Source: Pseudooceanicola nitratireducens (GTDB lineage Bacteria; Pseudomonadota; Alphaproteobacteria; Rhodobacterales; Rhodobacteraceae). From it: DNA of 64,000 nucleotides. Below are positions 1 to 64,000 of this stretch, piece after piece. The first letter of the stretch is position 1, and every line of letters begins with the position of its first letter. Made by a program: the position numbers and the translations under genes. Where the stretch lies: contig NZ_FNZG01000001.1 of NCBI RefSeq assembly GCF_900109195.1, positions 992,001 to 1,056,000 of the forward strand, written 5' to 3'. The notes beneath the pieces are model-generated. The model had not been told where the DNA came from. It did no database searches and saw only the letters and a list, made by a program, of their open reading frames with translations.

Positions 1-1914
1 GAAATCATCGGCGGCAAAGACGCCGACAAGTTCCAGATCGACGCTTCGACGGGTGAGCTGACCTTCAAGGAAGCCCCCGACTACGAGAACCCGACCGACT
101 ATGGCCAGGACAACGTCTATGACGTGCAGGTCCGCGTCACCGACGGCAAGGGCGGCGAAGACACCACCTGTCTGTCGATCTGTGTCGAGGACGTGCAGGA
201 AGGCCAGCCCAAGTGCATCGTGATCGAGGCCGAGGACATGTGCGCCTGGGGCTTCTCGAAGGCCTGGGGCTGCAACGCATCCGGCGGCAAGCTGATGAAG
301 CTGGGCTGCGCGGGCGGTGAAGGCGTCCTGTGGACCAAGTTCACCGGTGAAGCGGGCACCTATGACCTGAAGCTTTTCGTCCAGGACGAAAACGACGGTC
401 AGTCCAAGATCTACATCAAGGTCAACGGCGAAGTCGTGAAGACCCTGGTTCTGGACAACGACAACAACGGTGCAGGCAGCAACAACGGCTATTTCTCGGA
501 AATCGTGCTGGACGATATCGAGCTGAAGCCCTGTGACACCCTGTCGATTTGGGCCGACGGCAACTGCGGCGAATACGTCCGCATCGACAAGATCGAGCTG
601 TGCAAGGACGACGCACCGCTTGGGTCGATCGGTGACCGTGTGTGGTTCGACGCCGACAAGGATGGCGTGCAGGACGCGGGCGAAGACGGCGTGGCCGGCG
701 TGACCGTCAACCTGCTGGACGCGGGCGGCAACGTCATCGCGACCCAGGCCACCGACGCCAACGGCAACTACCTGTTCGAGAACCTCGAAGCGGGCGACTA
801 CAAGGTCGACTTTGACCTGCCCGCCGGCACCTTCGGCTTCACCACCCAGGACGTTGGCGACGACGCGCTGGATTCGGATGCCGATGCCTCGGGTCAGACC
901 GCGACCATCACCCTGGCCGCCGGTGAAAACAACCTGACCGTGGATGCCGGTATCATCGATCTCAACACCGCACCCGAACCGGTCGCGGACGAGGCGATGA
1001 CCTGTGCCGACCAGGTGAAGACCGTGGACGTCTTGGCCAACGACTTCGACTTTGACGGCGACACGCTGATCATCACCAAGGTCGACGGCCAGGCTATTTC
1101 CGAAGGTCAGACGATTACCACCTCGGCAGGCACCCTGGTGACCCTGACGGGCGGCGAACTGGTCATCGACGGCGAAGCCGCCTATGCGGCGCTCGACATC
1201 GGTGAAAAGGACGTCGAGGTGATTTCCTACACCGTGGCCGACGGCAACGGCGGCACCGCGACCACCGATCTGACCATGACCTTCTGTGGCGACGCAAACA
1301 CGCTGGAAAGCTTCTGCGCCAGCCTGCCGGAGACCATGGATTACCAGATCGTGTCCGATCAGACCTTCCCGCTGGACCCTTCGTCTTTCGAGATTAAGAT
1401 CAGCAACTCGGGTGACACGCGTCTGGACGGCGTCATCTTCGAAAACGCCTACTGCCTCAGCTTCTACGAGGAAGTGGCCGAAGGCGACAATTACACCGAC
1501 GCACCGATGAACTCGGGCACCGTGCTGTGTTCGACCGATGCGGATGTGGCATCTGTCTTCAACCCGAACCAGATCTCGGTCTTCAACGGCAACACTGCGG
1601 CCGAGAACATGGACCTGATCAACTGGATCCTGAACCAGAACTTCGAGGGCAACGGCTATTCCGGTTGGGAAGTTCAGCGCGCGATCTGGGAACTGACCGA
1701 CGATCGGGATCTGGGCTACATGGACAACGTCGAGGACATGGGCGAGGACGTGAACGTTCAGGAAATCCTGAACCTGGCGTCGGCGCACGAAGGCTATGTC
1801 CCCTCCATGGGTGGCAACATCGGCCTGATCGTGGATCCGGGCGATGCAAACGAACTGAACCTGCAGCCGTTCATCGTCTCGGTGAACATCGAGCAGTACG
1901 ACTGCCTCTGCTGA
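1..1914 (+). CDS. Large secreted multi-domain adhesin-like protein, 3' part
   Basis: The frame is open from base 1, so the start lies outside the window; about 637 residues are visible. In order they show a cadherin-like repeat end (1-190), a Cys-rich beta-sandwich resembling a carbohydrate-binding module (211-612, beginning CIVIEAEDM), an SdrD B-like repeat (624-960, GDRVWFDADKDGVQDAGEDG), a tandem Ig/cadherin-like domain (about 961-1290, VLANDFDFDGD), and a C-terminal domain of unknown type. The composition is acidic and rich in Asp/Gly calcium-loop motifs, typical of large exported surface proteins. No membrane anchor or LPXTG is seen at the C-terminus. A role in adhesion or matrix is inferred from domains only. 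A strong terminator follows directly. Confidence 0.8.
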   Translation, partial: EIIGGKDADKFQIDASTGELTFKEAPDYENPTDYGQDNVYDVQVRVTDGKGGEDTTCLSICVEDVQEGQPKCIVIEAEDMCAWGFSKAWGCNASGGKLMKLGCAGGEGVLWTKFTGEAGTYDLKLFVQDENDGQSKIYIKVNGEVVKTLVLDNDNNGAGSNNGYFSEIVLDDIELKPCDTLSIWADGNCGEYVRIDKIELCKDDAPLGSIGDRVWFDADKDGVQDAGEDGVAGVTVNLLDAGGNVIATQATDANGNYLFENLEAGDYKVDFDLPAGTFGFTTQDVGDDALDSDADASGQTATITLAAGENNLTVDAGIIDLNTAPEPVADEAMTCADQVKTVDVLANDFDFDGDTLIITKVDGQAISEGQTITTSAGTLVTLTGGELVIDGEAAYAALDIGEKDVEVISYTVADGNGGTATTDLTMTFCGDANTLESFCASLPETMDYQIVSDQTFPLDPSSFEIKISNSGDTRLDGVIFENAYCLSFYEEVAEGDNYTDAPMNSGTVLCSTDADVASVFNPNQISVFNGNTAAENMDLINWILNQNFEGNGYSGWEVQRAIWELTDDRDLGYMDNVEDMGEDVNVQEILNLASAHEGYVPSMGGNIGLIVDPGDANELNLQPFIVSVNIEQYDCLC

Positions 1915-1939
1915 TCGCAGCGCGATATGACAGATGAAA

Positions 1940-1964
1940 GGCCCGCCGGATTGGCGGGCCTTTT
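1940..1964 (+). terminator. Rho-independent terminator of the adhesin-like gene
   Basis: An 8-bp perfect GC stem (GGCCCGCC / GGCGGGCC), a 5-nt loop and a TTTT tail lie 25 nt after the stop codon. Confidence 0.85.
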
Positions 1965-2017
1965 GCTTTCCCTGGACACTGGGCGGATCGAAGGTGTCCG
2001 CATGGCGGCCCGGCGGC

Positions 2018-2215
2018 TCAGCCTCCCGGATGGCGCGCCGCTGACAGGGCTGCGCGCAGGACCGAACGGTCGCCGATCTGGTTGGCCAGCAGCAGGATCA
2101 GCCGGGCGTTCAGCGCGGCGCTTTCGTCCTCGCTCAGGCCAGCATGGGCTTCGATCAGTTCGGCGTAGAACCCGTCGGGGTCGGCGATGTTGGGATCGGT
2201 GCAAAGTGGTGTCAT
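2018..2215 (-). CDS. DUF2783 small protein
   Basis: A 65-residue acidic protein with the sequence signature of DUF2783, a short family found next to FAD-dependent aromatic hydroxylases in alphaproteobacteria. Its start overlaps the stop of the upstream hydroxylase gene by 4 nt (ATGA at 2212-2215), so the two are translationally coupled. No catalytic residues are obvious; a role as accessory or partner of the hydroxylase is inferred from neighbourhood. It is last in the minus-strand operon TetR / MBL hydrolase / hydroxylase / DUF2783, although TetR may have its own promoter. Confidence 0.75.
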   Translation of the reverse strand: MTPLCTDPNIADPDGFYAELIEAHAGLSEDESAALNARLILLLANQIGDRSVLRAALSAARHPGG

Positions 2216-3843
2216 TGCGGGTCCTTTCCGGTGGCTTTGCGCAGCGCTGCCCGCAGGGCCCTGGCGTCATAGCTGTCCCATCTGGCGGCGACGTGCTGAT
2301 CCGGGCGGATCAGATATACGGCTTGTGCGGCCGCACCCAGGTATCTGTCGCGCAGGGCCCCGGTCCGATCGTCCTGGGCCGACAGCGACAGCTGCGCCAC
2401 AGGAAGCCCGTCGATCTGCAGATCGCCCGGGCCGTCGCAATCGATCACCAGAAGCGTGAACTGCCCGCCTAGATGGCGCAGCAGGTAGTCATCGCCAAGC
2501 GGCGCATCAGGGCAGGGGCTGCCGACCCGCGTCCGGGCGGGGCCACCCGACAGGGTGTCGGGGCCGTTCAGCGACAGCGCGTCATAGGTGCAGGGCACGG
2601 ACAGCCGTCCTGAATTCACCAGTGGCCGGGCAAAGGCATAATGTTCGGCCAGATCCAGCACCGCATTGCGGAACAGGTGGCTGACCTTGGACTTGGGCGT
2701 GATGAAATCCGTCGAGCGGGTAGAATTCAGGATGTTTTCATCCGCAGCATGGCACCGTTCCTCGTCATAGCTGTCCAGAAGGCGCTCGGGGGCCAGACCC
2801 TGCAGCACCAGCCCCAGCTTCCAGCCCAGGTTGTCCACGTCCTGGATGCCGGAGTTCGCCCCGCGCGCGCCGAAGGGGGACACCTGATGCGCGGAATCCC
2901 CGGCAAAGATCACCCGGCCATGGCGGAACCGCTTCATCCGGCGGCACTGGAAAGTGTAGATCGAGGACCAGACCAGATCGTAGTCCACATCCCTCCCCAG
3001 CATTGCGTCGATACGGGCGCGGATGTTGTCCTCTTTCAGCTCTTCCTTGCGGTCCACATCCCAGCCGATCTGGAAATCAATGCGCCAGACGTCGTCGGGC
3101 TGGCGGTGCAGCAGGGTCGAGGCCCCGGACTTGAACCAGGGCTCGAACCAGAACCACCTTTCGGTCGGGAAGCTGGCATTGGTCATGCGAATATCGGCGA
3201 TCAGGAAACTGTCCTCGAAGACGCGGCCTTCGAAATCCAGCCCCATCATGCCCCGCAGCGGGGAAGAGGCCCCGTCGCAACCGATCAGCCAGTCGGCCTC
3301 GATCCGGTAGGGGCCTTCGGGCGTCATCAACGACAGCGCGACGTGATCGTCCTGCAACTCGACCGCTTCGACCCGGTTCTTGCCGCGGATCTCGATCGGG
3401 GCTCCCTTGGCCTGGGCGGCCCGGACCTGTTCGACCAGGAAGCGTTCGAAATAGGGCTGCTGCAGGTTGATGAAGGCGGGGAAACGATGCCCCGCCTCGG
3501 GCAGGAGGTTGAATTCAAACACCTTTCGGTCGTCGTGAAAGACCTTGCCCAGGTTCCAGACCACGCCTTTGCCCACCATCGCCTCGCCACAGCCATAGCG
3601 GTCCGCGATCTCAAGCGTGCGCTTGGCGAAGCAGATGGCGCGCGATCCCTGTCCAACCCCTTCATGGTCGTCCAGAACCACCACAGGGATGCCCTGCAAC
3701 CCAAGGTCCAGCGCCGTCGCGATGCCGATCGGTCCACCGCCCATGACCACCACAGGGTGACGCACCGGCGCGGGCGCATCCTGATCCGCGTGACGCGCAT
3801 AGGGGTAGAGCCTGAAGGCCAGTGAATATCGGTCGTCCAGCAT
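2212..3843 (-). CDS. FAD-dependent monooxygenase (aromatic ring hydroxylase, MhpA/PheA-like)
   Basis: 543 residues. The N-terminal Rossmann motif GGGPIG (35-40) binds the ADP of FAD. A CDGASSPLR segment (about 175) is the DG motif and GDSAHQVSPFGARG (about 300) is the second FAD motif of class A flavoprotein hydroxylases. The last ~130 residues match the thioredoxin-like tail of phenol and 3-hydroxyphenylpropionate hydroxylases. The start is set by a GGAGGAGG-type ribosome site just before the ATG at 3843; the longer open frame upstream is non-coding. It likely hydroxylates an aromatic acid with NAD(P)H and O2. The substrate cannot be read from sequence. It precedes DUF2783 with a 4-nt overlap. 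Confidence 0.88.
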   Translation of the reverse strand: MLDDRYSLAFRLYPYARHADQDAPAPVRHPVVVMGGGPIGIATALDLGLQGIPVVVLDDHEGVGQGSRAICFAKRTLEIADRYGCGEAMVGKGVVWNLGKVFHDDRKVFEFNLLPEAGHRFPAFINLQQPYFERFLVEQVRAAQAKGAPIEIRGKNRVEAVELQDDHVALSLMTPEGPYRIEADWLIGCDGASSPLRGMMGLDFEGRVFEDSFLIADIRMTNASFPTERWFWFEPWFKSGASTLLHRQPDDVWRIDFQIGWDVDRKEELKEDNIRARIDAMLGRDVDYDLVWSSIYTFQCRRMKRFRHGRVIFAGDSAHQVSPFGARGANSGIQDVDNLGWKLGLVLQGLAPERLLDSYDEERCHAADENILNSTRSTDFITPKSKVSHLFRNAVLDLAEHYAFARPLVNSGRLSVPCTYDALSLNGPDTLSGGPARTRVGSPCPDAPLGDDYLLRHLGGQFTLLVIDCDGPGDLQIDGLPVAQLSLSAQDDRTGALRDRYLGAAAQAVYLIRPDQHVAARWDSYDARALRAALRKATGKDPQ

Positions 3844-3880
3844 GGGTCCTCCTCCCTTCTGATCCGGCACCGAAGGGCGG

Positions 3881-4831
3881 TCAGCCCTGCAGCGCCGCCC
3901 ACATCTCTTTGTCGCGCTCGGCGGTCCAGACGCGCGGCGTGTCGATGCCGCGGGCCTCGTCATAGGCGCGCGCGACGTTGAATGGCAGGCAATGTTCATA
4001 GATCGCATAGTCCGAGAACTTGGGGTCGCAGGCAGCGCGTACCGCATCCCAGGCCTCTTTCAACGTGCCACCCCGGGCGACCACGCGTTTGACTGGCGCA
4101 TAGGTGCTGTCGACGAAGTCGCGGGTGTTCTCGATCGCGGCGTTGACCATGTCGGACCCGATCAGCGCATCGCCCCGGCCGGGCGCGATGGCGTCGAGGT
4201 CATAGGCCTTGATCCGGTCCAGCGTGCTGCCCCAGTCGGTGTAATGCCCGTCGCCGCAATAGCAGGCCGAATGGTATTCAACGATGTCGCCGGTGAACAT
4301 GACGTTCTGATCCGGCACATGGATCACCGTATCCCCGGCCGTATGGGCGCGGCCGATCTGGCGAATGTCGACGCGGCGGTTGCCGAGGTAGACCGTCATG
4401 CTGTCCGAGAAGGTGGTGGTCGGCCAGGTCAGGCCGGGGATCGATTCATGCCCTTCGAAAAGGCGCGGGAAGCGTTCGAATTCGCTGTCCCAATCTTCCT
4501 GTCCACGTTCGGCGACCATGGCCCGCGCGGTGTCGGACATGATGATCTGATCCGCCCCGAAGGCCGAAGCCCCAAGCACGCGCACCGCGTGGTAATGGGT
4601 CAGCACCACATGGCTGATCGGCTTGTCGGTGACGCCGCGCACACAGTCGATCACCTTCTGCGCCAGGCGCGGGGTGGCCTGGGCTTCGACGATCATGACG
4701 CTGTCGTCACCGATGATCACACCCGAATTCGGATCCCCTTCGGCGGTGAAGGCATAAAGCCCGTCGCCCACCTCGGTGAAGGAAATTGTCTTCTCGGTCA
4801 TGTCGCCTTGGGATGCGAATGCCTTGGCCAT
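3881..4831 (-). CDS. MBL-fold metallo-hydrolase with altered metal motif
   Basis: 316 residues with metallo-beta-lactamase fold signatures: a first strand pair GVIIGDDSVMIVEA, THYHAVR at 78-84, AHTAGD at 162-167 and FTGDIVE near 180. The canonical HxHxDH motif reads HYHAVR here, so the Asp-His pair of the second metal site is missing while both first-site His and the later HTxGD remain. This suggests one metal or a divergent subfamily. The start is placed at the ATG with GAGGAG upstream. It lies 37 nt upstream of the FAD hydroxylase in the same orientation, so it probably acts on a product or thio/lactone ester in the same catabolic route (inference). Confidence 0.82.
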   Translation of the reverse strand: MAKAFASQGDMTEKTISFTEVGDGLYAFTAEGDPNSGVIIGDDSVMIVEAQATPRLAQKVIDCVRGVTDKPISHVVLTHYHAVRVLGASAFGADQIIMSDTARAMVAERGQEDWDSEFERFPRLFEGHESIPGLTWPTTTFSDSMTVYLGNRRVDIRQIGRAHTAGDTVIHVPDQNVMFTGDIVEYHSACYCGDGHYTDWGSTLDRIKAYDLDAIAPGRGDALIGSDMVNAAIENTRDFVDSTYAPVKRVVARGGTLKEAWDAVRAACDPKFSDYAIYEHCLPFNVARAYDEARGIDTPRVWTAERDKEMWAALQG

Positions 4832-4963
4832 GGGCGTCTCCTCTCTGCATATCGTAGCATTTGCAACGATCTTTAGCCGGAGAGGGGGAGCTGCGTCAAT
4901 CCCAAGCTTCCGGGCCCGATCTTAGGGCAGGTCAGGGCATGTCAGGACGGTCGGGCAGGGCGA

Positions 4964-5005
4964 GGGCCAGGTTCAGGGCCAGGTTCAGGGCCAAGGTCAG
5001 GGTCA
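4964..5005. repeat. 12-bp tandem repeat, about 3.5 copies
   Basis: GGGCCAGGTTCA occurs at 4964-4975 and 4976-4987, then GGGCCAAGGTCA at 4988-4999 and a partial GGGTCA. The array ends exactly on the stop codon of the TetR gene (5003-5005). Confidence 0.8.
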
Positions 5006-5680
5006 GCCCTTGCCAAGCGCCTGCTGGATGCCACCGGTGCAAAAGTCGATCAGCATCTCGCGGTAGTCCATGGGGCGGTCGCTGGCGGGGCCGTCCGACA
5101 GGCCAGCGATCCGCGACTGGCTGGCCACGATCGACAGCATCGAAGCCACGGTCAATGTCAGCACGGTCGCCAGTGCGGTGGCATCGGCCGAGGGGTGCAG
5201 GGTCTTGATTTGCGCAATGAAGGCGCGGGCGGTCGGGTCATACAGCTCTCGGATGCCATCGGAAAACCGGTCTCGCGCCACTTCGCGCGCGACCAGCTGG
5301 GCATAGGCGCGCCACTGCGGATCGCCGCGCGACGCGATATCCAGATAGGGGGTCAGATAGGCATCGACGATGTCGCGCAGCTGCATGTCCCCGCGCGCGA
5401 TCAGATTCCGCAGGGCGGCCATGCGCAGATCATGCAAGGTCGCCGCGCGGCGGCTGAACACGGTCATGAACAGCTCTTCCTTCGAGCCGCCGTGAAAGCC
5501 CACCACACCCAGGGTCACCTCGGCCTCGGCGGCGATCTGCCGGATCGAGACCGCTTCGAATCCCTTGGCCGCGAAACAGCGTTCAGCGGCGTCCAGCACC
5601 CGTTCACGTGTCGCCTCGCCCCGGGCCAGACGTCCATCGGTCGTCGGGGAAATGTCTGCGTTCTCCTGGGGTTGCGGCAC
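5003..5680 (-). CDS. TetR/AcrR-family transcriptional regulator
   Basis: 225 residues. The N-terminal helix-turn-helix (about 18-65) carries the family pattern ERVLDAAERCFAAKGFEAVS..IAAEAEVTLGVVGFHGGSKEELF. The C-terminal domain is helical, as expected for ligand sensing. It is divergent from the TRAP operon, with a perfect palindrome TACGTACGTA (5729-5738) in the shared intergenic region, and so is the likely local repressor of the catabolic/TRAP locus. The inducer is unknown, plausibly the transported acid. The C-terminal end abuts a small tandem repeat. Confidence 0.88.
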   Translation of the reverse strand: MPQPQENADISPTTDGRLARGEATRERVLDAAERCFAAKGFEAVSIRQIAAEAEVTLGVVGFHGGSKEELFMTVFSRRAATLHDLRMAALRNLIARGDMQLRDIVDAYLTPYLDIASRGDPQWRAYAQLVAREVARDRFSDGIRELYDPTARAFIAQIKTLHPSADATALATVLTLTVASMLSIVASQSRIAGLSDGPASDRPMDYREMLIDFCTGGIQQALGKG

Positions 5681-5717
5681 GCGTCGGCTCTCCTTTTCGG
5701 GGTCTGACTTCGCCCCA

Positions 5718-5746
5718 TTGACTTTTTATACGTACGTACAGATAGT
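5718..5746 (+). promoter_or_regulatory. Promoter of the first TRAP operon with embedded TetR-type operator
   Basis: A -35 TTGACT (5718-5723) and -10 GATAGT (5741-5746) are separated by exactly 17 nt. The spacer contains the perfect 10-bp palindrome TACGTACGTA (5729-5738). A repressor bound there would block RNA polymerase. The adjacent TetR gene is the obvious candidate; binding itself is inferred. Confidence 0.65.
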
Positions 5747-5806
5747 TTTCCGTGAGGAGAGAATGCCGGAGCTTGGACCCCGGCGCAACTGGGAGGAGAG
5801 GACCCC

Positions 5807-6871
5807 ATGAGTTTCAACCGTATGCTGGTCGGCGCATCGCTGGCCGCAACCCTTTCGCTTGGCACCGCGCTGCGGGCCGAGACGATCGATGTCACCACCG
5901 TTGCGGGCCATCCGCCGGTGTTTCTGTGGGTGAAGACGCTGTCGGAATCCTTCATCCCGGCGGTCGATGCCGCGCTGGAGGACAGCGACATCACCATCGA
6001 CTGGACCGAGGCCTATGGCGGCACGCTGGCCAAGGTCGGCGGCGAGATGGAGGCGATGGAGGACGGGCTGGCGCAGGTTGGCATCGTGTCGTCGCTGTTC
6101 GAACCTTCGCTGCTGAGCCTGCAGAACGTCACCTATGTCACCCCCTTCGGGTCGCCGGATGTGGATCTGGTGCTGTCCACCGTGGACGGCATGCACGACG
6201 AAATCCCCGCCATGCGGAAGCTGTGGGAAGACCTGGACCTGGAATATCTGGGCGGCGGGTTCGGGCTGGAGGATTATCTGCTGATGACCACCTTCCCGGT
6301 GACCTCGATGGCGGATCTTGAAGGGCGCAAAATCAATGCCCCGGGACCGGCCGTGAACTGGCTGAAGGACACCGGCGCGGTCGGTGTCTCGGGCAACCTG
6401 ACTACCTACTACAATGACATCCAATCCGGTGTCGCCGAAGGGGTCATCGTCTTCCCGACCGCCGCCGCGGCGGCCAAGCTGCATGAGGTCGCGCCCTATG
6501 TGACCCGTGTCGGCTTTGGTGCGCAGTTCGCGGGCGGCATCGTTGCCAACAAGACCTGGTTCGAAGATCAGGACCCCGCCGTGCAAGAGGCCCTGCGCAA
6601 GGCGGCAGATACCTTTGCCGCGGACTATCGCACCGGACTTGAGGCGCGCGTGGCCGGGGCCTTCAAGGCAATGGAAGCCGGCGGGGCCGAGATCAGCGAA
6701 ATGTCCGACGCCGAACGCGTCACCTGGGCCTCGGCCCTGCCGAATGTGGCGATGGACTGGGCCAAGGCGCTGGACGCCAAGGGCCTGCCGGGGACCGAAG
6801 TGCTGACCACCTACATGCAGCACCTCAAGGACGCAGGGGTCACCCTTCCGCGGGACTGGTCGGTCGAATGA
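5807..6871 (+). CDS. TRAP transporter solute-binding protein (DctP family)
   Basis: 354 residues with a cleavable signal peptide (about 1-24, ending LRAE), then a DctP-type periplasmic binding fold: EAYGGTLAKVGGEMEAMEDGLAQVG, a LEGRKINAPG segment (TRAP SBP signature) and a C-terminal helical region. It delivers an organic acid to the QM permease encoded next. The ribosome site GGGAGGAG lies just before the ATG. It is the first gene of a plus-strand operon (P, Q, M, cyclase, FAH hydrolase) controlled by the divergent promoter. The ligand is probably the aromatic or carboxylic substrate of the neighbouring enzymes (inference). Confidence 0.9.
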   Translation: MSFNRMLVGASLAATLSLGTALRAETIDVTTVAGHPPVFLWVKTLSESFIPAVDAALEDSDITIDWTEAYGGTLAKVGGEMEAMEDGLAQVGIVSSLFEPSLLSLQNVTYVTPFGSPDVDLVLSTVDGMHDEIPAMRKLWEDLDLEYLGGGFGLEDYLLMTTFPVTSMADLEGRKINAPGPAVNWLKDTGAVGVSGNLTTYYNDIQSGVAEGVIVFPTAAAAAKLHEVAPYVTRVGFGAQFAGGIVANKTWFEDQDPAVQEALRKAADTFAADYRTGLEARVAGAFKAMEAGGAEISEMSDAERVTWASALPNVAMDWAKALDAKGLPGTEVLTTYMQHLKDAGVTLPRDWSVE

Positions 6872-7419
6872 CGACGTCCGAAACTCCGGTCGGGGCGCCC
6901 ACGCGCCTCGACCGTCTGGCCGATGCGGTGATGGGCACCGCCAATGTGGTGGCGACGCTGTGGATCCTGGGCCTGATGGTGCTGATCGTGGCGGATGTCC
7001 TGGGCCGCGAGACCCTGGGCCAACCGATCGCAGGCGTGCCCGAGATGGTGAAATATTCGATCGTCGGCATCGTCTTTCTGCAGATCGCCCATACGCACCG
7101 AAAGGGAGAGATGATCCGCTCGACCGGGATCCTGGGCATGCTGACCGCCCGCTACCCGCGCGCCGCAAAGGCGATGGAACTGACAGCCCAGCTGTGCGGC
7201 GCCGCCTTTGCGCTGACGCTGGCCTGGGCGGTCTGGCCCAAGGCGATCCGCGCCTATGAACGTGGCGAGATGGAGGGCGTGCAGGGTCATTTCACCCTGC
7301 CGGTCTGGCCCTTCCTGTCATTGATCGTCCTCGGCTCGGTCCTTCTGGCACTGTCCTTTCTGCTAAGCGCTGCACGCGAAGTGCAGTCCCGACCCACACA
7401 AGCTTTCCGGAACACCTGA
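6868..7419 (+). CDS. TRAP transporter small permease (DctQ family)
   Basis: 183 residues with four predicted membrane segments (about 18-40, 50-70, 100-125, 140-165), the DctQ topology. It starts within the stop of the binding-protein gene (ATGA overlap at 6868), indicating translational coupling. The segment VPEMVKYSIVGIVFLQIAHTHRKGEMIR matches the conserved DctQ stretch after helix 2. It partners with the large permease 2 nt downstream. Confidence 0.87.
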   Translation: MTTSETPVGAPTRLDRLADAVMGTANVVATLWILGLMVLIVADVLGRETLGQPIAGVPEMVKYSIVGIVFLQIAHTHRKGEMIRSTGILGMLTARYPRAAKAMELTAQLCGAAFALTLAWAVWPKAIRAYERGEMEGVQGHFTLPVWPFLSLIVLGSVLLALSFLLSAAREVQSRPTQAFRNT

Positions 7420-7421
7420 CC

Positions 7422-8723
7422 ATGGATCCGATCACTGTCGGCTACCTGTCGCTTGGCGCGATTGCCATTGCCATCTACGCCGGGCTCCACGTTGCGATTG
7501 CCCTTGCAGGCGTGTCTCTTTTTGGGGTCTGGGCCATCACCGGTAAGCTCAAGCTGGCGATGAACTTCGTCGCCCTGGCCGCAACCGATTCCATTGCCGA
7601 TTACACCTTTGGTGTCGTGCCATTGTTTGTCCTGATGGGCCTTGCGGTTTCCGAAAGCGGCATGGGGCGGGATACCTTTGCCGTGATCGCGCGCGGCCTG
7701 CGCCGCTGGCGGGGCGGGCTTGGCGTGGCAACCGTGTTGTCCAATGCGGTCTTTGCGGCGATCACCGGGATCTCGATCGCCTCGGCGGCGGTCTTTTCCA
7801 AGGTGGCCGTGCCCGAAATGGTCCGCGCGGGAACCAACCGGTCGATTGCCGTTGGCGTCGTCGCCGGGTCGTCAGTGCTGGGCATGCTGATCCCGCCGTC
7901 GCTTCTGCTGATCCTCTTTGCGATCCTCACTGACAGTTCGATCGGCGATCTGTTCATCGGCGGCATCGGCCCCGGCCTGCTGCTGACCCTTGCCTATATC
8001 CTTTATCTCACCGGTCTCGGGGTCGCCCGACCCAGCCTGTTCGAAGGTGTCCTGACCAAGGCCGAAGACGACCACACCCCGACCTGGCGCATCCTGCCGG
8101 TGCTGGGCCTGGCGGGGCTGGTCCTGTCGGGCATCTACCTGGGCTTCTTCACCCCGACCGAGGCCGGGGCCATCGGGGCCGCAGCCGCCCTGGTCATCGG
8201 CACCGTCCTGCGCCGCATCGGCTGGCGCGCGGGCTGGCGGATTGCGGTGCAGACAGGCCATATCACCGCCGCCGTCTGCTTCCTGATTATCGGCGCATCG
8301 ATCTACAGCCGCATGCTGGCCTTCTCGGGGCTGCCTGCCTCGATCACCCAGGCGGCGATCGAAAGCGGCATTGGTCCGGTCGGGTTCCTGATGCTCTTTG
8401 CCGGGCTTCTGGTCCTGCTGGGCACCGTTCTGGACAGTTCGTCGATCATGCTGGTGACCGTGCCTCTGGCCTTTCCGGTGACGCAGCAGATGGGCATCGA
8501 CATCGTGCACTTCGGCCTGATCACCGTGCTGGCTGTCGAGGTCGGGCTGCTGACCCCGCCGCTTGGGCTGTCGGTCTTTGTGGTCCATGCCACGCTGAAG
8601 GACACCGGCATCACCCTGGGCGAGGTCTTTCGCGGTGCCGCGCCCTTTGCTCTTATCATGGCGCTGACACTGGTCGCGCTGATCCTGATCCCTGAAATCG
8701 CAACCGGCCTGCTGGGCCGCTGA
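7422..8723 (+). CDS. TRAP transporter large permease (DctM family)
   Basis: 433 residues, about 12 hydrophobic helices. Typical DctM features are PLFVLMGLAVSESGMGRDTF, GISIASAAVFSKVAVPEMVRAG, LGMLIPPSLLLILFAILT, FFTPTEAGAIGAAAAL and LLTPPLGLSVFVV. It is the sodium-coupled translocating subunit. It begins 2 nt after DctQ and is followed after 14 nt by the cyclase gene, so all five plus-strand genes are probably one transcript. Confidence 0.92.
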   Translation: MDPITVGYLSLGAIAIAIYAGLHVAIALAGVSLFGVWAITGKLKLAMNFVALAATDSIADYTFGVVPLFVLMGLAVSESGMGRDTFAVIARGLRRWRGGLGVATVLSNAVFAAITGISIASAAVFSKVAVPEMVRAGTNRSIAVGVVAGSSVLGMLIPPSLLLILFAILTDSSIGDLFIGGIGPGLLLTLAYILYLTGLGVARPSLFEGVLTKAEDDHTPTWRILPVLGLAGLVLSGIYLGFFTPTEAGAIGAAAALVIGTVLRRIGWRAGWRIAVQTGHITAAVCFLIIGASIYSRMLAFSGLPASITQAAIESGIGPVGFLMLFAGLLVLLGTVLDSSSIMLVTVPLAFPVTQQMGIDIVHFGLITVLAVEVGLLTPPLGLSVFVVHATLKDTGITLGEVFRGAAPFALIMALTLVALILIPEIATGLLGR

Positions 8724-8737
8724 AGAAAGGACAAGCC

Positions 8738-9508
8738 ATGCGCCTGATCGACCTGGCCCGGCCACTGGAAAACACCGAATACGCCGATCCGCCGGGGCTG
8801 GCCCCGCAGATCACCTATTTCAAACACGCGGACACTGCGCAGCAGATCCTTGACTTCTTTCCCGGCGTGACCCGCGATGGCCTGCCCGGAGGCGAAGGCT
8901 GGGCCGTCGAACAGGTGGCCTTGTCGACGCATAACGGCACCCATTTGGATGCGCCCTATCACTACCATTCCACCCAGGACGGCGGGCAACGCGCCATCAC
9001 CATCGATGAGGTGCCGCTGGAATGGTGCATGGGGCGCGGGGTCAAGCTGGACTTCCGCCACCTGCCCGACGGCCATGTCGTCACGGCAGAAGAGGTCGCG
9101 GCAGAATTCGACCGGATCGGGCATGACCTGCAGCCTGGCGATATCGTTCTGGTAAACACCGCCGCCGCCGCGCACTACGGCACGCCGAAATACGTGCCTT
9201 CGGGCTGTGGCATCGGCCGCGCGGCGACCAACTGGATGACCGAACGCGGCATGCGGGTCTGTGGCACCGACGCCTGGAGCTGGGACGCCCCCTTCATCCA
9301 CACCGCGCAGCGCGTGGCGGAAACGGGCGATGCGTCGCTGATCTGGGAAGGTCACCGGGCGGGCATGGATCGCGCCTATTGCCATATGGAGAAGCTGGCG
9401 AACCTTGAAGATCTGCCCGCCACCGGGTTCGAGGTCCAGTGCTTCCCCGTCAAAATCAAGGGTGCCTCGGCCGGCTGGTGCCGCCCTGTTGCCATCATCC
9501 GGGACTGA
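8738..9508 (+). CDS. Cyclase / kynurenine formamidase-like metal hydrolase
   Basis: 256 residues of the cyclase family (PF04199). The metal-binding motif HNGTHLDAPYHYH (about 68-80) matches HxGTHxDxPxHF, and a later Asp/His region (AGMDRAYCHMEKL) is also typical. Members hydrolyse amides or lactones, including kynurenine formamide and cyclised catabolites. Here it is embedded with an FAH-type hydrolase and an FAD hydroxylase, so hydrolysis of a lactone or formyl intermediate in an aromatic route is the likely job; the exact reaction is not deducible. It has an AGAAAGGA ribosome site. Confidence 0.85.
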   Translation: MRLIDLARPLENTEYADPPGLAPQITYFKHADTAQQILDFFPGVTRDGLPGGEGWAVEQVALSTHNGTHLDAPYHYHSTQDGGQRAITIDEVPLEWCMGRGVKLDFRHLPDGHVVTAEEVAAEFDRIGHDLQPGDIVLVNTAAAAHYGTPKYVPSGCGIGRAATNWMTERGMRVCGTDAWSWDAPFIHTAQRVAETGDASLIWEGHRAGMDRAYCHMEKLANLEDLPATGFEVQCFPVKIKGASAGWCRPVAIIRD

Positions 9509-9519
9509 AGGAAAATCCT

Positions 9520-10461
9520 ATGAAACTAGCAACTTTTGACGCCGGGCAGGGTGCCCGGCTTGGGGCGCTGATGCCCTCGGGTACCGATCTGGTCGATCTG
9601 TCGGCTACGGATCAGGCCGCGCTGGCCTCGATGCAGGCGCTGATCGATGCGGGCGACGCGGGGCTGAGCCATGCGCGCGCCGCGCTGGAGGCCGCCGCCG
9701 TCACCGTGGCGCTGAAGGATGTCCGCCTGCTGGCCCCGCTGCCCTGTCCGCTGCAGATCCGCGATGCCTCGACCGCGCCGCGCCATATTGCCAATGCGCC
9801 CGTCGGCATGCGCCGTCTGGCCGCCGCGCTGGCGGGGGAACCCGATCCCGGCCATGCCGAGGGCGGTGTGCCGGACATCTACAAGGCCCAGCCGATCTTC
9901 TACATCACCAACCGCTTCAGCGTGGCGGGGCATGACGACACGATCACCTGGCCCGGCTACTCCAACTATATGGACTACGAGCTCGAGGTCGCCGTGGTCA
10001 TTGGTAAGGGCGGCCGCGATATCGCCGAGGCCGACGCGATGGACCACATCTTCGGCTATACCATCTTCAACGATTTCTCTGCCCGCGACACACAGTTGCG
10101 CGAAATGCAGGGCATGCTTGGGCCGGCCAAAGGCAAAAGCTTTGATGCGGGCAATGTCTTCGGCCCCTGGATCGTGACGCGAGACGAGATTGCGGACTAC
10201 CGCGACCTGCGCTGCGTGGCCAAGATCAACGGCAAGGTCGTGACCGACAGCCGCCTGGGCGAGATGCTGCATGGCTATGAGGCCATGATCGCCTTCATCT
10301 CGAGTGCCGAAACGCTTCATCCCGGCGAGATCATCGGCGGTGGCACGGTCGATGACGGCTGCGGGCTGGAGCGGTTTGAATTCCTGTCCGACGGCGACGT
10401 GGTCGAACTGACGGTCGAGGGGATCGGCACCCTGCGCAACAAAGTCGTGCGCGCGGGCTGA
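9520..10461 (+). CDS. Fumarylacetoacetate hydrolase-family protein
   Basis: 313 residues. The C-terminal FAH fold is clear: YELEVAVVIGKGGRDI, FNDFSARDTQLREMQ and GMLGPAKGKSFDAGNVFGPWIVTRDE, with acidic metal ligands in ELEVA. The family hydrolyses acylpyruvates or decarboxylates and isomerises ring-cleavage products. The ATG at 9520 follows an AAGGA site 11 nt after the cyclase stop; the longer frame upstream is the cyclase gene out of frame. This last gene of the operon is followed by a terminator. No ring-cleavage dioxygenase is seen nearby. Confidence 0.88.
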   Translation: MKLATFDAGQGARLGALMPSGTDLVDLSATDQAALASMQALIDAGDAGLSHARAALEAAAVTVALKDVRLLAPLPCPLQIRDASTAPRHIANAPVGMRRLAAALAGEPDPGHAEGGVPDIYKAQPIFYITNRFSVAGHDDTITWPGYSNYMDYELEVAVVIGKGGRDIAEADAMDHIFGYTIFNDFSARDTQLREMQGMLGPAKGKSFDAGNVFGPWIVTRDEIADYRDLRCVAKINGKVVTDSRLGEMLHGYEAMIAFISSAETLHPGEIIGGGTVDDGCGLERFEFLSDGDVVELTVEGIGTLRNKVVRAG

Positions 10462-10474
10462 TCTTATGACAATC

Positions 10475-10507
10475 GACAGAGGCGGCGGGGTCGCGGCCTC
10501 TGTCTTT
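10475..10507 (+). terminator. Terminator of the TRAP/cyclase/FAH operon
   Basis: A 9-bp stem GACAGAGGC (10475-10483) / GCCTCTGTC (10496-10504) is followed by TTT. It is the last recognisable chromosomal feature before the island. Confidence 0.65.
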
Positions 10508-10718
10508 GCGCCTTCGGCGCACAGGGGGGCTATTGGTTTCCCGGGATATCTTACTGAAATGAACAGCGCGCTAGTGCCCGAGCCGATCTGGTCGCGGGCG
10601 GATTTCGCCTATGGGCGGGTTGGGGACTGATCCTGTCCAAAAGGGCTGCAACGCGCCCCAAATGGCGTCCTGCAAGGGGTCGTTCATGAAACGTTATCAA
10701 TGTCTTGGAGGATAGCCA

Positions 10719-10735
10719 ATGGCAGCCCGTAGGGG
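10719..10735. repeat. att core, left end of island
   Basis: ATGGCAGCCCGTAGGGG is identical to 29419-29435. It duplicates the last 16 nt of tRNA-Glu (T-stem 3' side, acceptor and CCA) without the rest of the tRNA, as expected at the distal end of a tRNA-integrated element. Confidence 0.9.
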
Positions 10736-10776
10736 GCTACCAGAAAACCAGGTTCGGTGAACAAAATAAGGGCAAG

Positions 10777-10788
10777 GGTGTCCCACGG
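10777..10788 (+). repeat. Candidate integrase arm site L1
   Basis: GGTGTCCCACGG, 41 nt inside the left att core. The same 12-mer recurs at 10832-10843 and 29345-29356, and with one mismatch in reverse at 29365-29376. The symmetric distance to both cores suggests integrase or excisionase arm-type sites. Confidence 0.6.
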
Positions 10789-10831
10789 AGGCATGAAGTT
10801 GGGGACATGGAGATCAATGGGTTAGCAGGTA

Positions 10832-10843
10832 GGTGTCCCACGG
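10832..10843 (+). repeat. Candidate integrase arm site L2
   Basis: Second left copy of GGTGTCCCACGG, same orientation as L1, start-to-start spacing 55 nt. Confidence 0.6.
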
Positions 10844-11191
10844 TTGTATGGAGTCAGGAAGCCACATCAGGTGCCGGGCTCATGCGCTCATCCGTCCGAT
10901 CTCTTTTGATCGCTGACGCGCTGTATCCTGCGATCAGCGCCGCCAGGCGCTATTGCCATAATTATCGCTTTTGCAACCCTGTGCCGTTCTTCATACCTGC
11001 TCGTGTTTATTTCATTTCTTCGTTGTCGGCTGCGCGAAGGCAGTGCGCCGAAGATTTTTGCAGCGGCGGTGATTTTCGGTCCCGTGTGTACTCTCCGGTG
11101 GATAGTGGAGTTGCCCGACTTTTGTGGAGAGCGATTATTTCACATCACGTGCCTTTCGCTCGAAGGCGGAAGGGCTCATGAAGTCGAGCGA
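10844..11191. other. Stretch with no recognisable gene
   Basis: Both strands were read; short frames here have no family resemblance or good ribosome sites. It lies between the left arm sites and the IS3 fragment and may be the outer end of the degraded IS. Confidence 0.4.
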
Positions 11192-11356
11192 TTAATGGCG
11201 TTTGAAGGGCTTGTAGAATCCGCCGATGTATCTGGCGATGGCGTTTTCCACCTGCTTACGTGATTGCCAGGTGACTGGCCAAATCAGTTCCGATTTGATA
11301 GTCTTGAAGAGCGTCTCGACCAGCGAGTTATCATAGCAGTTCCCGCGACCGCTCAT
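11192..11356 (-). pseudogene. IS3-family transposase fragment (C-terminal end)
   Basis: Minus-strand translation gives MSGRGNCYDNSLVETLFKTI, continuing KSEL..W and ending FYKPFKRH with a TAA at 11192-11194. This is the conserved end of the IS3 OrfB integrase core, including the catalytic Glu of the DDE triad (VETLF). An in-frame TGA lies immediately before the Met, so only about 54 residues survive and the rest of the element is gone. Confidence 0.8.
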
Positions 11357-11490
11357 TCAGATCAGGATGTTCCGTCCACGGACCGATATTCTGGGTATGT
11401 CGATCACGCTGCGTGCTTACCAAAACGACGAGACTGCGGCCCTCTTAAAGGCGCTTCGAGATAGCCGCCGTCCTGCGCTTGTCAAAAGCT

Positions 11491-14337
11491 TTATAGGTCC
11501 AGGAGGCTCTCCTGCGACTTGAGACGCTCAGCCAGGCTGTGCGCAACCTTCTCGCTCTCCGCGTAGGCCTCCGCAGCCCGGGCATGATCACCGGTCGCTT
11601 CAGCGGCGCGGCCCACGTTTTTTAGCGATACCGAAAGGTCGCGCAGACTCGTCGGCGTATTCAGGTGCTCCGCGAGATCGCGCGCGAGCTCCAGGCTCTC
11701 CGCGTAGGCTTCAGTGGCGGCTGCTTGATCCCCGCCGGCCTCCGCCGCGCGGCCCACGTTACCGAGTGACACCAAAAGGTCGCGCAGGCTTTCCGGCGTC
11801 CTCAGATGCTCTACCAGATTACGCGAGATTTCCACGCTCTGCGCGTGAGCCCCGGCGGCGAAGGCATGATCCCCAGCGAACTGCGCCGCACGGCCTACGT
11901 TGTCGAGCGACACCGACAAGTCACGCAGACTCGCTGGCGTCTTCAGGCGCTCCGCCAGGTCGCGCGCGATTTCCAGCATCTCGATGAAGGCCGCGGCGGC
12001 GGCGGCATGATCCCCGGAGATCTGCGCCGCGCGGCCCACGTTACCGAGCGAAACCGAAAGGTCGCGCAGGCTTTCCGGTGTCTTCAGGTTCTCCACCAGA
12101 TCGCGTCGCAACTCCATGCTCTCCCCATAGGCCGCAGCGGCGGCGGCATGTTGCCCAGCGATCTGCGCCGCGCTGCCCACGTGGTCCAGCGACACTGACA
12201 AGATACGCAGGCTCTCCGGCGTCTTCAGGCGCTCCGCCAGGTCGCGCGCGACCTCCAGCATTTCGACGGAGGCCGCAGCGGCGGCGGCATCATCCCCGGT
12301 GACCTTCGCCGCGCTGCCCACGTTGTTAAGCGACACTAACAGGTCGCGCAGGCTCTCCGGTGTCTTCAAGTTCTCCACCAGATCGCGCCGCACCTCCAAG
12401 CTCTCCCTGTAGGCTTCGGTGGCGGCGGCATGAGCCCCAGTGAGCTGCATTGTGCGGCCCATGATGTCCAGCGACACCGACATCTCGCGCAGGCTTTCCG
12501 GCGTCTTTAGGCGCTCCGCCTGTTGGCGTTGCCTCACGAGCAAAGGGCCGGAAATCTCGAGAGCTTCGGCTATTTTGCCATCATTTTGCAGTAGCCTCGC
12601 AACATTATTAAGCAGCCAACTCTCGACTTTATTCGCCACAGCAGGTTCGCGGTAATAAAGTGAAAAGAACTTATCAGCAGCCTCCAATGCCGACTCGTGG
12701 CAGTAGCGTTCGGCCTCTGCCCGCGCCACGTGCGCCAGTGCGAGCAAGACGTAAAAACGCTCCTCGAGATCTTCTTCAGAAAAAATCTGTGCCGCGAGGC
12801 TATATGTGAGAATCTGTTCCTCAATTCCTGAGGCCAGGTCGCCATTCTCGAGCCGAGTGCGGAGAAGCGCTTTTAGGGATGTCCTAAGGGCAACCTCATC
12901 GCCCAGAGTTTTCAGCGATCGACGTCGACGCTCGGCCACCATATAGAACAGACGCTCGGAGAACTCCGCTATCTTCTCCCGTCGCCGGGACGACACGATG
13001 CTGTATGGGTTGACTGCTTTCGCAAGCGCCTCTCCACGCGTTTCGCCCAGATGCAATCGAGCGAGCTCATCGATCGTTTCGGAAACGAAGCGAACTCCTT
13101 GCAAGCTCGCAAGGCAGATTGCTTCCTGGACATCTTGGGGAGCGTCTCGCAAGCGACGCATGACAACCTTGAAGATGTCATGGGTCTCCTTAAGCGCCTC
13201 GGCGAAACCTTCTTCAGTCAGCGCGGCTTTCGTGTCGAAGTCGTTGAAGAAGTCTTCGTTCTCCCGCAGAAACGCGATGATCTGCTCGAGGTGTCGTGGA
13301 TTGCCACCGGCGTGATTCAACAGGGCCGACGCTTGGTCCGGCAAAAGCCCGGGAAAGGCCTCAACAAGGGCGCCAGTCAGATCAGGCACGATCGGCAGGT
13401 CGATCTCCAGAGTATTGCTGGTTTTCAAGAATCCGCCGGGCAAGCCCGCTGCGGGCCCATTGTCTAAGGGTGTGCCGTCGCGGCCATGTTTCAAGATGCC
13501 CGCAAAGCAACGCTCGGACTTTATGAATTCCGGGGCGAGATCGCGCTTCCAGTGCGTGACAAGGATCAGTACCGGCCAGGACTGGGTCATGGCGGAATGA
13601 AGCAAGCGCTCCGTGAAAACCGATAGGCCCGGATCGTCCTTCGAGAACTGTGCATCGTCAATCAATATTACGCCTGCCGTCTTCGCGTAGGTGTAGCACC
13701 GTGGATTGAAGATGCTCTCAAGGTCTTCCAACACCGCGTCGACCCGGCTCATCGACCGTTGGCCTGCTTGCTCGCGGGCGATGTTGGCGGGCGAACCGAG
13801 GGTTCCTCGCAGAATGCCTACAGTCTTCAGCAGGCCTTCCCCGACAGAAATCACTGTGTCGTAGCCACTCCAACTGGCGGCCTCGCTTTTGGCCACGTCC
13901 CGCCAAACATTCACGATGGACTTACTGGAACTCCTCATCCTTGCACGCATTGTCAGGGCAACCAGATGTGGGGCGAGGAAGTTATCATAGGTGGCAATTG
14001 CATCACCGGCTATACTGTTCTCGGCGCCTTTGTCCGATGCCCTTAGGCCCCACCAAAGGTACGGAATCGGCACATTATAACGGCAGCTATCAGGATCAGG
14101 ATTCACGTCCATACTGCGGTCAAGAAGCGAGACTGCGTGAGGCCAATATCCCTCGCGTCCAACTCCATCGATAGTCTCGCTTAGCCAGCGGTAAAACTCC
14201 AGGGCCAGCCGGGTCTTTCCCACGCCACGTTCCGCCTTCAGTATTACAAGCTGTGGTTCCGGTGCCTCGACCTTGCTCGCACGCTGCCAGCGCTCAACAA
14301 TCTGCGCCATCTCTACGGCGCGACCACAAAACTGCAT
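11491..14337 (-). CDS. AAA ATPase with C-terminal 47-residue helical repeats
   Basis: 948 residues. The N-terminal AAA-type NTPase has Walker A AERGVGKTRLA (35-45) and Walker B VILIDDAQF (223-231). A middle helical region follows. From about residue 610 to the end there are at least seven tandem 47-residue repeats plus a partial one, with consensus RDLxExLKTPESLRDLSVSL and then xNVGRAAxxxGDxAAAAxAY, a TPR-like helix pair. The DNA copies keep an exact 141-bp period (282 bp between two near-identical stretches at 11941 and 12223). This layout resembles STAND-type sensors of island defence genes, but no effector domain is recognised. Function unknown. An upstream GAGGATGG fits as ribosome site. 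Confidence 0.85.
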   Translation of the reverse strand: MQFCGRAVEMAQIVERWQRASKVEAPEPQLVILKAERGVGKTRLALEFYRWLSETIDGVGREGYWPHAVSLLDRSMDVNPDPDSCRYNVPIPYLWWGLRASDKGAENSIAGDAIATYDNFLAPHLVALTMRARMRSSSKSIVNVWRDVAKSEAASWSGYDTVISVGEGLLKTVGILRGTLGSPANIAREQAGQRSMSRVDAVLEDLESIFNPRCYTYAKTAGVILIDDAQFSKDDPGLSVFTERLLHSAMTQSWPVLILVTHWKRDLAPEFIKSERCFAGILKHGRDGTPLDNGPAAGLPGGFLKTSNTLEIDLPIVPDLTGALVEAFPGLLPDQASALLNHAGGNPRHLEQIIAFLRENEDFFNDFDTKAALTEEGFAEALKETHDIFKVVMRRLRDAPQDVQEAICLASLQGVRFVSETIDELARLHLGETRGEALAKAVNPYSIVSSRRREKIAEFSERLFYMVAERRRRSLKTLGDEVALRTSLKALLRTRLENGDLASGIEEQILTYSLAAQIFSEEDLEERFYVLLALAHVARAEAERYCHESALEAADKFFSLYYREPAVANKVESWLLNNVARLLQNDGKIAEALEISGPLLVRQRQQAERLKTPESLREMSVSLDIMGRTMQLTGAHAAATEAYRESLEVRRDLVENLKTPESLRDLLVSLNNVGSAAKVTGDDAAAAAASVEMLEVARDLAERLKTPESLRILSVSLDHVGSAAQIAGQHAAAAAAYGESMELRRDLVENLKTPESLRDLSVSLGNVGRAAQISGDHAAAAAAFIEMLEIARDLAERLKTPASLRDLSVSLDNVGRAAQFAGDHAFAAGAHAQSVEISRNLVEHLRTPESLRDLLVSLGNVGRAAEAGGDQAAATEAYAESLELARDLAEHLNTPTSLRDLSVSLKNVGRAAEATGDHARAAEAYAESEKVAHSLAERLKSQESLLDL

Positions 14338-14579
14338 GAAAAACCATCCTCAGAAACATTCCGATCCTAACATTCTCAGCGTAGGAGGAATTTCTCGAGC
14401 CTGGCAAGGCTGGTAATCCCCCGGGCAATCCCCCCGTTTTTGCCGAGGCTTGGACGCAGAATTTATGCGGCCATCCTCAGTTTCTGGACGGGTGTCTCAC
14501 GCCTTTCGAGGGTTTGTTGGCAAACTCTCAAGCAAATAACATCGAATGGCCGGTGTGATTGCGCATCGCACTGTCTAAC

Positions 14580-14741
14580 TCAATGACGCAGCTGATCAGC
14601 TGATGGCCAGTCTGATTCCAGCTGCAGTTGACCCAGCTCATCGACCATTCTCGTGGTCACCTTGAGGAGAGCTTTGTCAGTATCAACGCTGCCATCGAAA
14701 TCGAAGCGGAGCGCGGATTGATGGATTTTCCTGTGCCCCAT
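14580..14741 (-). CDS. Possible 53-residue protein in the 14338-14866 gap
   Basis: A minus-strand frame with start at 14741 and stop TGA at 14580-14582 encodes a protein-like sequence (FDFDGSVDTDKALLKVTTRM, then VDELGQLQLESDWPSAD). An in-frame stop lies six codons upstream. The ribosome site (AGGA) is very close to the ATG. It may be a tiny gene or the tail of a lost one; no family recognised. The rest of this 529-nt gap shows no gene. Confidence 0.3.
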   Translation of the reverse strand: MGHRKIHQSALRFDFDGSVDTDKALLKVTTRMVDELGQLQLESDWPSADQLRH

Positions 14742-14866
14742 TTCCTGTAAACAGACCTATTGCATTAGCCCGATGAAACGGAACATGGAACGCGGTCGGG
14801 ATTCCAAAATGACTTCGGCCCCGGCGACATTTATTGTCGTGTAAGGCGTTGGAATGGAGAGTGGCT

Positions 14867-16003
14867 CTATGCCGCTGTCTCTTCGGTTGCCGCGATCTCC
14901 ATCGCCTCTATCAGCGCGTGACCAACCGCTTTGCCGAGGAGCGGTGGAACTGCATTGCCGACTTGGACATATTGATCAGTTTTAGAACCGGAAAAGACAA
15001 AACTGTCGGGAAAAGACTGTAGACGGGCAGCCTCGCGGACAGAAATTGCGCGGTTCTGTTCTGGATGGATGTATGCGCCCCAATGGATATCGCACTTGGT
15101 GAGGACCGTGCAGGAGAGCCCGTCCCAAGTCATCCGTCCATAGCGCTTCGTGTGATCGGATCGCTTCGCCCGCTTCATCCCCGCCGGCAGCAAGTCGAAC
15201 GGGATATCGCGCCAACTCCCCCCAGGGGGAATGTGCTCGAGCCGATCCATATTCACTTGGCCCAGGCGCGGCGCAGAATGGTTCTCCACGGTCGTCCGAT
15301 TTCCGCGGACTAAGATCTGGAAATCTCCTTTGGGCTCGGACGCATACTCCATAAGGCCGCAGTCTTCTCCGTTCTTCAGTGTAGGAAGGTCGCCAATGGC
15401 GTCCTTGATCGTCACATATGGCTTCAAGCCTGGCCCATGTGTCGGCTCCGGATGAATGATCGGCGCACCAACACGATTGCCGATGATGACGACTCGCCGG
15501 CGCTCCTGCGGTACGCCGTATTCCTCGGCGCGCAGGACCTGCTCTTGGACCTTGTAGCCAAGCTTTGCGAACTCGTCCTTGATTGCTTGGAGTGCCTCGC
15601 CACCACCGGCAGAGAAGATCCCCGTGACGTTCTCCATAACCACGAACTTCGGGTGCATCTCTTTCACGACCCGAAGGTACTCCCGAAAAAGCTGGGAGCG
15701 CTCATCGTGCATTCCGCGTTGATGATTGTAGACTGAGTAGGCTTGGCACGGGGGGCCGCCGGCCAGGACGTCCAACTCTCCCTTCTGTAGGCCAGTCGCC
15801 GCTTTCAGATTTTTCGCCGTCAGGTCTTGGATCGGACCAGGGATGAAGGTGGCTCCGGTATGTGACTTTTCGAAGGTTTCTCCAGCGGCATCGAAGCAGT
15901 CGTTTCCGGCCAGAACACGGAAATTGGCCATCTCGAGACCGGCGGTCAACCCACCAGCACCGCAGAAGAGGTCCACAACTGTCGGTTTCCACTGCTCGCC
16001 CAT
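14867..16003 (-). CDS. DNA (cytosine-5) methyltransferase
   Basis: 378 residues with the ordered C5-methyltransferase motifs: I DLFCGAGGLTAGLE (11-24, S-adenosylmethionine site), IV GGPPCQAYS (82-90, catalytic Cys 86), VI MENVTGIF (about 123-130), VIII QERRRVVIIG, and the C-terminal IX/X region with QVGNAVPPLLGKAVG. The target-recognition region lies between about 220 and 330. It is 79 nt downstream of the NotI-like endonuclease gene in the same orientation, so it is almost certainly the protective methylase of that system. The recognition sequence cannot be deduced. Confidence 0.93.
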   Translation of the reverse strand: MGEQWKPTVVDLFCGAGGLTAGLEMANFRVLAGNDCFDAAGETFEKSHTGATFIPGPIQDLTAKNLKAATGLQKGELDVLAGGPPCQAYSVYNHQRGMHDERSQLFREYLRVVKEMHPKFVVMENVTGIFSAGGGEALQAIKDEFAKLGYKVQEQVLRAEEYGVPQERRRVVIIGNRVGAPIIHPEPTHGPGLKPYVTIKDAIGDLPTLKNGEDCGLMEYASEPKGDFQILVRGNRTTVENHSAPRLGQVNMDRLEHIPPGGSWRDIPFDLLPAGMKRAKRSDHTKRYGRMTWDGLSCTVLTKCDIHWGAYIHPEQNRAISVREAARLQSFPDSFVFSGSKTDQYVQVGNAVPPLLGKAVGHALIEAMEIAATEETAA

Positions 16004-16082
16004 GCCACCCTCTGAGTCTTCTTTTGTTCTCTACGCGGATACCAGATATCGCGGTTTCCGGCAATTCCATATCGACATGGCG

Positions 16083-17135
16083 TTACGGACCAGCGATCAT
16101 TTTGTCTTCGATCGAAGCCTCAAAGTCTCCCTTTGCGACGGGGATCCCGCCCGTCAAACCTTCGATTGAGTGTTCCAGTGTCGTCAGGCGGCGGTCGACC
16201 ACCTGGAGCGCGAACGCGGCCCCAGGCGTAGGCTGGACGAAGTCCACAATATACCAGACAATGTCGCAATTCGACACATCGGGGACCTCGCGCATCTTAC
16301 CCATCGACTCGAAGAAGGCGATGTCGACAACGACAGCCATTTTCTTTCCCCAACGACGCAAAGTCGGCACTTTGATCTGCAATTGGGGCATAAAACGCTT
16401 GGGGCCGCTTGATCGGTAATCCGGTCGACGGCCTTCCTTTGGCATCGAGAGACGCCCACCGTCGTTCGCGATCGCGGTGAGCTCCTTGCCCATCTCCTTT
16501 CCAGAGAAATAGACAGCCTGGACTTCGACGGCAGCCCACTGCATTGGATGTCCTTGAGGCGTGTTCGTGGCCGCCAGAACCATGTCGATGTTCCCGACGC
16601 TCTGTCCGGGGTCACTGTCAAGGTTGCCGGTCGATTCCAGAAAACCAACCTCGCCGACTTGGAACGGGTTCGGATCGCCAAGGAGATCCTGACCAATGTG
16701 TTGAACTACAGTGTTGTCCTCTTGATACCGCACGGGGCACATGCCGCGGATGTAGGCTCGCTTGCCCGTGACCGGCTGGATCCCGCCGCCAGGCTTCTCT
16801 TGGTAGAGACGCATTGAGCAGACGCCGCCCTTTTTGTTGCAGAATGGGAAAGGGGCATCTGTGCGGAACGGACAGATCATTTGCGTTGACTGCAAAGATG
16901 CGAGGCGGGCCTCGAGATCTGCTAACCGTTTCTGCTCCGTGGGTGTCAGAGGACCCGCCTTGACCTTTTCCCGAAGGTCAACGATGCGCTGCATTTCTTT
17001 CTTATCCAGCATCTTGCCAGATGCTTTGAATTTTCCGAGGCGGAGGCGATCCCCATCCGAGAGATCGAGAAACGGCATTCCATACCATTCGGCGATATGG
17101 AACATTTCTTTTTCCTTGGATTTCTTTTTCGCCAT
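16083..17135 (-). CDS. NotI-like type II restriction endonuclease
   Basis: 350 residues from the ATG at 17135 (AGGGGAA ribosome site); the open frame extends further but without one. Four cysteines in short motifs (ICPF C88, PFCNKKGGVC C99 and C106, GMCPVR C133) resemble the iron-binding Cys4 site of NotI. D184 in NIDMVL and E204-x-Q206 in AAVEVQAVYFSG match the variant PD-(D/E)xQ nuclease centre of NotI. It is paired with the C5-methyltransferase downstream. The family cuts rare 8-bp GC-rich sites; whether this one recognises GCGGCCGC is not known. Such sites do occur in the chromosomal flanks (for example 10010-10017 and 40817-40824). Confidence 0.85.
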   Translation of the reverse strand: MAKKKSKEKEMFHIAEWYGMPFLDLSDGDRLRLGKFKASGKMLDKKEMQRIVDLREKVKAGPLTPTEQKRLADLEARLASLQSTQMICPFRTDAPFPFCNKKGGVCSMRLYQEKPGGGIQPVTGKRAYIRGMCPVRYQEDNTVVQHIGQDLLGDPNPFQVGEVGFLESTGNLDSDPGQSVGNIDMVLAATNTPQGHPMQWAAVEVQAVYFSGKEMGKELTAIANDGGRLSMPKEGRRPDYRSSGPKRFMPQLQIKVPTLRRWGKKMAVVVDIAFFESMGKMREVPDVSNCDIVWYIVDFVQPTPGAAFALQVVDRRLTTLEHSIEGLTGGIPVAKGDFEASIEDKMIAGP

Positions 17136-17537
17136 GCCGCTTCCCCTGATTCGATGGTTGTTGAAACCAGTACCAATCGCGGTGCACGTGTGGGAAGAAA
17201 AAGAAGACCCGTTCAATGCATCCCGTTGAAACCGAGACACGGATTAGAACGACAATTGCTGGCGCCAAAAACTGTATTTGATGGCCGATACCAACACATC
17301 TGCGCCTTGGGTCTCATGTGAACTGTTTCTCTTGGAACGCATCTGTAGAAAGCTTGCAGCATTGTCAGTTGGAGCGTGACTGGCATCCCCCGCTCAGTCT
17401 TCCCGAGTACTTGGGAAAAGTCAGTTTCCGATGGACCAAGATTCGGCGAAGCGCACAAATCCGCCAACTATGGTTAGGGATGAAACAGCCTCGCGGGCGA
17501 GCCGCAAGGCATACAGTTTGTGTGGTTGTCACTCGTG
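17136..17537. other. Gap between restriction gene and TraD-like gene
   Basis: About 400 nt. Short frames on both strands show no family signature or convincing ribosome sites. It would hold the promoter of the restriction-modification pair; no clear controller box or -35/-10 pair could be assigned. Confidence 0.4.
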
Positions 17538-17816
17538 CTACCGAAATTTGCGCTGCACGCATGCGTCTGGCTTGCCAAGAGTTTCTTCGACGGCGGACAG
17601 ATGCCAAGGCTCGATGTGCATGAGCAGGTACTGTCGCAATGTCTCCGTGTCTGCGTCCGAATTCTCGGTAACAATTCGCTCAATCGCTCCGCCGAGAACG
17701 CAGAGGCGGTGGGTCCGTTGGGCTCGATTTTCTGCTCTGGCAGCCATTTCGAGGCGCGCTATCCGATCACGATACCGTTGGTATGACTGCGACCTTGACA
17801 CATGATACTTTTTCAT
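17538..17816 (-). CDS. TraD-like small mobilization protein
   Basis: 92 residues from the ATG at 17816, chosen for the GGAGG site 8 nt upstream (an ATG at 17831 is in the same frame without one). The core RAQRTHRLCVLGGAIERIV resembles the R-x-R-x-LIxLGGLVEKA core of the TraD/MobC accessory proteins, and the N-terminal half is basic and coiled. It is divergent from the relaxase gene, as traC-traD are from traA in Agrobacterium-type plasmids. It likely helps assemble the relaxosome at the intervening oriT. Confidence 0.6.
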   Translation of the reverse strand: MKKYHVSRSQSYQRYRDRIARLEMAARAENRAQRTHRLCVLGGAIERIVTENSDADTETLRQYLLMHIEPWHLSAVEETLGKPDACVQRKFR

Positions 17817-18053
17817 TGTTCCAACCTCCATTCAGGACTTTTCCTGAAAAGGAAATCGGGCCCCGTTCCGAGAACCGCGTCGGTAGACGTTTAGCTTTTG
17901 CTGGATCGCCATAACGGCATGAGACAGCTTGCCGTTAGGCGACCTGCAACAACGATAATGTCGTTTTGCATCCTTGCGCCCCTTCCTTGAATTTTGCTCC
18001 CGCGTCAGCGGTACCTATTTCCAACTCGATAAAAACGGGGTCGGGGTGAGAGC
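17817..18053. other. Candidate oriT between TraD-like and relaxase genes
   Basis: This 237-nt divergent spacer holds two inverted repeats: AACGGCA (17913-17919) / TGCCGTT (17930-17936), extended by outer arms TCGCC (17906-17910) / GGCGA (17938-17942), and AACGA (17951-17955) / TCGTT (17961-17965). Position between a relaxase and a TraD-like gene is the usual oriT location. The nick site cannot be assigned. Confidence 0.5.
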
Positions 18054-19289
18054 ATGACTTTGACCGTCTCACATACAGAGAGACACAGCGCCAGCTGGGC
18101 ACGTTTCAAAGTTGTGCAAAGGAGCAAGGGGCAGTCAGCCGTCGCGCGCGCGGCGTACCACCTCGGCGCCAAACTCCACGATCCTCGCACTGGCAAGACG
18201 CACAATTACACCAAGCGCCATGGCATCGAATTGGTAGGCGTTTTTGGCTGGCGAAACCGCGACCCACAAGACCTCTGGCAAGCTGCGGAAGAGCGCGAAA
18301 AGCGTAAGAAAAACGGTGCCTGGATCGCAAATGCGCAGACTGCGCGCGAGATGACCATTGCGCTTCCCGTCGAACTCGCAAGAGAAGACCTCCACCGTAT
18401 TCTCCGAGGCTACGCTCTCTGGCTCGTTGAGCGCTACGGCGTCGCGGTCCAAGTAGTCGTTCACGATCCGCCAAGAGACGGCTCAAAAAACTTACACTGC
18501 CATATCCTGATGACAACTCGGCGCGTGGAACCAGATGCGCCGCAGGGACTGGGTAGGAAGGCCCGGGAATTGGACGATCGTTCAGCGCAAGAAGACATAT
18601 CGGGGCACAAATCCAAGTCCCGTGGCTCTTCTGAGATAATGGCGATGCGTGAGGAGTGGGAAGACCGCATGAACCGTGCGCTGGACAAAGCCGGATCGTC
18701 GCGAGGTCGGGTCGACCTGTGCAGTCACAAAGTGCGCTATGAAAAAGGTCAAGGCGCGCCGAAAATGCCAGCCCGCCATCTCGGTCCGGCGCGTGCTGCT
18801 GCCGCCCGCAAAATACTGGAACTGAACGCTTCATTCGAAGCAGCTGGCATTGCCAAAGAACCCGAACCAAACTGGCTGAAAGAGGCTCGCGCCGACGCAG
18901 AATTGAACGCTGAGTTAGATAATCTTTATCGCTCACTTTTGTGGGAAGCGCGTAGAACGCACGGCTCCGATGAAGAGGTGCCGTTGGTTCTGATGGCGAA
19001 CATTGGTCTGGTCTTGCTCGGAATCGCAAGAGCAATCTGGGGGGCCGATTTCGGTCGCGATCCGATCGATCCGGCCTCTCGAAAAAATCCACAAAGACCA
19101 AATATAAGATACGGTGGCGGTGAGGATGACCGCGCCGATTCCAGCAGGCAGGATGTTGCACAGGGCTTCGACATGCCGCTGGATCTTGAACACCAAAGCG
19201 CTGCGTTGCCACAAACTCCAGAGCCCCCGCGGGTCTCTCCGAAGAAAGTCTGGCGCCGCGCCCCAGACCGTCAACGCACAGGACACTGA
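18054..19289 (+). CDS. mobA: MobA/MobL-family relaxase
   Basis: 411 residues. The MobA/MobL nuclease domain occupies about 1-270: SKGQSAVARAAYHLGAKL near 24-41 (the family N-terminal motif) and VVHDPPRDGSKNLHCHIL near 140-157, the His cluster for metal binding. The catalytic residue is expected in the N-terminal part. It nicks oriT and pilots the strand during conjugal transfer. No helicase domain follows; instead there is a short tail with one hydrophobic helix (VPLVLMANIGLVLLGIARAI). Length is shorter than TraA-type relaxases. With no mating-pair genes in the island, transfer would depend on a co-resident conjugative system. Confidence 0.87.
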   Translation: MTLTVSHTERHSASWARFKVVQRSKGQSAVARAAYHLGAKLHDPRTGKTHNYTKRHGIELVGVFGWRNRDPQDLWQAAEEREKRKKNGAWIANAQTAREMTIALPVELAREDLHRILRGYALWLVERYGVAVQVVVHDPPRDGSKNLHCHILMTTRRVEPDAPQGLGRKARELDDRSAQEDISGHKSKSRGSSEIMAMREEWEDRMNRALDKAGSSRGRVDLCSHKVRYEKGQGAPKMPARHLGPARAAAARKILELNASFEAAGIAKEPEPNWLKEARADAELNAELDNLYRSLLWEARRTHGSDEEVPLVLMANIGLVLLGIARAIWGADFGRDPIDPASRKNPQRPNIRYGGGEDDRADSSRQDVAQGFDMPLDLEHQSAALPQTPEPPRVSPKKVWRRAPDRQRTGH

Positions 19290-19376
19290 GACCGCCGCGA
19301 ACTTGCCCGGGCGCCAATATCCTTGGCCCGGCGATCATAATGAGATGCTGCCAACACGATCAGATTACAGTAGGTT

Positions 19377-19640
19377 TTAGAGCGATACGAGATGGCCGGC
19401 GATCCGAGGTTTTCCAGGCAGCCTTGCCCTGCTCAGGGCCGTCCTTACTCGCGCCTCCACTTCGACTCTTGTAATCCGCTCTGTCGCGGTGAATTGGCCT
19501 ATTTCGAGGCCATCAGCGTGGTTGATAGCCAGGACGGTCAAGTCCGGCCATGTCAGACGGACCTGGCTTCCGGAGTAGATCATGCAAGGGGCAAGGTGTG
19601 CCATGGTTCGATCGTGCACTGAAAATGGTTGCCAAAACAT
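19377..19640 (-). CDS. Hypothetical protein (weak), in the 19290-19837 gap
   Basis: 87 residues, no family recognised. The segment VRLTWPDLTVLAINHADGLE looks protein-like, but there is no strong ribosome site. It is the best frame in the 548-nt gap between relaxase and primase-helicase; the remainder of the gap shows nothing I can name. Confidence 0.3.
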   Translation of the reverse strand: MFWQPFSVHDRTMAHLAPCMIYSGSQVRLTWPDLTVLAINHADGLEIGQFTATERITRVEVEARVRTALSRARLPGKPRIAGHLVSL

Positions 19641-19837
19641 TACAGCGCATTGTGCCTAATCCGCGGTGCCCATTCTGCGACGACAGGCAGGTTTGTGAGG
19701 CCGGGCAGCGGGAACGCCGTCTTGCTCAGAGAGAGGTAACTGATCACGGCAGTTGGGTAACCTCCGCAAGGAACATTCCTCCCAAAATGGACGCATCAAA
19801 GTCATAGAGGGTAGCCACAACCCCAACAACGGAGGTC

Positions 19838-21484
19838 TTACTTGGCGCCTTGGCGCAATGCACGGGCTTTGATCTCGCGCGTATCACAGATCATCTTTGC
19901 ACGCGCTACGCTTTCGCCTTCATAACAAAGCTTAATGACACTCATTGGCGCATTCTGCAGTTTCTTGAAATCTCGTACTGCATAGAGGCGTATCTGGTTG
20001 CCCTTAGGTCCGATGCGGGGCTTGCCCAGATCGCCTCCACCAATACGCTCTTTTCCAAGGAATGCCGCTATAGACTGGACTGATGTCTGACGCGGTGCTC
20101 CTGCATCTTGTGCAATCTTCAGTGCTTCACGCGTGTTGATGATATCCCTGTCGAAGGGAGCCGATTGAGAATGCCAAGCATCCTCAAGCCACGCTTCGAC
20201 GCCATTTTGCGTCGCATTGCGTACCGTGTCTTTGTGCTCTGTGTGAGGAGCAGGTGCATGCGGATTGAACGTTGAAAGGTCTCTGGTATGCAACGCGTGC
20301 GCGAAAGCAGCGATCTCTTTGCCCCAAATCTTTGAGTAAAAGTCGTCGAAATAGGCTGGTGACTTCGGTTGCTGGCGGCAGATTATTACAAAATATCTGC
20401 GGTCTTGGTCTTCAACGTACGCTGCGTTCTCGTAGTTCGAATACATCATGAAGTTCGCATGGTTTGGCACGCGGTAAGGCTTCACATTCTTCTCGTTGAT
20501 CCGGATGATCTCTTGGGTAATGAGGGGCTTCAACTTGTTCGCCACCTCGCGGCGCTCGCCGCACATAATCTCAGGCACTACCACAAGAGACGAGCTCTTC
20601 ATGAAGTCGAACCGACCGTCGCTTAGGGCATCGTCCGGCAAGAAGTATGCATTGTCGTATCCGAGAACTCTTGCAAGCGCGATTCCGAGGGTGTCTTTGC
20701 CGACACCCTGAGCGGGCGAAATGATAAGGGGCGAGTGGTTGATTTTCGCTCCAGGGTTTTGAGCCGCGAATGCCATCCAGTCGAGAAGATGCTCTGCGTG
20801 CTCTGTCACGCCATTGCACAGATACAAAATGTGGTCAGTCATCCAACTTGCATCTCCATCTTTTGGAGCAATGTCAGGTTTGGTGTAGGTGTTCAGCCAC
20901 TTTACGCCGTCGACCTCGACAATCTCTCCATCGTCTTTCGGAAGGAAGCGTTCATTGTGAACGCGATGCGCGGTAGGGTCTTCGCGAAGCATCTTGAAAG
21001 CGTCGAGGCGTTCTCCTTTTTCTGATTTCGCGTCGATAGGCATGATGTGTGCCTCAGAGTTCGAGAGCGCCTTGGTTGAGATCCAATCTTTCGCACGGCG
21101 ATCCCAAATTTCATCCCTAAACGCCGCATAGACGTAGCGCTTGCGCAGATAATCAACGACATTGAATGCCTTCCGATTCTCGTTCGCCTCTATCTTGTCG
21201 AGGCCGAGCTCAGAAGCTTGAGCGGCTTCCCGTTCAAAGTTTGCGAGGATCCACCAAACGTGTGCAGGCTCAATAGACGGCACTGCCGCGAGGAACGACC
21301 GTGCCGCAGCTATATCCGGATCATCTCCTCCTCCGTCGCCGTCAGAATTTTCGTCGTCGGTGCCTTCGACAATCGCCAAGACAGCAGAGCTTTTCACACC
21401 AGCGCCCTTCGTGCGCACGGCGGCGATGACCTCTTTCGAGAGGGCGGAGGGGCGGCGGCTTAGAGCCGGAAGAGATTTTTTCAT
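19838..21484 (-). CDS. Primase-helicase type replication protein (DUF5906-like)
   Basis: 548 residues from the ATG at 21484, which has AGGTAGGA upstream; an in-frame ATG at 21517 is the alternative. The C-terminal half is a superfamily 3-like helicase as in NrS-1-type primase-polymerases: Walker A SPAQGVGKDTLG, Walker B SLVVVPEIM, and sensor region PNHANFMMYSNYENAAYVEDQDRRYF. The N-terminal part (about 40-90) is acidic and low-complexity (DDENSDGDGGGDDPD). It likely unwinds or initiates replication of the excised island. It transcribes away from an AT-rich, repeat-bearing region that is a candidate origin. Confidence 0.78.
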   Translation of the reverse strand: MKKSLPALSRRPSALSKEVIAAVRTKGAGVKSSAVLAIVEGTDDENSDGDGGGDDPDIAAARSFLAAVPSIEPAHVWWILANFEREAAQASELGLDKIEANENRKAFNVVDYLRKRYVYAAFRDEIWDRRAKDWISTKALSNSEAHIMPIDAKSEKGERLDAFKMLREDPTAHRVHNERFLPKDDGEIVEVDGVKWLNTYTKPDIAPKDGDASWMTDHILYLCNGVTEHAEHLLDWMAFAAQNPGAKINHSPLIISPAQGVGKDTLGIALARVLGYDNAYFLPDDALSDGRFDFMKSSSLVVVPEIMCGERREVANKLKPLITQEIIRINEKNVKPYRVPNHANFMMYSNYENAAYVEDQDRRYFVIICRQQPKSPAYFDDFYSKIWGKEIAAFAHALHTRDLSTFNPHAPAPHTEHKDTVRNATQNGVEAWLEDAWHSQSAPFDRDIINTREALKIAQDAGAPRQTSVQSIAAFLGKERIGGGDLGKPRIGPKGNQIRLYAVRDFKKLQNAPMSVIKLCYEGESVARAKMICDTREIKARALRQGAK

Positions 21485-22082
21485 TTGGTTTTTCCTACCT
21501 GTGTCTTTCTCCGCCATGGTCACCCCCGGGGGATCAATCCCAGGGGTATGTGACACAGGTGAAGAGCAGCGTTTGTCGCTACAGGAAGAATATAAGTCTC
21601 TTCGAAAGGCGTGGCTTAACGGGACTTGAAAGAAAAATTGAAAAAAATACTTAAGGCTATGTAATATAACAAAAAAAATATATTGACAGGGTTTTCCTCC
21701 GGGGTCGGCTTGGTACAGAAGCATGAAGTGAGCTCTCCATCTGTCCCGACGGCAAAGAGGTCCAACAGTTTGTTTTCAAGGAGAAAAATATCGTCTCGGG
21801 CTGTGGGACAGATGGGGCGGAGGAATCTGTCACACACCATAGCGATCTCATACATAGTTTACGTATGCCCGACTAAAGATGTCTCTCACGTGGAAGTATT
21901 GTATTTTATCTGTCTCGTCTGTCCCAATGCAGGAAAAGAGATTTTAAAACAGTAGGATGCCCTGGGACAGTTGACGAGCCAGCCTTTGTCTCGGAATGGC
22001 TCACCTGTCCCAGCAGCAAAATCTCCTTCGTCACCCAACAAAACGGCCAATCTTAGCGTCGCAACAAATACAGAGGCGACCG
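21485..22082. other. AT-rich region with CTGTCCCA repeats, candidate replication origin
   Basis: The spacer between the divergent primase-helicase and small-gene operon contains CTGTCCCG at 21741-21748 and CTGTCCCA at 21804-21811 (reverse), 21919-21926, 21963-21970 (reverse) and 22005-22012. The last two face each other. The stretch 21640-21900 is the most AT-rich in the window. Iteron-like repeats beside a replication gene and AT-rich DNA are typical of an origin; they could also be operators of the two flanking promoters. Confidence 0.5.
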
Positions 22083-22295
22083 ATGATTGATTTTCCTCAA
22101 CAGCTCATTGTTACATGCGAGAATGTACACGGTGAACAAATATCTATGCCCGTCCCTCCAATTATCGCAGTTCGCTGGCTGCTTAATGGATGGCATATAA
22201 ACCCTCCAAAAGGTCAACAATGGCGAGAGAGAGATCTCCACGAACTCGAAGAAAATGCGCGCTTGCTCTGCATACTTGCTGGAGATGACGCATGA
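22083..22295 (+). CDS. Small hypothetical protein A of a two-gene operon
   Basis: 70 residues from the ATG at 22083 (GAGGCGA upstream). The sequence (MIDFPQQLIVTCENVHGEQI, later WRERDLHELEENARLLCIL) is unlike any family I can name. Its stop overlaps the start of the next gene by 4 nt (ATGA at 22292), which argues that both are real and coupled. It lies just downstream of the CTGTCCCA repeats. Confidence 0.55.
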   Translation: MIDFPQQLIVTCENVHGEQISMPVPPIIAVRWLLNGWHINPPKGQQWRERDLHELEENARLLCILAGDDA

Positions 22296-22606
22296 ATCCG
22301 ACCGACGCTTTCGATGTTGCCGCATGGCTAAGTGTCAGATTTCCTGACATCACCGCGATCGAGTTCTTTTCGAACGGGCGGGCGCTGGCTGGTCTTGTCT
22401 GGATTCACCCTCTCGAAGCCACCGACGAAGCGATTGCAGCCGTCCATCAGGTTGTCCTCGCTCTCGGCTATGTCGTCGAACCCGCCGCTGAATACCAAGA
22501 CGAAATCCGAGCTACAGCTGTCGGCATGTGCGCTCACCGCCGCGCCGTCGGCATCTCCCGTATTGACGATGCTCTGGATGTCTATTCTCCCGGTAGTGCC
22601 CCGTAA
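22292..22606 (+). CDS. Small hypothetical protein B of a two-gene operon
   Basis: 104 residues, starting within the stop of the preceding gene. It has an alternating hydrophobic pattern (AIEFFSNGRALAGLVWIHPL) consistent with a small alpha/beta fold; no family recognised. Probably an accessory gene of the island's replication or maintenance module by position only. Confidence 0.5.
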   Translation: MNPTDAFDVAAWLSVRFPDITAIEFFSNGRALAGLVWIHPLEATDEAIAAVHQVVLALGYVVEPAAEYQDEIRATAVGMCAHRRAVGISRIDDALDVYSPGSAP

Positions 22607-23279
22607 AAAATAGGTGATGTCCGCAAACCGTGTTGATCTGCTATGCGGACTTTGCCGCCGTTCGCATCGCGTGCTTACTCATATTCTCAATTGCGCAGTC
22701 ATTCGACGGAATGGGCGTAGAGCATGCGTTATTGGGCTGACCCTGCTCAGAGATCGAGCTCCCGATAGGATCACAACGATGCTGTGAGAAAGGGAGAAAG
22801 AGCATGGAATACTTCGTTGGTTTGGATGTGTCGCTTCGGTCCTGTGCGCTTTGCATTGTGGATGTCTTCTGCGCCAATTGAAGCGCGCCGGAAAGCGGGG
22901 CTCTCCTCTACCAATCCGACACCAGCATGCAACGGCGCCCGTAGAACGCCACACCAGAAGCGAAGAGAAGCGTGACCCGGATAAGCGATCCTTGCAGAGA
23001 ATGAAAGGAAACGAGCTTGACCCAGAAGGCCAATTAGAGAAGTGGACATTCGCTGCGGTCGCCATCAACGACCGCATAGCCCGTGACGTCTACGGGGCCT
23101 GAAGTCGAGTCTCGCCGACGTACGGTCCTCCGGAATGGTGCTGCACCGGTCGCCGCCACAATAAATTTCGCAAAGCGGCGCAACCATTGCTCTCGCTGAC
23201 CGACAATATGTTTGTAGGCGCTACGCGTCTCAGCACCCTGGCGATCACAGCGATCGCTACAAACACCAGGAGCACTACG
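22607..23279. other. Gene-poor stretch with transposase debris
   Basis: 673 nt without an intact gene. It contains the IS110 fragment (22804-22881). A frame ending at 23102 (LDPEGQLEKWTFAAVAINDR) looks coding-like but has no recognisable family. The end of the stretch holds the promoter and AGGAG site of the GHKL ATPase gene. Confidence 0.5.
22804..22881 (+). pseudogene. IS110-family transposase fragment (N-terminal end)
   Basis: Translation begins MEYFVGLDVSLRSCALCIVD, the conserved start of IS110/IS1111 DEDD transposases including the first catalytic Asp, then breaks after about 20 residues and stops at TGA 22879-22881. A GGGAGAAAGAGC ribosome site is kept. Only the first 5% of the transposase remains. 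Confidence 0.8.
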
Positions 23280-25163
23280 ATGAACGACAAAACCAAACAC
23301 ATCGACGTCGAAGACGACTTCCAGTTCGAGCCGCAATGGGGCGATCACGCACCCCGGGGCGGCAAGTCGGTCCTTAACCGCGTTCTGAAAGAAGGTACCA
23401 AAGTTCCGCTCTTTCTCGGGCAAACCTTCATCAATTCGCTGCGGGACGTTGGGTACAACACCACCACCTCGGCGCTCTGCGAGCACGTGGACAACTCCAT
23501 CCAGGCTGGCGCGACCGAGGTCCGCGTCTACTTCCATCAAACCGGTCAGCGCGGCGCCTATTCGATCGACGGGCTGGTCCTGGACAACGGACGCGGGATG
23601 GAACCGCACGTCCTGCAGGTCGCGATGTCCTTCGGCGGGTCTATGTATTACGATAACCGGCAGGGCATCGGTCGCTTTGGCGTGGGCATGAAGACGGCGG
23701 CCCTGAGTATGTCCCCGGCCGTGGAACTGTACTCGTGGACCGAGCCGGGGGCGATCTACACGATGACCCTGGACGTCAATGACATCAGTTCCAAGATGTC
23801 AAATCTCCTGGAGTTGCCCGAGCCACAGTTGCTGGATGCCCTGCCGTCGAGCGTGGCCCGCATCCTAACGAAACCGATGGTTTATCCCCGTCTTCATGCC
23901 GATCAGGACTTGTTCGCGGATGACGAGGACGAGCTTCTGGATCGCATGGGTGGGTCCGGCACCATCGTCCACATACCGGATTGCGATCGTGTGACCTATA
24001 AGAAGGCTCAGACGTTGGCTGAGGATGCCATCCGGGAAATGTCCCGCATTTACCGGGTTCAACTGAGCCAAGGCCTTCGCCTGTTTGTTAACAACCGGCG
24101 CGTCCACGCGTTCGATCCAACCTACTGGGACCTGAACGCTCGTCACACCCGTGTGGAAGGGATCAAGGAAAAGCGCAGCAAACTGATCAAGTCCTGGCCC
24201 GAAATCCATGTGCCCGTGAGCGAGAACAGCGATCGGACTGCACCTGTGGCGGTGAGGCTTTACATGCTTCCGATCGAGGAATGGTACGACCTGCCGCGGA
24301 AGATTCTAAAGAACGATCTCCACGTGTTCGACGGCCACACGGTGTCATTCATGCGAAACGACCGCGAGGTGTTCAGCGGAACTGTAAGGGAGTTGGCTGG
24401 CGCCGGCCACGGAGACAACGACTGGCTTCGCCTCCAGATCGATTTCGGTGGTGAATTGGACGAGGCATTTGGCGTAGCGATGAACAAGCAGGGCGTGCGG
24501 CCCAAGAAGTTTGCGCTCGACTACATCCGAGAGCAAATCCGCGAAGAGGTCACGCGGGTACGAAACCGCACCGCTCAGTTCCGAAAAGAGCGACGTGCGT
24601 TGGACTCCGGAAACAAGGTGAGTGACGCGGAACGACGTGCCGGTGAGGCGGATGCTATGCAGGCGAAGCCTCTGCCGAGTCCTGCGCCGACTACTCCGGA
24701 GGAAGCTGCGGAATTGGATGCTAACCTGCGCGGACTGGCGGTTTCCCTGAAGCGCAAGGACGAAACCAACGACGAAGCGTTCGAGCGGATCAAGAATTCG
24801 AAGTTCATCACGACGTTTAAGCACGATGAATACTGGCCATTCTACCACGTGGATTACCAGTTCGGTAAAGTGGTGCTGACGATCAACACTGCCCATCCAT
24901 TCTTTTCGAAACTGTACGATCCGATCGCACAGTTGACAGTCAACGCTGGGAGCGACATCGACGGCAATACCGGTCCTGACGATGATGGCGCCGCCGACGA
25001 GACATCCGATGTTCTGGTGGCTTTGCAGATGCTTTTGTTCAGCCTCGGACGGACGCAGAGCCAGATGAGCCTGGAGGGCGATAACCCCGAACGCACCAAG
25101 CTGTTCGAGGACCTCAGGCGCGAATGGTCGGAGACGCTCAAGACCCAGCTAACGACCCTTTAA
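23280..25163 (+). CDS. GHKL (MORC/Hsp90-like) ATPase of unknown function
   Basis: 627 residues from the ATG at 23280 (AGGAG 8 nt upstream). The GHKL Bergerat fold is explicit: N box EHVDNSIQAG (68-77), G1 box DNGRGM (102-107) and G2 box GIGRFGVGMKTA (129-140). After the ATPase and transducer-like regions there is a charged helical linker (about 420-500) and a C-terminal domain ending in a Leu-rich segment (LQMLLFSLGRTQSQM). There is no histidine-kinase phosphoacceptor or MutL endonuclease motif. The architecture is nearest to MORC-like HATPase_c_3 proteins, several of which sit in bacterial defence loci. It has its own terminator. Role in defence is inferred from island context only. Confidence 0.8.
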   Translation: MNDKTKHIDVEDDFQFEPQWGDHAPRGGKSVLNRVLKEGTKVPLFLGQTFINSLRDVGYNTTTSALCEHVDNSIQAGATEVRVYFHQTGQRGAYSIDGLVLDNGRGMEPHVLQVAMSFGGSMYYDNRQGIGRFGVGMKTAALSMSPAVELYSWTEPGAIYTMTLDVNDISSKMSNLLELPEPQLLDALPSSVARILTKPMVYPRLHADQDLFADDEDELLDRMGGSGTIVHIPDCDRVTYKKAQTLAEDAIREMSRIYRVQLSQGLRLFVNNRRVHAFDPTYWDLNARHTRVEGIKEKRSKLIKSWPEIHVPVSENSDRTAPVAVRLYMLPIEEWYDLPRKILKNDLHVFDGHTVSFMRNDREVFSGTVRELAGAGHGDNDWLRLQIDFGGELDEAFGVAMNKQGVRPKKFALDYIREQIREEVTRVRNRTAQFRKERRALDSGNKVSDAERRAGEADAMQAKPLPSPAPTTPEEAAELDANLRGLAVSLKRKDETNDEAFERIKNSKFITTFKHDEYWPFYHVDYQFGKVVLTINTAHPFFSKLYDPIAQLTVNAGSDIDGNTGPDDDGAADETSDVLVALQMLLFSLGRTQSQMSLEGDNPERTKLFEDLRREWSETLKTQLTTL

Positions 25164-25170
25164 AATCATC

Positions 25171-25204
25171 TCGGGCACCTCTTTGCGGTGCCCGACATTT
25201 TTTG
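25171..25204 (+). terminator. Terminator of the GHKL ATPase gene
   Basis: Perfect 9-bp stem TCGGGCACC (25171-25179) / GGTGCCCGA (25187-25195), then CA and a run of seven T, starting 8 nt after the stop codon. Confidence 0.85.
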
Positions 25205-25377
25205 CAACCCAAGATCGATCTGGGTTACAATGTATCTGAGGGGCTTCGTGCCAACCTGATCCACACGCCATCATCGGGCACAGCGACCGCGATGAGACGT
25301 GCAGGCCGGACGCGAATCTTCCCTCGCCCAACCTCCGCGTGGCGATAGCCGCCCGCACAGAACAATGGAGACGAAAC

Positions 25378-25824
25378 ATGGATGCAGATCCGTGGGTGGA
25401 GTATGCCCGCCTTCAGTCGATGCTTAAGGGCACGACCGACGCATATAAGGCTGCCGGAATCGAAGCGGCAATGACAGACCTGCTCGACAGTATCGCGAAG
25501 CGCCGTACAATCGATGCGAGGCAGGTCAAGAACCTCGTCGTGAACCGCATCGGGAAGGAGCGTCGTCGCCGCGCTATCGTCTACGCGCATAGCCACGACA
25601 TCGCAGGTGAACATGAAGGTCGAGGCGTCGCAGACGCCGCGGAGAGCCGCATTATGCTGCAAAGGTATGCGAAGGCGTGCGGCCCCCGGGACTTCCACCT
25701 GCTGGTTCGCCAGGCCCAAGGCAACACGTTGGCGGAGATCTCCGCCGAAACTGGGTCTCCGATCACAACCCTGAAGGCACGCGCGCACCGCGCGCGAAAG
25801 AAGGTGCTCGCCCTCGCTGCCTGA
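25378..25824 (+). CDS. Sigma-region-4-like / HTH protein
   Basis: 148 residues from the ATG at 25378 (GGAG 8 nt upstream). The C-terminal part GNTLAEISAETGSPITTLKA, then RAHRARKKVLAL, is a typical sigma-70 region 4 helix-turn-helix as in ECF sigma factors. The N-terminal half is helical and basic (VKNLVVNRIGKERRRRAIVY) but lacks a clear region 2 with its -10 binding motifs. It may be a truncated sigma factor or a small regulator using the same HTH. It follows the GHKL ATPase after a terminator and 174 nt, so it is a separate unit; linkage may be functional. Confidence 0.65.
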   Translation: MDADPWVEYARLQSMLKGTTDAYKAAGIEAAMTDLLDSIAKRRTIDARQVKNLVVNRIGKERRRRAIVYAHSHDIAGEHEGRGVADAAESRIMLQRYAKACGPRDFHLLVRQAQGNTLAEISAETGSPITTLKARAHRARKKVLALAA

Positions 25825-26427
25825 GGGCAAACCGGCGTGGGCGCCAAGGCGCCCATGCAACTTCGTTTACAGAGAGCTGACTGCGAGCTGGGCCCGCTGA
25901 AACAGATGCAGACTGCCTGTAGAGATCACCGTCGACTTTCGCCCCAATCGATACGAACGGTTTGCTCTGGGCCGCTTGCGACGGCTGCGCCCTTGCCGCA
26001 ACTGCGAAGTCACCTAAGCTCGACGTAGACCTCTGCGCGACCCCTCGTCTACGATGCACGGACAATCTCTGCCGGGCTCATACCTGCCAACCGCACCTCC
26101 AACCAGCGGATGTAGCCGCTGAGGTTCTTCGTGGCTGGTCCGGAGAACGGCTTGATGAACCTATTGTAGCGGTCGTGCCCTGCATACCCGGTTCAGAACG
26201 GTTTTCGCTGCCAAGCCTTCGACAGTTGTCGCTTTCGAGGGGTTTTTTGACACGGATTATGGAGGGGCAGGGGGGATGCGATCTTGTGCATACTCTTGGC
26301 AACGCAAAATTCATAGCCGTGCCTGCCGGTCCGGCCCCACGGCTGCTTCACTGCCTGGGTTTTGACTTTAGAAGTCCAGCCTCGGTTTCTGAAACCAGAA
26401 GTGAAGAAAGGGGGGTATAGCGAAACG
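25825..26427. other. Gap with a possible transposase tail
   Basis: 603 nt. A GC hairpin GGGCGCC-AA-GGCGCCC follows the sigma-like gene near 25840. On the minus strand a frame ending in TAG at 26049-26051 reads HDRYNRFIKPFSGPATKNLS and then GYIRWLEVRLAG, which looks like the C-terminal end of a transposase I cannot assign. Upstream it is closed by a stop. The rest shows nothing recognisable. Confidence 0.4.
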
Positions 26428-27645
26428 TTATCGATATTTCCCGCCTTCTTGCTCGCAGTGCTCAATAACCCGGTAGAACCATCTATCGAACCAAACCCAT
26501 GTTCCATTGTAGTCGCCTTGGCAACCGTATCCCTTCGCAGGGTTTTTGCCGTCCAGTGACTGCCAGAGTTCTATGTGGTCTTGCATACGGAAGTTGGGAA
26601 AACCCGCCGCCTGCACCTTTGCGACGACTTTTCCCGGTGGATACCGAGTTTTGTTCACCTCTTTGAGTATGATTTTCTCTATTTCGTCTGCCTCGTCGCT
26701 ACCCGTTGCCACAATAGAGACCGCTGCATCAGCAGCGCCGGGCTTTTTCGCGGTCATGGGCACGAAACCGTAGGACATCCGGTACGCTGGGTCTTTCAGT
26801 TGCTCTTCTGTCAGCCCTTGCTCGAACGCATCGATTGTAGTTTCAATGCTTTTCGGCAGGCCCGATGCCTTCTTCAGTGCTGAGATCTGCTCCGTTTCGA
26901 AAGACACGAACTGAAGTGCAATCGGTAGTCTCTTTTCCAGCCCATATTGAAGTCCGAACTCCTTCTTCAGAAGGTCGTTGAAGTTCAATGCGCAGGACTG
27001 GAGTTTGGCGCCGAGGGCATCGTCGATACGGCTCGTGGTCCGGTGTTCGATCTCATGTCGGATCTCGATGAGAAACTCCAGGTTCTTGGCAACACCACCT
27101 TTCGCCGGGCATTTTCCTTGCTTCAAGCAGTGCCCGAGATCCCAATACTTGTCCTCGCCGGCCTTCGTCGTTTGTCCTGTGTACGTATAATCAATGCCCT
27201 CGCGCTTGAACCAGGCATGCATGAGGTAAGTCCATGCGATGATTGCGGTGACGATGAAAAGCTCTGCTCGGAACGTGAGGCCCGCGCCGTTGAAGGTCTG
27301 AACTGCCGCTATCATAGCTTCACGAGCCTTGATCAACAGTTCATCTCCCCGAACGCTCAAGCCGGTTTCATGATCGATGTCTGGCCATATCGAAAGAAAT
27401 GTGTCGAGATCGGTTTCAGGCGCAGTTTTGATAGCCTTGTGTTTCGTCTCGGTCCGGATTTCAGCGATCAGCCGATGGTTCACGGAGCGCGTCGGTCGTG
27501 TGAAGTATGCCAAGATATCCTGGTCGTTTGAGAAATTACCGCCGCGGGCTATCATTGCCTTAACGATCGCAATCTCCCAGGTTTCAAGCGTGTTACCTCG
27601 CCGGCGTTTTTTCTTCTTCGGTTGTTCTTCTTCGTGATCCGGCAT
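26428..27645 (-). CDS. DUF3644 protein with HEPN-type RxxxxH motif
   Basis: 405 residues. After a basic leader (KKKKRRRG, 10-17) comes a helical segment (about 30-66: NDQDILAYFTRPTRSVNHRL) often seen at the N-terminus of accessory-island proteins. Residues about 98-235 match DUF3644, with LLIKAREAMIAAVQTFNGAG and FLIEIRHEIEHRTT. R196-x4-H201 (RHEIEH) is the RNase-type motif of HEPN domains; its catalytic use here is inferred. A C-terminal domain (about 320-405) ends with an aromatic-rich stretch (TWVWFDRWFYRVIEHCEQ). It is a candidate abortive-infection or toxin-type gene. A TCTCATGAGA palindrome lies 28 nt before the start. Confidence 0.7.
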   Translation of the reverse strand: MPDHEEEQPKKKKRRRGNTLETWEIAIVKAMIARGGNFSNDQDILAYFTRPTRSVNHRLIAEIRTETKHKAIKTAPETDLDTFLSIWPDIDHETGLSVRGDELLIKAREAMIAAVQTFNGAGLTFRAELFIVTAIIAWTYLMHAWFKREGIDYTYTGQTTKAGEDKYWDLGHCLKQGKCPAKGGVAKNLEFLIEIRHEIEHRTTSRIDDALGAKLQSCALNFNDLLKKEFGLQYGLEKRLPIALQFVSFETEQISALKKASGLPKSIETTIDAFEQGLTEEQLKDPAYRMSYGFVPMTAKKPGAADAAVSIVATGSDEADEIEKIILKEVNKTRYPPGKVVAKVQAAGFPNFRMQDHIELWQSLDGKNPAKGYGCQGDYNGTWVWFDRWFYRVIEHCEQEGGKYR

Positions 27646-27980
27646 GAGGCACCTCCATGAGAATTGGTAACTGTCTCATGAGAAAGGGCAAAGACCATTT
27701 TCTCGCCGGGACGCACATGACGCCTGCGACCAACTCACCCACGATCGGCAGGCCGATTAAGTAAAACAATGAACCGCAAAATCTTTCCTGAGAAAGATTG
27801 GGCTCTATACATTTCAATGGCTTAGGTGTTTTCCATTGAGCGGATGAGATTCTCACCCACATTTTGAGAGACAGAAACAGCCCTGGCGGTTGACCGTGCT
27901 CCATCGAGATATCGAACCTAAAATTCAGATCCGTCCGTTTGATCAGAGTCGAACCGATCTCCTCGGAAAGGAGATCTGAC
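27646..27980. promoter_or_regulatory. Divergent regulatory region with repeated TCTCA/TGAGA palindromes
   Basis: Between the DUF3644 gene and the integrase operon lie TCTCATGAGA (27674-27683), the 20-bp inverted repeat AATCTTTC-CTGA-GAAAGATT (27780-27799) and TGAGATTCTCA (27845-27855). All contain TGAGA half-sites in both orientations. This looks like a multi-site operator for one regulator shared by the two divergent units. Confidence 0.5.
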
Positions 27981-28181
27981 ATGCCCGCACCAAGAATAAC
28001 TGCCGCAGCTGCACGACAAGCGCTCGAAGGCGCTATTGCCGCTGGGCTCACGCCGACCGCCGCCGTGTGGCTCGCGGATGGAAGCTACCGACTTGAATTC
28101 AGCTCACAGGAATTGAAACCTGGACAGGATGTCGCCGCGAACGACGCGGGCAAGCCGAAAAAATGGGGCGAAAAATCGTGA
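27981..28181 (+). CDS. Small conserved protein upstream of integrase
   Basis: 66 residues from ATG 27981 with a strong AAGGAG site. The sequence MPAPRITAAAARQALEGAIA resembles short proteins that precede integrases in alphaproteobacterial prophages and islands. Its 3' end overlaps the integrase start by 19 nt, so they are cotranscribed and probably coupled. An excisionase-like role is possible, but no HTH is evident. Confidence 0.65.
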   Translation: MPAPRITAAAARQALEGAIAAGLTPTAAVWLADGSYRLEFSSQELKPGQDVAANDAGKPKKWGEKS

Positions 28182-29386
28182 AACACGACTACCCAGGACT
28201 TCTCAAAGACAAAACGCCAGCCGGATCGATCCGTTGGCGCGTCCGAAAAGATGGCGACAAGAAGCACCGAACCACAATACCGGTCGGGCCAGGCGAACCC
28301 ATGTTTCAAGAGTACTATGACGCCGCGCGCCTGGGCCGCGCGCTTGAAATTGAGGCCCCGAAAAAATCGAAAACAGGCTCTCTGGACAACCTCAGTGAAC
28401 GGTTTATCGACTGGATGCAAGACCGCGTAATGTCTGGAAACCTTTCGAAATTGACGCTTTCAAGTCGCACAACGGGTCTGAACCAGGCATGTGACACGCT
28501 TGACCCTGATGGCGACAGAATGGGAACCCTCAGCGCGGACCTGCCGATCGAGGCCTTTCAACACATCGTCGATGGTTTTGGTGTCAAGACGGGCGCCGCG
28601 GACACATGTCTAAAAGCATTAAGGGCAGCATATACATGGGGAAAAACAAGGGGTTTTCCTAAGCATAGCGCCGTTTTCGAGGCCAAGTCAGGGCACAAAA
28701 GTAAAGGTGGAGCATTGCAATGGGATGCCAATGATATCGGGAAATATCTTTCTACGCACGGCCCGGGAAGCATGGCCAGGCTTTGGTTTTGTCTCGCATA
28801 TGACAGTCACGGTCGGATCGGAGACATGCACCGACTCGGTCGGGAGAATGAAGTTATGCATGGAGATGATCGGTATCTTGAGTGGCAGCCGTCGAAAAAA
28901 GGCTCCGCGTTTGTATCGATTCCCTTCGGAGAGATGCTTGCTGCCGAGCTTGAGCATCATGACGAGCGCGACACGTATCTTGTGACCGAAGCCGGAGCAC
29001 CGTTCGCGTCATCCGGCGCACTCGACAACAAAGTCAGAAAATGGATCATTGAGGCCGGGCTTTGTGTCGATGCTACGGACGCCGATGGAGAACCGATTTA
29101 TGTCGGGAAGGGCAAGCGGAAGATCGTGAAAAAGGTCGCCACACGCTCTCAGCACGGGATCCGCAAAGGAGTTGCAGCGATGATGGCGAACAGCGGCGCA
29201 AGTGAATTCGAGATCATGGCGTCATTCGGGTGGACGGAGGCCAAGACCGCAGCGATCTACACTAAAAAATTCGCACGCCGTGGTTCAGCTGCGTCGGCCT
29301 CGAAGAGGATGGCTTCGGCCGCCGAGGCATGCAAATCCACAAAAGGTGTCCCACGGCCTGTCCCGCGTGGGACACCTTCGGACTGA
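28163..29386 (+). CDS. int: Tyrosine-type site-specific integrase of the island
   Basis: 407 residues. The C-terminal catalytic domain shows the first Arg in YDSHGRIGDMHRL, the box II pattern RSQHGIRKGVAAMM (HxxR), GW in place of the usual GH, and the nucleophile Tyr in AAIYTKKFARRG. The N-terminal region (about 1-70) would be the arm-binding domain and 80-180 the core-binding domain. The gene stops 32 nt from the att core in tRNA-Glu, the standard arrangement. Its last codons contain two inverted copies of the arm-like GGTGTCCCACGG sequence. Confidence 0.9.
   Translation: MGRKIVKHDYPGLLKDKTPAGSIRWRVRKDGDKKHRTTIPVGPGEPMFQEYYDAARLGRALEIEAPKKSKTGSLDNLSERFIDWMQDRVMSGNLSKLTLSSRTTGLNQACDTLDPDGDRMGTLSADLPIEAFQHIVDGFGVKTGAADTCLKALRAAYTWGKTRGFPKHSAVFEAKSGHKSKGGALQWDANDIGKYLSTHGPGSMARLWFCLAYDSHGRIGDMHRLGRENEVMHGDDRYLEWQPSKKGSAFVSIPFGEMLAAELEHHDERDTYLVTEAGAPFASSGALDNKVRKWIIEAGLCVDATDADGEPIYVGKGKRKIVKKVATRSQHGIRKGVAAMMANSGASEFEIMASFGWTEAKTAAIYTKKFARRGSAASASKRMASAAEACKSTKGVPRPVPRGTPSD
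29345..29376. repeat. Inverted pair of candidate integrase arm sites (right end)
   Basis: GGTGTCCCACGG (29345-29356) and, in reverse, GCGTGGGACACC (29365-29376). The inner copy ends 42 nt from the right core, matching the 41-nt distance at the left end and the same orientation relative to the core. The pair overlaps the 3' end of the integrase gene. Confidence 0.6.
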
Positions 29387-29418
29387 AGCGCCAGTAAAAC
29401 AAGGCCGGGAAAAACGCC

Positions 29419-29435
29419 ATGGCAGCCCGTAGGGG
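29419..29435. repeat. att core, right end of island in tRNA-Glu
   Basis: ATGGCAGCCCGTAGGGG, identical to 10719-10735. It rebuilds the 3' end of the tRNA so the target gene stays functional. Confidence 0.9.
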
Positions 29436-29494
29436 AATCGAACCCCTCTTTCCAGGTTGAAAACCTGGCGTCCTAACCGATAGACGAACGGGCC
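29420..29494 (-). tRNA. tRNA-Glu (anticodon TTC)
   Basis: 75 nt including an encoded CCA. Acceptor GGCCCGT pairs with ACGGGCT. The anticodon stem CCAGG/CCTGG encloses loop TTTTCAA with anticodon TTC, and the T-arm is GAGGGGTTCGATTCCCCT. The island core covers its last 16 nt. Confidence 0.95.
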
Positions 29495-29512
29495 GCGCTT
29501 GGCGTGAGGCGG

Positions 29513-29541
29513 TGTTTAGGCAAAGCGCGGGATGACCGCAA
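29513..29541 (-). promoter_or_regulatory. Promoter of tRNA-Glu
   Basis: On the minus strand TTGCGG (29536-29541) and TAAACA (29513-29518) are separated by 17 nt and lie 18 nt upstream of the tRNA 5' end. Confidence 0.55.
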
Positions 29542-29598
29542 GAGGCTTTTTTCATCTTTTGACGAAAAAAATTCACACGCCGGGAAAATCCCTTGTTT

Positions 29599-31338
29599 CT
29601 AAGCGGTTGCAGCGTCTTCCAGCCGCATCTGAACCGATTGCCGGCCCTGCCAGGTGTTGATCTCAAGCCGTCCGGCCAGATGGAATCTCTGCCCCGCGCG
29701 ATCGCTGAGCGCCGGACCAAGCGGGCCGTCGAAGGCACCGAATGCGATTCCGTCCAAGGACGCGCCCAGACCGTCGCCAAAGCGGATCTTCAGGTGTTTT
29801 TCGCCGACCCGTTTGGCAAAGCTGACGGTGACATCGGGGAAGACATAGCGCGGGGCCGAGGCCCCGGCACCGAAGGGGCCTGCCGTCTCGATCGCCCGCA
29901 CCAGCGGCACGGTGGCGGCACCGGGCATCAACAGACCGTCCAGGCGCAGATCGGCCGCGCCACCCTGTCCGGCCCCCTGTTTCGCCAGCAGTTCGGCCAG
30001 ACGCTCCATCGCCGGGTCCAGCTGATCGCGGGCCACGGTCAGACCGGCGGCCATCTTGTGGCCCCCGCCCTTGATCAACAGCCCTTCGCCCGCCAGCCGC
30101 TGGATCGAGGCCCCAAGGTCCACGCCTGCGATCGACCGGCCCGATCCCTTGCCCTCGTCCCCGTCCAGGCCGATCACGACCGAGGGGCGGTTGGTGGCCT
30201 CTTTCAGGCGCGAGGCGACGATGCCCACGACGCCGGGATGCCAGCCTTCGCCGGCGGCCCAGACCAGCGGGGCGTCCAGCCCGCGGGCCTCGGCCTGGGC
30301 CATGGCGGCGGCGGTCACGGCGGCTTCGATCTCGCGCCGTTCAGCGTTCAGGTCGTTCAGGCGGTCTGCCATGGCGGCGGCTTCGTGCGGATCGCTGCAG
30401 GACAGCAGCCGTGCGCCCAGGTCGGCCTTGCCGATGCGCCCGCCCGCGTTGATGCGCGGCCCCAGCAAATAGCCCAGGTGATAGGCGCTTGGCGCGGTGT
30501 CCATCCGGGCCACATCGGCCAGCGCCGCAAGGCCGGGCCGGGCGCGCCGGCCCATGACCACCAGCCCCTGGCGCACGAAGGCCCGGTTCACGCCGATCAG
30601 CGGGGCCACATCGGCCACCGTGGCGAGCGCCACCAGGTCCAGCATCCCCATCAGGTCGGGCAGGGTCTGCGCCCCGTCCTCGCGGGCCTGGCGGTTGGCC
30701 TCGACCAGCATCAGGAAGACCACGGCGGCGGCACAGAGATGCGCCAGCGCCCCGTCCTCGTCCTGGCGGTTGGGGTTCACGCAGGCGACGCAGTCGGGCA
30801 GGGTTTCCCCGCCCAGGTGGTGGTCCAGGATCACCACGTCGCAGCCCGCCGCCGCCACCGGTTCGTGGGAAAGCGTGCCGCAGTCGACACAGACGATCAG
30901 ATCATGGGCGCGGCCCAGCTCCTGCATGGCGGGGACGTTCGGGCCATAGCCTTCGTCGATGCGGTCAGGGACATAGAGCGTGGCCTCGCGCCCCATCTGC
31001 CGCAGCCAGTCCAGCAAAAGCGCGGCCGAGGTGCCGCCATCCACGTCGTAATCCGCAAAGACCGCGATCCTTTCGCGCTGCTTCACTGCGCGCAGGAACC
31101 GGGCGGCGGCGGGCTCCATGTCGCGCAGGGACCGGGGATCGGGCAGCAGGTCGCGCAGCGAGGGGGCCAGGAAGGCCTCGACCTCTTGCTCCTCGACCCC
31201 GCGGCGGGCGAGGATCTGCGCCAGCGCGCGATCCAGCCCACGGGCCTGCACAAGCGCCTCGGCGGCGCGGTCAATCTCGACCGAGGGGCCGACCCATCTG
31301 CGGCCGGTCAGCGAAGCGGAAACGTTCAGAAAGTCCAT
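29599..31338 (-). CDS. recJ: Single-stranded-DNA-specific exonuclease RecJ
   Basis: 579 residues from the ATG at 31338 (MDFLNVSASLTGRRW, the usual alphaproteobacterial start; 31353 is an alternative). The DHH phosphoesterase motifs are complete: FADYDVDGGTSAALLL, VCVDCGT, and VVILDHHLGG. A DHHA1 region with GGGHKMAAG follows, and an OB-fold at the C-terminus. It degrades 5' single strands in recombination and mismatch repair with Mn2+. It lies 158 nt after hom in the same orientation and close to tRNA-Glu. An equally long frame on the opposite strand is a GC-rich artefact. Confidence 0.95.
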   Translation of the reverse strand: MDFLNVSASLTGRRWVGPSVEIDRAAEALVQARGLDRALAQILARRGVEEQEVEAFLAPSLRDLLPDPRSLRDMEPAAARFLRAVKQRERIAVFADYDVDGGTSAALLLDWLRQMGREATLYVPDRIDEGYGPNVPAMQELGRAHDLIVCVDCGTLSHEPVAAAGCDVVILDHHLGGETLPDCVACVNPNRQDEDGALAHLCAAAVVFLMLVEANRQAREDGAQTLPDLMGMLDLVALATVADVAPLIGVNRAFVRQGLVVMGRRARPGLAALADVARMDTAPSAYHLGYLLGPRINAGGRIGKADLGARLLSCSDPHEAAAMADRLNDLNAERREIEAAVTAAAMAQAEARGLDAPLVWAAGEGWHPGVVGIVASRLKEATNRPSVVIGLDGDEGKGSGRSIAGVDLGASIQRLAGEGLLIKGGGHKMAAGLTVARDQLDPAMERLAELLAKQGAGQGGAADLRLDGLLMPGAATVPLVRAIETAGPFGAGASAPRYVFPDVTVSFAKRVGEKHLKIRFGDGLGASLDGIAFGAFDGPLGPALSDRAGQRFHLAGRLEINTWQGRQSVQMRLEDAATA

Positions 31339-31496
31339 GCGCCCGTTTTGCATCGCCGCCGGGGCGACGGCAAGCGGCAGCGACGCCCGGTCAGGCCTTT
31401 GCAGGGCCTGCCGGGCGGGGCTGAACGGTCAGATCGGCGGGAAGAGGCCGGGGGAGGCGGGCCCAGGGTGGGCCCGAAGCCAGCTGAGGACGACCC

Positions 31497-32783
31497 TCAG
31501 ACCTCTTCGATGCGGATGGCGACGGGGGTGGTGACGACCACGCCGGTGCCCTCGATCGCCGCAAGGGCGGTGTCCAGCGCGTCGCGGGCGGTGCGATGCG
31601 TGACGATCAGCACGGGGGCGTTTTCCCCGTCGTGGTCGTACTGGCGCATCCGGTTGATCGAGATCCCCGATTCCCCCAGTACCGCAGCGACCTTGGCCAG
31701 CGCGCCCGGCTTGTCCACCAGCGTCATGCGCAGGTAATAGGCGGCGGGCGTCTGCGACAGCGCCGGAACCGGCTCCGACAGGCTGGCGGCGGGCTGACCG
31801 AAAACCGGGACGCGGATGCCACGCGCGATGTCGCAAACATCGGCGATCACGGCACTGGCGGTCGGGCCTTCACCGGCACCGGGGCCACGCAGCACGATCT
31901 GGTCCACCGCATTGCCTTCCAGCACCACCATGTTGGTGCCGCCTTCCAGCTGCCCTAGCGGAGAGGTCGCCGGCACAAGGCAGGGCGACATGCGCTGTTC
32001 CAGCCCGCGCCCGGTCATGCGGGCGACGCCCAGCAGCTTGATCCGATAGCCCATGTCACCGGCGGCGCGGATGTCGTCGATGGTCAGGCGGCCGATGCCC
32101 TCAAGCTCCATCGCGTCAAAGGCGACACGGGTGCCAAAGGCGGCGGCTGCCAGCAGCGACAGCTTGTGACCGGCGTCGATGCCGCCCACGTCCAGTTCGG
32201 GATCCGCCTCGAGGTAACCCAGCTGGTTGGCCTCTTCGAAGACGGTTTCATAAGGCAGGCCCGCGCTTTCCATCCGGGTCAGGATGTAGTTGCAGGTGCC
32301 GTTCATGACGCCCATGACGCGGGTGATTTCATTCCCGGCCAGCCCTTCGATCAGCGATTTGATAACCGGAATGCCGCCAGCAACGGCGGCCTCGTACCGG
32401 ATCACGCTGCCCTTGGCTTCGGCCAGTTCCGCCAGCGCCTGGCCATGCACGGCCAGCATCGCCTTGTTGGCGGTGACCACGTCCTTGCCGGCGTTCAGCG
32501 CGGCCTCGGTCGCGGCCTTGGCGGGGCCGTCCGATCCGCCCATGAGTTCGACGAAGACATCCACGTCGTCGCGGGTGGCCAGCACGACGGGATCGTCTTC
32601 CCAATCATACCCGGAGAGAGAGACGCCCCGGTCCTTGTCGCGGTTGCGCGCCGACACGGCCGAGATCGTGATGTCCTTGCCGGTGCGGGCCTTCAGCAGG
32701 GCGGCTTCGCGCCGGACGATCTTGATCAATCCGGTCCCGACAGTGCCCAGACCCGCAATGCCCAGCCTAATCGTGTCGCCCAT
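31497..32783 (-). CDS. hom: Homoserine dehydrogenase
   Basis: 428 residues. The N-terminal NAD(P) site is GIAGLGTVGTGL. The catalytic region carries AAVAGGIPVI and the signature LLAAAAFGTRV..DAMELEGI; a C-terminal ACT domain (about 350-428, RMTLVDKPGALAKVAAVLGESGI) gives threonine feedback. It reduces aspartate semialdehyde to homoserine for Thr/Met synthesis. The second ATG (32783) is preferred because AGGAG is 8 nt before it; the first (32789) overlaps the ribosome site. Confidence 0.95.
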   Translation of the reverse strand: MGDTIRLGIAGLGTVGTGLIKIVRREAALLKARTGKDITISAVSARNRDKDRGVSLSGYDWEDDPVVLATRDDVDVFVELMGGSDGPAKAATEAALNAGKDVVTANKAMLAVHGQALAELAEAKGSVIRYEAAVAGGIPVIKSLIEGLAGNEITRVMGVMNGTCNYILTRMESAGLPYETVFEEANQLGYLEADPELDVGGIDAGHKLSLLAAAAFGTRVAFDAMELEGIGRLTIDDIRAAGDMGYRIKLLGVARMTGRGLEQRMSPCLVPATSPLGQLEGGTNMVVLEGNAVDQIVLRGPGAGEGPTASAVIADVCDIARGIRVPVFGQPAASLSEPVPALSQTPAAYYLRMTLVDKPGALAKVAAVLGESGISINRMRQYDHDGENAPVLIVTHRTARDALDTALAAIEGTGVVVTTPVAIRIEEV

Positions 32784-32987
32784 GCCCATATCTCCTGTTG
32801 CGGAATTCCTGCGCGGCCTTAGCCGTTTCCGCGACGCCATGCAACGCGCTGCGTCCTGATTGGGCGCGGAAGGCGGGCGGGGCAGGCGGCGCGGTCACAA
32901 GTTGGGCGCGCGGTCCTCTCTCTCTGGCGCGCTCTCCGGCCCGGGAACGGGCACGGCTCGCTTCCCAAGCGGCCCGGTGGCAACGGG

Positions 32988-33239
32988 TTACTGGGACTTC
33001 AGCCGGGCGGCGCGGGCGCGTAGGGCGGCGGCGCGGGCGGCGAGTGCTTCGTCCTCGGTGTCGTCCAGCCGGGGGGCTTCGGCCTGGGCCAGAAGCGTTT
33101 CGACCGGGACCAGGGGCGGATAGCTGCCCTGCTGTTCCGAGGCCGGAATGGCGGCATCCAGGTCGGGCGTGTCGGTGCAGCCCAGAAGGGACAGGCCCAG
33201 AAGGGCGGGCAGGATCAGCCGTGTGGCAGTGCGGGTCAT
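32988..33239 (-). CDS. Small putative lipoprotein
   Basis: 83 residues with a lipoprotein signal (MTRTATRLILPALLGLSLLG, then Cys21). The mature part is an acidic, Ala-rich helix with DTEDEALAARAAALRARAAR. Likely attached to the periplasmic face of a membrane. It is divergent from a TetR gene; function unknown. Confidence 0.75.
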   Translation of the reverse strand: MTRTATRLILPALLGLSLLGCTDTPDLDAAIPASEQQGSYPPLVPVETLLAQAEAPRLDDTEDEALAARAAALRARAARLKSQ

Positions 33240-33381
33240 GGTGCGGCGGGGTCCCAGGGCAGTGGTGGTGTCGGGCTGGTCTGGCCCGCAGATGGATCAG
33301 GGCGGATGGTGACGGATCCGGGCGGCGGGGGCAAGCGGGCTTCGTCCGGGCATGTGCGCGGCGCACCGGTTCCGCCTTGAT

Positions 33382-33397
33382 CTGAACGCACGTTCAG
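33382..33397. promoter_or_regulatory. TetR-type operator CTGAACG-N2-CGTTCAG
   Basis: Perfect 7-bp arms with a 2-nt spacer, 15 nt before the start of the TetR gene. The TGAACG..CGTTCA form is classic for AcrR/TetR autoregulation. Confidence 0.75.
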
Positions 33398-33411
33398 TTA
33401 ATAACCCATGC

Positions 33412-33999
33412 ATGGCCCGTACCGCTGGTTCCCATTCCGCCCTGACCGCGCCGCGCATCCGCGCCGCGGCGCAAAGCCTGTTCGCCCGTCATGGCTTTGC
33501 CGCCGTGTCGATGCGCCAGATCGCGGCTGAGGTGGGCGTTCAGGTCGGCGCGCTCTACAATTACACCCCCGACAAGCAGAGCCTGCTGTTCGACCTGATG
33601 GTCGACCACCTGGACGATCTGATGCGCGCTCTGGATGCCGAACCGCTGCCCGAGGATCCGATGCAGGCGCTTGAGGGCTTTGCGCGGTTCCACATCCGCC
33701 ACCATGCTGCCCGTCCCGAGGCGGTCTTTATCGCCTACATGGAGCTGCGCAACCTGAGCCCCGAGAATTTCGCCCAGGTCGAGGCGCTGCGCCACCGTTA
33801 CGAGGACCGGCTGACCGCGATCCTGACACGGGGCCAGGCCGAGGGACAGTTCCGCATCGGCGATCCGCGTATCACCACGATGGCCATCATCGCCATGCTG
33901 ACCGGCGTGAACACCTGGTTCCGCGAGACCGGCCGCCTGCGGCTGGACGAGGTCGAGACGATGTATTGGGACATGACCCGGCAGCTGGTCGGCGGCTGA
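33412..33999 (+). CDS. TetR-family transcriptional regulator
   Basis: 195 residues from the ATG at 33412. The HTH domain (about 15-60) reads RIRAAAQSLFARHGFAAVSM, RQIAAEVGVQVGALYNYTPDKQSLLFDLM. The C-terminal domain has the TetR_C pattern with a helix-rich ligand pocket. A perfect palindromic operator lies directly upstream, so it most likely represses itself. Neighbours (lipoprotein on the left, membrane protein on the right) do not reveal the regulon. Confidence 0.88.
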   Translation: MARTAGSHSALTAPRIRAAAQSLFARHGFAAVSMRQIAAEVGVQVGALYNYTPDKQSLLFDLMVDHLDDLMRALDAEPLPEDPMQALEGFARFHIRHHAARPEAVFIAYMELRNLSPENFAQVEALRHRYEDRLTAILTRGQAEGQFRIGDPRITTMAIIAMLTGVNTWFRETGRLRLDEVETMYWDMTRQLVGG

Positions 34000-34192
34000 G
34001 CCTTTGGGGCGCGCCTGAACTATGTGGCTGATCCGGGGGGCTGATCCCGCGTCTCTCCAACCGACCGGCATCCTGCCGCCAGCCCCGCCCGCCAGCCTCC
34101 GCACATCAAGGCGCTTGCATCGCGGCGGGCGCTGCCGTAGCCCCGCGGGAACGCCGGAAGGCCCCCAAAGGGGCCAGCGAGGGAGACATAGG

Positions 34193-34690
34193 ATGCAGCA
34201 GGACACCATGGGTGACGTGATCGGGGAATTGCGGGCTTCTCCCGGGCGGCGGGTCTTCGGGGTCGGCGTGCTGTCGATCCTCGGGCTTCTGCTTCTGCGC
34301 ATGGGGTTGTCGGGCGGCACCGGCACCTGGCTGGACGGTCTGGTCCTGGTGCTTGGGATCGGCGCGCTCTGGGCCGGCTGGATCATGTATCGCGCCACCG
34401 AACGCAGCCTTGTCCTGACCGAGGAAGAGCTGCGCGACAGCACCGGCACCGTGCTGGCCCGGCTGGAGGACATCCGGGGCGTGGATCGCGGCACCTTTGC
34501 CTTCAAGCCCTCGAACGGGTTCCTGCTGCGCACCGAAACGCGCCAGCCGCGGCTGTGGCAGCCGGGGCTCTACTGGCGGACGGGGCGGCGCATCGGTGTG
34601 GGCGGTATCACCCGCGCCGCGGAATCCAAGGCGCTGGCGGATCTGATCGCGATCAAGCTGGCGGAACGGGCCGCAGTGGACGCGGACTAA
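34193..34690 (+). CDS. Hypothetical membrane protein
   Basis: 165 residues from the ATG at 34193 (AGGGAG upstream). Two hydrophobic helices (about 22-40 and 50-68) are followed by a soluble domain (RSLVLTEEELRDSTGTVLAR then LEDIRGVDRGTFAFKPSNGF) that resembles a PH-like beta fold of small membrane-anchored proteins. No family name can be given with confidence. Confidence 0.7.
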   Translation: MQQDTMGDVIGELRASPGRRVFGVGVLSILGLLLLRMGLSGGTGTWLDGLVLVLGIGALWAGWIMYRATERSLVLTEEELRDSTGTVLARLEDIRGVDRGTFAFKPSNGFLLRTETRQPRLWQPGLYWRTGRRIGVGGITRAAESKALADLIAIKLAERAAVDAD

Positions 34691-34776
34691 GGTTTGCGCG
34701 CCAGGGGGGGGGGCAGGCCAATCAGGCCAGGCACCCCGTACAGGCACCGGATACCAGGCACCCGATAGAACGCAAA

Positions 34777-34800
34777 ACGGGCCCCGAAAGGCCCGTCTTG
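34777..34800 (-). terminator. Terminator of the Tad minor-protein operon
   Basis: Stem ACGGGCC (34777-34783) / GGCCCGT (34790-34796). On the minus strand it is followed by TTTTGCG, so it serves the leftward operon ending at 34825; it could act for both directions. Confidence 0.65.
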
Positions 34801-34824
34801 AAAGATCTGCACGACACCAGACGC

Positions 34825-35421
34825 CTAGCTGGGCGTGCCGTCGTCCCATTTCAGCTGATCGGCGAAACGCGGGTTCATGAAGACATGGCCCTTCATCTTG
34901 AAATCGCCCAGGCCAATCTTGAACGGCACCTTGTAGTCGTTCCAGGTCTCGAGAAGGATGAACTCATCCCCGTCGACGATGCCCGGAAGCTGTGTGCGCA
35001 GGGTGTTGACGTTGTTGTCGTCCAGCCGCGACGCCACGCCCGAGCCACGGATCTGCGACCAGCGCACGGTGTATTTGTCAGTATCCGCGTCATAGGAAAT
35101 CACCGAAACCCGCATGCCGGGGCTGCTGACCCGGGTCAGCGCCTGGAACAGGGTAAAGGTGCTGTCGACGTAGGTGTCGTTGATCTTCTCGGTTTCGCGG
35201 GAATAAGCGTCGGCCAGGGTAAAGGCCGCCTTCTGGTTCACGCTTTTCATCCGCAGCATATCGAAGAAGGTGAACATGGCCACGTAGGTCCAGATCACCA
35301 GCGGCAGCAGAACGATGGATTCCACCGCGACCGATCCGCGGCTGTCGTCGGCAAAGGCGGAGAGGCGGGCGCGCAGCAGGGCGAAGGGGCGGGGGCGGAA
35401 ACGGGTCATCTCAGCGCTCAT
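34825..35421 (-). CDS. TadE/TadG-like pseudopilin
   Basis: 198 residues. The N-terminal pattern FADDSRGSVAVESIVLLPLV, with a single hydrophobic helix and a Glu after the Gly-Ser, is the TadE-type prepilin signature, processed by a TadV-type peptidase. The soluble periplasmic domain follows. Start at 35421 overlaps the preceding gene's stop by 4 nt. Third gene of the operon; forms a minor component of Flp/Tad pili or of the related secretion machine. Confidence 0.82.
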   Translation of the reverse strand: MSAEMTRFRPRPFALLRARLSAFADDSRGSVAVESIVLLPLVIWTYVAMFTFFDMLRMKSVNQKAAFTLADAYSRETEKINDTYVDSTFTLFQALTRVSSPGMRVSVISYDADTDKYTVRWSQIRGSGVASRLDDNNVNTLRTQLPGIVDGDEFILLETWNDYKVPFKIGLGDFKMKGHVFMNPRFADQLKWDDGTPS

Positions 35422-35960
35422 GGTTCGTTCACGAAGGCCGTGGTCGAGAACAGGGCGACATCGCCGTTCCCGTCTTTGGCCACCTGGTTGCCAAGCCCCA
35501 CGGTCGGGAAGACCGGGGCAATCTTGATGCAGGCGCGCATCACCATCAATTCGTTGCCGCCGCCGTTGACGAAGGCCCGCACCGGAGAGATGTCCTGCGA
35601 CTTGTCGATGCAATCGGCCGACTGCGGCAGTTCGGTGTAGTCGCGCGGGTCCACAGGCTGCATTTCCAGCCGCAGGCTTTCGGCGCAATTGGGCAGGAAC
35701 CCGGCATAGGTGCAGATCTGGTTCTTCACCTTCAGATGGGTCGGATCCTCGATGAACCCCAGGCGCAGGTCGCGCACGGTCATGTCCAGCCCGCGTTCCA
35801 GCATCGTCTGACGAAAGGTCATCATCCCCATCTCGACCGAGGAGAGCATGAACATCAGGAAGACCGGGAACATCACCGCGAAATCCGCGATCATGGCCCC
35901 CTCTTCGTCCCGCAGCCAGCGGGTCAGGCGCGTCTTGATCATCGCTTTCATCCGCATCAC
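35418..35960 (-). CDS. TadE/TadG-like pseudopilin
   Basis: 180 residues: basic leader (MMRMKAMIKTRLTRWLRDEE), GAMIADFAVMFPVFLMFMLS helix with the usual acidic residue, then a Cys-containing periplasmic domain (ICTYAGFLPNCAES). Overlaps both neighbours by 4 nt, so the three Tad genes are tightly coupled. The Glu typical after position +4 is an Asp here (IADFAV). Confidence 0.82.
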   Translation of the reverse strand: MMRMKAMIKTRLTRWLRDEEGAMIADFAVMFPVFLMFMLSSVEMGMMTFRQTMLERGLDMTVRDLRLGFIEDPTHLKVKNQICTYAGFLPNCAESLRLEMQPVDPRDYTELPQSADCIDKSQDISPVRAFVNGGGNELMVMRACIKIAPVFPTVGLGNQVAKDGNGDVALFSTTAFVNEP

Positions 35961-37369
35961 AGGGTCAGCCTCAGTTGCACCAGCTGGCGCGCGATGGACG
36001 AGAAGGCGTCCGAGATGTTCACCCCTTCGACCCGGTAGAAGTGCGACGGTGACGACGCGCAGTCTTCCATGGCCTGGGCCGAGGTGTTGCTGATCTCGAA
36101 CCCGATCGAATAGATCAGGATGCCGTTGTTCTTGGCCGCGTCACAGATGTTCTGCAGCAGCGTGTTCCCCAGGCTCGACGAGTAATAGGTGTCGAACAGG
36201 TCGTCCTGGATGCTGGAATAGACCTGGTTGTCCCAGTCGCTGATCGCATGGCGTGCCCAATGTGCCCGCATGTCCGGGGTGTCATAGGCAAAGTCCTTGA
36301 TCCGCTTGGTCTCGGTGTTCACGCCGTCGGTCATCACCACCAGCACCTTCATGCTCTGAGAGTTGAAGTTGGCGGGACGGTCGCGGAAGACCTCGTCGAT
36401 CAGGCTGTCGTCGACCATGTCGTTGACCAGCGGACGCGCGGCGGGATCCAGCAGGGCTGCCCCCCATTTCACACCGATATGGATCGAGGTCCGTTCGCGG
36501 CCGGTCAGGCGGCCGATCTGGGTCTTCAACGCCTCCCGGTTCTGGCTTAGCGCGGTGATCTGTTCATAGCTCTGCGTCGGGCAGGAGATATAGTTGAAGT
36601 TCCGGTCCACGTGGCTGAAGTGCTGCCCGTGCAGGTAGTGGTCATCGGGCGACACGGCGGTGGTCGAGAAATCGTCGGGCGTGAACTGCACGCAGTAGGA
36701 ATAGTTGTGCAGCTGGCGCACGTTCATGCGCGAAAAGATCTCCCAGCCGGCGTTCACGTCACCGGTATAGGGCACCAGCGACAGCGACACCCGGTTCGAG
36801 GAATCGTCGGTCAGCACGGTGTCGACGAATTCCTTCGCCGCGGTGTGCAGGCGCGTCATGCGGCTGTTTTCATCCATGGAGCCGGAGATATCCAGCACCA
36901 GCGAGACCTCGGAATTGCCATAGGCCTGTTCTGCACGACCGCGCGCCGGAACGGTGAAGGTTTCAAACCCGATGTTCTTCAGGAAGGGGGTCTTCACCTC
37001 GGCCCGCAGGTCGACCATGACCGAGGTGCCGCCGTTCTCGCCGCCGATGGTGATGTCGTCTTCGGTCACATAGGACGCCAGGTCGGCCTTGGCGAAGTAA
37101 TCCATCACGACCTGCTTGGGCAGGATCTGGTTGTCCTTGTGGGCTGCGGCCAGGGCGGACGAATCAATGGTCTGCTGCAGGCGGGTGCGCTCCATCTCGG
37201 TGCGCATCAGGTCCACGCCGATGCCCGCGACAGTGAACATGACCAGCATCATGACCATGACAAGCGCCAGCATCACGCCGTCTTCGGCACGCGAAAACTG
37301 CTTGATTTCCTTGGAAAACCACTGGCGAATCCCGATGGTCATGCCGGGATCTCTGTCTCGTCTGCTCAT
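35957..37369 (-). CDS. TadG-like protein with von Willebrand A domain
   Basis: 470 residues from the ATG at 37369 (AGAGG site). One N-terminal membrane helix (VMLALVMVMMLVMFTVAGIG) of the Flp/TadG type is followed by a VWA domain with MIDAS motif DISGSMDENS (DxSxS), a conserved Thr/Asp (VVMTDGVNTE) and a Cys-bearing insert. TadG proteins anchor or modulate Tad pili; the VWA domain binds a divalent metal and partner protein. First gene of the operon. The remaining tad genes are elsewhere. Confidence 0.85.
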   Translation of the reverse strand: MSRRDRDPGMTIGIRQWFSKEIKQFSRAEDGVMLALVMVMMLVMFTVAGIGVDLMRTEMERTRLQQTIDSSALAAAHKDNQILPKQVVMDYFAKADLASYVTEDDITIGGENGGTSVMVDLRAEVKTPFLKNIGFETFTVPARGRAEQAYGNSEVSLVLDISGSMDENSRMTRLHTAAKEFVDTVLTDDSSNRVSLSLVPYTGDVNAGWEIFSRMNVRQLHNYSYCVQFTPDDFSTTAVSPDDHYLHGQHFSHVDRNFNYISCPTQSYEQITALSQNREALKTQIGRLTGRERTSIHIGVKWGAALLDPAARPLVNDMVDDSLIDEVFRDRPANFNSQSMKVLVVMTDGVNTETKRIKDFAYDTPDMRAHWARHAISDWDNQVYSSIQDDLFDTYYSSSLGNTLLQNICDAAKNNGILIYSIGFEISNTSAQAMEDCASSPSHFYRVEGVNISDAFSSIARQLVQLRLTL

Positions 37370-37709
37370 CTGTCTACCTCTCAGCGCAGCGCCGTACGGG
37401 CCTGGACCCGAAGTGCCGCAAACGCAGCTATGTGAAGGAATTGTTAGCCGTAGAATCGGGCCGAAATGGGGCACGAATGGGGTTCGCCGGTGGTAAGCCC
37501 CCGGGAACATGGGCAGTTGACCCATGGTCAGATGAGTTGAAGAATGGTCCGGACCGGCCCTACCGCCCGGTGGTGACTTTCGGGACTCAGTTTAGAAAAA
37601 GGTTAGACTGTGCCTCTAATTTAAGCACAGAAGCCGCGTTAGGCTGCCCGGTATCGCACGGGCACCCCAGGGTCCGAAGCGGTCTGTCTGCCATACAAGG
37701 AGAAGCAGC
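37370..37709. promoter_or_regulatory. Divergent Tad / glutamate dehydrogenase promoter region with inverted repeat
   Basis: 340 nt between divergent genes. CTGTGC (37608-37613) / GCACAG (37625-37630) with an 11-nt AT-rich centre (N11, CTCTAATTTAA) lies 80 nt before the dehydrogenase start and is a plausible operator. No clear -35/-10 was fixed. Confidence 0.45.
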
Positions 37710-39149
37710 ATGTCAGTTCAGGGTCAGATCCAAGAACCGACCTTCCGTCAAAGCGTCGACCTCATGTTCAACCGCGCCGTTGGTCTGATGGACCTGGCCC
37801 CGGGGCTTGAGGAAAAGATACGGGTCTGCAACGCGACCTACACGGTACGCTTCGGGGTCCGGCTGCGCGGTCAGATCCAGACCTTCACCGGCTACCGGTC
37901 GGTGCATTCCGAACACATGGAGCCGGTCAAGGGCGGCATCCGTTACGCCATGTCCGTCAACCAGGATGAGGTCGAGGCGCTGGCGGCGCTGATGACCTAC
38001 AAATGCGCCCTGGTCGAGGCCCCGTTTGGCGGCTCCAAGGGCGGGCTCTGTGTCGATCCGCGGGAATGGGAAGAACATGAACTGGAACAGATCACCCGCC
38101 GCTTTGCCTATGAGCTGGCCAAGCGCGACCTGATCCACCCCGCGCAGAACGTGCCCGCGCCCGACATGGGCACCGGCGAACGGGAAATGGCCTGGATCGC
38201 GGACCAGTACCGCCGCATGAACACCACCGACATCAACGCCGCCGCCTGTGTCACCGGCAAGCCGACCAATGCGGGCGGCATCCAGGGCCGGGTCGAGGCG
38301 ACGGGCAGGGGGGTGCAATACGCCCTGCGCGAATTCTTCCGCGAGGCGCGCGATGTGGCCGCCGCCAACATGTCCGGCACGCTCGAAGGCAAGACGGTCA
38401 TCGTGCAGGGCCTGGGCAACGTGGGCTATCACGCCGCGCATTTCCTGCAGTCCGAGGATGGCTGCACCATCAAGGCGATCATCGAACACGACGGCGCGCT
38501 GCTGGATCACCGCGGCCTTGACGTGGAAAAGGTGCGCGAATGGATCAACAAGCACGGCGGCGTCACCGGCTATCCCGATGCGCGCCATTTCGAAGACGGC
38601 TCCATGCTGCTGGAAGAGGAATGCGACATCCTGATTCCCGCCGCGATGGAGGCGGTGATCAACCTCTCCAACGCCGAGAACATCAAGGCCAAGCTGATCA
38701 TCGAGGCCGCGAATGGCCCGATCACCGCCGGTGCCGATACGATCCTGCGCGAAAAGGGGGTGATGATCATTCCCGATCTTTACGCCAACGCCGGCGGTGT
38801 GACGGTGTCCTATTTCGAATGGGTCAAGAACCTCAGCCACATCCGCTTTGGCCGGATGCAGCGCCGCCAGGAAGAGGCCCGGCACGAGCTGATCGTGAAG
38901 GAACTGGAACGTCTGGACCGCTACCTGGGCAATGCCTGGACCCTGTCGCCGGACTTCAAGACCAAGTACCTGCGCGGCGCGGATGAACTGGAATTGGTGC
39001 GCTCAGGCCTCGACGACACGATGCGCGGGGCCTTTGAATCGATGCGCGCGATCTATCACAACCGTGCCGACGTCACCGATTACCGCACCGCCGCCTATAT
39101 CGTCGGGATTGAACGTGTCGCGGCCAGCTACCGCGCCAAGGGGCTGTAA
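37710..39149 (+). CDS. gdhA: Glu/Leu/Phe/Val dehydrogenase (glutamate dehydrogenase)
   Basis: 479 residues. The substrate-side motif is ALMTYKCALVEAPFGGSKGG, with the catalytic Lys in the FGGxKGG-type glycine loop, and KGGIRYAMSVNQDEVEALAA upstream. The dinucleotide domain has VQGLGNVGYHAAHFL (GxGxxG). It interconverts glutamate and 2-oxoglutarate plus ammonia; cofactor preference is not clear from sequence. The AAGGAG site supports the ATG. A GC hairpin at 39175-39198 (CGGGGCGGGAC / GTCCTGCCCCG) follows but lacks a T run. Confidence 0.9.
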   Translation: MSVQGQIQEPTFRQSVDLMFNRAVGLMDLAPGLEEKIRVCNATYTVRFGVRLRGQIQTFTGYRSVHSEHMEPVKGGIRYAMSVNQDEVEALAALMTYKCALVEAPFGGSKGGLCVDPREWEEHELEQITRRFAYELAKRDLIHPAQNVPAPDMGTGEREMAWIADQYRRMNTTDINAAACVTGKPTNAGGIQGRVEATGRGVQYALREFFREARDVAAANMSGTLEGKTVIVQGLGNVGYHAAHFLQSEDGCTIKAIIEHDGALLDHRGLDVEKVREWINKHGGVTGYPDARHFEDGSMLLEEECDILIPAAMEAVINLSNAENIKAKLIIEAANGPITAGADTILREKGVMIIPDLYANAGGVTVSYFEWVKNLSHIRFGRMQRRQEEARHELIVKELERLDRYLGNAWTLSPDFKTKYLRGADELELVRSGLDDTMRGAFESMRAIYHNRADVTDYRTAAYIVGIERVAASYRAKGL

Positions 39150-39225
39150 CAGGATCCGCGTTGCGCGGGCGGCTCGGGGCGGGACGTGTCCTGCCCCGGG
39201 CGTTAGGCCCGGCCGCCTGTTGTCC

Positions 39226-39984
39226 TCACTCGGCGAACAGCATGTCCGCCAGCCCGGTCAGCACATAGGTAAAGTGGTGGTCGATGCCGTTGGCGCGCTC
39301 CAGATCCACCGACAGCCAGGTCGCATCGCCACCAAGCGCATTCCAGGCCCGTTTCATCATCCAGATCGGCACATAGGCGGTGACAACGGCCACGCGTTCC
39401 GTCCGGTCGGGCGGGGTGTCACAGTCCTGTGGCAGCCCGCGCGCGACCGAGGCCATGTCGGCATAACAGCTTACATAGACATAGCCGGTATAGCTGAAGG
39501 CCCCGTAGGTCCGGCTGAACGAGGCGTCGAGTAATCCACCGAAGGCCTCTCCCTTTTTCAGGCTCAGGCCGGTGACGTCGACGATCGGGTTGGACGCATA
39601 TTTCACGTCCTCCAGGTCGATGACGAAATCGAACTGGATCGCCGCGTCGTTCCAGGTCAGATGCGCGCAGCTCATCTGCGGGCGGGGGGTGCTGCCGGCC
39701 GCGGTCTGGCAGTCGTCATGCCTGATGTACTGCGGGTCCAGAGGCGCAGTCTGCGTGCGGAAATCCAGCTTCGGGGCCTCGACCCGTCCGCCCCAGCTTA
39801 GCGTTGCGGCGGCAAAATCGCGGGTGAACATGTAGGGGCTGTCGAACTGCGCCCCGCGTTCGGACCGGTCCGTGCCATGGGTGGCGCGGGGCACCCATTC
39901 CGCAAGGGCAGGTGTGGCGGTCGATGCCGCCAGACTTAGGCCGGTCAGGCATCCGGCAAGCAGGCTTTTGGTCAGGCGCGTCAT
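39226..39984 (-). CDS. Secreted hypothetical protein
   Basis: 252 residues from the ATG at 39984 (AAAGGAT upstream). A signal peptide (about 1-28, LAASTATPALA) is followed by a beta-rich domain with four or more Cys (HDDCQTAAGS, QMSCAHLTW, VSCYADM, PQDCDTP) likely forming disulfides in the periplasm. No family recognised. It converges with the glutamate dehydrogenase gene. Confidence 0.7.
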   Translation of the reverse strand: MTRLTKSLLAGCLTGLSLAASTATPALAEWVPRATHGTDRSERGAQFDSPYMFTRDFAAATLSWGGRVEAPKLDFRTQTAPLDPQYIRHDDCQTAAGSTPRPQMSCAHLTWNDAAIQFDFVIDLEDVKYASNPIVDVTGLSLKKGEAFGGLLDASFSRTYGAFSYTGYVYVSCYADMASVARGLPQDCDTPPDRTERVAVVTAYVPIWMMKRAWNALGGDATWLSVDLERANGIDHHFTYVLTGLADMLFAE

Positions 39985-40176
39985 CTGAAATCCTTTTTGA
40001 AACCGCACGAACTGAGCCCGGAATTTTTCCACCTGACAAGAGAGATTGCAGCACAGCCGCTTTTCCGGTCGCCGCCGCCGGAAACCACGCCGCACGATTA
40101 GGGCTTGCCGCCGGCGCGGGCGCGACCCATATCAAGCGCGCTGGACACCCCCCCAACAAGCCCTGATACTTGCCCC

Positions 40177-42123
40177 ATGAGTCTGCCTCCCGGTTTCCTC
40201 GACGAATTGCGCAATCGCGTCAGCCTGTCCACGATCGTGGGCAAGAAGGTCATGTGGGATCAGCGCAAGTCCAACCAGGCCAAGGGCGACTGGTGGGCCC
40301 CATGCCCCTTCCATCAGGAAAAATCCGCGTCTTTTCATGTGGATGACCGCAAGGGGTTCTATTACTGCTTTGGCTGTCACGCCAAGGGCGACGCCATCAG
40401 CTTTCTCAAGGACAATGAAAACATGTCCTTCATGGAGGCGGTCGAGGTCCTGGCCCAGGAGGCCGGGATGCAGATGCCGGCGCGCGACCCCCGCGCGGCC
40501 CAGAAGGCCGAAAAGCGTGCCGAACTGGCCGATGTCATGGACATGGCGGTGCGGTACTATCGCATGATGCTGAATTCGGGCGCGGCGGCGGATGCTCGCG
40601 CCTATCTCGATCGGCGGGGCATGACGCGCGACCAGATCGAAAGGTTCGAGATCGGTTTTGCGCCCGAGGGCTGGCAGGGCCTCTGGGATCATCTGATCGG
40701 CAAGAACGTCCCGCCCGAACTGATCCTGAAGGCCGGGCTGGCCAAGCCCTCGGACCGGGGGCGCAACCCCTATGACGTCTTCCGCAACCGGATCATGTTC
40801 CCCATCCGCGACGCGCGCGGCCGCTGCATCGCCTTTGGCGCGCGGGCGATGGATCCGAACGACAAGGCCAAGTACCTCAACTCGCCCGAGACTGAACTGT
40901 TCGACAAGGGCCGCAGCCTGTACAACCACGGCCCGGCGCGCGAAGCGGCGGGCAAGGGCAAGCCGCTGATCGTGGCCGAAGGCTATATGGACGTGATCGC
41001 CCTGGCCTCGAACGGGTTCGAAGGCGCGGTCGCCCCGCTTGGCACCGCCGTGACCGAACATCAGCTGGCGATGCTCTGGGCGATCAGCCCCGAACCGATC
41101 ATCGCGCTGGATGGCGACACTGCCGGGATGCGCGCCGCGATGCGCACCATGCATGTGGCGCTGCCCCTGATGGAGGCGGGCAAATCGCTGCGCTTTGCCC
41201 TGCTGCCCGAAGGCAAGGACCCCGACGACCTGATCAAGGGCGACGGGGCCGAGGCGATGCAGAAGGTGATCGACGGGGCCTTCCCGCTGGTCGATCTGAT
41301 GTGGCGCGAGGCGACGGAAGGCAAAAGCTTTGACAGCCCCGAACGCCGCGCCGCGCTGGACCGCGACCTGCGCAATGCCATTAAGCGGATCCCCGATCCG
41401 TCCCTGCGCCACCACTATGGCGAGGCGATCAAGGAACTGCGCTATCAGCTGTTCCGCCCGCAGCGCAGTGGTGGCGGCGGCGGCAAGGGCTGGAACCCGC
41501 GCAAGAAATTGCCGCCGACCCGGTCCACGACCAAGGCGTCTTTCCTGACCTCGGGCGGTCCCCAGGCCGAGGAACACCTGCGTGAAGCGGTGATCCTGGC
41601 CACCGTGATCGCCACCCCCGAGGCCGCCCAGGGGTTCGAAGGCCAGCTAGAGCTGATGGAGTGCATGGATCCCGACCACGCCCGCATGCGCGACGTGATC
41701 CTGCGCAGCTATCACGCGGGCAGCGACGGGGTGCGCGACGCGATTTGTGACGCCCTCGGCCCCGAGCGTCTTGATTACCTCATGGGCCAACCCCATGTGG
41801 CTATCTGCCCGACGGTCCGAAGCCCGGGCGATCTGGACCGCGCCCGCATGACCCTGGCCGAGGAACTGGCCAAGCTGAAAGCCCGCAGGGGCCTGGCCGA
41901 AGAGATCGCCGAAGCCGAGGAAGAGCTGTCCGGCGCCGCGGACGAGGCCGTCACCTACCGTCTGAGCCATGCCGCCGAGGCCGCCAATCGCGCGGTTCAG
42001 CCGGTGCACAAGGACAAGGGCGACTATGAGATCGGCCAGAACGGGGCGCGAATCAGCCGGGACGAAAAGGGCGCATTGGACGCGCTTCTGGAAACGATTC
42101 GCTTCGATAAGGGCCGGAACTGA
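40177..42123 (+). CDS. dnaG: DNA primase DnaG
   Basis: 648 residues. The N-terminal zinc finger is CPFH-x-CFGC-type (APCPFHQEKSASFHV, YYCFGCHAKGDA). The TOPRIM core has IVAEGYMDVIAL and ALDGDTAGMRAA. The C-terminal helicase-binding part is Ala/Glu-rich. It makes RNA primers at the fork with DnaB. The ATG at 40177 matches the family start (MSLPPGFLDELRNRVSLS). Followed by rpoD as in most proteobacteria, without rpsU between. Confidence 0.97.
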   Translation: MSLPPGFLDELRNRVSLSTIVGKKVMWDQRKSNQAKGDWWAPCPFHQEKSASFHVDDRKGFYYCFGCHAKGDAISFLKDNENMSFMEAVEVLAQEAGMQMPARDPRAAQKAEKRAELADVMDMAVRYYRMMLNSGAAADARAYLDRRGMTRDQIERFEIGFAPEGWQGLWDHLIGKNVPPELILKAGLAKPSDRGRNPYDVFRNRIMFPIRDARGRCIAFGARAMDPNDKAKYLNSPETELFDKGRSLYNHGPAREAAGKGKPLIVAEGYMDVIALASNGFEGAVAPLGTAVTEHQLAMLWAISPEPIIALDGDTAGMRAAMRTMHVALPLMEAGKSLRFALLPEGKDPDDLIKGDGAEAMQKVIDGAFPLVDLMWREATEGKSFDSPERRAALDRDLRNAIKRIPDPSLRHHYGEAIKELRYQLFRPQRSGGGGGKGWNPRKKLPPTRSTTKASFLTSGGPQAEEHLREAVILATVIATPEAAQGFEGQLELMECMDPDHARMRDVILRSYHAGSDGVRDAICDALGPERLDYLMGQPHVAICPTVRSPGDLDRARMTLAEELAKLKARRGLAEEIAEAEEELSGAADEAVTYRLSHAAEAANRAVQPVHKDKGDYEIGQNGARISRDEKGALDALLETIRFDKGRN

Positions 42124-42177
42124 GCGATTTGGGTAACGGATCCCTAAAGAAATAACGTTAATTGGGTGTGCGTCGGC

Positions 42178-42214
42178 GCGAATCACGCTATTGATTCGGT
42201 CAAGCGAATCACGC
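42178..42214. repeat. Direct repeat GCGAATCACGC in the rpoD leader
   Basis: Two exact 11-bp copies (42178-42188, 42204-42214), 26 nt apart, with GATTCG between them in the opposite sense. Located in the 136-nt dnaG-rpoD spacer, where rpoD promoters and their regulators act. Confidence 0.6.
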
Positions 42215-42259
42215 CCGACCCGTGTGCGCAGAACGCGACACGAGAGAGAGGAGCAGAGC

Positions 42260-44245
<1,986 letters not shown>

Positions 44246-44275
44246 GCGGCCAGCAGGCTGCCATATAGATAAACA

Positions 44276-44302
44276 GGGGCGGTCCATTGGGCCGCCCTTT
44301 TT
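44276..44302 (+). terminator. Terminator of rpoD
   Basis: Stem GGGCGG (44277-44282) / CCGCCC (44292-44297) followed by TTTTT. Confidence 0.75.
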
Positions 44303-44432
44303 GCACTCTCGTGCGCGAAATTTATCCAGTTTTCCTATGCGCGCGGTGCGGCGATGAAGGCACTTTCAATTCCGCAATCCATGCATTACGAAATTCGATA
44401 CTGTCTATACTTTTTCAATCGAGATTAACCAC

Positions 44433-45074
44433 ATGTTCAAAAAACTGATGGCCGCTGCGGTCCTTGCTACCATCGCGACTGCTGCCTCTGCCGCCCCGAC
44501 CGAGCTGTTCTTTGATGACTTCGACAGCAACAGCAACATCCCCGGCGGCAACGCAACCCCCACTGGATGGAGCGTCAGCGGTGGCACGGTCGATATTGTT
44601 GGCCCGCCGTCCTATTTTCCCACGATCTGTGCCGCCGGTGCGATCAACTGTATCGACATGGATGGCTCCTCCGGCAACGCCGGTCGTCTGACCAGCAATG
44701 CCAGCTTCAGCCTGCTGGCTGGCGTCGAGTACACGCTCAGCTTTGACTACAGCTGGAACTGGCATATGCAGGGGAACCCAAACACCATGACCTTTGGTGT
44801 CGGCGGGTTCTCGGACAGCCTGACGACGAACGGCACGCGCACGGCCTATGTCCACAAGCCCTACACGGCCCTGTCGTTTTCCTTCATCGGCAACGGCTCC
44901 TTTGGGTCGATCTTCTTCGATCATCAGGGTGGTGACAACGGCGGTATCGTGATCGACAACGTCCGTCTGGTTGGTGAACTTGGCCAGACGGCCCCGGCCG
45001 TTCCGCTGCCCGCCGGTGCGCCACTGATCCTGACGGCCCTTGCTGGCCTTGGCCTGCTGCGTCGTCGCGGCTAA
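44433..45074 (+). CDS. VPLPA-CTERM sorted exported protein
   Basis: 213 residues. Signal peptide (1-21, AAASA type), then a beta-sandwich lectin-like domain (FFDDFDSNSNIPGGNATPTG, with IDMDGSSGNAGRL). The C-terminus is VPLPAGAPLILTALAGLGLL followed by RRRG: a VPLPA motif, a hydrophobic helix and an Arg cluster, the exosortase-dependent sorting signal common in Rhodobacterales. Probably released to or anchored at the cell surface. No exosortase gene is in the window. Confidence 0.85.
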   Translation: MFKKLMAAAVLATIATAASAAPTELFFDDFDSNSNIPGGNATPTGWSVSGGTVDIVGPPSYFPTICAAGAINCIDMDGSSGNAGRLTSNASFSLLAGVEYTLSFDYSWNWHMQGNPNTMTFGVGGFSDSLTTNGTRTAYVHKPYTALSFSFIGNGSFGSIFFDHQGGDNGGIVIDNVRLVGELGQTAPAVPLPAGAPLILTALAGLGLLRRRG

Positions 45075-45098
45075 GCGCGACTGAAGTAAACCAGAAAA

Positions 45099-45127
45099 CC
45101 TTTCGCGCCCTTTTTCGGCGCGAAAGG
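45099..45127. terminator. Long hairpin after the VPLPA-CTERM gene
   Basis: Perfect 11-bp arms CCTTTCGCGCC / GGCGCGAAAGG with a 7-nt loop. No T run on the plus strand, so termination on that strand is uncertain. Confidence 0.5.
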
Positions 45128-45175
45128 GAACCGGTGCCTCGGGCCCTGGGTTGTCCCCCAAAGCAGGAGGGACCC

Positions 45176-45514
45176 ATGCCGTACCGCACCCCAGTTTCAT
45201 CCACGCCGAAATCGCTGGCCGCCCGATCGGGTCTGGCCTTGGCCGCCTTGGGTCTGATGGTAACCGGAGCCATGGCCAATTTGCCGCCCGATCCCGTGAA
45301 CAGCCGCAGCCCAATCCTGACCCCGGTGAGTGATGAGATCGTGACGATCAAGGTCTCGGCCGATGAAATCGACGCCTGCCGCGCGACGCTGGCCGACGTG
45401 CTGGGTGCGCCACTGAAGGCCCCGATGACGCCGGACGCACATGATTTCGACAGTGTCGGGGGCGCGCTGCCCTTGCCGATGGTGCAATGCGTTGTCGAGG
45501 CCCGCGCCGACTGA
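45176..45514 (+). CDS. Small exported hypothetical protein
   Basis: 112 residues from the ATG at 45176, which has AGGAGGGA upstream (in-frame ATG at 45134 lacks one). A signal peptide (about 1-35: SGLALAALGLMVTGAMA) precedes a short acidic domain with two Cys (DACRATL, MVQCVVE). No family recognised. Confidence 0.65.
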   Translation: MPYRTPVSSTPKSLAARSGLALAALGLMVTGAMANLPPDPVNSRSPILTPVSDEIVTIKVSADEIDACRATLADVLGAPLKAPMTPDAHDFDSVGGALPLPMVQCVVEARAD

Positions 45515-45586
45515 GCTCCCGGCCTGGCCAACCCAGCCACGCTGACAACGCTGGACCCGGGGCAGGCGCAGCGCCATAACGGCCCT

Positions 45587-46000
45587 ATGCAGACGACCTT
45601 CACCCTTCCGACCAGAGGCCCCGGCCTCTACGAATTCACCCGCGAGATCCGCGCCTGGACCGCGGGGCAGGGCGACGGTCTTCTGACGCTGTTCATCCGC
45701 CATACCTCGGCCAGCCTGCTGGTGATGGAGAACGCGGACCCAGAGGTCCGCACCGACATGACGGCCTTCTTCCACCGCCTTGTTCCACCGACCACCGATC
45801 CCGCCATGTCCTACCTGACCCACACCTACGAGGGGCCGGACGACATGCCCGCCCATATCAAATCCGCCCTTATGCCAGTCAGCTTGTCGATCCCGGTCGA
45901 AAAGGGCGTGCCAAGGCTGGGAACATGGCAGGGGATCTACGTGGTCGAGCATCGAAATGCCCCGCAGAACCGCCAGGTTGCCGCATATTTCGGGAACTGA
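45587..46000 (+). CDS. YjbQ-family protein (UPF0047)
   Basis: 137 residues. Family signatures: LFIRHTSASLLVMENADPEV near the middle and LGTWQGIYVVEHR near the C-terminus. Members are small trimeric metal-binding enzymes; some have thiamine-phosphate synthase activity that is secondary in vivo, so the physiological role is open. Stands alone before nrdR. Confidence 0.9.
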   Translation: MQTTFTLPTRGPGLYEFTREIRAWTAGQGDGLLTLFIRHTSASLLVMENADPEVRTDMTAFFHRLVPPTTDPAMSYLTHTYEGPDDMPAHIKSALMPVSLSIPVEKGVPRLGTWQGIYVVEHRNAPQNRQVAAYFGN

Positions 46001-46098
46001 ATTCGCCTCTACCCAATCCCTTGCGGCTGCCCTATAGTGGCTGTGGATAAATTGGGGGAACCCCCATCAGGCGGCTGGGAATAGGGGAATTTTAGGCT

Positions 46099-46566
46099 AT
46101 GCGTTGCCCGTTTTGCGGAAATATTGACACCCAGGTGAAGGATTCGCGGCCCGCCGAGGATCACGTTTCGATCCGCCGCCGCCGTTTCTGCCCGGCCTGT
46201 GGCGGACGGTTCACCACCTACGAACGGGTGCAGCTGCGCGACCTAGTCGTCATCAAATCCTCGGGCCGTCGCGAGGATTTCGACCGCGACAAGCTGGAAC
46301 GCTCGATCCGGATTTCCATGCAGAAACGTCCCGTCGATCCGGAGCGGATCGACCAGATGATCTCGGGGATCGTGCGCCGGCTGGAAAGCATGGGCGAAAC
46401 GGACATCTCCTCGAAAGTCATCGGTGAGATCGTGATGGAGGCCCTGGCCCGGATCGACACCGTGGCCTACGTGCGCTTTGCCAGCGTTTACAAGAACTTC
46501 CAGGCTGCTGACGATTTCGACAAATTCGTCAGTGAACTGCGCCCCGACACCGCACCCGACGAATAA
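46099..46566 (+). CDS. nrdR: Transcriptional repressor NrdR
   Basis: 155 residues. N-terminal zinc ribbon CPFC..CPAC ([38 protein letters not shown]), then an ATP-cone ([20 protein letters not shown]). It senses ATP/dATP and represses ribonucleotide reductase genes. ribD starts 3 nt after its stop, the common nrdR-ribD pairing. Confidence 0.97.
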
Positions 46567-46569
46567 GCC

Positions 46570-47676
46570 ATGAGCACGGCGCAGGATCGCCGGTTTCTCG
46601 CGCTGGCCCTGTCATTGGGGCGGCGCGGGCAGGGCCGGACCTGGCCCAACCCGGCCGTGGGCTGTGTGCTGGTCAAGGACGGCCGCATCCTGGGACGCGG
46701 CTGGACCGCGCCCGGCGGCCGCCCCCATGCCGAAGTGCGCGCCCTGGCCCAGGCCGGTGATGCAGCGCGTGGTGCCACGGCCTATGTGTCGCTGGAGCCC
46801 TGCGCCCATCACGGCAAGACACCCCCCTGTGCCCAGGCGCTGATCGACGCCGGCGTGGCCCGTGTCGTGGCCCCCTTGACCGACAGCGATCCCCGCGTTT
46901 CTGGCCAGGGGTTCGAGATGCTGCGCGCCGCGGGCATCGAGGTCTCGACCGGGCTGATGCATGACGCCGCCGCCGAAGATCACGCCGGGTTCTTCCTGCG
47001 CACGGAACTGGGGCGTCCGCTGGTCACGCTGAAGCTGGCGACATCCTTTGATGGCCGGATTGCCACCGCCACCGGCGACAGCCAGTGGATCACCGGCCCC
47101 GAGGCGCGCCGGGCGGTCCACGCCATGCGCATGCGCCACGACGCGGTTATGGTGGGCGCAGGCACGGCGCGGGCGGATGATCCGTCTTTGACGGTGCGCG
47201 ATCTGGGCGTTTCGCATCAGCCGGTCCGGGTGGTGGTGTCGCGGCGGCTCGACTTGGCCCTAACGGGCCAGCTCGCCCGGACTGCGGCGCAGGTTCCGGT
47301 CTGGCTGTGCCATGGGCGCGACGTAGACCCGGTTTTGCGCGAGGCCTGGGAAGGGTTGGGCGCGACCTTGCTGCCCTGCGATGTCGTGGGCGGCCAACTG
47401 GATCCGGTCTCGGTGCTTCAGGCGCTTGGGGCAGAGGGGCTGACCCGGGTCTTCTGCGAAGGCGGCGGGGCGCTGGCGGCATCGCTGCTGGCGGCGGACC
47501 TGGTGGATGAGCTTGTCGGAATGAGCGCTGGCGTGGTGATCGGGGCGGAGGGTCTGCCATCGCTTGGGGCCATGGGGCTGGCGCGCCTGGCCGAGGCCCC
47601 GCGGTTCACCCTGCGCACGGGGCGGCCCCTGGGAGGGGATGTGCTGCACCACTGGCGGCGGGCGACGTTCGGCTGA
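46570..47676 (+). CDS. ribD: Bifunctional riboflavin deaminase/reductase RibD
   Basis: 368 residues. The N-terminal deaminase domain has HAEVRAL and LEPCAHHGKTPPC (zinc ligands, catalytic Glu). The C-terminal reductase domain (about 150-368) has KLATSFDGRIATATGDSQWI, DAVMVGAGTARADDPSLTVR and FCEGGGALAASLL. It performs the second and third steps of riboflavin synthesis. The next rib gene (ribE) is 5 kb away because capsule genes intervene. Confidence 0.96.
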   Translation: MSTAQDRRFLALALSLGRRGQGRTWPNPAVGCVLVKDGRILGRGWTAPGGRPHAEVRALAQAGDAARGATAYVSLEPCAHHGKTPPCAQALIDAGVARVVAPLTDSDPRVSGQGFEMLRAAGIEVSTGLMHDAAAEDHAGFFLRTELGRPLVTLKLATSFDGRIATATGDSQWITGPEARRAVHAMRMRHDAVMVGAGTARADDPSLTVRDLGVSHQPVRVVVSRRLDLALTGQLARTAAQVPVWLCHGRDVDPVLREAWEGLGATLLPCDVVGGQLDPVSVLQALGAEGLTRVFCEGGGALAASLLAADLVDELVGMSAGVVIGAEGLPSLGAMGLARLAEAPRFTLRTGRPLGGDVLHHWRRATFG

Positions 47677-47820
47677 GCTTTTGGTTTAATGGCTGATGGT
47701 GCGCGTGGGAGGGATCCTGCGCGTTTTTCATTTGGCGGGTGTTGGGCGGGCGAGGGGGCGCTGGCCCGTCACACTCCCCCGGGATATTTTTGGCAAGAGG
47801 ATGGAAGTGGGGGTGGTTCT

Positions 47821-49953
47821 TCAGCGCCAGAGCCAGGGGGTGGAGGCGAGGAGGCCCTGGGCCTTGGAGAGCAGGCGCAGGGGGCGCGGGTGGTGTCTGG
47901 CGGAGGCGCTGGAAAGGCGCGTGACGGCGGTTTCGACAGAGCAGATCTGGCGGCTGACAGGGTCGTAGTAGCGCGGGTAGTCGATCAGCGCGGCATGGGC
48001 GAGGCCGAGGAGGCTGGGCCTGGCCTGGCGGCGCAGGGGGACGCGGCCCAGGTCGGTGGTCAGGCCCCAGCCGGCGTAGAAGGGCGTGCCGGTGGTGGTG
48101 ACGGGGATATTGCGCAAGAGCGCCTCGAACCCCATGAGCGAGGTCATAGTCCAGAGCGCGTCGACCTGCGTCAGCAGCGCGCCGGTGTCGGTGGTGTCGA
48201 GGATGGCATCGGCCAGGGTCGTGGCCTCGGGCAGGACACCGGGGCGCAACCCGGCGACGACATCGGGGTGCGGTTTGTAGAGGATCTGCGCATCGGGGTG
48301 GGCGTCGCGCGCGGCCTGCAGCAGGGCGCGGTTGGTGTCGATCTCGCCCGCGCCGAGGCGGATGGAGGCATCGTCTTCGACCTGGCCGGGGACGAGGATG
48401 CGCAATTGCCCGGGGGCGCGGGGCGGCAGGGTGAAAGTTTGTGGTGCGCTAGTGTCGCCTGAAGGCGCAGCAGGGGGAGTTGCGGGGCCGGGTTTGGGCG
48501 GCCCGGGCTGCGAGGGAGCCAAGGGGGGGACCCGATCAGAGGCGTCCGCAAGGTTGTATTTCGTCAGGCCAAGCGCGATGAGCTGCCGGACCAGCTGCTC
48601 GGCCCGCAGGGCTTGATCGGGGCGCAGGGTGGCGCGGGCGGTGATCAGCCGTTCCAGCCGGCTTTCGCGGCTGGGATCGTAGTAGATGCCCAGATCGTCG
48701 CAGGCCAGGGAAAGGGGCGGAACCAGCTGCGCCCCAAGCCCGCGAGACCGCAGGAAGCCATCCTCGATCCGCACGGCCGTGCTGTCCGGCGGGGCGGCGC
48801 TGGCCCAGACCATGGCGCGGCGCGGCGGTGTGGGTGGGGCTTGGGAAAAGCGCACCCCGGCCTCCTGTCCGAAGATTCGGGCGATGGCGGGGCGCTTCCA
48901 CAAGCGCATGCCCGAGGCCTGCCAGCCGTGGCGGTCTTCGTGCCAGGCGCGGGCGCGGGCCTCAAACCAAGACAGCGCCTCTTCGAACGTGCAAAGGCGG
49001 TCTTCGCAGGGGTGGTACCAGGTTGGATAGAGGATCATTGCGCAGGCAAAAAGCTGTGCTTTCGACAGGTTGCGGCCCCGGCGCGCGGCGGGGAACTGGA
49101 TCGGGTGGCGGTCGTCGGTCAGGCCCCATCCGGCATAAAACGGCCGGCCGAAGACCACTGGGCGATGCCCCGCAAGGATCGCATCGAACCCCATCTGAGA
49201 GGTCACGACGTAGACCGCCACCGCCCCTTCCATCAGGGTCCAGGGATCGACGGCCTGGGTCACCAGCGTGATGCGGTCCGTCACATCGGCGTCCGAGAAA
49301 TAGCCGGGGCGATGGCCCGCCTGCGTCTCGGGGTGGGTCTTGATGACGATGCGGGCGGCGGGGTGATCCTCTTGCGCCCAGTAGAGCATTTCCTTGAAGC
49401 TATTGGCGTCGGCCCCGCCGTGGGTGACGCTGGCATCGCCGCGCGTCTGGTCGATCACCAGCACATAGCCGGGATCGGGGGCGGGGGCGTCGCGATCATG
49501 GGCGGCGTATTTGGTCAGCCGCGCCTCGCGCAGGCGGGCGATGACGCCGCGGGCGCGGTCCATCAACACGGTGTCGTCCAGCGGATGATGGCGCAGCAGG
49601 TGTTCCAGGTCTGAAGGTGTTTCCGCATCGAAGTAGATGCCCCGCCGGTCCAGAACCAGGCCCAGGGGCGGCTCGCCCTCGCGGCCGGGGTGGAGCGAGC
49701 GCAGGAAGGCGTCCTCGATCCGGATCAGCGGGGCACCGGTGGCCGCGGCCACGGCTTCGCCCCGCGCGGCATAGGGGGAGCGGCCCCAGACCGCCACGCC
49801 GTCCCCGTCCGTGGGTTTGCCAAGGGACAGGGGCGTGCCGGCCAGCGACAGGATCCGCCGCACCCGGGGCTGTTTCAGGAAACCTGCGTTGAAATAACGA
49901 AGCCGCCGGGGGCTGTCCCCGGCGGCATCATTTGGATCGGACCCGAAGGTCAC
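47821..49953 (-). CDS. kpsC: Capsule polysaccharide Kdo transferase KpsC
   Basis: 710 residues built as two homologous halves, each with a RIEDxFLRS motif (RIEDAFLRSLHPG near 97, RIEDGFLRSRGLG near 397) and a later HP/KPHPD motif (VIKTHPETQAGHR, ILYKPHPDVVAGLR). This is the two-domain beta-Kdo glycosyltransferase layout that builds the lipid-linked Kdo primer for group 2 capsules. A Pro-rich linker (about 480-515) is unusual. Stops 3 nt from the exporter gene upstream, forming one operon with it. Confidence 0.88.
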   Translation of the reverse strand: MTFGSDPNDAAGDSPRRLRYFNAGFLKQPRVRRILSLAGTPLSLGKPTDGDGVAVWGRSPYAARGEAVAAATGAPLIRIEDAFLRSLHPGREGEPPLGLVLDRRGIYFDAETPSDLEHLLRHHPLDDTVLMDRARGVIARLREARLTKYAAHDRDAPAPDPGYVLVIDQTRGDASVTHGGADANSFKEMLYWAQEDHPAARIVIKTHPETQAGHRPGYFSDADVTDRITLVTQAVDPWTLMEGAVAVYVVTSQMGFDAILAGHRPVVFGRPFYAGWGLTDDRHPIQFPAARRGRNLSKAQLFACAMILYPTWYHPCEDRLCTFEEALSWFEARARAWHEDRHGWQASGMRLWKRPAIARIFGQEAGVRFSQAPPTPPRRAMVWASAAPPDSTAVRIEDGFLRSRGLGAQLVPPLSLACDDLGIYYDPSRESRLERLITARATLRPDQALRAEQLVRQLIALGLTKYNLADASDRVPPLAPSQPGPPKPGPATPPAAPSGDTSAPQTFTLPPRAPGQLRILVPGQVEDDASIRLGAGEIDTNRALLQAARDAHPDAQILYKPHPDVVAGLRPGVLPEATTLADAILDTTDTGALLTQVDALWTMTSLMGFEALLRNIPVTTTGTPFYAGWGLTTDLGRVPLRRQARPSLLGLAHAALIDYPRYYDPVSRQICSVETAVTRLSSASARHHPRPLRLLSKAQGLLASTPWLWR

Positions 49954-49956
49954 GCG

Positions 49957-51093
49957 TCAGTTCCCGGTGGCGGTCGAGAGCGTGTTGACCGAGGCCAGCG
50001 TGCCGGTCAGCGCCGCGATCGCCTTGTTCCACTGCGTAAAGGGCGCTTCGGTGACGTAAAGCGTGTCGCCGTCGCGGATCGCGAAATCGCGGGCGTGGAA
50101 CATGCCGTTCGGCTGCGTCAGGTCCAGCACATAGACCATGCGCTGCGCACCGATCAGGTCGTCGCGGGCCAGCACCTGGTTGGCGATCTCGGCCGGTTCA
50201 TTGCGCAGCACGAAGACGCCCGTGGGATCGGCCGCACCGGCCAGAAGGCCGCCGACCTGGGCAATCGCCTCAAGCCCCGAAAGCGTCTGGCTTTCGAAAG
50301 GCACCAGCGACTGCGCGCCGGTTGCCCCAAGGGCGGTGAACTTGCGGGTGTCGGCCTCGACCAGGACCTTGTCATTGGCGCGCAGGGCGATGTCCAGCTC
50401 GGGGTTCTTGTAGAGATCCTCGAACCAGATGGTGCCCTTCTGATTGCCACGGATCACGGTGATGCGGGCGATCTCGGGCGGGATGGTGACACCGCCGGCG
50501 CGGGCGATCATCGCCGCCAGCGTGCGCGTGGGCCGTTCGATGGCAAAGACACCCTGACCGCCGATCGCACCGACCAGCGAGACGGTGGACCCGTCACCGG
50601 CCAGGCGGCGCACCTGCACCTGCGGATCCGGCGTCTGGTCTTCCAGCTTGGTGGTGATGATGCGGCGCACGGCCTCGGGCGTATTGCCGGCGGCGCGGAT
50701 GCGGCCAGCGTAGGGCACGAAGATAAAGCCCGCGCCATCCACCTGGACCTCTTCCAGCAGGGTGGCGTTCGCCCCTTCGGACGCCAGCAGCCCATCATCG
50801 ACGTTTTCCCAGATCGTCAGGCCAAGCGTGTCGCCCGGGCGGATCGTGTCCGACCCCAGGGTCGCGGCATGGATGAAGGCCTGGGAAAAGCCCAGGGCAG
50901 GGGCCACCGCGGTGGCGCGGGTCACCCGGTCGTTGACCGAAACGACAAAGGCATCGCCTTCGCGCTGCACCGATCCGGCAAAGATCTCGCGCTTGTTCGG
51001 GCCGGTCCGGGGCAAGACGTCACAGGCCGCCAGGGATGCCATGGCTGCCACGATCACAACGGGCCGCGCCCATCTGGAAATGGGGGAATTCAC
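49957..51093 (-). CDS. Outer-membrane polysaccharide export protein (Wza/KpsD-type)
   Basis: 378 residues starting with GTG at 51093, chosen because AGGAG precedes it and the result is a proper lipoprotein signal (VVIVAAMASLAAC, Cys22). An in-frame ATG at 51162 would add a non-signal leader. A poly_export/SLBB region follows (IRPGDTLGLTIWENVDDGLL, then VDGAGFIFVPYAGRIRAAG) and further SLBB-like repeats. It forms the channel that moves capsule across the outer membrane. Lies between kpsC and kpsS. Confidence 0.87.
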   Translation of the reverse strand: MNSPISRWARPVVIVAAMASLAACDVLPRTGPNKREIFAGSVQREGDAFVVSVNDRVTRATAVAPALGFSQAFIHAATLGSDTIRPGDTLGLTIWENVDDGLLASEGANATLLEEVQVDGAGFIFVPYAGRIRAAGNTPEAVRRIITTKLEDQTPDPQVQVRRLAGDGSTVSLVGAIGGQGVFAIERPTRTLAAMIARAGGVTIPPEIARITVIRGNQKGTIWFEDLYKNPELDIALRANDKVLVEADTRKFTALGATGAQSLVPFESQTLSGLEAIAQVGGLLAGAADPTGVFVLRNEPAEIANQVLARDDLIGAQRMVYVLDLTQPNGMFHARDFAIRDGDTLYVTEAPFTQWNKAIAALTGTLASVNTLSTATGN

Positions 51094-51189
51094 TGCTCGG
51101 TCTCCTCGACCTATCTCTGCCTGGTTCTTATTTTTGGAATAAACTAGCGGAATCCGGGTCATAACGCTAGCCCCGTGAACAGGGTGCCC

Positions 51190-52554
51190 CTAATGCACCA
51201 CCCGCAACTGTTGCCGTGGGGTCGCGGTGCCGGATTTCAGCGCCTCATAGGGGTCCTCGTCCGACAGCATCATGTCGACCACCGTGCGCAGCAATTGCCG
51301 TCGTGCGCGCGAGGAATAGAACCCCCCCGCGACCTGAGAGGTCTCCAGCAGGAAGCGCCGGTAATCGCGATAGGCCTTGCGGTCGGGCCGCGCGGGCTGG
51401 GCAAAGAAATCCGTCAGCGGCTGGGTCGAGACGAATTCGGGCTTGGCATAGACCGCGCTGCCGAAGGTCTTCAGCGGGATGCCCCGGAACAGCACCTGCT
51501 GCGCGGCGGTCGAATTCACGGTCACGGCGGTGCGCGCATCGGCCAGAAGCTGGGCCAGCTTGCCGCCGCGCACGAAATGCACCCGGTTCTGCACGCCGGC
51601 CTCTTTTGCCAGGCGGCGGATGTCGTGGCGCACGGGCACACGGCCGTCCTCAAGCGGATGGGCCTTGAAGACCAGGTGATGGTGACGCGGCGCGCCTTCG
51701 GCAAAGCCGCGAATCACCACCGTCAGGAAATCCGACACGGTGTCAAAGGGGCTATGTGCCTGGAACGACGCGTCATGTTCCAGCTGGAGAAGCGCAAGGT
51801 GATAGGGAAAACCGCCGCGCCGGATCCGCCAGGACGCCAGCCAGCGTTCGAACCCATGGGCGGGCATCAGCAGAAGGCGGCGCAGGTACAGCTGGAATTC
51901 CTTCGACACGCTCAGCGCGCGGTGCGGGCGGAAGTTGCGATAGCGGCTGTTCCGGAACATCACGAACCAATGGTAGAGCGCGCCATAGAACACATGATGC
52001 CGCGTGTCGCCCCATTTCGCGGGCGGCAGGGCGGTGTCGAGGTCGGATTGTTCCAGCATCCGGCGCATCTCGGGCACGGTCATCCGCATCAGGCGGGAAT
52101 TGCCGTTTGATCCGTCACGTTCATAGGTCACCCAGTAGGGGCGGATGTAGCCTTCTTCGAAGACATGCACGGCCAGACCCATCTTGCGAGCGCGGGCGAC
52201 GGCCTCGGCATGGATGGCGCGGACGTCCCCGTAAAGCACGATGTCCGTGACGCCCTTGTCGCGGACCAGCGCGGTGAAGGTGTCACCCCAGGCCTCGGGC
52301 GTGCCGCGATAGGGGATATAGCTGTCTCGATGGAACCAGAAGGCGCGGTCGCCGGCGTTGAAGCCAACCCGCCACACGGTCGATCCGGCCAGGCGCAACA
52401 TCTTGGCAAGGCGGTGAAAGAACGGCCCATGCGGCCCCTGAAGGAACAGAAAGACCCGGGCGTCGGCCGGGCTCCGGGTGCCGGTCTTGCCTCCGGTCGT
52501 ATCCCCGTCCTTGACCTGATCCCTGGTCTGGTTCTCCGCGCGTGGCGCTGGCAT
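51190..52554 (-). CDS. kpsS: Capsule polysaccharide Kdo transferase KpsS
   Basis: 454 residues from the ATG at 52554 (AAGGGGC site; 52617 is an in-frame alternative without one). Motifs RVFLFLQGPHGPFFHRLAKM, YGDVRAIHAEAV, VFEEGYIRPYWVTYERDGSN and VFKAHPLEDG are the KpsS family pattern. It adds the first Kdo to lyso-phosphatidylglycerol, onto which KpsC extends. First gene of the capsule set, divergent from ribE. Confidence 0.88.
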   Translation of the reverse strand: MPAPRAENQTRDQVKDGDTTGGKTGTRSPADARVFLFLQGPHGPFFHRLAKMLRLAGSTVWRVGFNAGDRAFWFHRDSYIPYRGTPEAWGDTFTALVRDKGVTDIVLYGDVRAIHAEAVARARKMGLAVHVFEEGYIRPYWVTYERDGSNGNSRLMRMTVPEMRRMLEQSDLDTALPPAKWGDTRHHVFYGALYHWFVMFRNSRYRNFRPHRALSVSKEFQLYLRRLLLMPAHGFERWLASWRIRRGGFPYHLALLQLEHDASFQAHSPFDTVSDFLTVVIRGFAEGAPRHHHLVFKAHPLEDGRVPVRHDIRRLAKEAGVQNRVHFVRGGKLAQLLADARTAVTVNSTAAQQVLFRGIPLKTFGSAVYAKPEFVSTQPLTDFFAQPARPDRKAYRDYRRFLLETSQVAGGFYSSRARRQLLRTVVDMMLSDEDPYEALKSGTATPRQQLRVVH

Positions 52555-52712
52555 GGGTTTTGCCCCTTGGTGACTGCTCGGACCGGTTCCGGCCCTCTCG
52601 AGTGGAACGCTACCCATCTAAACGGCCAAAAATATGGCGTGGTCAAGGAATAGCATCGGGGATTGCATGGGCGCGGCGGCGGGGGTAGCCAAGTGCGCAA
52701 GGAGATCTTCAC

Positions 52713-53306
52713 ATGTTCACAGGCATCATTACCGACGTCGGCCAGGTCCGGCATGTTGAGAAACGCGGCGATCTGCGCGCCCGCATCGGCACGTCCTACG
52801 ACACCGCCGGCATTGACCTTGGGGCGTCCATCGCCTGCGACGGCGTCTGCCTGACGGTGATCGAAACCGGCCCCGACTGGTTCGACGTGGAAATCAGCGC
52901 CGAGACGGTGTCGAAGACCAATATCTCGCACAACACCTGGGACGAGGGCCGCCGCCTGAACCTGGAACGCGCCCTGAAGGTCGGGGACGAGCTGGGCGGG
53001 CACATCGTTTCCGGTCACGTCGATGGCGTGGCCGAGCTGATCGCGCTGGAAGACGAAGGCGACAGCACCCGCGCCACCTTCCGCGCACCCGGGGAACTGG
53101 CGAAATTTATAGCACCCAAGGGGTCCGTCACGCTGAATGGGACCTCTTTGACAGTGAATGATGTTGACGGCGCGACCTTCGGCATCAACATGATTCCGCA
53201 TACGAAATCGGTCACCACCTGGGGCGATGCCCGCGTCGGCGACCGGATCAACCTGGAAATTGATACGCTGGCCCGCTACGTCGCGCGCCTGCAGGAGTGG
53301 CAGTGA
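52713..53306 (+). CDS. ribE: Riboflavin synthase alpha subunit
   Basis: 197 residues with the duplicated lumazine-binding fold: first half MFTGIITDVGQVRHVEKRGD, LGASIACDGVCLTVIE; second half GHIVSGHVDGVAELIALEDE, KGSVTLNGTSLTVNDVDG. It dismutates two lumazines to riboflavin. Its stop overlaps the start of the next gene (TGATG). No FMN riboswitch was recognised upstream. Confidence 0.97.
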   Translation: MFTGIITDVGQVRHVEKRGDLRARIGTSYDTAGIDLGASIACDGVCLTVIETGPDWFDVEISAETVSKTNISHNTWDEGRRLNLERALKVGDELGGHIVSGHVDGVAELIALEDEGDSTRATFRAPGELAKFIAPKGSVTLNGTSLTVNDVDGATFGINMIPHTKSVTTWGDARVGDRINLEIDTLARYVARLQEWQ

Positions 53307-53884
53307 TGACCCAACACCCGCAAGGAACCCCGCATGGGATCGGCCATAACAACGGTCCGGCCATGGATGCGGGGCGCTCCTGGCGGGTGCACGCCTGGCG
53401 ACGCGCCAAGGCAAACATGAGCCGGGCACAGCTGTCGCCCGCCACCGCCCGTCGCCACGTCGCCCGGGCCAAGGAACTGGGGCTGAGCTATCGCGACTAT
53501 GCGGCGATCCAGGCCTCTTCGGGGCGCGATGTCTGCGGGTTCCTGTTTTCCTCGAACGCGCTGGACCTGGCCTATGGCCGCCACCGCGTGTCCCAGCCCA
53601 CGGCTGAAACGCTTACGGCGATCCGGGATGCCGCCCGCATCGCGCTGGTCCATGCGCCGCTGACGCCCGCCCAGGTGGCCGAGGCGAACGAGATGCTGGA
53701 CCGGGTGCACCGTGCGCCGCAGTTCCTGACGACCTTTCCCAAGATGCGCGAAGCCCTGGCCGAGGCGCAGGGCAGGCTGCCCGCCAATGGGCTGGTCGTC
53801 GTCGGCACGGGGCTGGAGCGTGAGTGGCTGGCCGCCGGACGCTTCGGGGCCTTCCTGGACGCCAAGCTTTACTTCGGGACCTGA
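53306..53884 (+). CDS. Hypothetical protein with HGIGHNNGP motif
   Basis: 192 residues. The ATG at 53306 overlaps the ribE stop and has AGGAG 9 nt upstream; an in-frame ATG at 53297 is less likely. The N-terminus carries HGIGHNNGPAM, a motif found at the front of various alphaproteobacterial proteins including phage lysozymes. The rest (RRHVARAKELGLSYRDYAAI, SSNALDLAYGRHRVSQPTA) is helical with no family I can name. Translational coupling to ribE is odd and may be incidental. Confidence 0.65.
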   Translation: MTQHPQGTPHGIGHNNGPAMDAGRSWRVHAWRRAKANMSRAQLSPATARRHVARAKELGLSYRDYAAIQASSGRDVCGFLFSSNALDLAYGRHRVSQPTAETLTAIRDAARIALVHAPLTPAQVAEANEMLDRVHRAPQFLTTFPKMREALAEAQGRLPANGLVVVGTGLEREWLAAGRFGAFLDAKLYFGT

Positions 53885-53912
53885 CGCGCCCGCGCAAGGG
53901 CATCAGATGAAC

Positions 53913-53926
53913 ACATTCGCGAATGT
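53913..53926. promoter_or_regulatory. Perfect 14-bp palindrome ACATTCGCGAATGT
   Basis: Located 54 nt before the start of the Tat-exported MBL gene, within its likely promoter. The size fits an ArsR- or TetR-like dimer operator. No regulator gene of those families is adjacent. Confidence 0.55.
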
Positions 53927-53979
53927 TGTTGCGTTGCGGTGTCACCGCTCCTAGGCTGCGAACCGAGGAGGAGACACCC

Positions 53980-55002
53980 ATGTCCGCACATCCCACGCCC
54001 CCCCGCCGTGCCTCTGGCCGCCTTTCCACCGGCAGATCCGGCGCGGGTCCGTCCCGCCGTGATCTTCTGATGCTCGCCGCCGCGGCGCCGGCACTTGCGC
54101 TGCCCGCCGGACCGGCGCGCGCCAGCCTTGGGGCCCCGGCTGCGGGCAACCCGGCGCATTTTTCGTTCACGGTCGGGGATGTCACGGCGACGATCGTCTC
54201 GGACGGCTATTTCGAAATCCCGGCATCCGGCCTGGGCGTCAATGCCGACCCGAAGGAGGTCCAGGCCTTCCTGGCGGCGCATTATCTGTCGGTGGATCAG
54301 ACCTACAGCCACACCAATCACCTGCTGATCGAAAAGGGAGCGGATCGGATCCTGGTCGACGTCGGGTCGGGCCATCGGTTCTTTGACACCGCCGGGCGGC
54401 TGGTTGCGAACCTTTCCGCACTGGGCCTGTCGCCCGAGGACATCACCCATGTGGTCATCACCCACGCCCACCCCGATCACATCTGGGGTATCCGCGATGA
54501 ATTCGACGAACCGCTGTTCCCCGAGGCGCAGTATTTCATGGGCGAGGTCGAACACGGCTATTGGCTGAGCGACGGTCTGGTCGACCGGGTCGCGCCCGCC
54601 GAACAGCAGTTCGTGGTCGGGGCGATCAACGCCATCCAGGCCGAGGGCGTGGACTGGACCCTTCTGAACGACGGGGACGAAGTCGTGCCCGGCGTCTCGG
54701 TCATCGCCACGCCGGGGCATACGCCCGGTCACCTGTCGGTGCGGCTAAGCGACGGTGACGACAGCCTGATCGCTTTGGGCGACAGCATGACCCACGGCTG
54801 GATCAGCTTTGCCCGGCCGGACTGGTACCATTCGGTCGACGTGGACGGGCCGCAGGCGGCGGCATCACGGCGCAGGCTTCTGGACATGGCCGCCAGCGAT
54901 GGCATCGCGGTTCTGGGCTATCATTTTCCCTTCCCGGGCGTCGGCCATGTCATGGCCGAGGGGGACGCCTATCGGTTCGTCCCGGCGCTTTGGAAATTCT
55001 GA
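53980..55002 (+). CDS. Tat-exported MBL-fold hydrolase
   Basis: 340 residues from the ATG at 53980 (GAGGAGGAG site). A twin-arginine leader SRRDLLMLAAAAPALALPAG (residues 27-46). The metal motif is intact: THAHPDHIWG (HxHxDH), TPGHTPGHL, and LGDSMTHGW, with a final GYHFPFPGVGH. Probably a periplasmic dizinc hydrolase of the lactonase/hydrolase type; substrate unknown. Confidence 0.85.
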   Translation: MSAHPTPPRRASGRLSTGRSGAGPSRRDLLMLAAAAPALALPAGPARASLGAPAAGNPAHFSFTVGDVTATIVSDGYFEIPASGLGVNADPKEVQAFLAAHYLSVDQTYSHTNHLLIEKGADRILVDVGSGHRFFDTAGRLVANLSALGLSPEDITHVVITHAHPDHIWGIRDEFDEPLFPEAQYFMGEVEHGYWLSDGLVDRVAPAEQQFVVGAINAIQAEGVDWTLLNDGDEVVPGVSVIATPGHTPGHLSVRLSDGDDSLIALGDSMTHGWISFARPDWYHSVDVDGPQAAASRRRLLDMAASDGIAVLGYHFPFPGVGHVMAEGDAYRFVPALWKF

Positions 55003-55129
55003 CCGCGCGGCTCATCACGCCCTGACGTGCGTGCCTCGCGGGGCGAGGCCGGCATGCAAAGGCCGGAGGAGCAGTCCCCCCCGGCGCGATCCGGGGCCAT
55101 TGCGCGGCCCCGGACAGGTGACACAGCGA

Positions 55130-56404
55130 TCAGTCAACCTTGCTGTCGATGATCGTGGGATAGATCAGGTTCTTGAAGGTCAGCCGCACCGGCGTGCGGT
55201 TGGTCGGAGACTGGATCATCAGAAGGGCGATGAAATCCTCCTGCGGGTCGGCGACGTAATAGGTCCCCGCGGCACCGCCCCAGTAGTATTCCCCGGCGCT
55301 GCCGAAGGACGGCGCATTGCCGGTCTCCAGCCGCACGCCATAGCCCAGGCCAAAGCCATAGCCCGGCCCCGGCAGGTAGTATTTGCCCGGCGCGATCCCC
55401 TCGAGGTGGTTCGAGGTCATCAGCTGCACGGTCTTGGGCGACAGGATGCGGGTGCCGTTCAGCTCGCCTCCGTTCATCATCGCCTGCGCGAACAGCGCAT
55501 AGTCATGCACGGTCGACACCAGGCCACCGCCACCGGATTGCGACGGCGCGCGGCTGCGCGGATCGAACATGCCGAAGGGACCAATCTTGGCGTGGTCGGG
55601 ATAGGCTTCGGCGATGCGGCCGTGATCGGCGCTGTCATCGACGTAGAAATCCGTGTCCTCCATGCCAAGCGGGTCGAAGATTCGCGCCTTCAGCACCTCG
55701 CCCAGGGGCTGGCCGGTCACGGCCTCAATCACCCCGCCAAGGACGTCCGTGGACCGCGAATATTCCCATTTCGTGCCCGGCTCATGCTCCAGCGGCAGGC
55801 TGGCCAGAAGCTTTGCCTGCTCCAGGCCCGAAAGTTCCGAATTGGCAACGCCGGCTTCGTTATAGGCCTCGCGCGCGGGGCCAGAACCGAAGAAACCGTA
55901 GGTCAGCCCGGACGTATGGCGCAGCAGGTCCTGCACCGTCATCGTGCGGGTCGCCGGCACCGTTACCGCCTTGCCTTCGGCGTCCGTTTCGCCTGTGGCC
56001 ACGGTCATCTTGGCGAATTCGGGAATATAGGTCGCCACGGGCGCGTTCAGCACCAGCCTGCCCTCTTCGACCAGCTGCATGGCCGCGGCCGAGACGATCG
56101 GTTTGGTCATGGAATAGATGCGGAAAATCGCGTCCTCGGTCATCTCGGGCCCGTCCGGGGTCAGCGTACCCATGGACGACAGATGGGCGATCTGGCCGTC
56201 CCGGATCAGCATGATCACCGCGCCTGGCATCATGCCCTTGTCGACCAGCGCCTGGAACGTGCCGTCCAGGCGGGCCAGCCGCGCGGGGTCCAGGCCAAGC
56301 GCCTCGGCCTCTCCTCGGGGCAGCTGATCGGCCAGGGCAGGCAGCGCCAGGCCGGTTGCAACAGCACAAATTCCGGCCAGAAGGCCGGTTTTCAACGTAT
56401 TCAT
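55130..56404 (-). CDS. Periplasmic serine hydrolase (beta-lactamase class C/EstB-like)
   Basis: 424 residues from the ATG at 56404 (GGGAGG site). Signal peptide 1-26. The nucleophile motif SMTK (in FRIYSMTKPIVSAAAMQL) and the Tyr motif YSR (WEYSRSTDVLG) belong to the class C beta-lactamase/DD-peptidase fold; the third KTG-type motif is replaced by GGAAGTYY. It is probably an esterase or peptidase, not a true beta-lactamase. Lies between ribE and ribB, converging with the MBL gene. Confidence 0.87.
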   Translation of the reverse strand: MNTLKTGLLAGICAVATGLALPALADQLPRGEAEALGLDPARLARLDGTFQALVDKGMMPGAVIMLIRDGQIAHLSSMGTLTPDGPEMTEDAIFRIYSMTKPIVSAAAMQLVEEGRLVLNAPVATYIPEFAKMTVATGETDAEGKAVTVPATRTMTVQDLLRHTSGLTYGFFGSGPAREAYNEAGVANSELSGLEQAKLLASLPLEHEPGTKWEYSRSTDVLGGVIEAVTGQPLGEVLKARIFDPLGMEDTDFYVDDSADHGRIAEAYPDHAKIGPFGMFDPRSRAPSQSGGGGLVSTVHDYALFAQAMMNGGELNGTRILSPKTVQLMTSNHLEGIAPGKYYLPGPGYGFGLGYGVRLETGNAPSFGSAGEYYWGGAAGTYYVADPQEDFIALLMIQSPTNRTPVRLTFKNLIYPTIIDSKVD

Positions 56405-56698
56405 GGTATCCTCCCTTTGCTGGCCCATACGGGTCAGTACGGCCACCCTAGACGCGGAATTAAATTTCGCGCAATAAAATTACCGCATGCCCCGGTTTGC
56501 GGCGGATCCCGGGCGGCGATGCGGGGGCAGGGCGCACGGCACCCGGCCCGGGCCTTGCAGCACAGGGGCCATTGCCGCGCCCGGACGGAAACGGCACCGC
56601 ACATGACCCCTGCGCAGATGCAGCCCCGGGGACGCAGCGACGGACTGGTCTTTCCCCGCAACAGCGCGTATCTGGCATCTGGGATAAGGAGAGCACCG

Positions 56699-57841
56699 AT
56701 GGACAGCACCACCTACGAACAACCCGGCCCGGTCGAAGAAAGCTGGTCGGACGCCATCAGCAGCATCGAAGAGATCATCGAGGACGCGCGCAACGGCCGG
56801 ATGTTCATCCTTGTCGATCACGAGGATCGCGAGAATGAAGGCGACCTGGTGATCCCGGCGCAGATGGCCACGCCCGAAGCGATCAACTTCATGGCGACCC
56901 ATGGCCGCGGGCTGATCTGCCTGTCGATGACCGGGGACCGCGTGGACCAGCTGGGCCTGCCGCTGATGTCCTCGACCAACTCGTCGCGGCATGAAACCAA
57001 CTTCACCGTGTCGATCGAAGCCCGCGAAGGCGTCTCGACCGGGATTTCCGCCCATGACCGCGCCCGCACCGTGGCCGTGGCCATCGACGCGGGCAAGGGC
57101 CCGGCCGATATCGCAACCCCCGGCCATGTCTTCCCGCTGCGCGCCCGCGAAGGCGGCGTTCTGGTCCGCGCCGGCCATACCGAGGCCGCGGTCGATGTCT
57201 CGCGCCTGGCCGGGCTGAACCCCTCGGGCGTGATCTGCGAGATCATGAACGAAGACGGCTCCATGTCGCGCCTGCCGGAACTGATCGCCTTTGCGCAGAA
57301 ACACAACCTGAAGATCGGCACGATCTCGGACCTGATTTCCTATCGCCGCCGCCACGACAACCTGGTGCGCGTCCGGCAGGAAGAAACCGTCACCACCGAA
57401 TTCGGCGGCGACTGGACCATGCGCATTTACACGGATGAAACCCAGGGTGCGGAACATATCGTCCTGATCAAGGGCGAGGTCGAAGGCGATGATCCGGTGC
57501 TGGTGCGGATGCATGCGATGGATCCGATGAAGGACGTGGTCGGCATCCGTGGCGAAGCCCGCGCCGATCTGTTCCGCGATGCCATGCGCGTCGTGGCCGA
57601 GGAAGGCCGCGGCGTCGTCGTGCTGCTGCGCGACCTGACCATGAAGATCGCGGCCGAGAACGAGGTGTCCCCCCAGACCCTGCGCCAGTACGGCCTGGGC
57701 GCGCAGATCCTGTCTTCGCTCGGGATCCACAAGATCGAGCTTCTGACAAACTCGCCCCGCCCCAATGTCGTGGGCCTGGATGCCTATGGTCTTGAAATCA
57801 CGGGCACCCGCGCGATCAACCACGAAGGGGAGGGCGCGTAA
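56699..57841 (+). CDS. ribB: DHBP synthase RibB with degenerate RibA-like domain (RibB-X)
   Basis: 380 residues from the ATG at 56699 (AAGGAGAG site). The N-terminal DHBP synthase (about 20-220) is complete: LVDHEDRENEGDL, HGRGLICLSMT, SAHDRARTV, GHVFPLRAREGGVL. The C-terminal domain aligns with GTP cyclohydrolase II but has lost all three zinc cysteines (VRMHAMDPMKDVVGIRGEAR) and the catalytic HRQEGRG-like stretch (here VLLRDLTMKIA). It therefore makes dihydroxybutanone phosphate but not the pyrimidine precursor; a separate RibA must exist elsewhere. Followed 0 nt later by ribH. Confidence 0.92.
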   Translation: MDSTTYEQPGPVEESWSDAISSIEEIIEDARNGRMFILVDHEDRENEGDLVIPAQMATPEAINFMATHGRGLICLSMTGDRVDQLGLPLMSSTNSSRHETNFTVSIEAREGVSTGISAHDRARTVAVAIDAGKGPADIATPGHVFPLRAREGGVLVRAGHTEAAVDVSRLAGLNPSGVICEIMNEDGSMSRLPELIAFAQKHNLKIGTISDLISYRRRHDNLVRVRQEETVTTEFGGDWTMRIYTDETQGAEHIVLIKGEVEGDDPVLVRMHAMDPMKDVVGIRGEARADLFRDAMRVVAEEGRGVVVLLRDLTMKIAAENEVSPQTLRQYGLGAQILSSLGIHKIELLTNSPRPNVVGLDAYGLEITGTRAINHEGEGA

Positions 57842-58390
57842 ATGGCGGCCAATGAACAGCACTACGTGATGGAACGCGGTCAGGTCGACCGCCCGACCAA
57901 GGTCCTGATCGTGGTCGCGCCCTATTACCGCGACATCGCCGACGACATGATCGCCGGTGCCAAGGCCGAGATCGAGGCCTGGGGCGCCACCCATGACCTG
58001 ATCGAGGTGCCCGGCGCGCTCGAGGTGCCGACCGCCATCGCCATGGCCGGCCGCATGTCGAACTACGACGCCTTCGTCGCCCTTGGCTGCGTCATCCGGG
58101 GCGAAACCACCCATTACGACACCGTCTGCAACGATTCGTCCCGTGGCATCACCCTGCTGGGCCTTCAGGGCCTGTGCATCGGCAACGGCATCCTGACGGT
58201 CGAGAACCGCCCGCAGGCCGAAGCCCGGGCCAACCCGAAAGATCAGAACAAGGGCGGCGGCGCGGCGGCTGCGGCCTTGCATCTGGTGGCGCTTTCGCGC
58301 AAATGGGGCGCTTCGAAAGGCAATGTCGGTTTCAAACCGGTTGCCGAGGAATACAAACTCGCCGGGGATCCCGACACCCCAACCGCCTGA
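57842..58390 (+). CDS. ribH: Lumazine synthase
   Basis: 182 residues. Family motifs: ILIVVAPYYRDIADDMIAGA at the start, VPGALEVPTAIAMA, ALGCVIRGETTHYD and a final Ala-rich helix. Forms the 60- or 10-subunit shell that condenses the two RibB/RibD products. Its ATG directly follows the ribB stop, and nusB follows at 7 nt. Confidence 0.96.
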   Translation: MAANEQHYVMERGQVDRPTKVLIVVAPYYRDIADDMIAGAKAEIEAWGATHDLIEVPGALEVPTAIAMAGRMSNYDAFVALGCVIRGETTHYDTVCNDSSRGITLLGLQGLCIGNGILTVENRPQAEARANPKDQNKGGGAAAAALHLVALSRKWGASKGNVGFKPVAEEYKLAGDPDTPTA

Positions 58391-58397
58391 GGCACAG

Positions 58398-58898
58398 ATG
58401 ACCGACGACCTGCCCATCCCAGAAGCGCCCAAGCCCCTTTCGGGCAACCAGAAGCGCCAGATGAAATCCGCCTCGCGGCTTTATGCCGTGCAGGCGCTGT
58501 TCCAGATGGAGCATTCGTCCCAGACGATCGAGAAGGTCGCGGCCGAATTCGAAGATCACCGCTTTGGCGCGGTCTACGAAGGCGACGAGATGGCAGAGGG
58601 CGACATCGACCTCTTCCGCAACACCCTGCGCGATGCGGTGAGCTATCAGGCGAAGATCGACCAGATGACCGACCGGGCGCTGGTGGCCAAATGGCCGATC
58701 GCGCGGATCGACCCGACGCTGCGGGCGCTGTTCCGTGCCGCCGGGGCCGAGCTGGTGCAATCGGACACGCCGCCCAAGGTGGTCATCAAGGAATACGTTG
58801 ACGTAGCCGCGGCCTTTTTCCCCGAGGGGAAAGAGGCGCGCTTCGTCAACGCCGTGCTGGACCACATGGCACGCGAGGCCCGTCCCGAGGCCTTCTGA
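58398..58898 (+). CDS. nusB: Transcription antitermination factor NusB
   Basis: 166 residues: ASRLYAVQALFQMEHSSQTI at the N-terminus and the end motif DVAAAFFPEGKEARFVNAVL are standard. Works with NusA/G/S10 in rRNA antitermination. Part of the common ribH-nusB unit. Confidence 0.96.
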   Translation: MTDDLPIPEAPKPLSGNQKRQMKSASRLYAVQALFQMEHSSQTIEKVAAEFEDHRFGAVYEGDEMAEGDIDLFRNTLRDAVSYQAKIDQMTDRALVAKWPIARIDPTLRALFRAAGAELVQSDTPPKVVIKEYVDVAAAFFPEGKEARFVNAVLDHMAREARPEAF

Positions 58899-59051
58899 GG
58901 CCCCAGGGTTCTGCCCCGCGCCACCCTGGGCCACCCTGGGCCGGGCGTGATCCGGTCCTGAACCGCGATGGCCCCCAAAAGATCCGCCAAAGTTCCCGCC
59001 CCGGCGACATCTGGGGCTGGACCATCGCGCGCCCCTGCGCATCATGGTGAC

Positions 59052-60305
59052 ATGACCGAAGCACCCGCCCGCAAAGTCCTGCTTGTCGATGACGACGCCG
59101 CCGTGCGCGAGGCGCTGGCCCAGACGCTTGATCTGGCCGATCTAGAGCCGCTGACCGTCGGATCTTTCATCGAGGCCAAGGACCACATCGGCCCGGATTT
59201 TCCCGGCGTCGTCCTGTCCGACATCCGCATGCCCGGCCGCGACGGATTCTTCCTGCTGGACCATGCCCACAAGGTTGACCCCGACCTGCCGGTGATCCTT
59301 CTGACCGGCGAAGGGGATATTCCCATGGCGGTGCGGGCGATGGATCGCGGGGCCTTTGGATTTCTGGAAAAACCCTGCGCGTCCAAGGACATGCTGGCCG
59401 TTCTTGAACGCGCCCTGCACACCCGTCAGCTGATCCTGGAAAACCGCCGCCTGAAGGCGCAGCTTGAGGCCGGCGACCCAGCCGCCCGCCTGATCTTTGG
59501 CACATCCGCCGCCAGCCACGCCCTGCGCGACCGGGTGCGGCAGGTCGCCCGCACCAATGCCGAGGTGCTGATCACCGGATCGCCCGGGGCGGGGATTTCC
59601 AAGGTGGCCGAGGTGGTGCATCTGACCTCGGCGCAGTCGCGGCTGTCCTTTGTTAAACGCTCGGCCGCCGGGCTGACGCCCGAGGCGCTGGCCGACGCGG
59701 TGCAAGAGGCCCAGGGCGGGTCGCTGTTCATCGACGAAATCGGATCTCTGCCGCGCGAAACCCAGTTCGCCCTGGCCGAGGTGGTCGAGACCAAGACCGA
59801 CCTGCGCGTCATCGTGGGCAGCACCCAGAACCTTGAAAAGGCGGTGGAATCCGGGGCCTTCAACGGCGATCTCTTCTACCGGCTGGACGTGATGCGCATT
59901 CACAGCCCCTCCTTGGCCGAACGGCCCGAGGATATCCCGGTGATGTTCCGCAAATACGTCGCCCAGGCCTCTGAACAGGCCGGGCTGACCGCGCCCGAAA
60001 TCACCTCGGAAGTCATTGCGGATCTCATGTCGCGCGATTGGCCCGGCAATGCGCGGGCCCTGATGTCCGAAGCCATGCGTTTCGTGCTGGGGGTCGAGGG
60101 CGCGAAGGACCAGCCCGACCAGGACGGAGACCTGGGCCTGGCCGAGCAGATGGCGCGGGTCGAACGGTCGCTTCTGGCCACGGCGCTGCGGCGCCACGAT
60201 GGTCAGGCCAGCGCCGCCGCCCGGTCGCTGAAGCTGCCGCGCAAGACCTTCTATGACAAGCTGACCCGCTACGGGCTGAAGCCGGAAGATTTCCGCCACG
60301 GCTGA
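59052..60305 (+). CDS. DctD-like response regulator with degenerate AAA domain
   Basis: 417 residues. Receiver domain: DDD at 13-15, phosphoacceptor D57, T85, K107. The AAA domain (about 145-370) has a non-canonical Walker A GSPGAGIS (176-183; the Lys is replaced by Ile) and Walker B SLFIDEI. The GAFTGA loop that contacts sigma-54 is missing, with about 20 residues deleted in that region. C-terminal Fis-type HTH (QASAAARSLKLPRKTFYDKL). It likely cannot drive sigma-54 promoters by ATP hydrolysis and may act on sigma-70 promoters, as Rhodobacter NtrC does. No DctB kinase is in the window. Two palindromes follow it. Confidence 0.87.
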   Translation: MTEAPARKVLLVDDDAAVREALAQTLDLADLEPLTVGSFIEAKDHIGPDFPGVVLSDIRMPGRDGFFLLDHAHKVDPDLPVILLTGEGDIPMAVRAMDRGAFGFLEKPCASKDMLAVLERALHTRQLILENRRLKAQLEAGDPAARLIFGTSAASHALRDRVRQVARTNAEVLITGSPGAGISKVAEVVHLTSAQSRLSFVKRSAAGLTPEALADAVQEAQGGSLFIDEIGSLPRETQFALAEVVETKTDLRVIVGSTQNLEKAVESGAFNGDLFYRLDVMRIHSPSLAERPEDIPVMFRKYVAQASEQAGLTAPEITSEVIADLMSRDWPGNARALMSEAMRFVLGVEGAKDQPDQDGDLGLAEQMARVERSLLATALRRHDGQASAAARSLKLPRKTFYDKLTRYGLKPEDFRHG

Positions 60306-60306
60306 T

Positions 60307-60358
60307 TTGTGCGGTTTTTCGCACAAACCCGTTAAGCCCCTGTGCGGCTTTTCGCACA
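60307..60358. promoter_or_regulatory. Twin palindromes: candidate DctD-like binding sites before dctP
   Basis: TTGTGCG-N6-CGCACAA (60307-60326) and TGTGCG-N6-CGCACA (60341-60358). Centres are 33 bp apart, about three helical turns, as for cooperative dimers. They lie about 190-235 nt before dctP and directly after the regulator gene. No -24/-12 sigma-54 element was seen between them and dctP. Confidence 0.75.
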
Positions 60359-60541
60359 ATGCTGCCATGCAGCAATCGCGGATCGGCAATGCGTGTAGCG
60401 CAAGGCTATGAAAAATATCCGAAAATTCGCTTCAATGGGTCGGGCCTTCACGACCGCTTGAGCCGATCCCCGCCGAAGCGCATTCCTGTCGGCAGAGGCA
60501 AGACCTCACGATTCGAATTCCAATCCGGGAGGAGACCCGAC

Positions 60542-61543
60542 ATGAAATTCCTGACCACTGCCGCAACGGCTCTGGCGCTGTCCGTGACCGCAAACGCCGC
60601 GATGGCCAACTGCGACGCCGGCGAAATCGTCATCAAGTTCGCCCACGTGACCAACACCGACAAGCACCCCAAGGGGATCGCCGCGTCGCTGCTGGAAACC
60701 CGCGTCAACGAAGAGATGAACGGCAAGGCCTGCATGGAGGTCTACCCGAACTCCACCCTCTACAACGATGACCAGGTTCTGGAAGCGATGCTGCAGGGCG
60801 ACGTTCAGCTGGCCGCGCCGTCGCTGTCCAAGTTCGAGACCTTCACCAAGAAATACCGCATCTTCGACCTGCCGTTCATGTTCAAGGACATCAACGCCGT
60901 CGACGCCTTCCAGAACTCTGACACCGGTCAGGCGATGCTGGACAGCATGCAGAAGCGCGGCCTGCAGGGGCTGGCCTTCTGGCACAACGGCATGAAGCAG
61001 ATGTCGGCAAACAAGCCGCTGAACCTGCCGACCGACGCCAACGGCCTGAAATTCCGCGTGCAGCCTTCCGAAGTGCTGGTTGCCCAGATGGAAGCCATCG
61101 GTGGTTCGCCGCAGAAAATGGCCTTCTCGGAAGTTTACGGTGCGCTGCAGCAGGGCGTCGTGGACGGCCAGGAAAACACCTGGTCCAACATCTACGGCCA
61201 GAAGTTCTTTGAAGTTCAGGACGGCATCACCGAAACCAACCACGGCATCATCGACTACCTGGTCGTGACCTCGGTTGACTGGCTGGACAGCCTGGACGCC
61301 GACGTGCGCGACCAGTTCACCACCATCCTGAGCGAAGTGTCCGCAACTCGGAACGCCGAATCCACCAAGGTCAACGCCGAAGCCAAGCAGGCCGTGATCG
61401 ACGCCGGCGGTGTCGTGCGCGAACTGACGCCCGAGCAGCGCGCTGCATGGGTCGACGTGATGAAGCCCGTCTGGGACAAGTTCGTCGGTGACGTGGGCCA
61501 GGAAAACATCGACGCCGCGCAGGCGATCAACAACCAGATGTAA
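60542..61543 (+). CDS. dctP: TRAP transporter solute-binding protein (second system)
   Basis: 333 residues from the ATG at 60542 (GGGAGGAG site). Signal peptide 1-22 (TANAAMA). DctP pattern: FAHVTNTDKHPKGIAASLLE, LEAMLQGDVQLAAPSLSKFE, and DANGLKFRVQPSEVLVAQME with the ligand-carboxylate Arg in FRVQPS. YGALQQGVVDGQENTWSNIY is a strong family signature. Likely binds a C4-dicarboxylate or related acid. Confidence 0.93.
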   Translation: MKFLTTAATALALSVTANAAMANCDAGEIVIKFAHVTNTDKHPKGIAASLLETRVNEEMNGKACMEVYPNSTLYNDDQVLEAMLQGDVQLAAPSLSKFETFTKKYRIFDLPFMFKDINAVDAFQNSDTGQAMLDSMQKRGLQGLAFWHNGMKQMSANKPLNLPTDANGLKFRVQPSEVLVAQMEAIGGSPQKMAFSEVYGALQQGVVDGQENTWSNIYGQKFFEVQDGITETNHGIIDYLVVTSVDWLDSLDADVRDQFTTILSEVSATRNAESTKVNAEAKQAVIDAGGVVRELTPEQRAAWVDVMKPVWDKFVGDVGQENIDAAQAINNQM

Positions 61544-61661
61544 TCGCGCCCGACGCGTGAACCATTGGTAAAACCGGGGCGCGGGCATACCGTCCGCGCC
61601 CCTTTGCACACCCGGATCACGGCGCATCCCGCCGGGACCGGGCAGGGGAAGGGGACAAGAG

Positions 61662-62330
61662 ATGCATTCCGGACCATCCGAAACCTTTGTCGACCGGCTG
61701 GAGGAAACGGCGATCGCCGTGATCCTCGGTCTGATGACAATGATCACATTCGCCAACGTCGTGGCGCGCTATGTCTTCAACGCCAACATCCTGTGGGCGC
61801 TTGAGATGACCGTGTTCCTCTTTGCCTGGCTGGCACTGATCGGGGCCTGCTACGCGGTGAAGAAGGGTGCACACCTGGGCGTCGACGCGATCATCGACAT
61901 CCTGCCGGCCGGCCCGCGCCGCATCCTGGCGCTGATCTCGATCACCGTCTGCATGATCTTTGCCTTCCTGCTGCTGAAAGGTGCCTGGGACTATTGGGCG
62001 AACTTCGCCAACCTGCCCCAGACCGAAGGCCGCTGGTTCCCCCTGGGCTTCGAAGAGAAGTTCCGCCCCAAGGCCTGGTACGAGGTCAACGACATTCCGA
62101 TGCCCGACTTCCTGCGCTTTATCGAGCCGCTGATGAACGACGGCGATTCCTATGAAAAACTGCCCCGCTTCATTCCCTACGCGATCCTGCCCTTCACCAT
62201 GGCGCTGCTTCTGTTCCGCTTCGTGATGGCCGCAATCGCGATCTGGCAGGGCAAGATGGACCGAATCGTGGCCAGCCACGAGGTCGAAGACGAAATCGCG
62301 GAAGTCCGCGAACAGCGGGGTGAGGTGTAA
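61662..62330 (+). CDS. dctQ: TRAP transporter small permease (second system)
   Basis: 222 residues, four membrane helices; an extra periplasmic loop (about 120-165, ANLPQTEGRWFPLGFEEKFR) makes it longer than typical DctQ. Ends 3 nt before the large permease. Confidence 0.9.
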   Translation: MHSGPSETFVDRLEETAIAVILGLMTMITFANVVARYVFNANILWALEMTVFLFAWLALIGACYAVKKGAHLGVDAIIDILPAGPRRILALISITVCMIFAFLLLKGAWDYWANFANLPQTEGRWFPLGFEEKFRPKAWYEVNDIPMPDFLRFIEPLMNDGDSYEKLPRFIPYAILPFTMALLLFRFVMAAIAIWQGKMDRIVASHEVEDEIAEVREQRGEV

Positions 62331-62333
62331 CCC

Positions 62334-63728
62334 ATGGACGTCGCAATCCTATTTGTCATGGTCGTGGGCCTGATGCTGATCGGTGTGCCGATCGCCGTAT
62401 CGCTTGGCACCTCGTCCATCCTGTTCCTTCTGTGGTTCTCGGACACCTCTCTGGCGTCCATCGCCCAGACGCTGATGCAGGCCTTTGTCGGCCACTTCAC
62501 GCTGCTGGCGATCCCCTTCTTCATCCTCGCCTCGTCGTTCATGTCGACGGGCGGGGTGGCGAAACGGATCATCCGTTTCTCCATCGCCTGCGTGGGTCAC
62601 CTGCGCGGCGGCCTGGCCATCGCGGGCGTCTTCGCCTGCATGATCTTTGCGGCGCTCTCGGGCTCCTCTCCTGCGACCGTGGTGGCCATCGGTTCCATCG
62701 TGATCGGGGCCATGACCCAGGCCGGCTATTCCAAGGATTTCGCCGCAGGCGTGATCTGTAATGCCGGCACCCTGGGCATCCTGATCCCGCCGTCGATCGT
62801 GATGGTGGTCTATGCCACCGCGACCGACGTGTCTGTTGGCCGGATGTTCCTGGCCGGTGTGATCCCGGGCCTGATGGCCGGCGGCATGCTGATGGCGGCG
62901 ATCTACATCATGGCGCGCATCCGCAACATGCCCGCCGGTGAATGGAAGGGCTTTGGCGAGATCTGGCATTCCTTCAAGGATGCCTTCTGGGGCCTGATGC
63001 TGATCGTCATCATCATGGTCGGGATCTACGGCATCCCCGGCGTCACCGGCGCGATCTTCACTCCGACCGAAGCGGCGGCCGTGGCATCGGTCTATGCCTT
63101 CATCGCGGCGGTCTTCATTTACCGCGACATGGGCCCCCTGGCGACCGAAGGCGACGCGCCGAACGTGCCGCTGTACCGCAAGCCGATCGCCCTGGTCACC
63201 GCCTGGTTCCACCGCGACACGCAGCGGACCCTGTTCGAGGCCGGCAAGCTGACCGTCACCCTGATGTTCGTCATCGCCAACGCGCTGATCCTGAAGCACG
63301 TGCTGACCGACGAACAGATCCCGCAGCACGTGGCCGAGGCCATGCTGGGCGCGGGCCTGGGTCCGATCACCTTCCTGATCGTGGTCAACGTGATCCTGCT
63401 GATCGGCGGCCAGTTCATGGAGCCCTCGGGCCTTCTGGTCATCGTCGCGCCGCTGGTCTTCCCGATCGCGATCGAACTGGGGATCGACCCGATCCACCTG
63501 GGGATCATCATGGTCGTGAACATGGAAATCGGCATGATCACCCCGCCCGTCGGCCTGAACCTCTTCGTCACCTCCGGTGTCGCGGGCATGCCGATGATGC
63601 GGGTCGTGAAGGCGGCCGCGCCCTTCCTGGCCGTGCTCTTCGTCTTCCTGATCATGGTGACCTACATCCCGTGGATCTCCACCTGGTTGCCGACGCTTGT
63701 CATGGGACCCGAGATTATCACCAACTGA
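62334..63728 (+). CDS. dctM: TRAP transporter large permease (second system)
   Basis: 464 residues, about 12-13 helices with DctM marks: FILASSFMSTGGVAKRIIRF, ALSGSSPATVVAIGSIVIGA, GTLGILIPPSIVMVVYATAT, FTPTEAAAVASVYAFIAAVF, MITPPVGLNLFVTSG. It is the translocating subunit. A cytoplasmic insert (about 265-310) adds to length. Ended by a perfect 14-bp terminator stem. Confidence 0.94.
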   Translation: MDVAILFVMVVGLMLIGVPIAVSLGTSSILFLLWFSDTSLASIAQTLMQAFVGHFTLLAIPFFILASSFMSTGGVAKRIIRFSIACVGHLRGGLAIAGVFACMIFAALSGSSPATVVAIGSIVIGAMTQAGYSKDFAAGVICNAGTLGILIPPSIVMVVYATATDVSVGRMFLAGVIPGLMAGGMLMAAIYIMARIRNMPAGEWKGFGEIWHSFKDAFWGLMLIVIIMVGIYGIPGVTGAIFTPTEAAAVASVYAFIAAVFIYRDMGPLATEGDAPNVPLYRKPIALVTAWFHRDTQRTLFEAGKLTVTLMFVIANALILKHVLTDEQIPQHVAEAMLGAGLGPITFLIVVNVILLIGGQFMEPSGLLVIVAPLVFPIAIELGIDPIHLGIIMVVNMEIGMITPPVGLNLFVTSGVAGMPMMRVVKAAAPFLAVLFVFLIMVTYIPWISTWLPTLVMGPEIITN

Positions 63729-63751
63729 TCCCGGTCCTTCCTGGCAAACGA

Positions 63752-63786
63752 AAAGGGCGGCGCGTCATTCGAACGCGCCGCCCTTT
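63752..63786 (+). terminator. Terminator of the dctPQM operon
   Basis: Perfect 14-bp stem AAAGGGCGGCGCGT / ACGCGCCGCCCTTT, with the T stretch forming the stem end. It lies 24 nt after the dctM stop and could also serve tpiA on the other strand. Confidence 0.85.
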
Positions 63787-63830
63787 GACTGTCTGCAGGG
63801 CCGTTTTGAGTATTTACGGCAAGATGATTT

Positions 63831-64000
63831 TCAGGAGGCTTCAAGAGCCGAGATGATCGGCGAGAAGTCCTTGGCCGAGAGGGAGGCCCCGCCAACCAGC
63901 GCGCCGTCGACATTGGAGATCGCAAAGATCTCGGCCGCGTTCTCGGGTTTGACCGAGCCGCCATAAAGCAGCCGCACCGAGCGGCCGACCCCTGCGCCGA
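63831..64000 (-). CDS. tpiA: Triosephosphate isomerase, C-terminal part
   Basis: The minus strand from the window end reads [20 protein letters not shown], then [20 protein letters not shown], the conserved phosphate-binding end of TIM ([16 protein letters not shown]), with stop TGA at 63831-63833. About 56 codons are visible; the start lies beyond the window. Glycolytic enzyme. Confidence 0.93.

Follow-up and report, generated by a model that had tools for sequence, protein, structure and literature searches.

A probable integrative and mobilizable element at the recJ-adjacent tRNA-Glu gene of Pseudooceanicola nitratireducens

The segment from 10719 to 29435 of the window (the whole 64,000-nucleotide stretch of DNA analysed here) is very probably an integrative and mobilizable element (IME). 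Across genera of the family, the lineage to which its integrase belongs uses the tRNA-Glu gene next to recJ. The preliminary description had proposed a mobilizable island, and this interpretation was supported by exact repeats, an integrase, a relaxase, and the same layout of the ends in other genera. A delimitable mobilizable island is our preferred reading of the segment.

An exact search of the window found the 17-mer ATGGCAGCCCGTAGGGG in two identical direct copies, one at the far end (10719..10735, + strand) and one at the near end (29419..29435, + strand), within the 3′ end of an intact tRNA-Glu(ttc) gene (29420..29494, − strand, by tRNA call), as had been claimed. The tRNA supplies 16 of the 17 repeat bases, and this 16-mer has just two exact copies in the 4.06-Mb genome, namely the two element ends. 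No third copy of the core with two or fewer mismatches was present in the window, where the next-closest match had three. Including both repeats the element is 18,717 bp long (18,700 bp as a circle), with a GC content of 0.560 vs 0.639 and 0.651 in the flanks. The claim that the 18.7-kb segment can be delimited to the base held: the repeats are exact, and comparison with other genera backed the same ends.

The integrase reported beside the repeat was confirmed as a tyrosine recombinase (28163..29386, +; Pfam and alignment), which has no stops in its frame and ends 33 bp short of the tRNA. Its Pfam score of 25.6 bits was slightly below the cut-off of 27.1; in a full-length alignment with four related integrases the R, the HGIR, and the Y were present, and a W replaced the H of the others. 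The small gene just upstream (27939..28181, +) had 36–47% matches beside the integrases of relatives and is possibly an excisionase.

Four exact copies of GTGTCCCACG were present in the window, all at the element ends. Two arm-like sites in direct orientation, 55 bp apart, lie at the far end (10778..10787 and 10833..10842, both +; the first has an equivalent position in three other elements), and an inverted pair, GTGTCCCACG-N10-CGTGGGACAC (29346..29375, exact match), lies beside the tRNA in the 3′ end of the integrase gene. When one mismatch was allowed, GTGTCCCACG was not enriched (6 observed vs 5.7 expected in the window), and weight was therefore placed only on the exact copies and their placement. 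In G000, G055, G287, and G171 the far direct pair had a spacing of exactly 55 bp and stood 56–58 bp from the start of the 16-mer, so that the layout of a far core and an arm pair at fixed spacing recurs in elements of three other genera. In G287 both far copies were changed alike, to GTGGACCACG; its near sites, GTGTCCCATG/CGTGGGACAC, were unlike these far sites, which counts against the preferred reading. The near inverted pair (four or fewer mismatches in 20) was found at 14 of 17 integrase places and also in G002, and was absent from the other three places (G391, G377, and G399) and from G009. It was imperfect in 9 of 15 elements, a single arm deviating in 6 of those 9; like the absences, this weighs against the preferred reading. 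Among 365 family genomes, 7 had the exact inverted pair, always adjoining tRNA-Glu (7/7), and the reversed control gave none. The arm sites, which come in pairs with a constant spacing in four genera, provide a handle with which to find and test this integrase lineage; the element can be excised in silico to the base, and the site code of its integrase is visible.

The alternative that survives best is a fixed island, which came as an IME and has since lost excision and transfer. We regard it as unlikely, and it concerns present activity, so that its odds overlap those of the preferred reading. The island does carry the C-terminal remnant of a transposase (11180..11350, −; from its translation), which we take to be of IS3 type, and a remnant of an IS110 transposase (22712..23053, +; plasmid matches annotated IS110, frames with stops), and it has gene-poor stretches near 10.7–11.5 and 22.6–23.3 kb. 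An empty site was not seen either: the 35-mer of the joined flanks had no match in the genome-contig collection, which may omit very near genomes, and a search that relied on the order of genes past the far repeat gave two weak matches without synteny. The remnants and the lack of an observed empty site also weigh against the preferred reading. Against fixation, the frames of the integrase, NotI-type, primase, GHKL, and relaxase genes contain no stops, the core copies are identical, and all four arm sites are exact.

A Pfam scan of 20 open reading frames, 17 of them in the island, identified a MobA/MobL (MobQ-type) relaxase (18054..19289, +; E 1.1e-36) and a primase-helicase (DUF5906/VapE; 19838..21724, −; DUF5906 E 9e-18), both as proposed. 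The MobQ model itself gave the relaxase E 1.6e-43 and 148.8 bits, under that model's cut-off of 200; a PADLOC match to DpdH was discounted, as it scored far below MobA/MobL and MobQ. The gene called TraD-like (17538..17831, −) fits that name by size and place only, its sole match being DUF3847 at 32.5 bits vs a cut-off of 40. No mating-pair (type IV secretion) family was detected among the 17 island frames, some of which are probably not genes, in agreement with the reported absence of such genes; VirB4-family matches were found at three places elsewhere in the genome. One small frame (19377..19640, −) and two small overlapping frames (21996..22606, +) belonged to no family in the scan. The 222-bp divergent gap before the relaxase gene folded better than all of 200 shuffles (z −3.5) and holds a candidate oriT (17945..17982, +), made up of an inverted repeat (17945–17955/17961–17970) followed at 17974 by TTGCGCCCC, which we presume to reflect a nic consensus. 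Against the preferred reading, the motif TTGCGCCCY is common in the window (4 observed vs 2.9 expected); it had no match in L099, and G009 had an exact TAATTGCGCCCT on the opposite strand relative to its relaxase.

A P4-like phage satellite, in place of a hitch-hiker on conjugation, could account for the DUF5906/VapE and weak P4-primase matches of the primase-helicase, and for a contig filed as viral that carries a NotI-methylase pair and a 50% relative of the primase. We consider it very improbable, because the relaxase is MobQ-type, the other three elements delimited at this site also carry relaxases, and no capsid or packaging family was found among the 17 island frames by Pfam. Of 334 other genomes none had the relaxase at E≤1e-50, and of 393 others 4 had the primase at E≤1e-40, so the backbone does not move as a single block; this counts against the preferred reading. 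When the DNA of the whole island was compared with the plasmid collection, seven records matched in short pieces, none covering 80%.

Sharing of the whole segment as core by relatives without an integrase was not seen: the NotI-type gene was missing from the other 21 genus genomes, and recJ with tRNA-Glu behind it was found in all 22. Beyond the far end gene order was not conserved in the genus genomes examined, where the left-flank DNA sits elsewhere. A far repeat that arose by chance, with the real end of the element elsewhere, for example further left with the cyclase/FAA-hydrolase genes, might fit the left-flank genes not adjoining recJ-tRNA-Glu in those genomes and the G002 DNA that resembles the first 1.7 kb of the window about 3 kb from its tRNA-Glu, but this reading is hardly credible given the far core and arm pair in three other genera and the lack of a further close core copy in the window.

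All four delimited elements contained restriction-modification genes of three kinds and a relaxase family, the relaxases differing; this small sample (n = 4) suggests that the site and integrase lineage ferry defence genes. In the present element a NotI-family restriction endonuclease (16083..17135, −; PF12183, E 4.4e-91; 350 aa, with the start chosen to agree with relatives) adjoins a C5 cytosine DNA methyltransferase (14867..16003, −; Pfam E 2.6e-69), and the pair was found again in L145. In the endonuclease D184, E204, Q206, and four Cys were invariant in 12 of 12 aligned sequences, and these are presumably active-site and metal residues. Because a single-sequence search (E≤1e-3) found no matching PDB chain, recognition of GCGGCCGC should not be assumed. 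The claim of a rare-cutter restriction system stood as to restriction-modification, and "rare-cutter" reflects the family name alone. The several unstudied ATPase genes described earlier proved to be one AAA ATPase with a C-terminal TPR array (11491..14337, −; 948 aa; a 141-bp DNA repeat present 6.8 times), one GHKL ATPase, and the primase-helicase. A DUF3644 protein (26428..27645, −; E 7.9e-56) matched the PADLOC candidate family PDC-S19 (E 1.6e-100) and is a candidate defence gene.

The GHKL gene (23280..25163, +) encodes a MORC-like ATPase of 627 aa (HATPase_c_3 E 6.4e-21; fold match MORC3) and is followed by a gene for a small HTH protein of 148 aa (25378..25824, +), which had a weak, sub-cut-off match to sigma-70 region 4. 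Both the ATP-binding motifs and the transducer (S5) fold were found by alignment and fold match; E69, D72, N73, D103, G107, G135, and G137 (628-residue numbering; subtract 1) were invariant in 77 sequences. The structure model built from these 77 sequences (pLDDT 84.0) was used, and a 12-sequence version (pLDDT 59.7) was discarded. Since the GHKL family was absent at E≤1e-150 from all 393 other family genomes, its history was traced in the wider genome-contig collection. There every relative that could be tested (29 of 29, from several phyla) had the GHKL-HTH pair, Dnd or methylase genes were nearby at 7 of 34 loci (raw count), and no neighbour besides the HTH gene was common to more than 4 of 33 (crude clustering). 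The pair is possibly a new cargo module, and no account of it was found in the literature searched. We propose tentatively, as an idea that falls short of probable, that its two genes make up an anti-invader module not described before. In this scheme the GHKL protein would be a MORC-like clamp that closes on DNA, steered or restrained by the small DNA-binding protein, beside a DNA mark set by a neighbour (in this element a 5mC methylase, in four relatives phosphorothioation), and the pair, about 2.9 kb long, would move as one unit between IMEs and defence islands in several phyla. If the pair is a defence module, it would offer a small, testable bacterial relative of the eukaryotic MORC silencers.

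The layout of the element suggests how it might work. At each end the integrase would bind the GTGTCCCACG arm sites, and it would recombine the 17-bp core in the 3′ end of the tRNA, which would be left whole. After excision the MobQ-type relaxase may nick an oriT in the gap ahead of its own gene, and the strand would exit through a type IV secretion system provided by another element. The NotI-type restriction-modification, DUF3644, GHKL-HTH, and AAA-TPR genes could form a defence set against phages and rival elements, which would make loss of the island costly to the host.

Comparison with known systems placed the element as follows. Residues 82–188 of a 658-aa open reading frame match MzaB of the MZA system (E 8e-16); identity with MzaB was rejected, the equivalog score being 57.5 bits vs 850 required. 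The NotI-type system resembles others of PF12183 in its family match and its adjoining C5 methylase. An excerpt of PMC2292703 describes MORC and paraMORC GHKL ATPases of restriction-modification systems, with an SFII helicase in about 70% of MORC neighbourhoods, and the word "sigma" has no occurrence in its main text. In contrast, the constant partner here is a small HTH gene, helicase and nuclease partners are not constant for the GHKL family of the island, and Pfam found no SFII-type helicase near it among the scanned island frames. The HEF_HK/Response_reg_2 pairs, as presented in part of PMC8011034, are alike in joining a HATPase_c_3 protein to a small regulator-like gene near restriction-modification genes, whereas PF19191 and PF19192 were matched by neither GHKL nor HTH protein at E≤1. 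No published IME at the recJ-tRNA-Glu site was found in the literature excerpts consulted, and many of the published cases they contain are streptococcal or SGI1-type. With IMEs as a class, as outlined in sections of PMC5704250 and PMC7563843, the element shares its own integrase, att repeats, a relaxase, and the lack of a mating-pair apparatus.

The preliminary description had placed a mobilizable island at window positions 10719 to 29435, with one end in a tRNA-Glu gene, and both ends were borne out. The tRNA-Glu gene was present at the claimed position near the island end, both copies of the 17-bp core repeat were exact, and the 16-bp part of the repeat that belongs to the tRNA (the 16-mer) occurred only twice in the whole 4.06 Mb genome, at the two claimed ends. 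With both repeats counted, the island is 18,717 bp long; its GC content is 0.560 vs. 0.639 and 0.651 in the flanks. We conclude that it is a well-delimited integrative and mobilizable element (IME), presumably able to excise, and that, as judged by sequence similarity, its integrase lineage is present in several genera of the family. Elsewhere in the window, at 47001-49000, the GC skew rises abruptly to about +0.2 over and just past a RibD-like gene.

A search of 394 family genomes (G numbers) at E<=1e-60 gave integrase relatives at 17 places in 16 genomes, the island's own integrase included. The site was tRNA-Glu at 14 of these places, with the integrase adjoining the tRNA in most; the remaining three were at tRNA-Met (G399 and G289) and tRNA-Thr (the second copy in G298). 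The integrases of G044 and G391 lie 2.7 and 6 kb, respectively, from tRNA-Glu (loci L106 and L107), which suggests stacked insertions at the site. The G417 place lacked a tRNA call, but the 16-mer adjoins recJ there. Within the genus, a related integrase occupies the same tRNA-Glu site in G009 and, with a stop codon, in G002. The G002 locus (L046) has one exact and one diverged arm-like site, and carries DNA matching window positions 1-1655 about 3 kb from the interrupted integrase and tRNA-Glu. In G010 (L059) and G017 (L060), two tRNA-Glu genes lie about 19 kb apart behind recJ, as though duplicated tRNAs enclosed an element.

The candidate integrase arm sites are exact copies of GTGTCCCACG, of which the window has four, none more than about 125 bp from a core repeat. 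At the far end (the 10719 side), two copies are in direct orientation with a spacing of 55 bp, and an inverted pair lies beside the tRNA, inside the integrase gene at its 3' end. Allowing up to 4 mismatches in 20, the inverted pair was found at 14 of the 17 integrase places and in G002, making 15 elements; it was absent at the G391, G377, and G399 integrase places and from the rest of the 1.58 Mb of loci compared (overlaps counted). In G044 the pair adjoins the tRNA and not the integrase. The pair was exact in six of the 15 elements, one arm deviated in six, and both arms were altered alike in three, as GTGGACCACG/CGTGGTCCAC in G417 and G289 and as GTGCCCCACG/CGTGGGGCAC at the G298 tRNA-Thr place. 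A far core was recognizable in four elements: this island and those of G055 (11.3 kb), G287 (12.2 kb), and G171 (10.6 kb). In each of them the far direct pair has a spacing of exactly 55 bp and is 56-58 bp away from where the 16-mer starts. The G287 far pair is GTGGACCACG twice and differs from its near pair; in G171 the last base is altered in both far copies.

An integrase-independent search of 365 family genomes, a set largely shared with the integrase search, found the exact 30-bp inverted pair in seven, vs. none for the reversed control pattern. The pair adjoined tRNA-Glu in all seven, and six were genomes with an integrase relative (E<=1e-60). In the seventh, G351 (L159), the pair adjoins recJ-tRNA-Glu, and an integrase relative was not seen within the 3 kb examined; this pair may be a scar or the companion of a diverged integrase.

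Restriction-modification genes, presumably for defence, were present in all four delimited elements, a small sample: NotI plus a C5 methylase in this island, a type III system in G055, and a C5 methylase, an Eco29kI-type enzyme, and Vsr in G171 and G287 (the G171 Eco29kI match being just below the cut-off, 29.9 vs. 30.8 bits). A close NotI match was from Salipiger manganoxidans (67%). The NotI-methylase pair, at 86% and 88%, is also present on a contig filed as viral (L145), together with a primase relative (50%) and a GmrSD-type gene; this contig may represent a mobile island and not a virus. G207 has DUF3644 (65%) together with a 64% primase relative, about 4 kb from tRNA-Leu. The MORC-like GHKL ATPase, encoded beside a small HTH gene, was matched at 97%, across 86% of its length, by a protein of Citreicella sp. 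SE45. Together with the NotI match, this name would place the genome near Salipiger within Rhodobacteraceae. In Azospirillum (L119) this GHKL-HTH pair lies between Dnd and Pbe genes, which makes the locus well suited to testing whether the pair is linked to phosphorothioation. A 141-bp tandem repeat in the AAA-TPR gene (11554-12517; 6.8 copies, 73-80% match) encodes the TPR array. Because the 109 relatives listed range from 547 to 1266 aa, repeat number may vary, with copy number perhaps quick to change; STAND-type sensing by this protein is only a guess.

The island relaxase is MobA/MobL and MobQ-like; that of G287 is MobA/MobL, and those of G055 and G171 are Mob_Pre. VirB4-family matches at three places elsewhere in the genome could supply a channel for the presumed transfer. 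Between the relaxase and the divergent TraD-like gene is a 222-bp gap, which folds better than 200 of 200 shuffles (z -3.5) and holds an inverted repeat followed by TTGCGCCCC. This gap is a likely candidate for the oriT. The short nic-like motif is not rare. An exact TAATTGCGCCCT, a nic-region core of Ti-type plasmids, is present in the equivalent gap of the G009 element, on the opposite strand relative to the relaxase; L099 lacks a match, and L132 has only distant ones. As an IME the island is of an ordinary type. Its cargo follows a recurring theme and includes one gene pair that merits testing.
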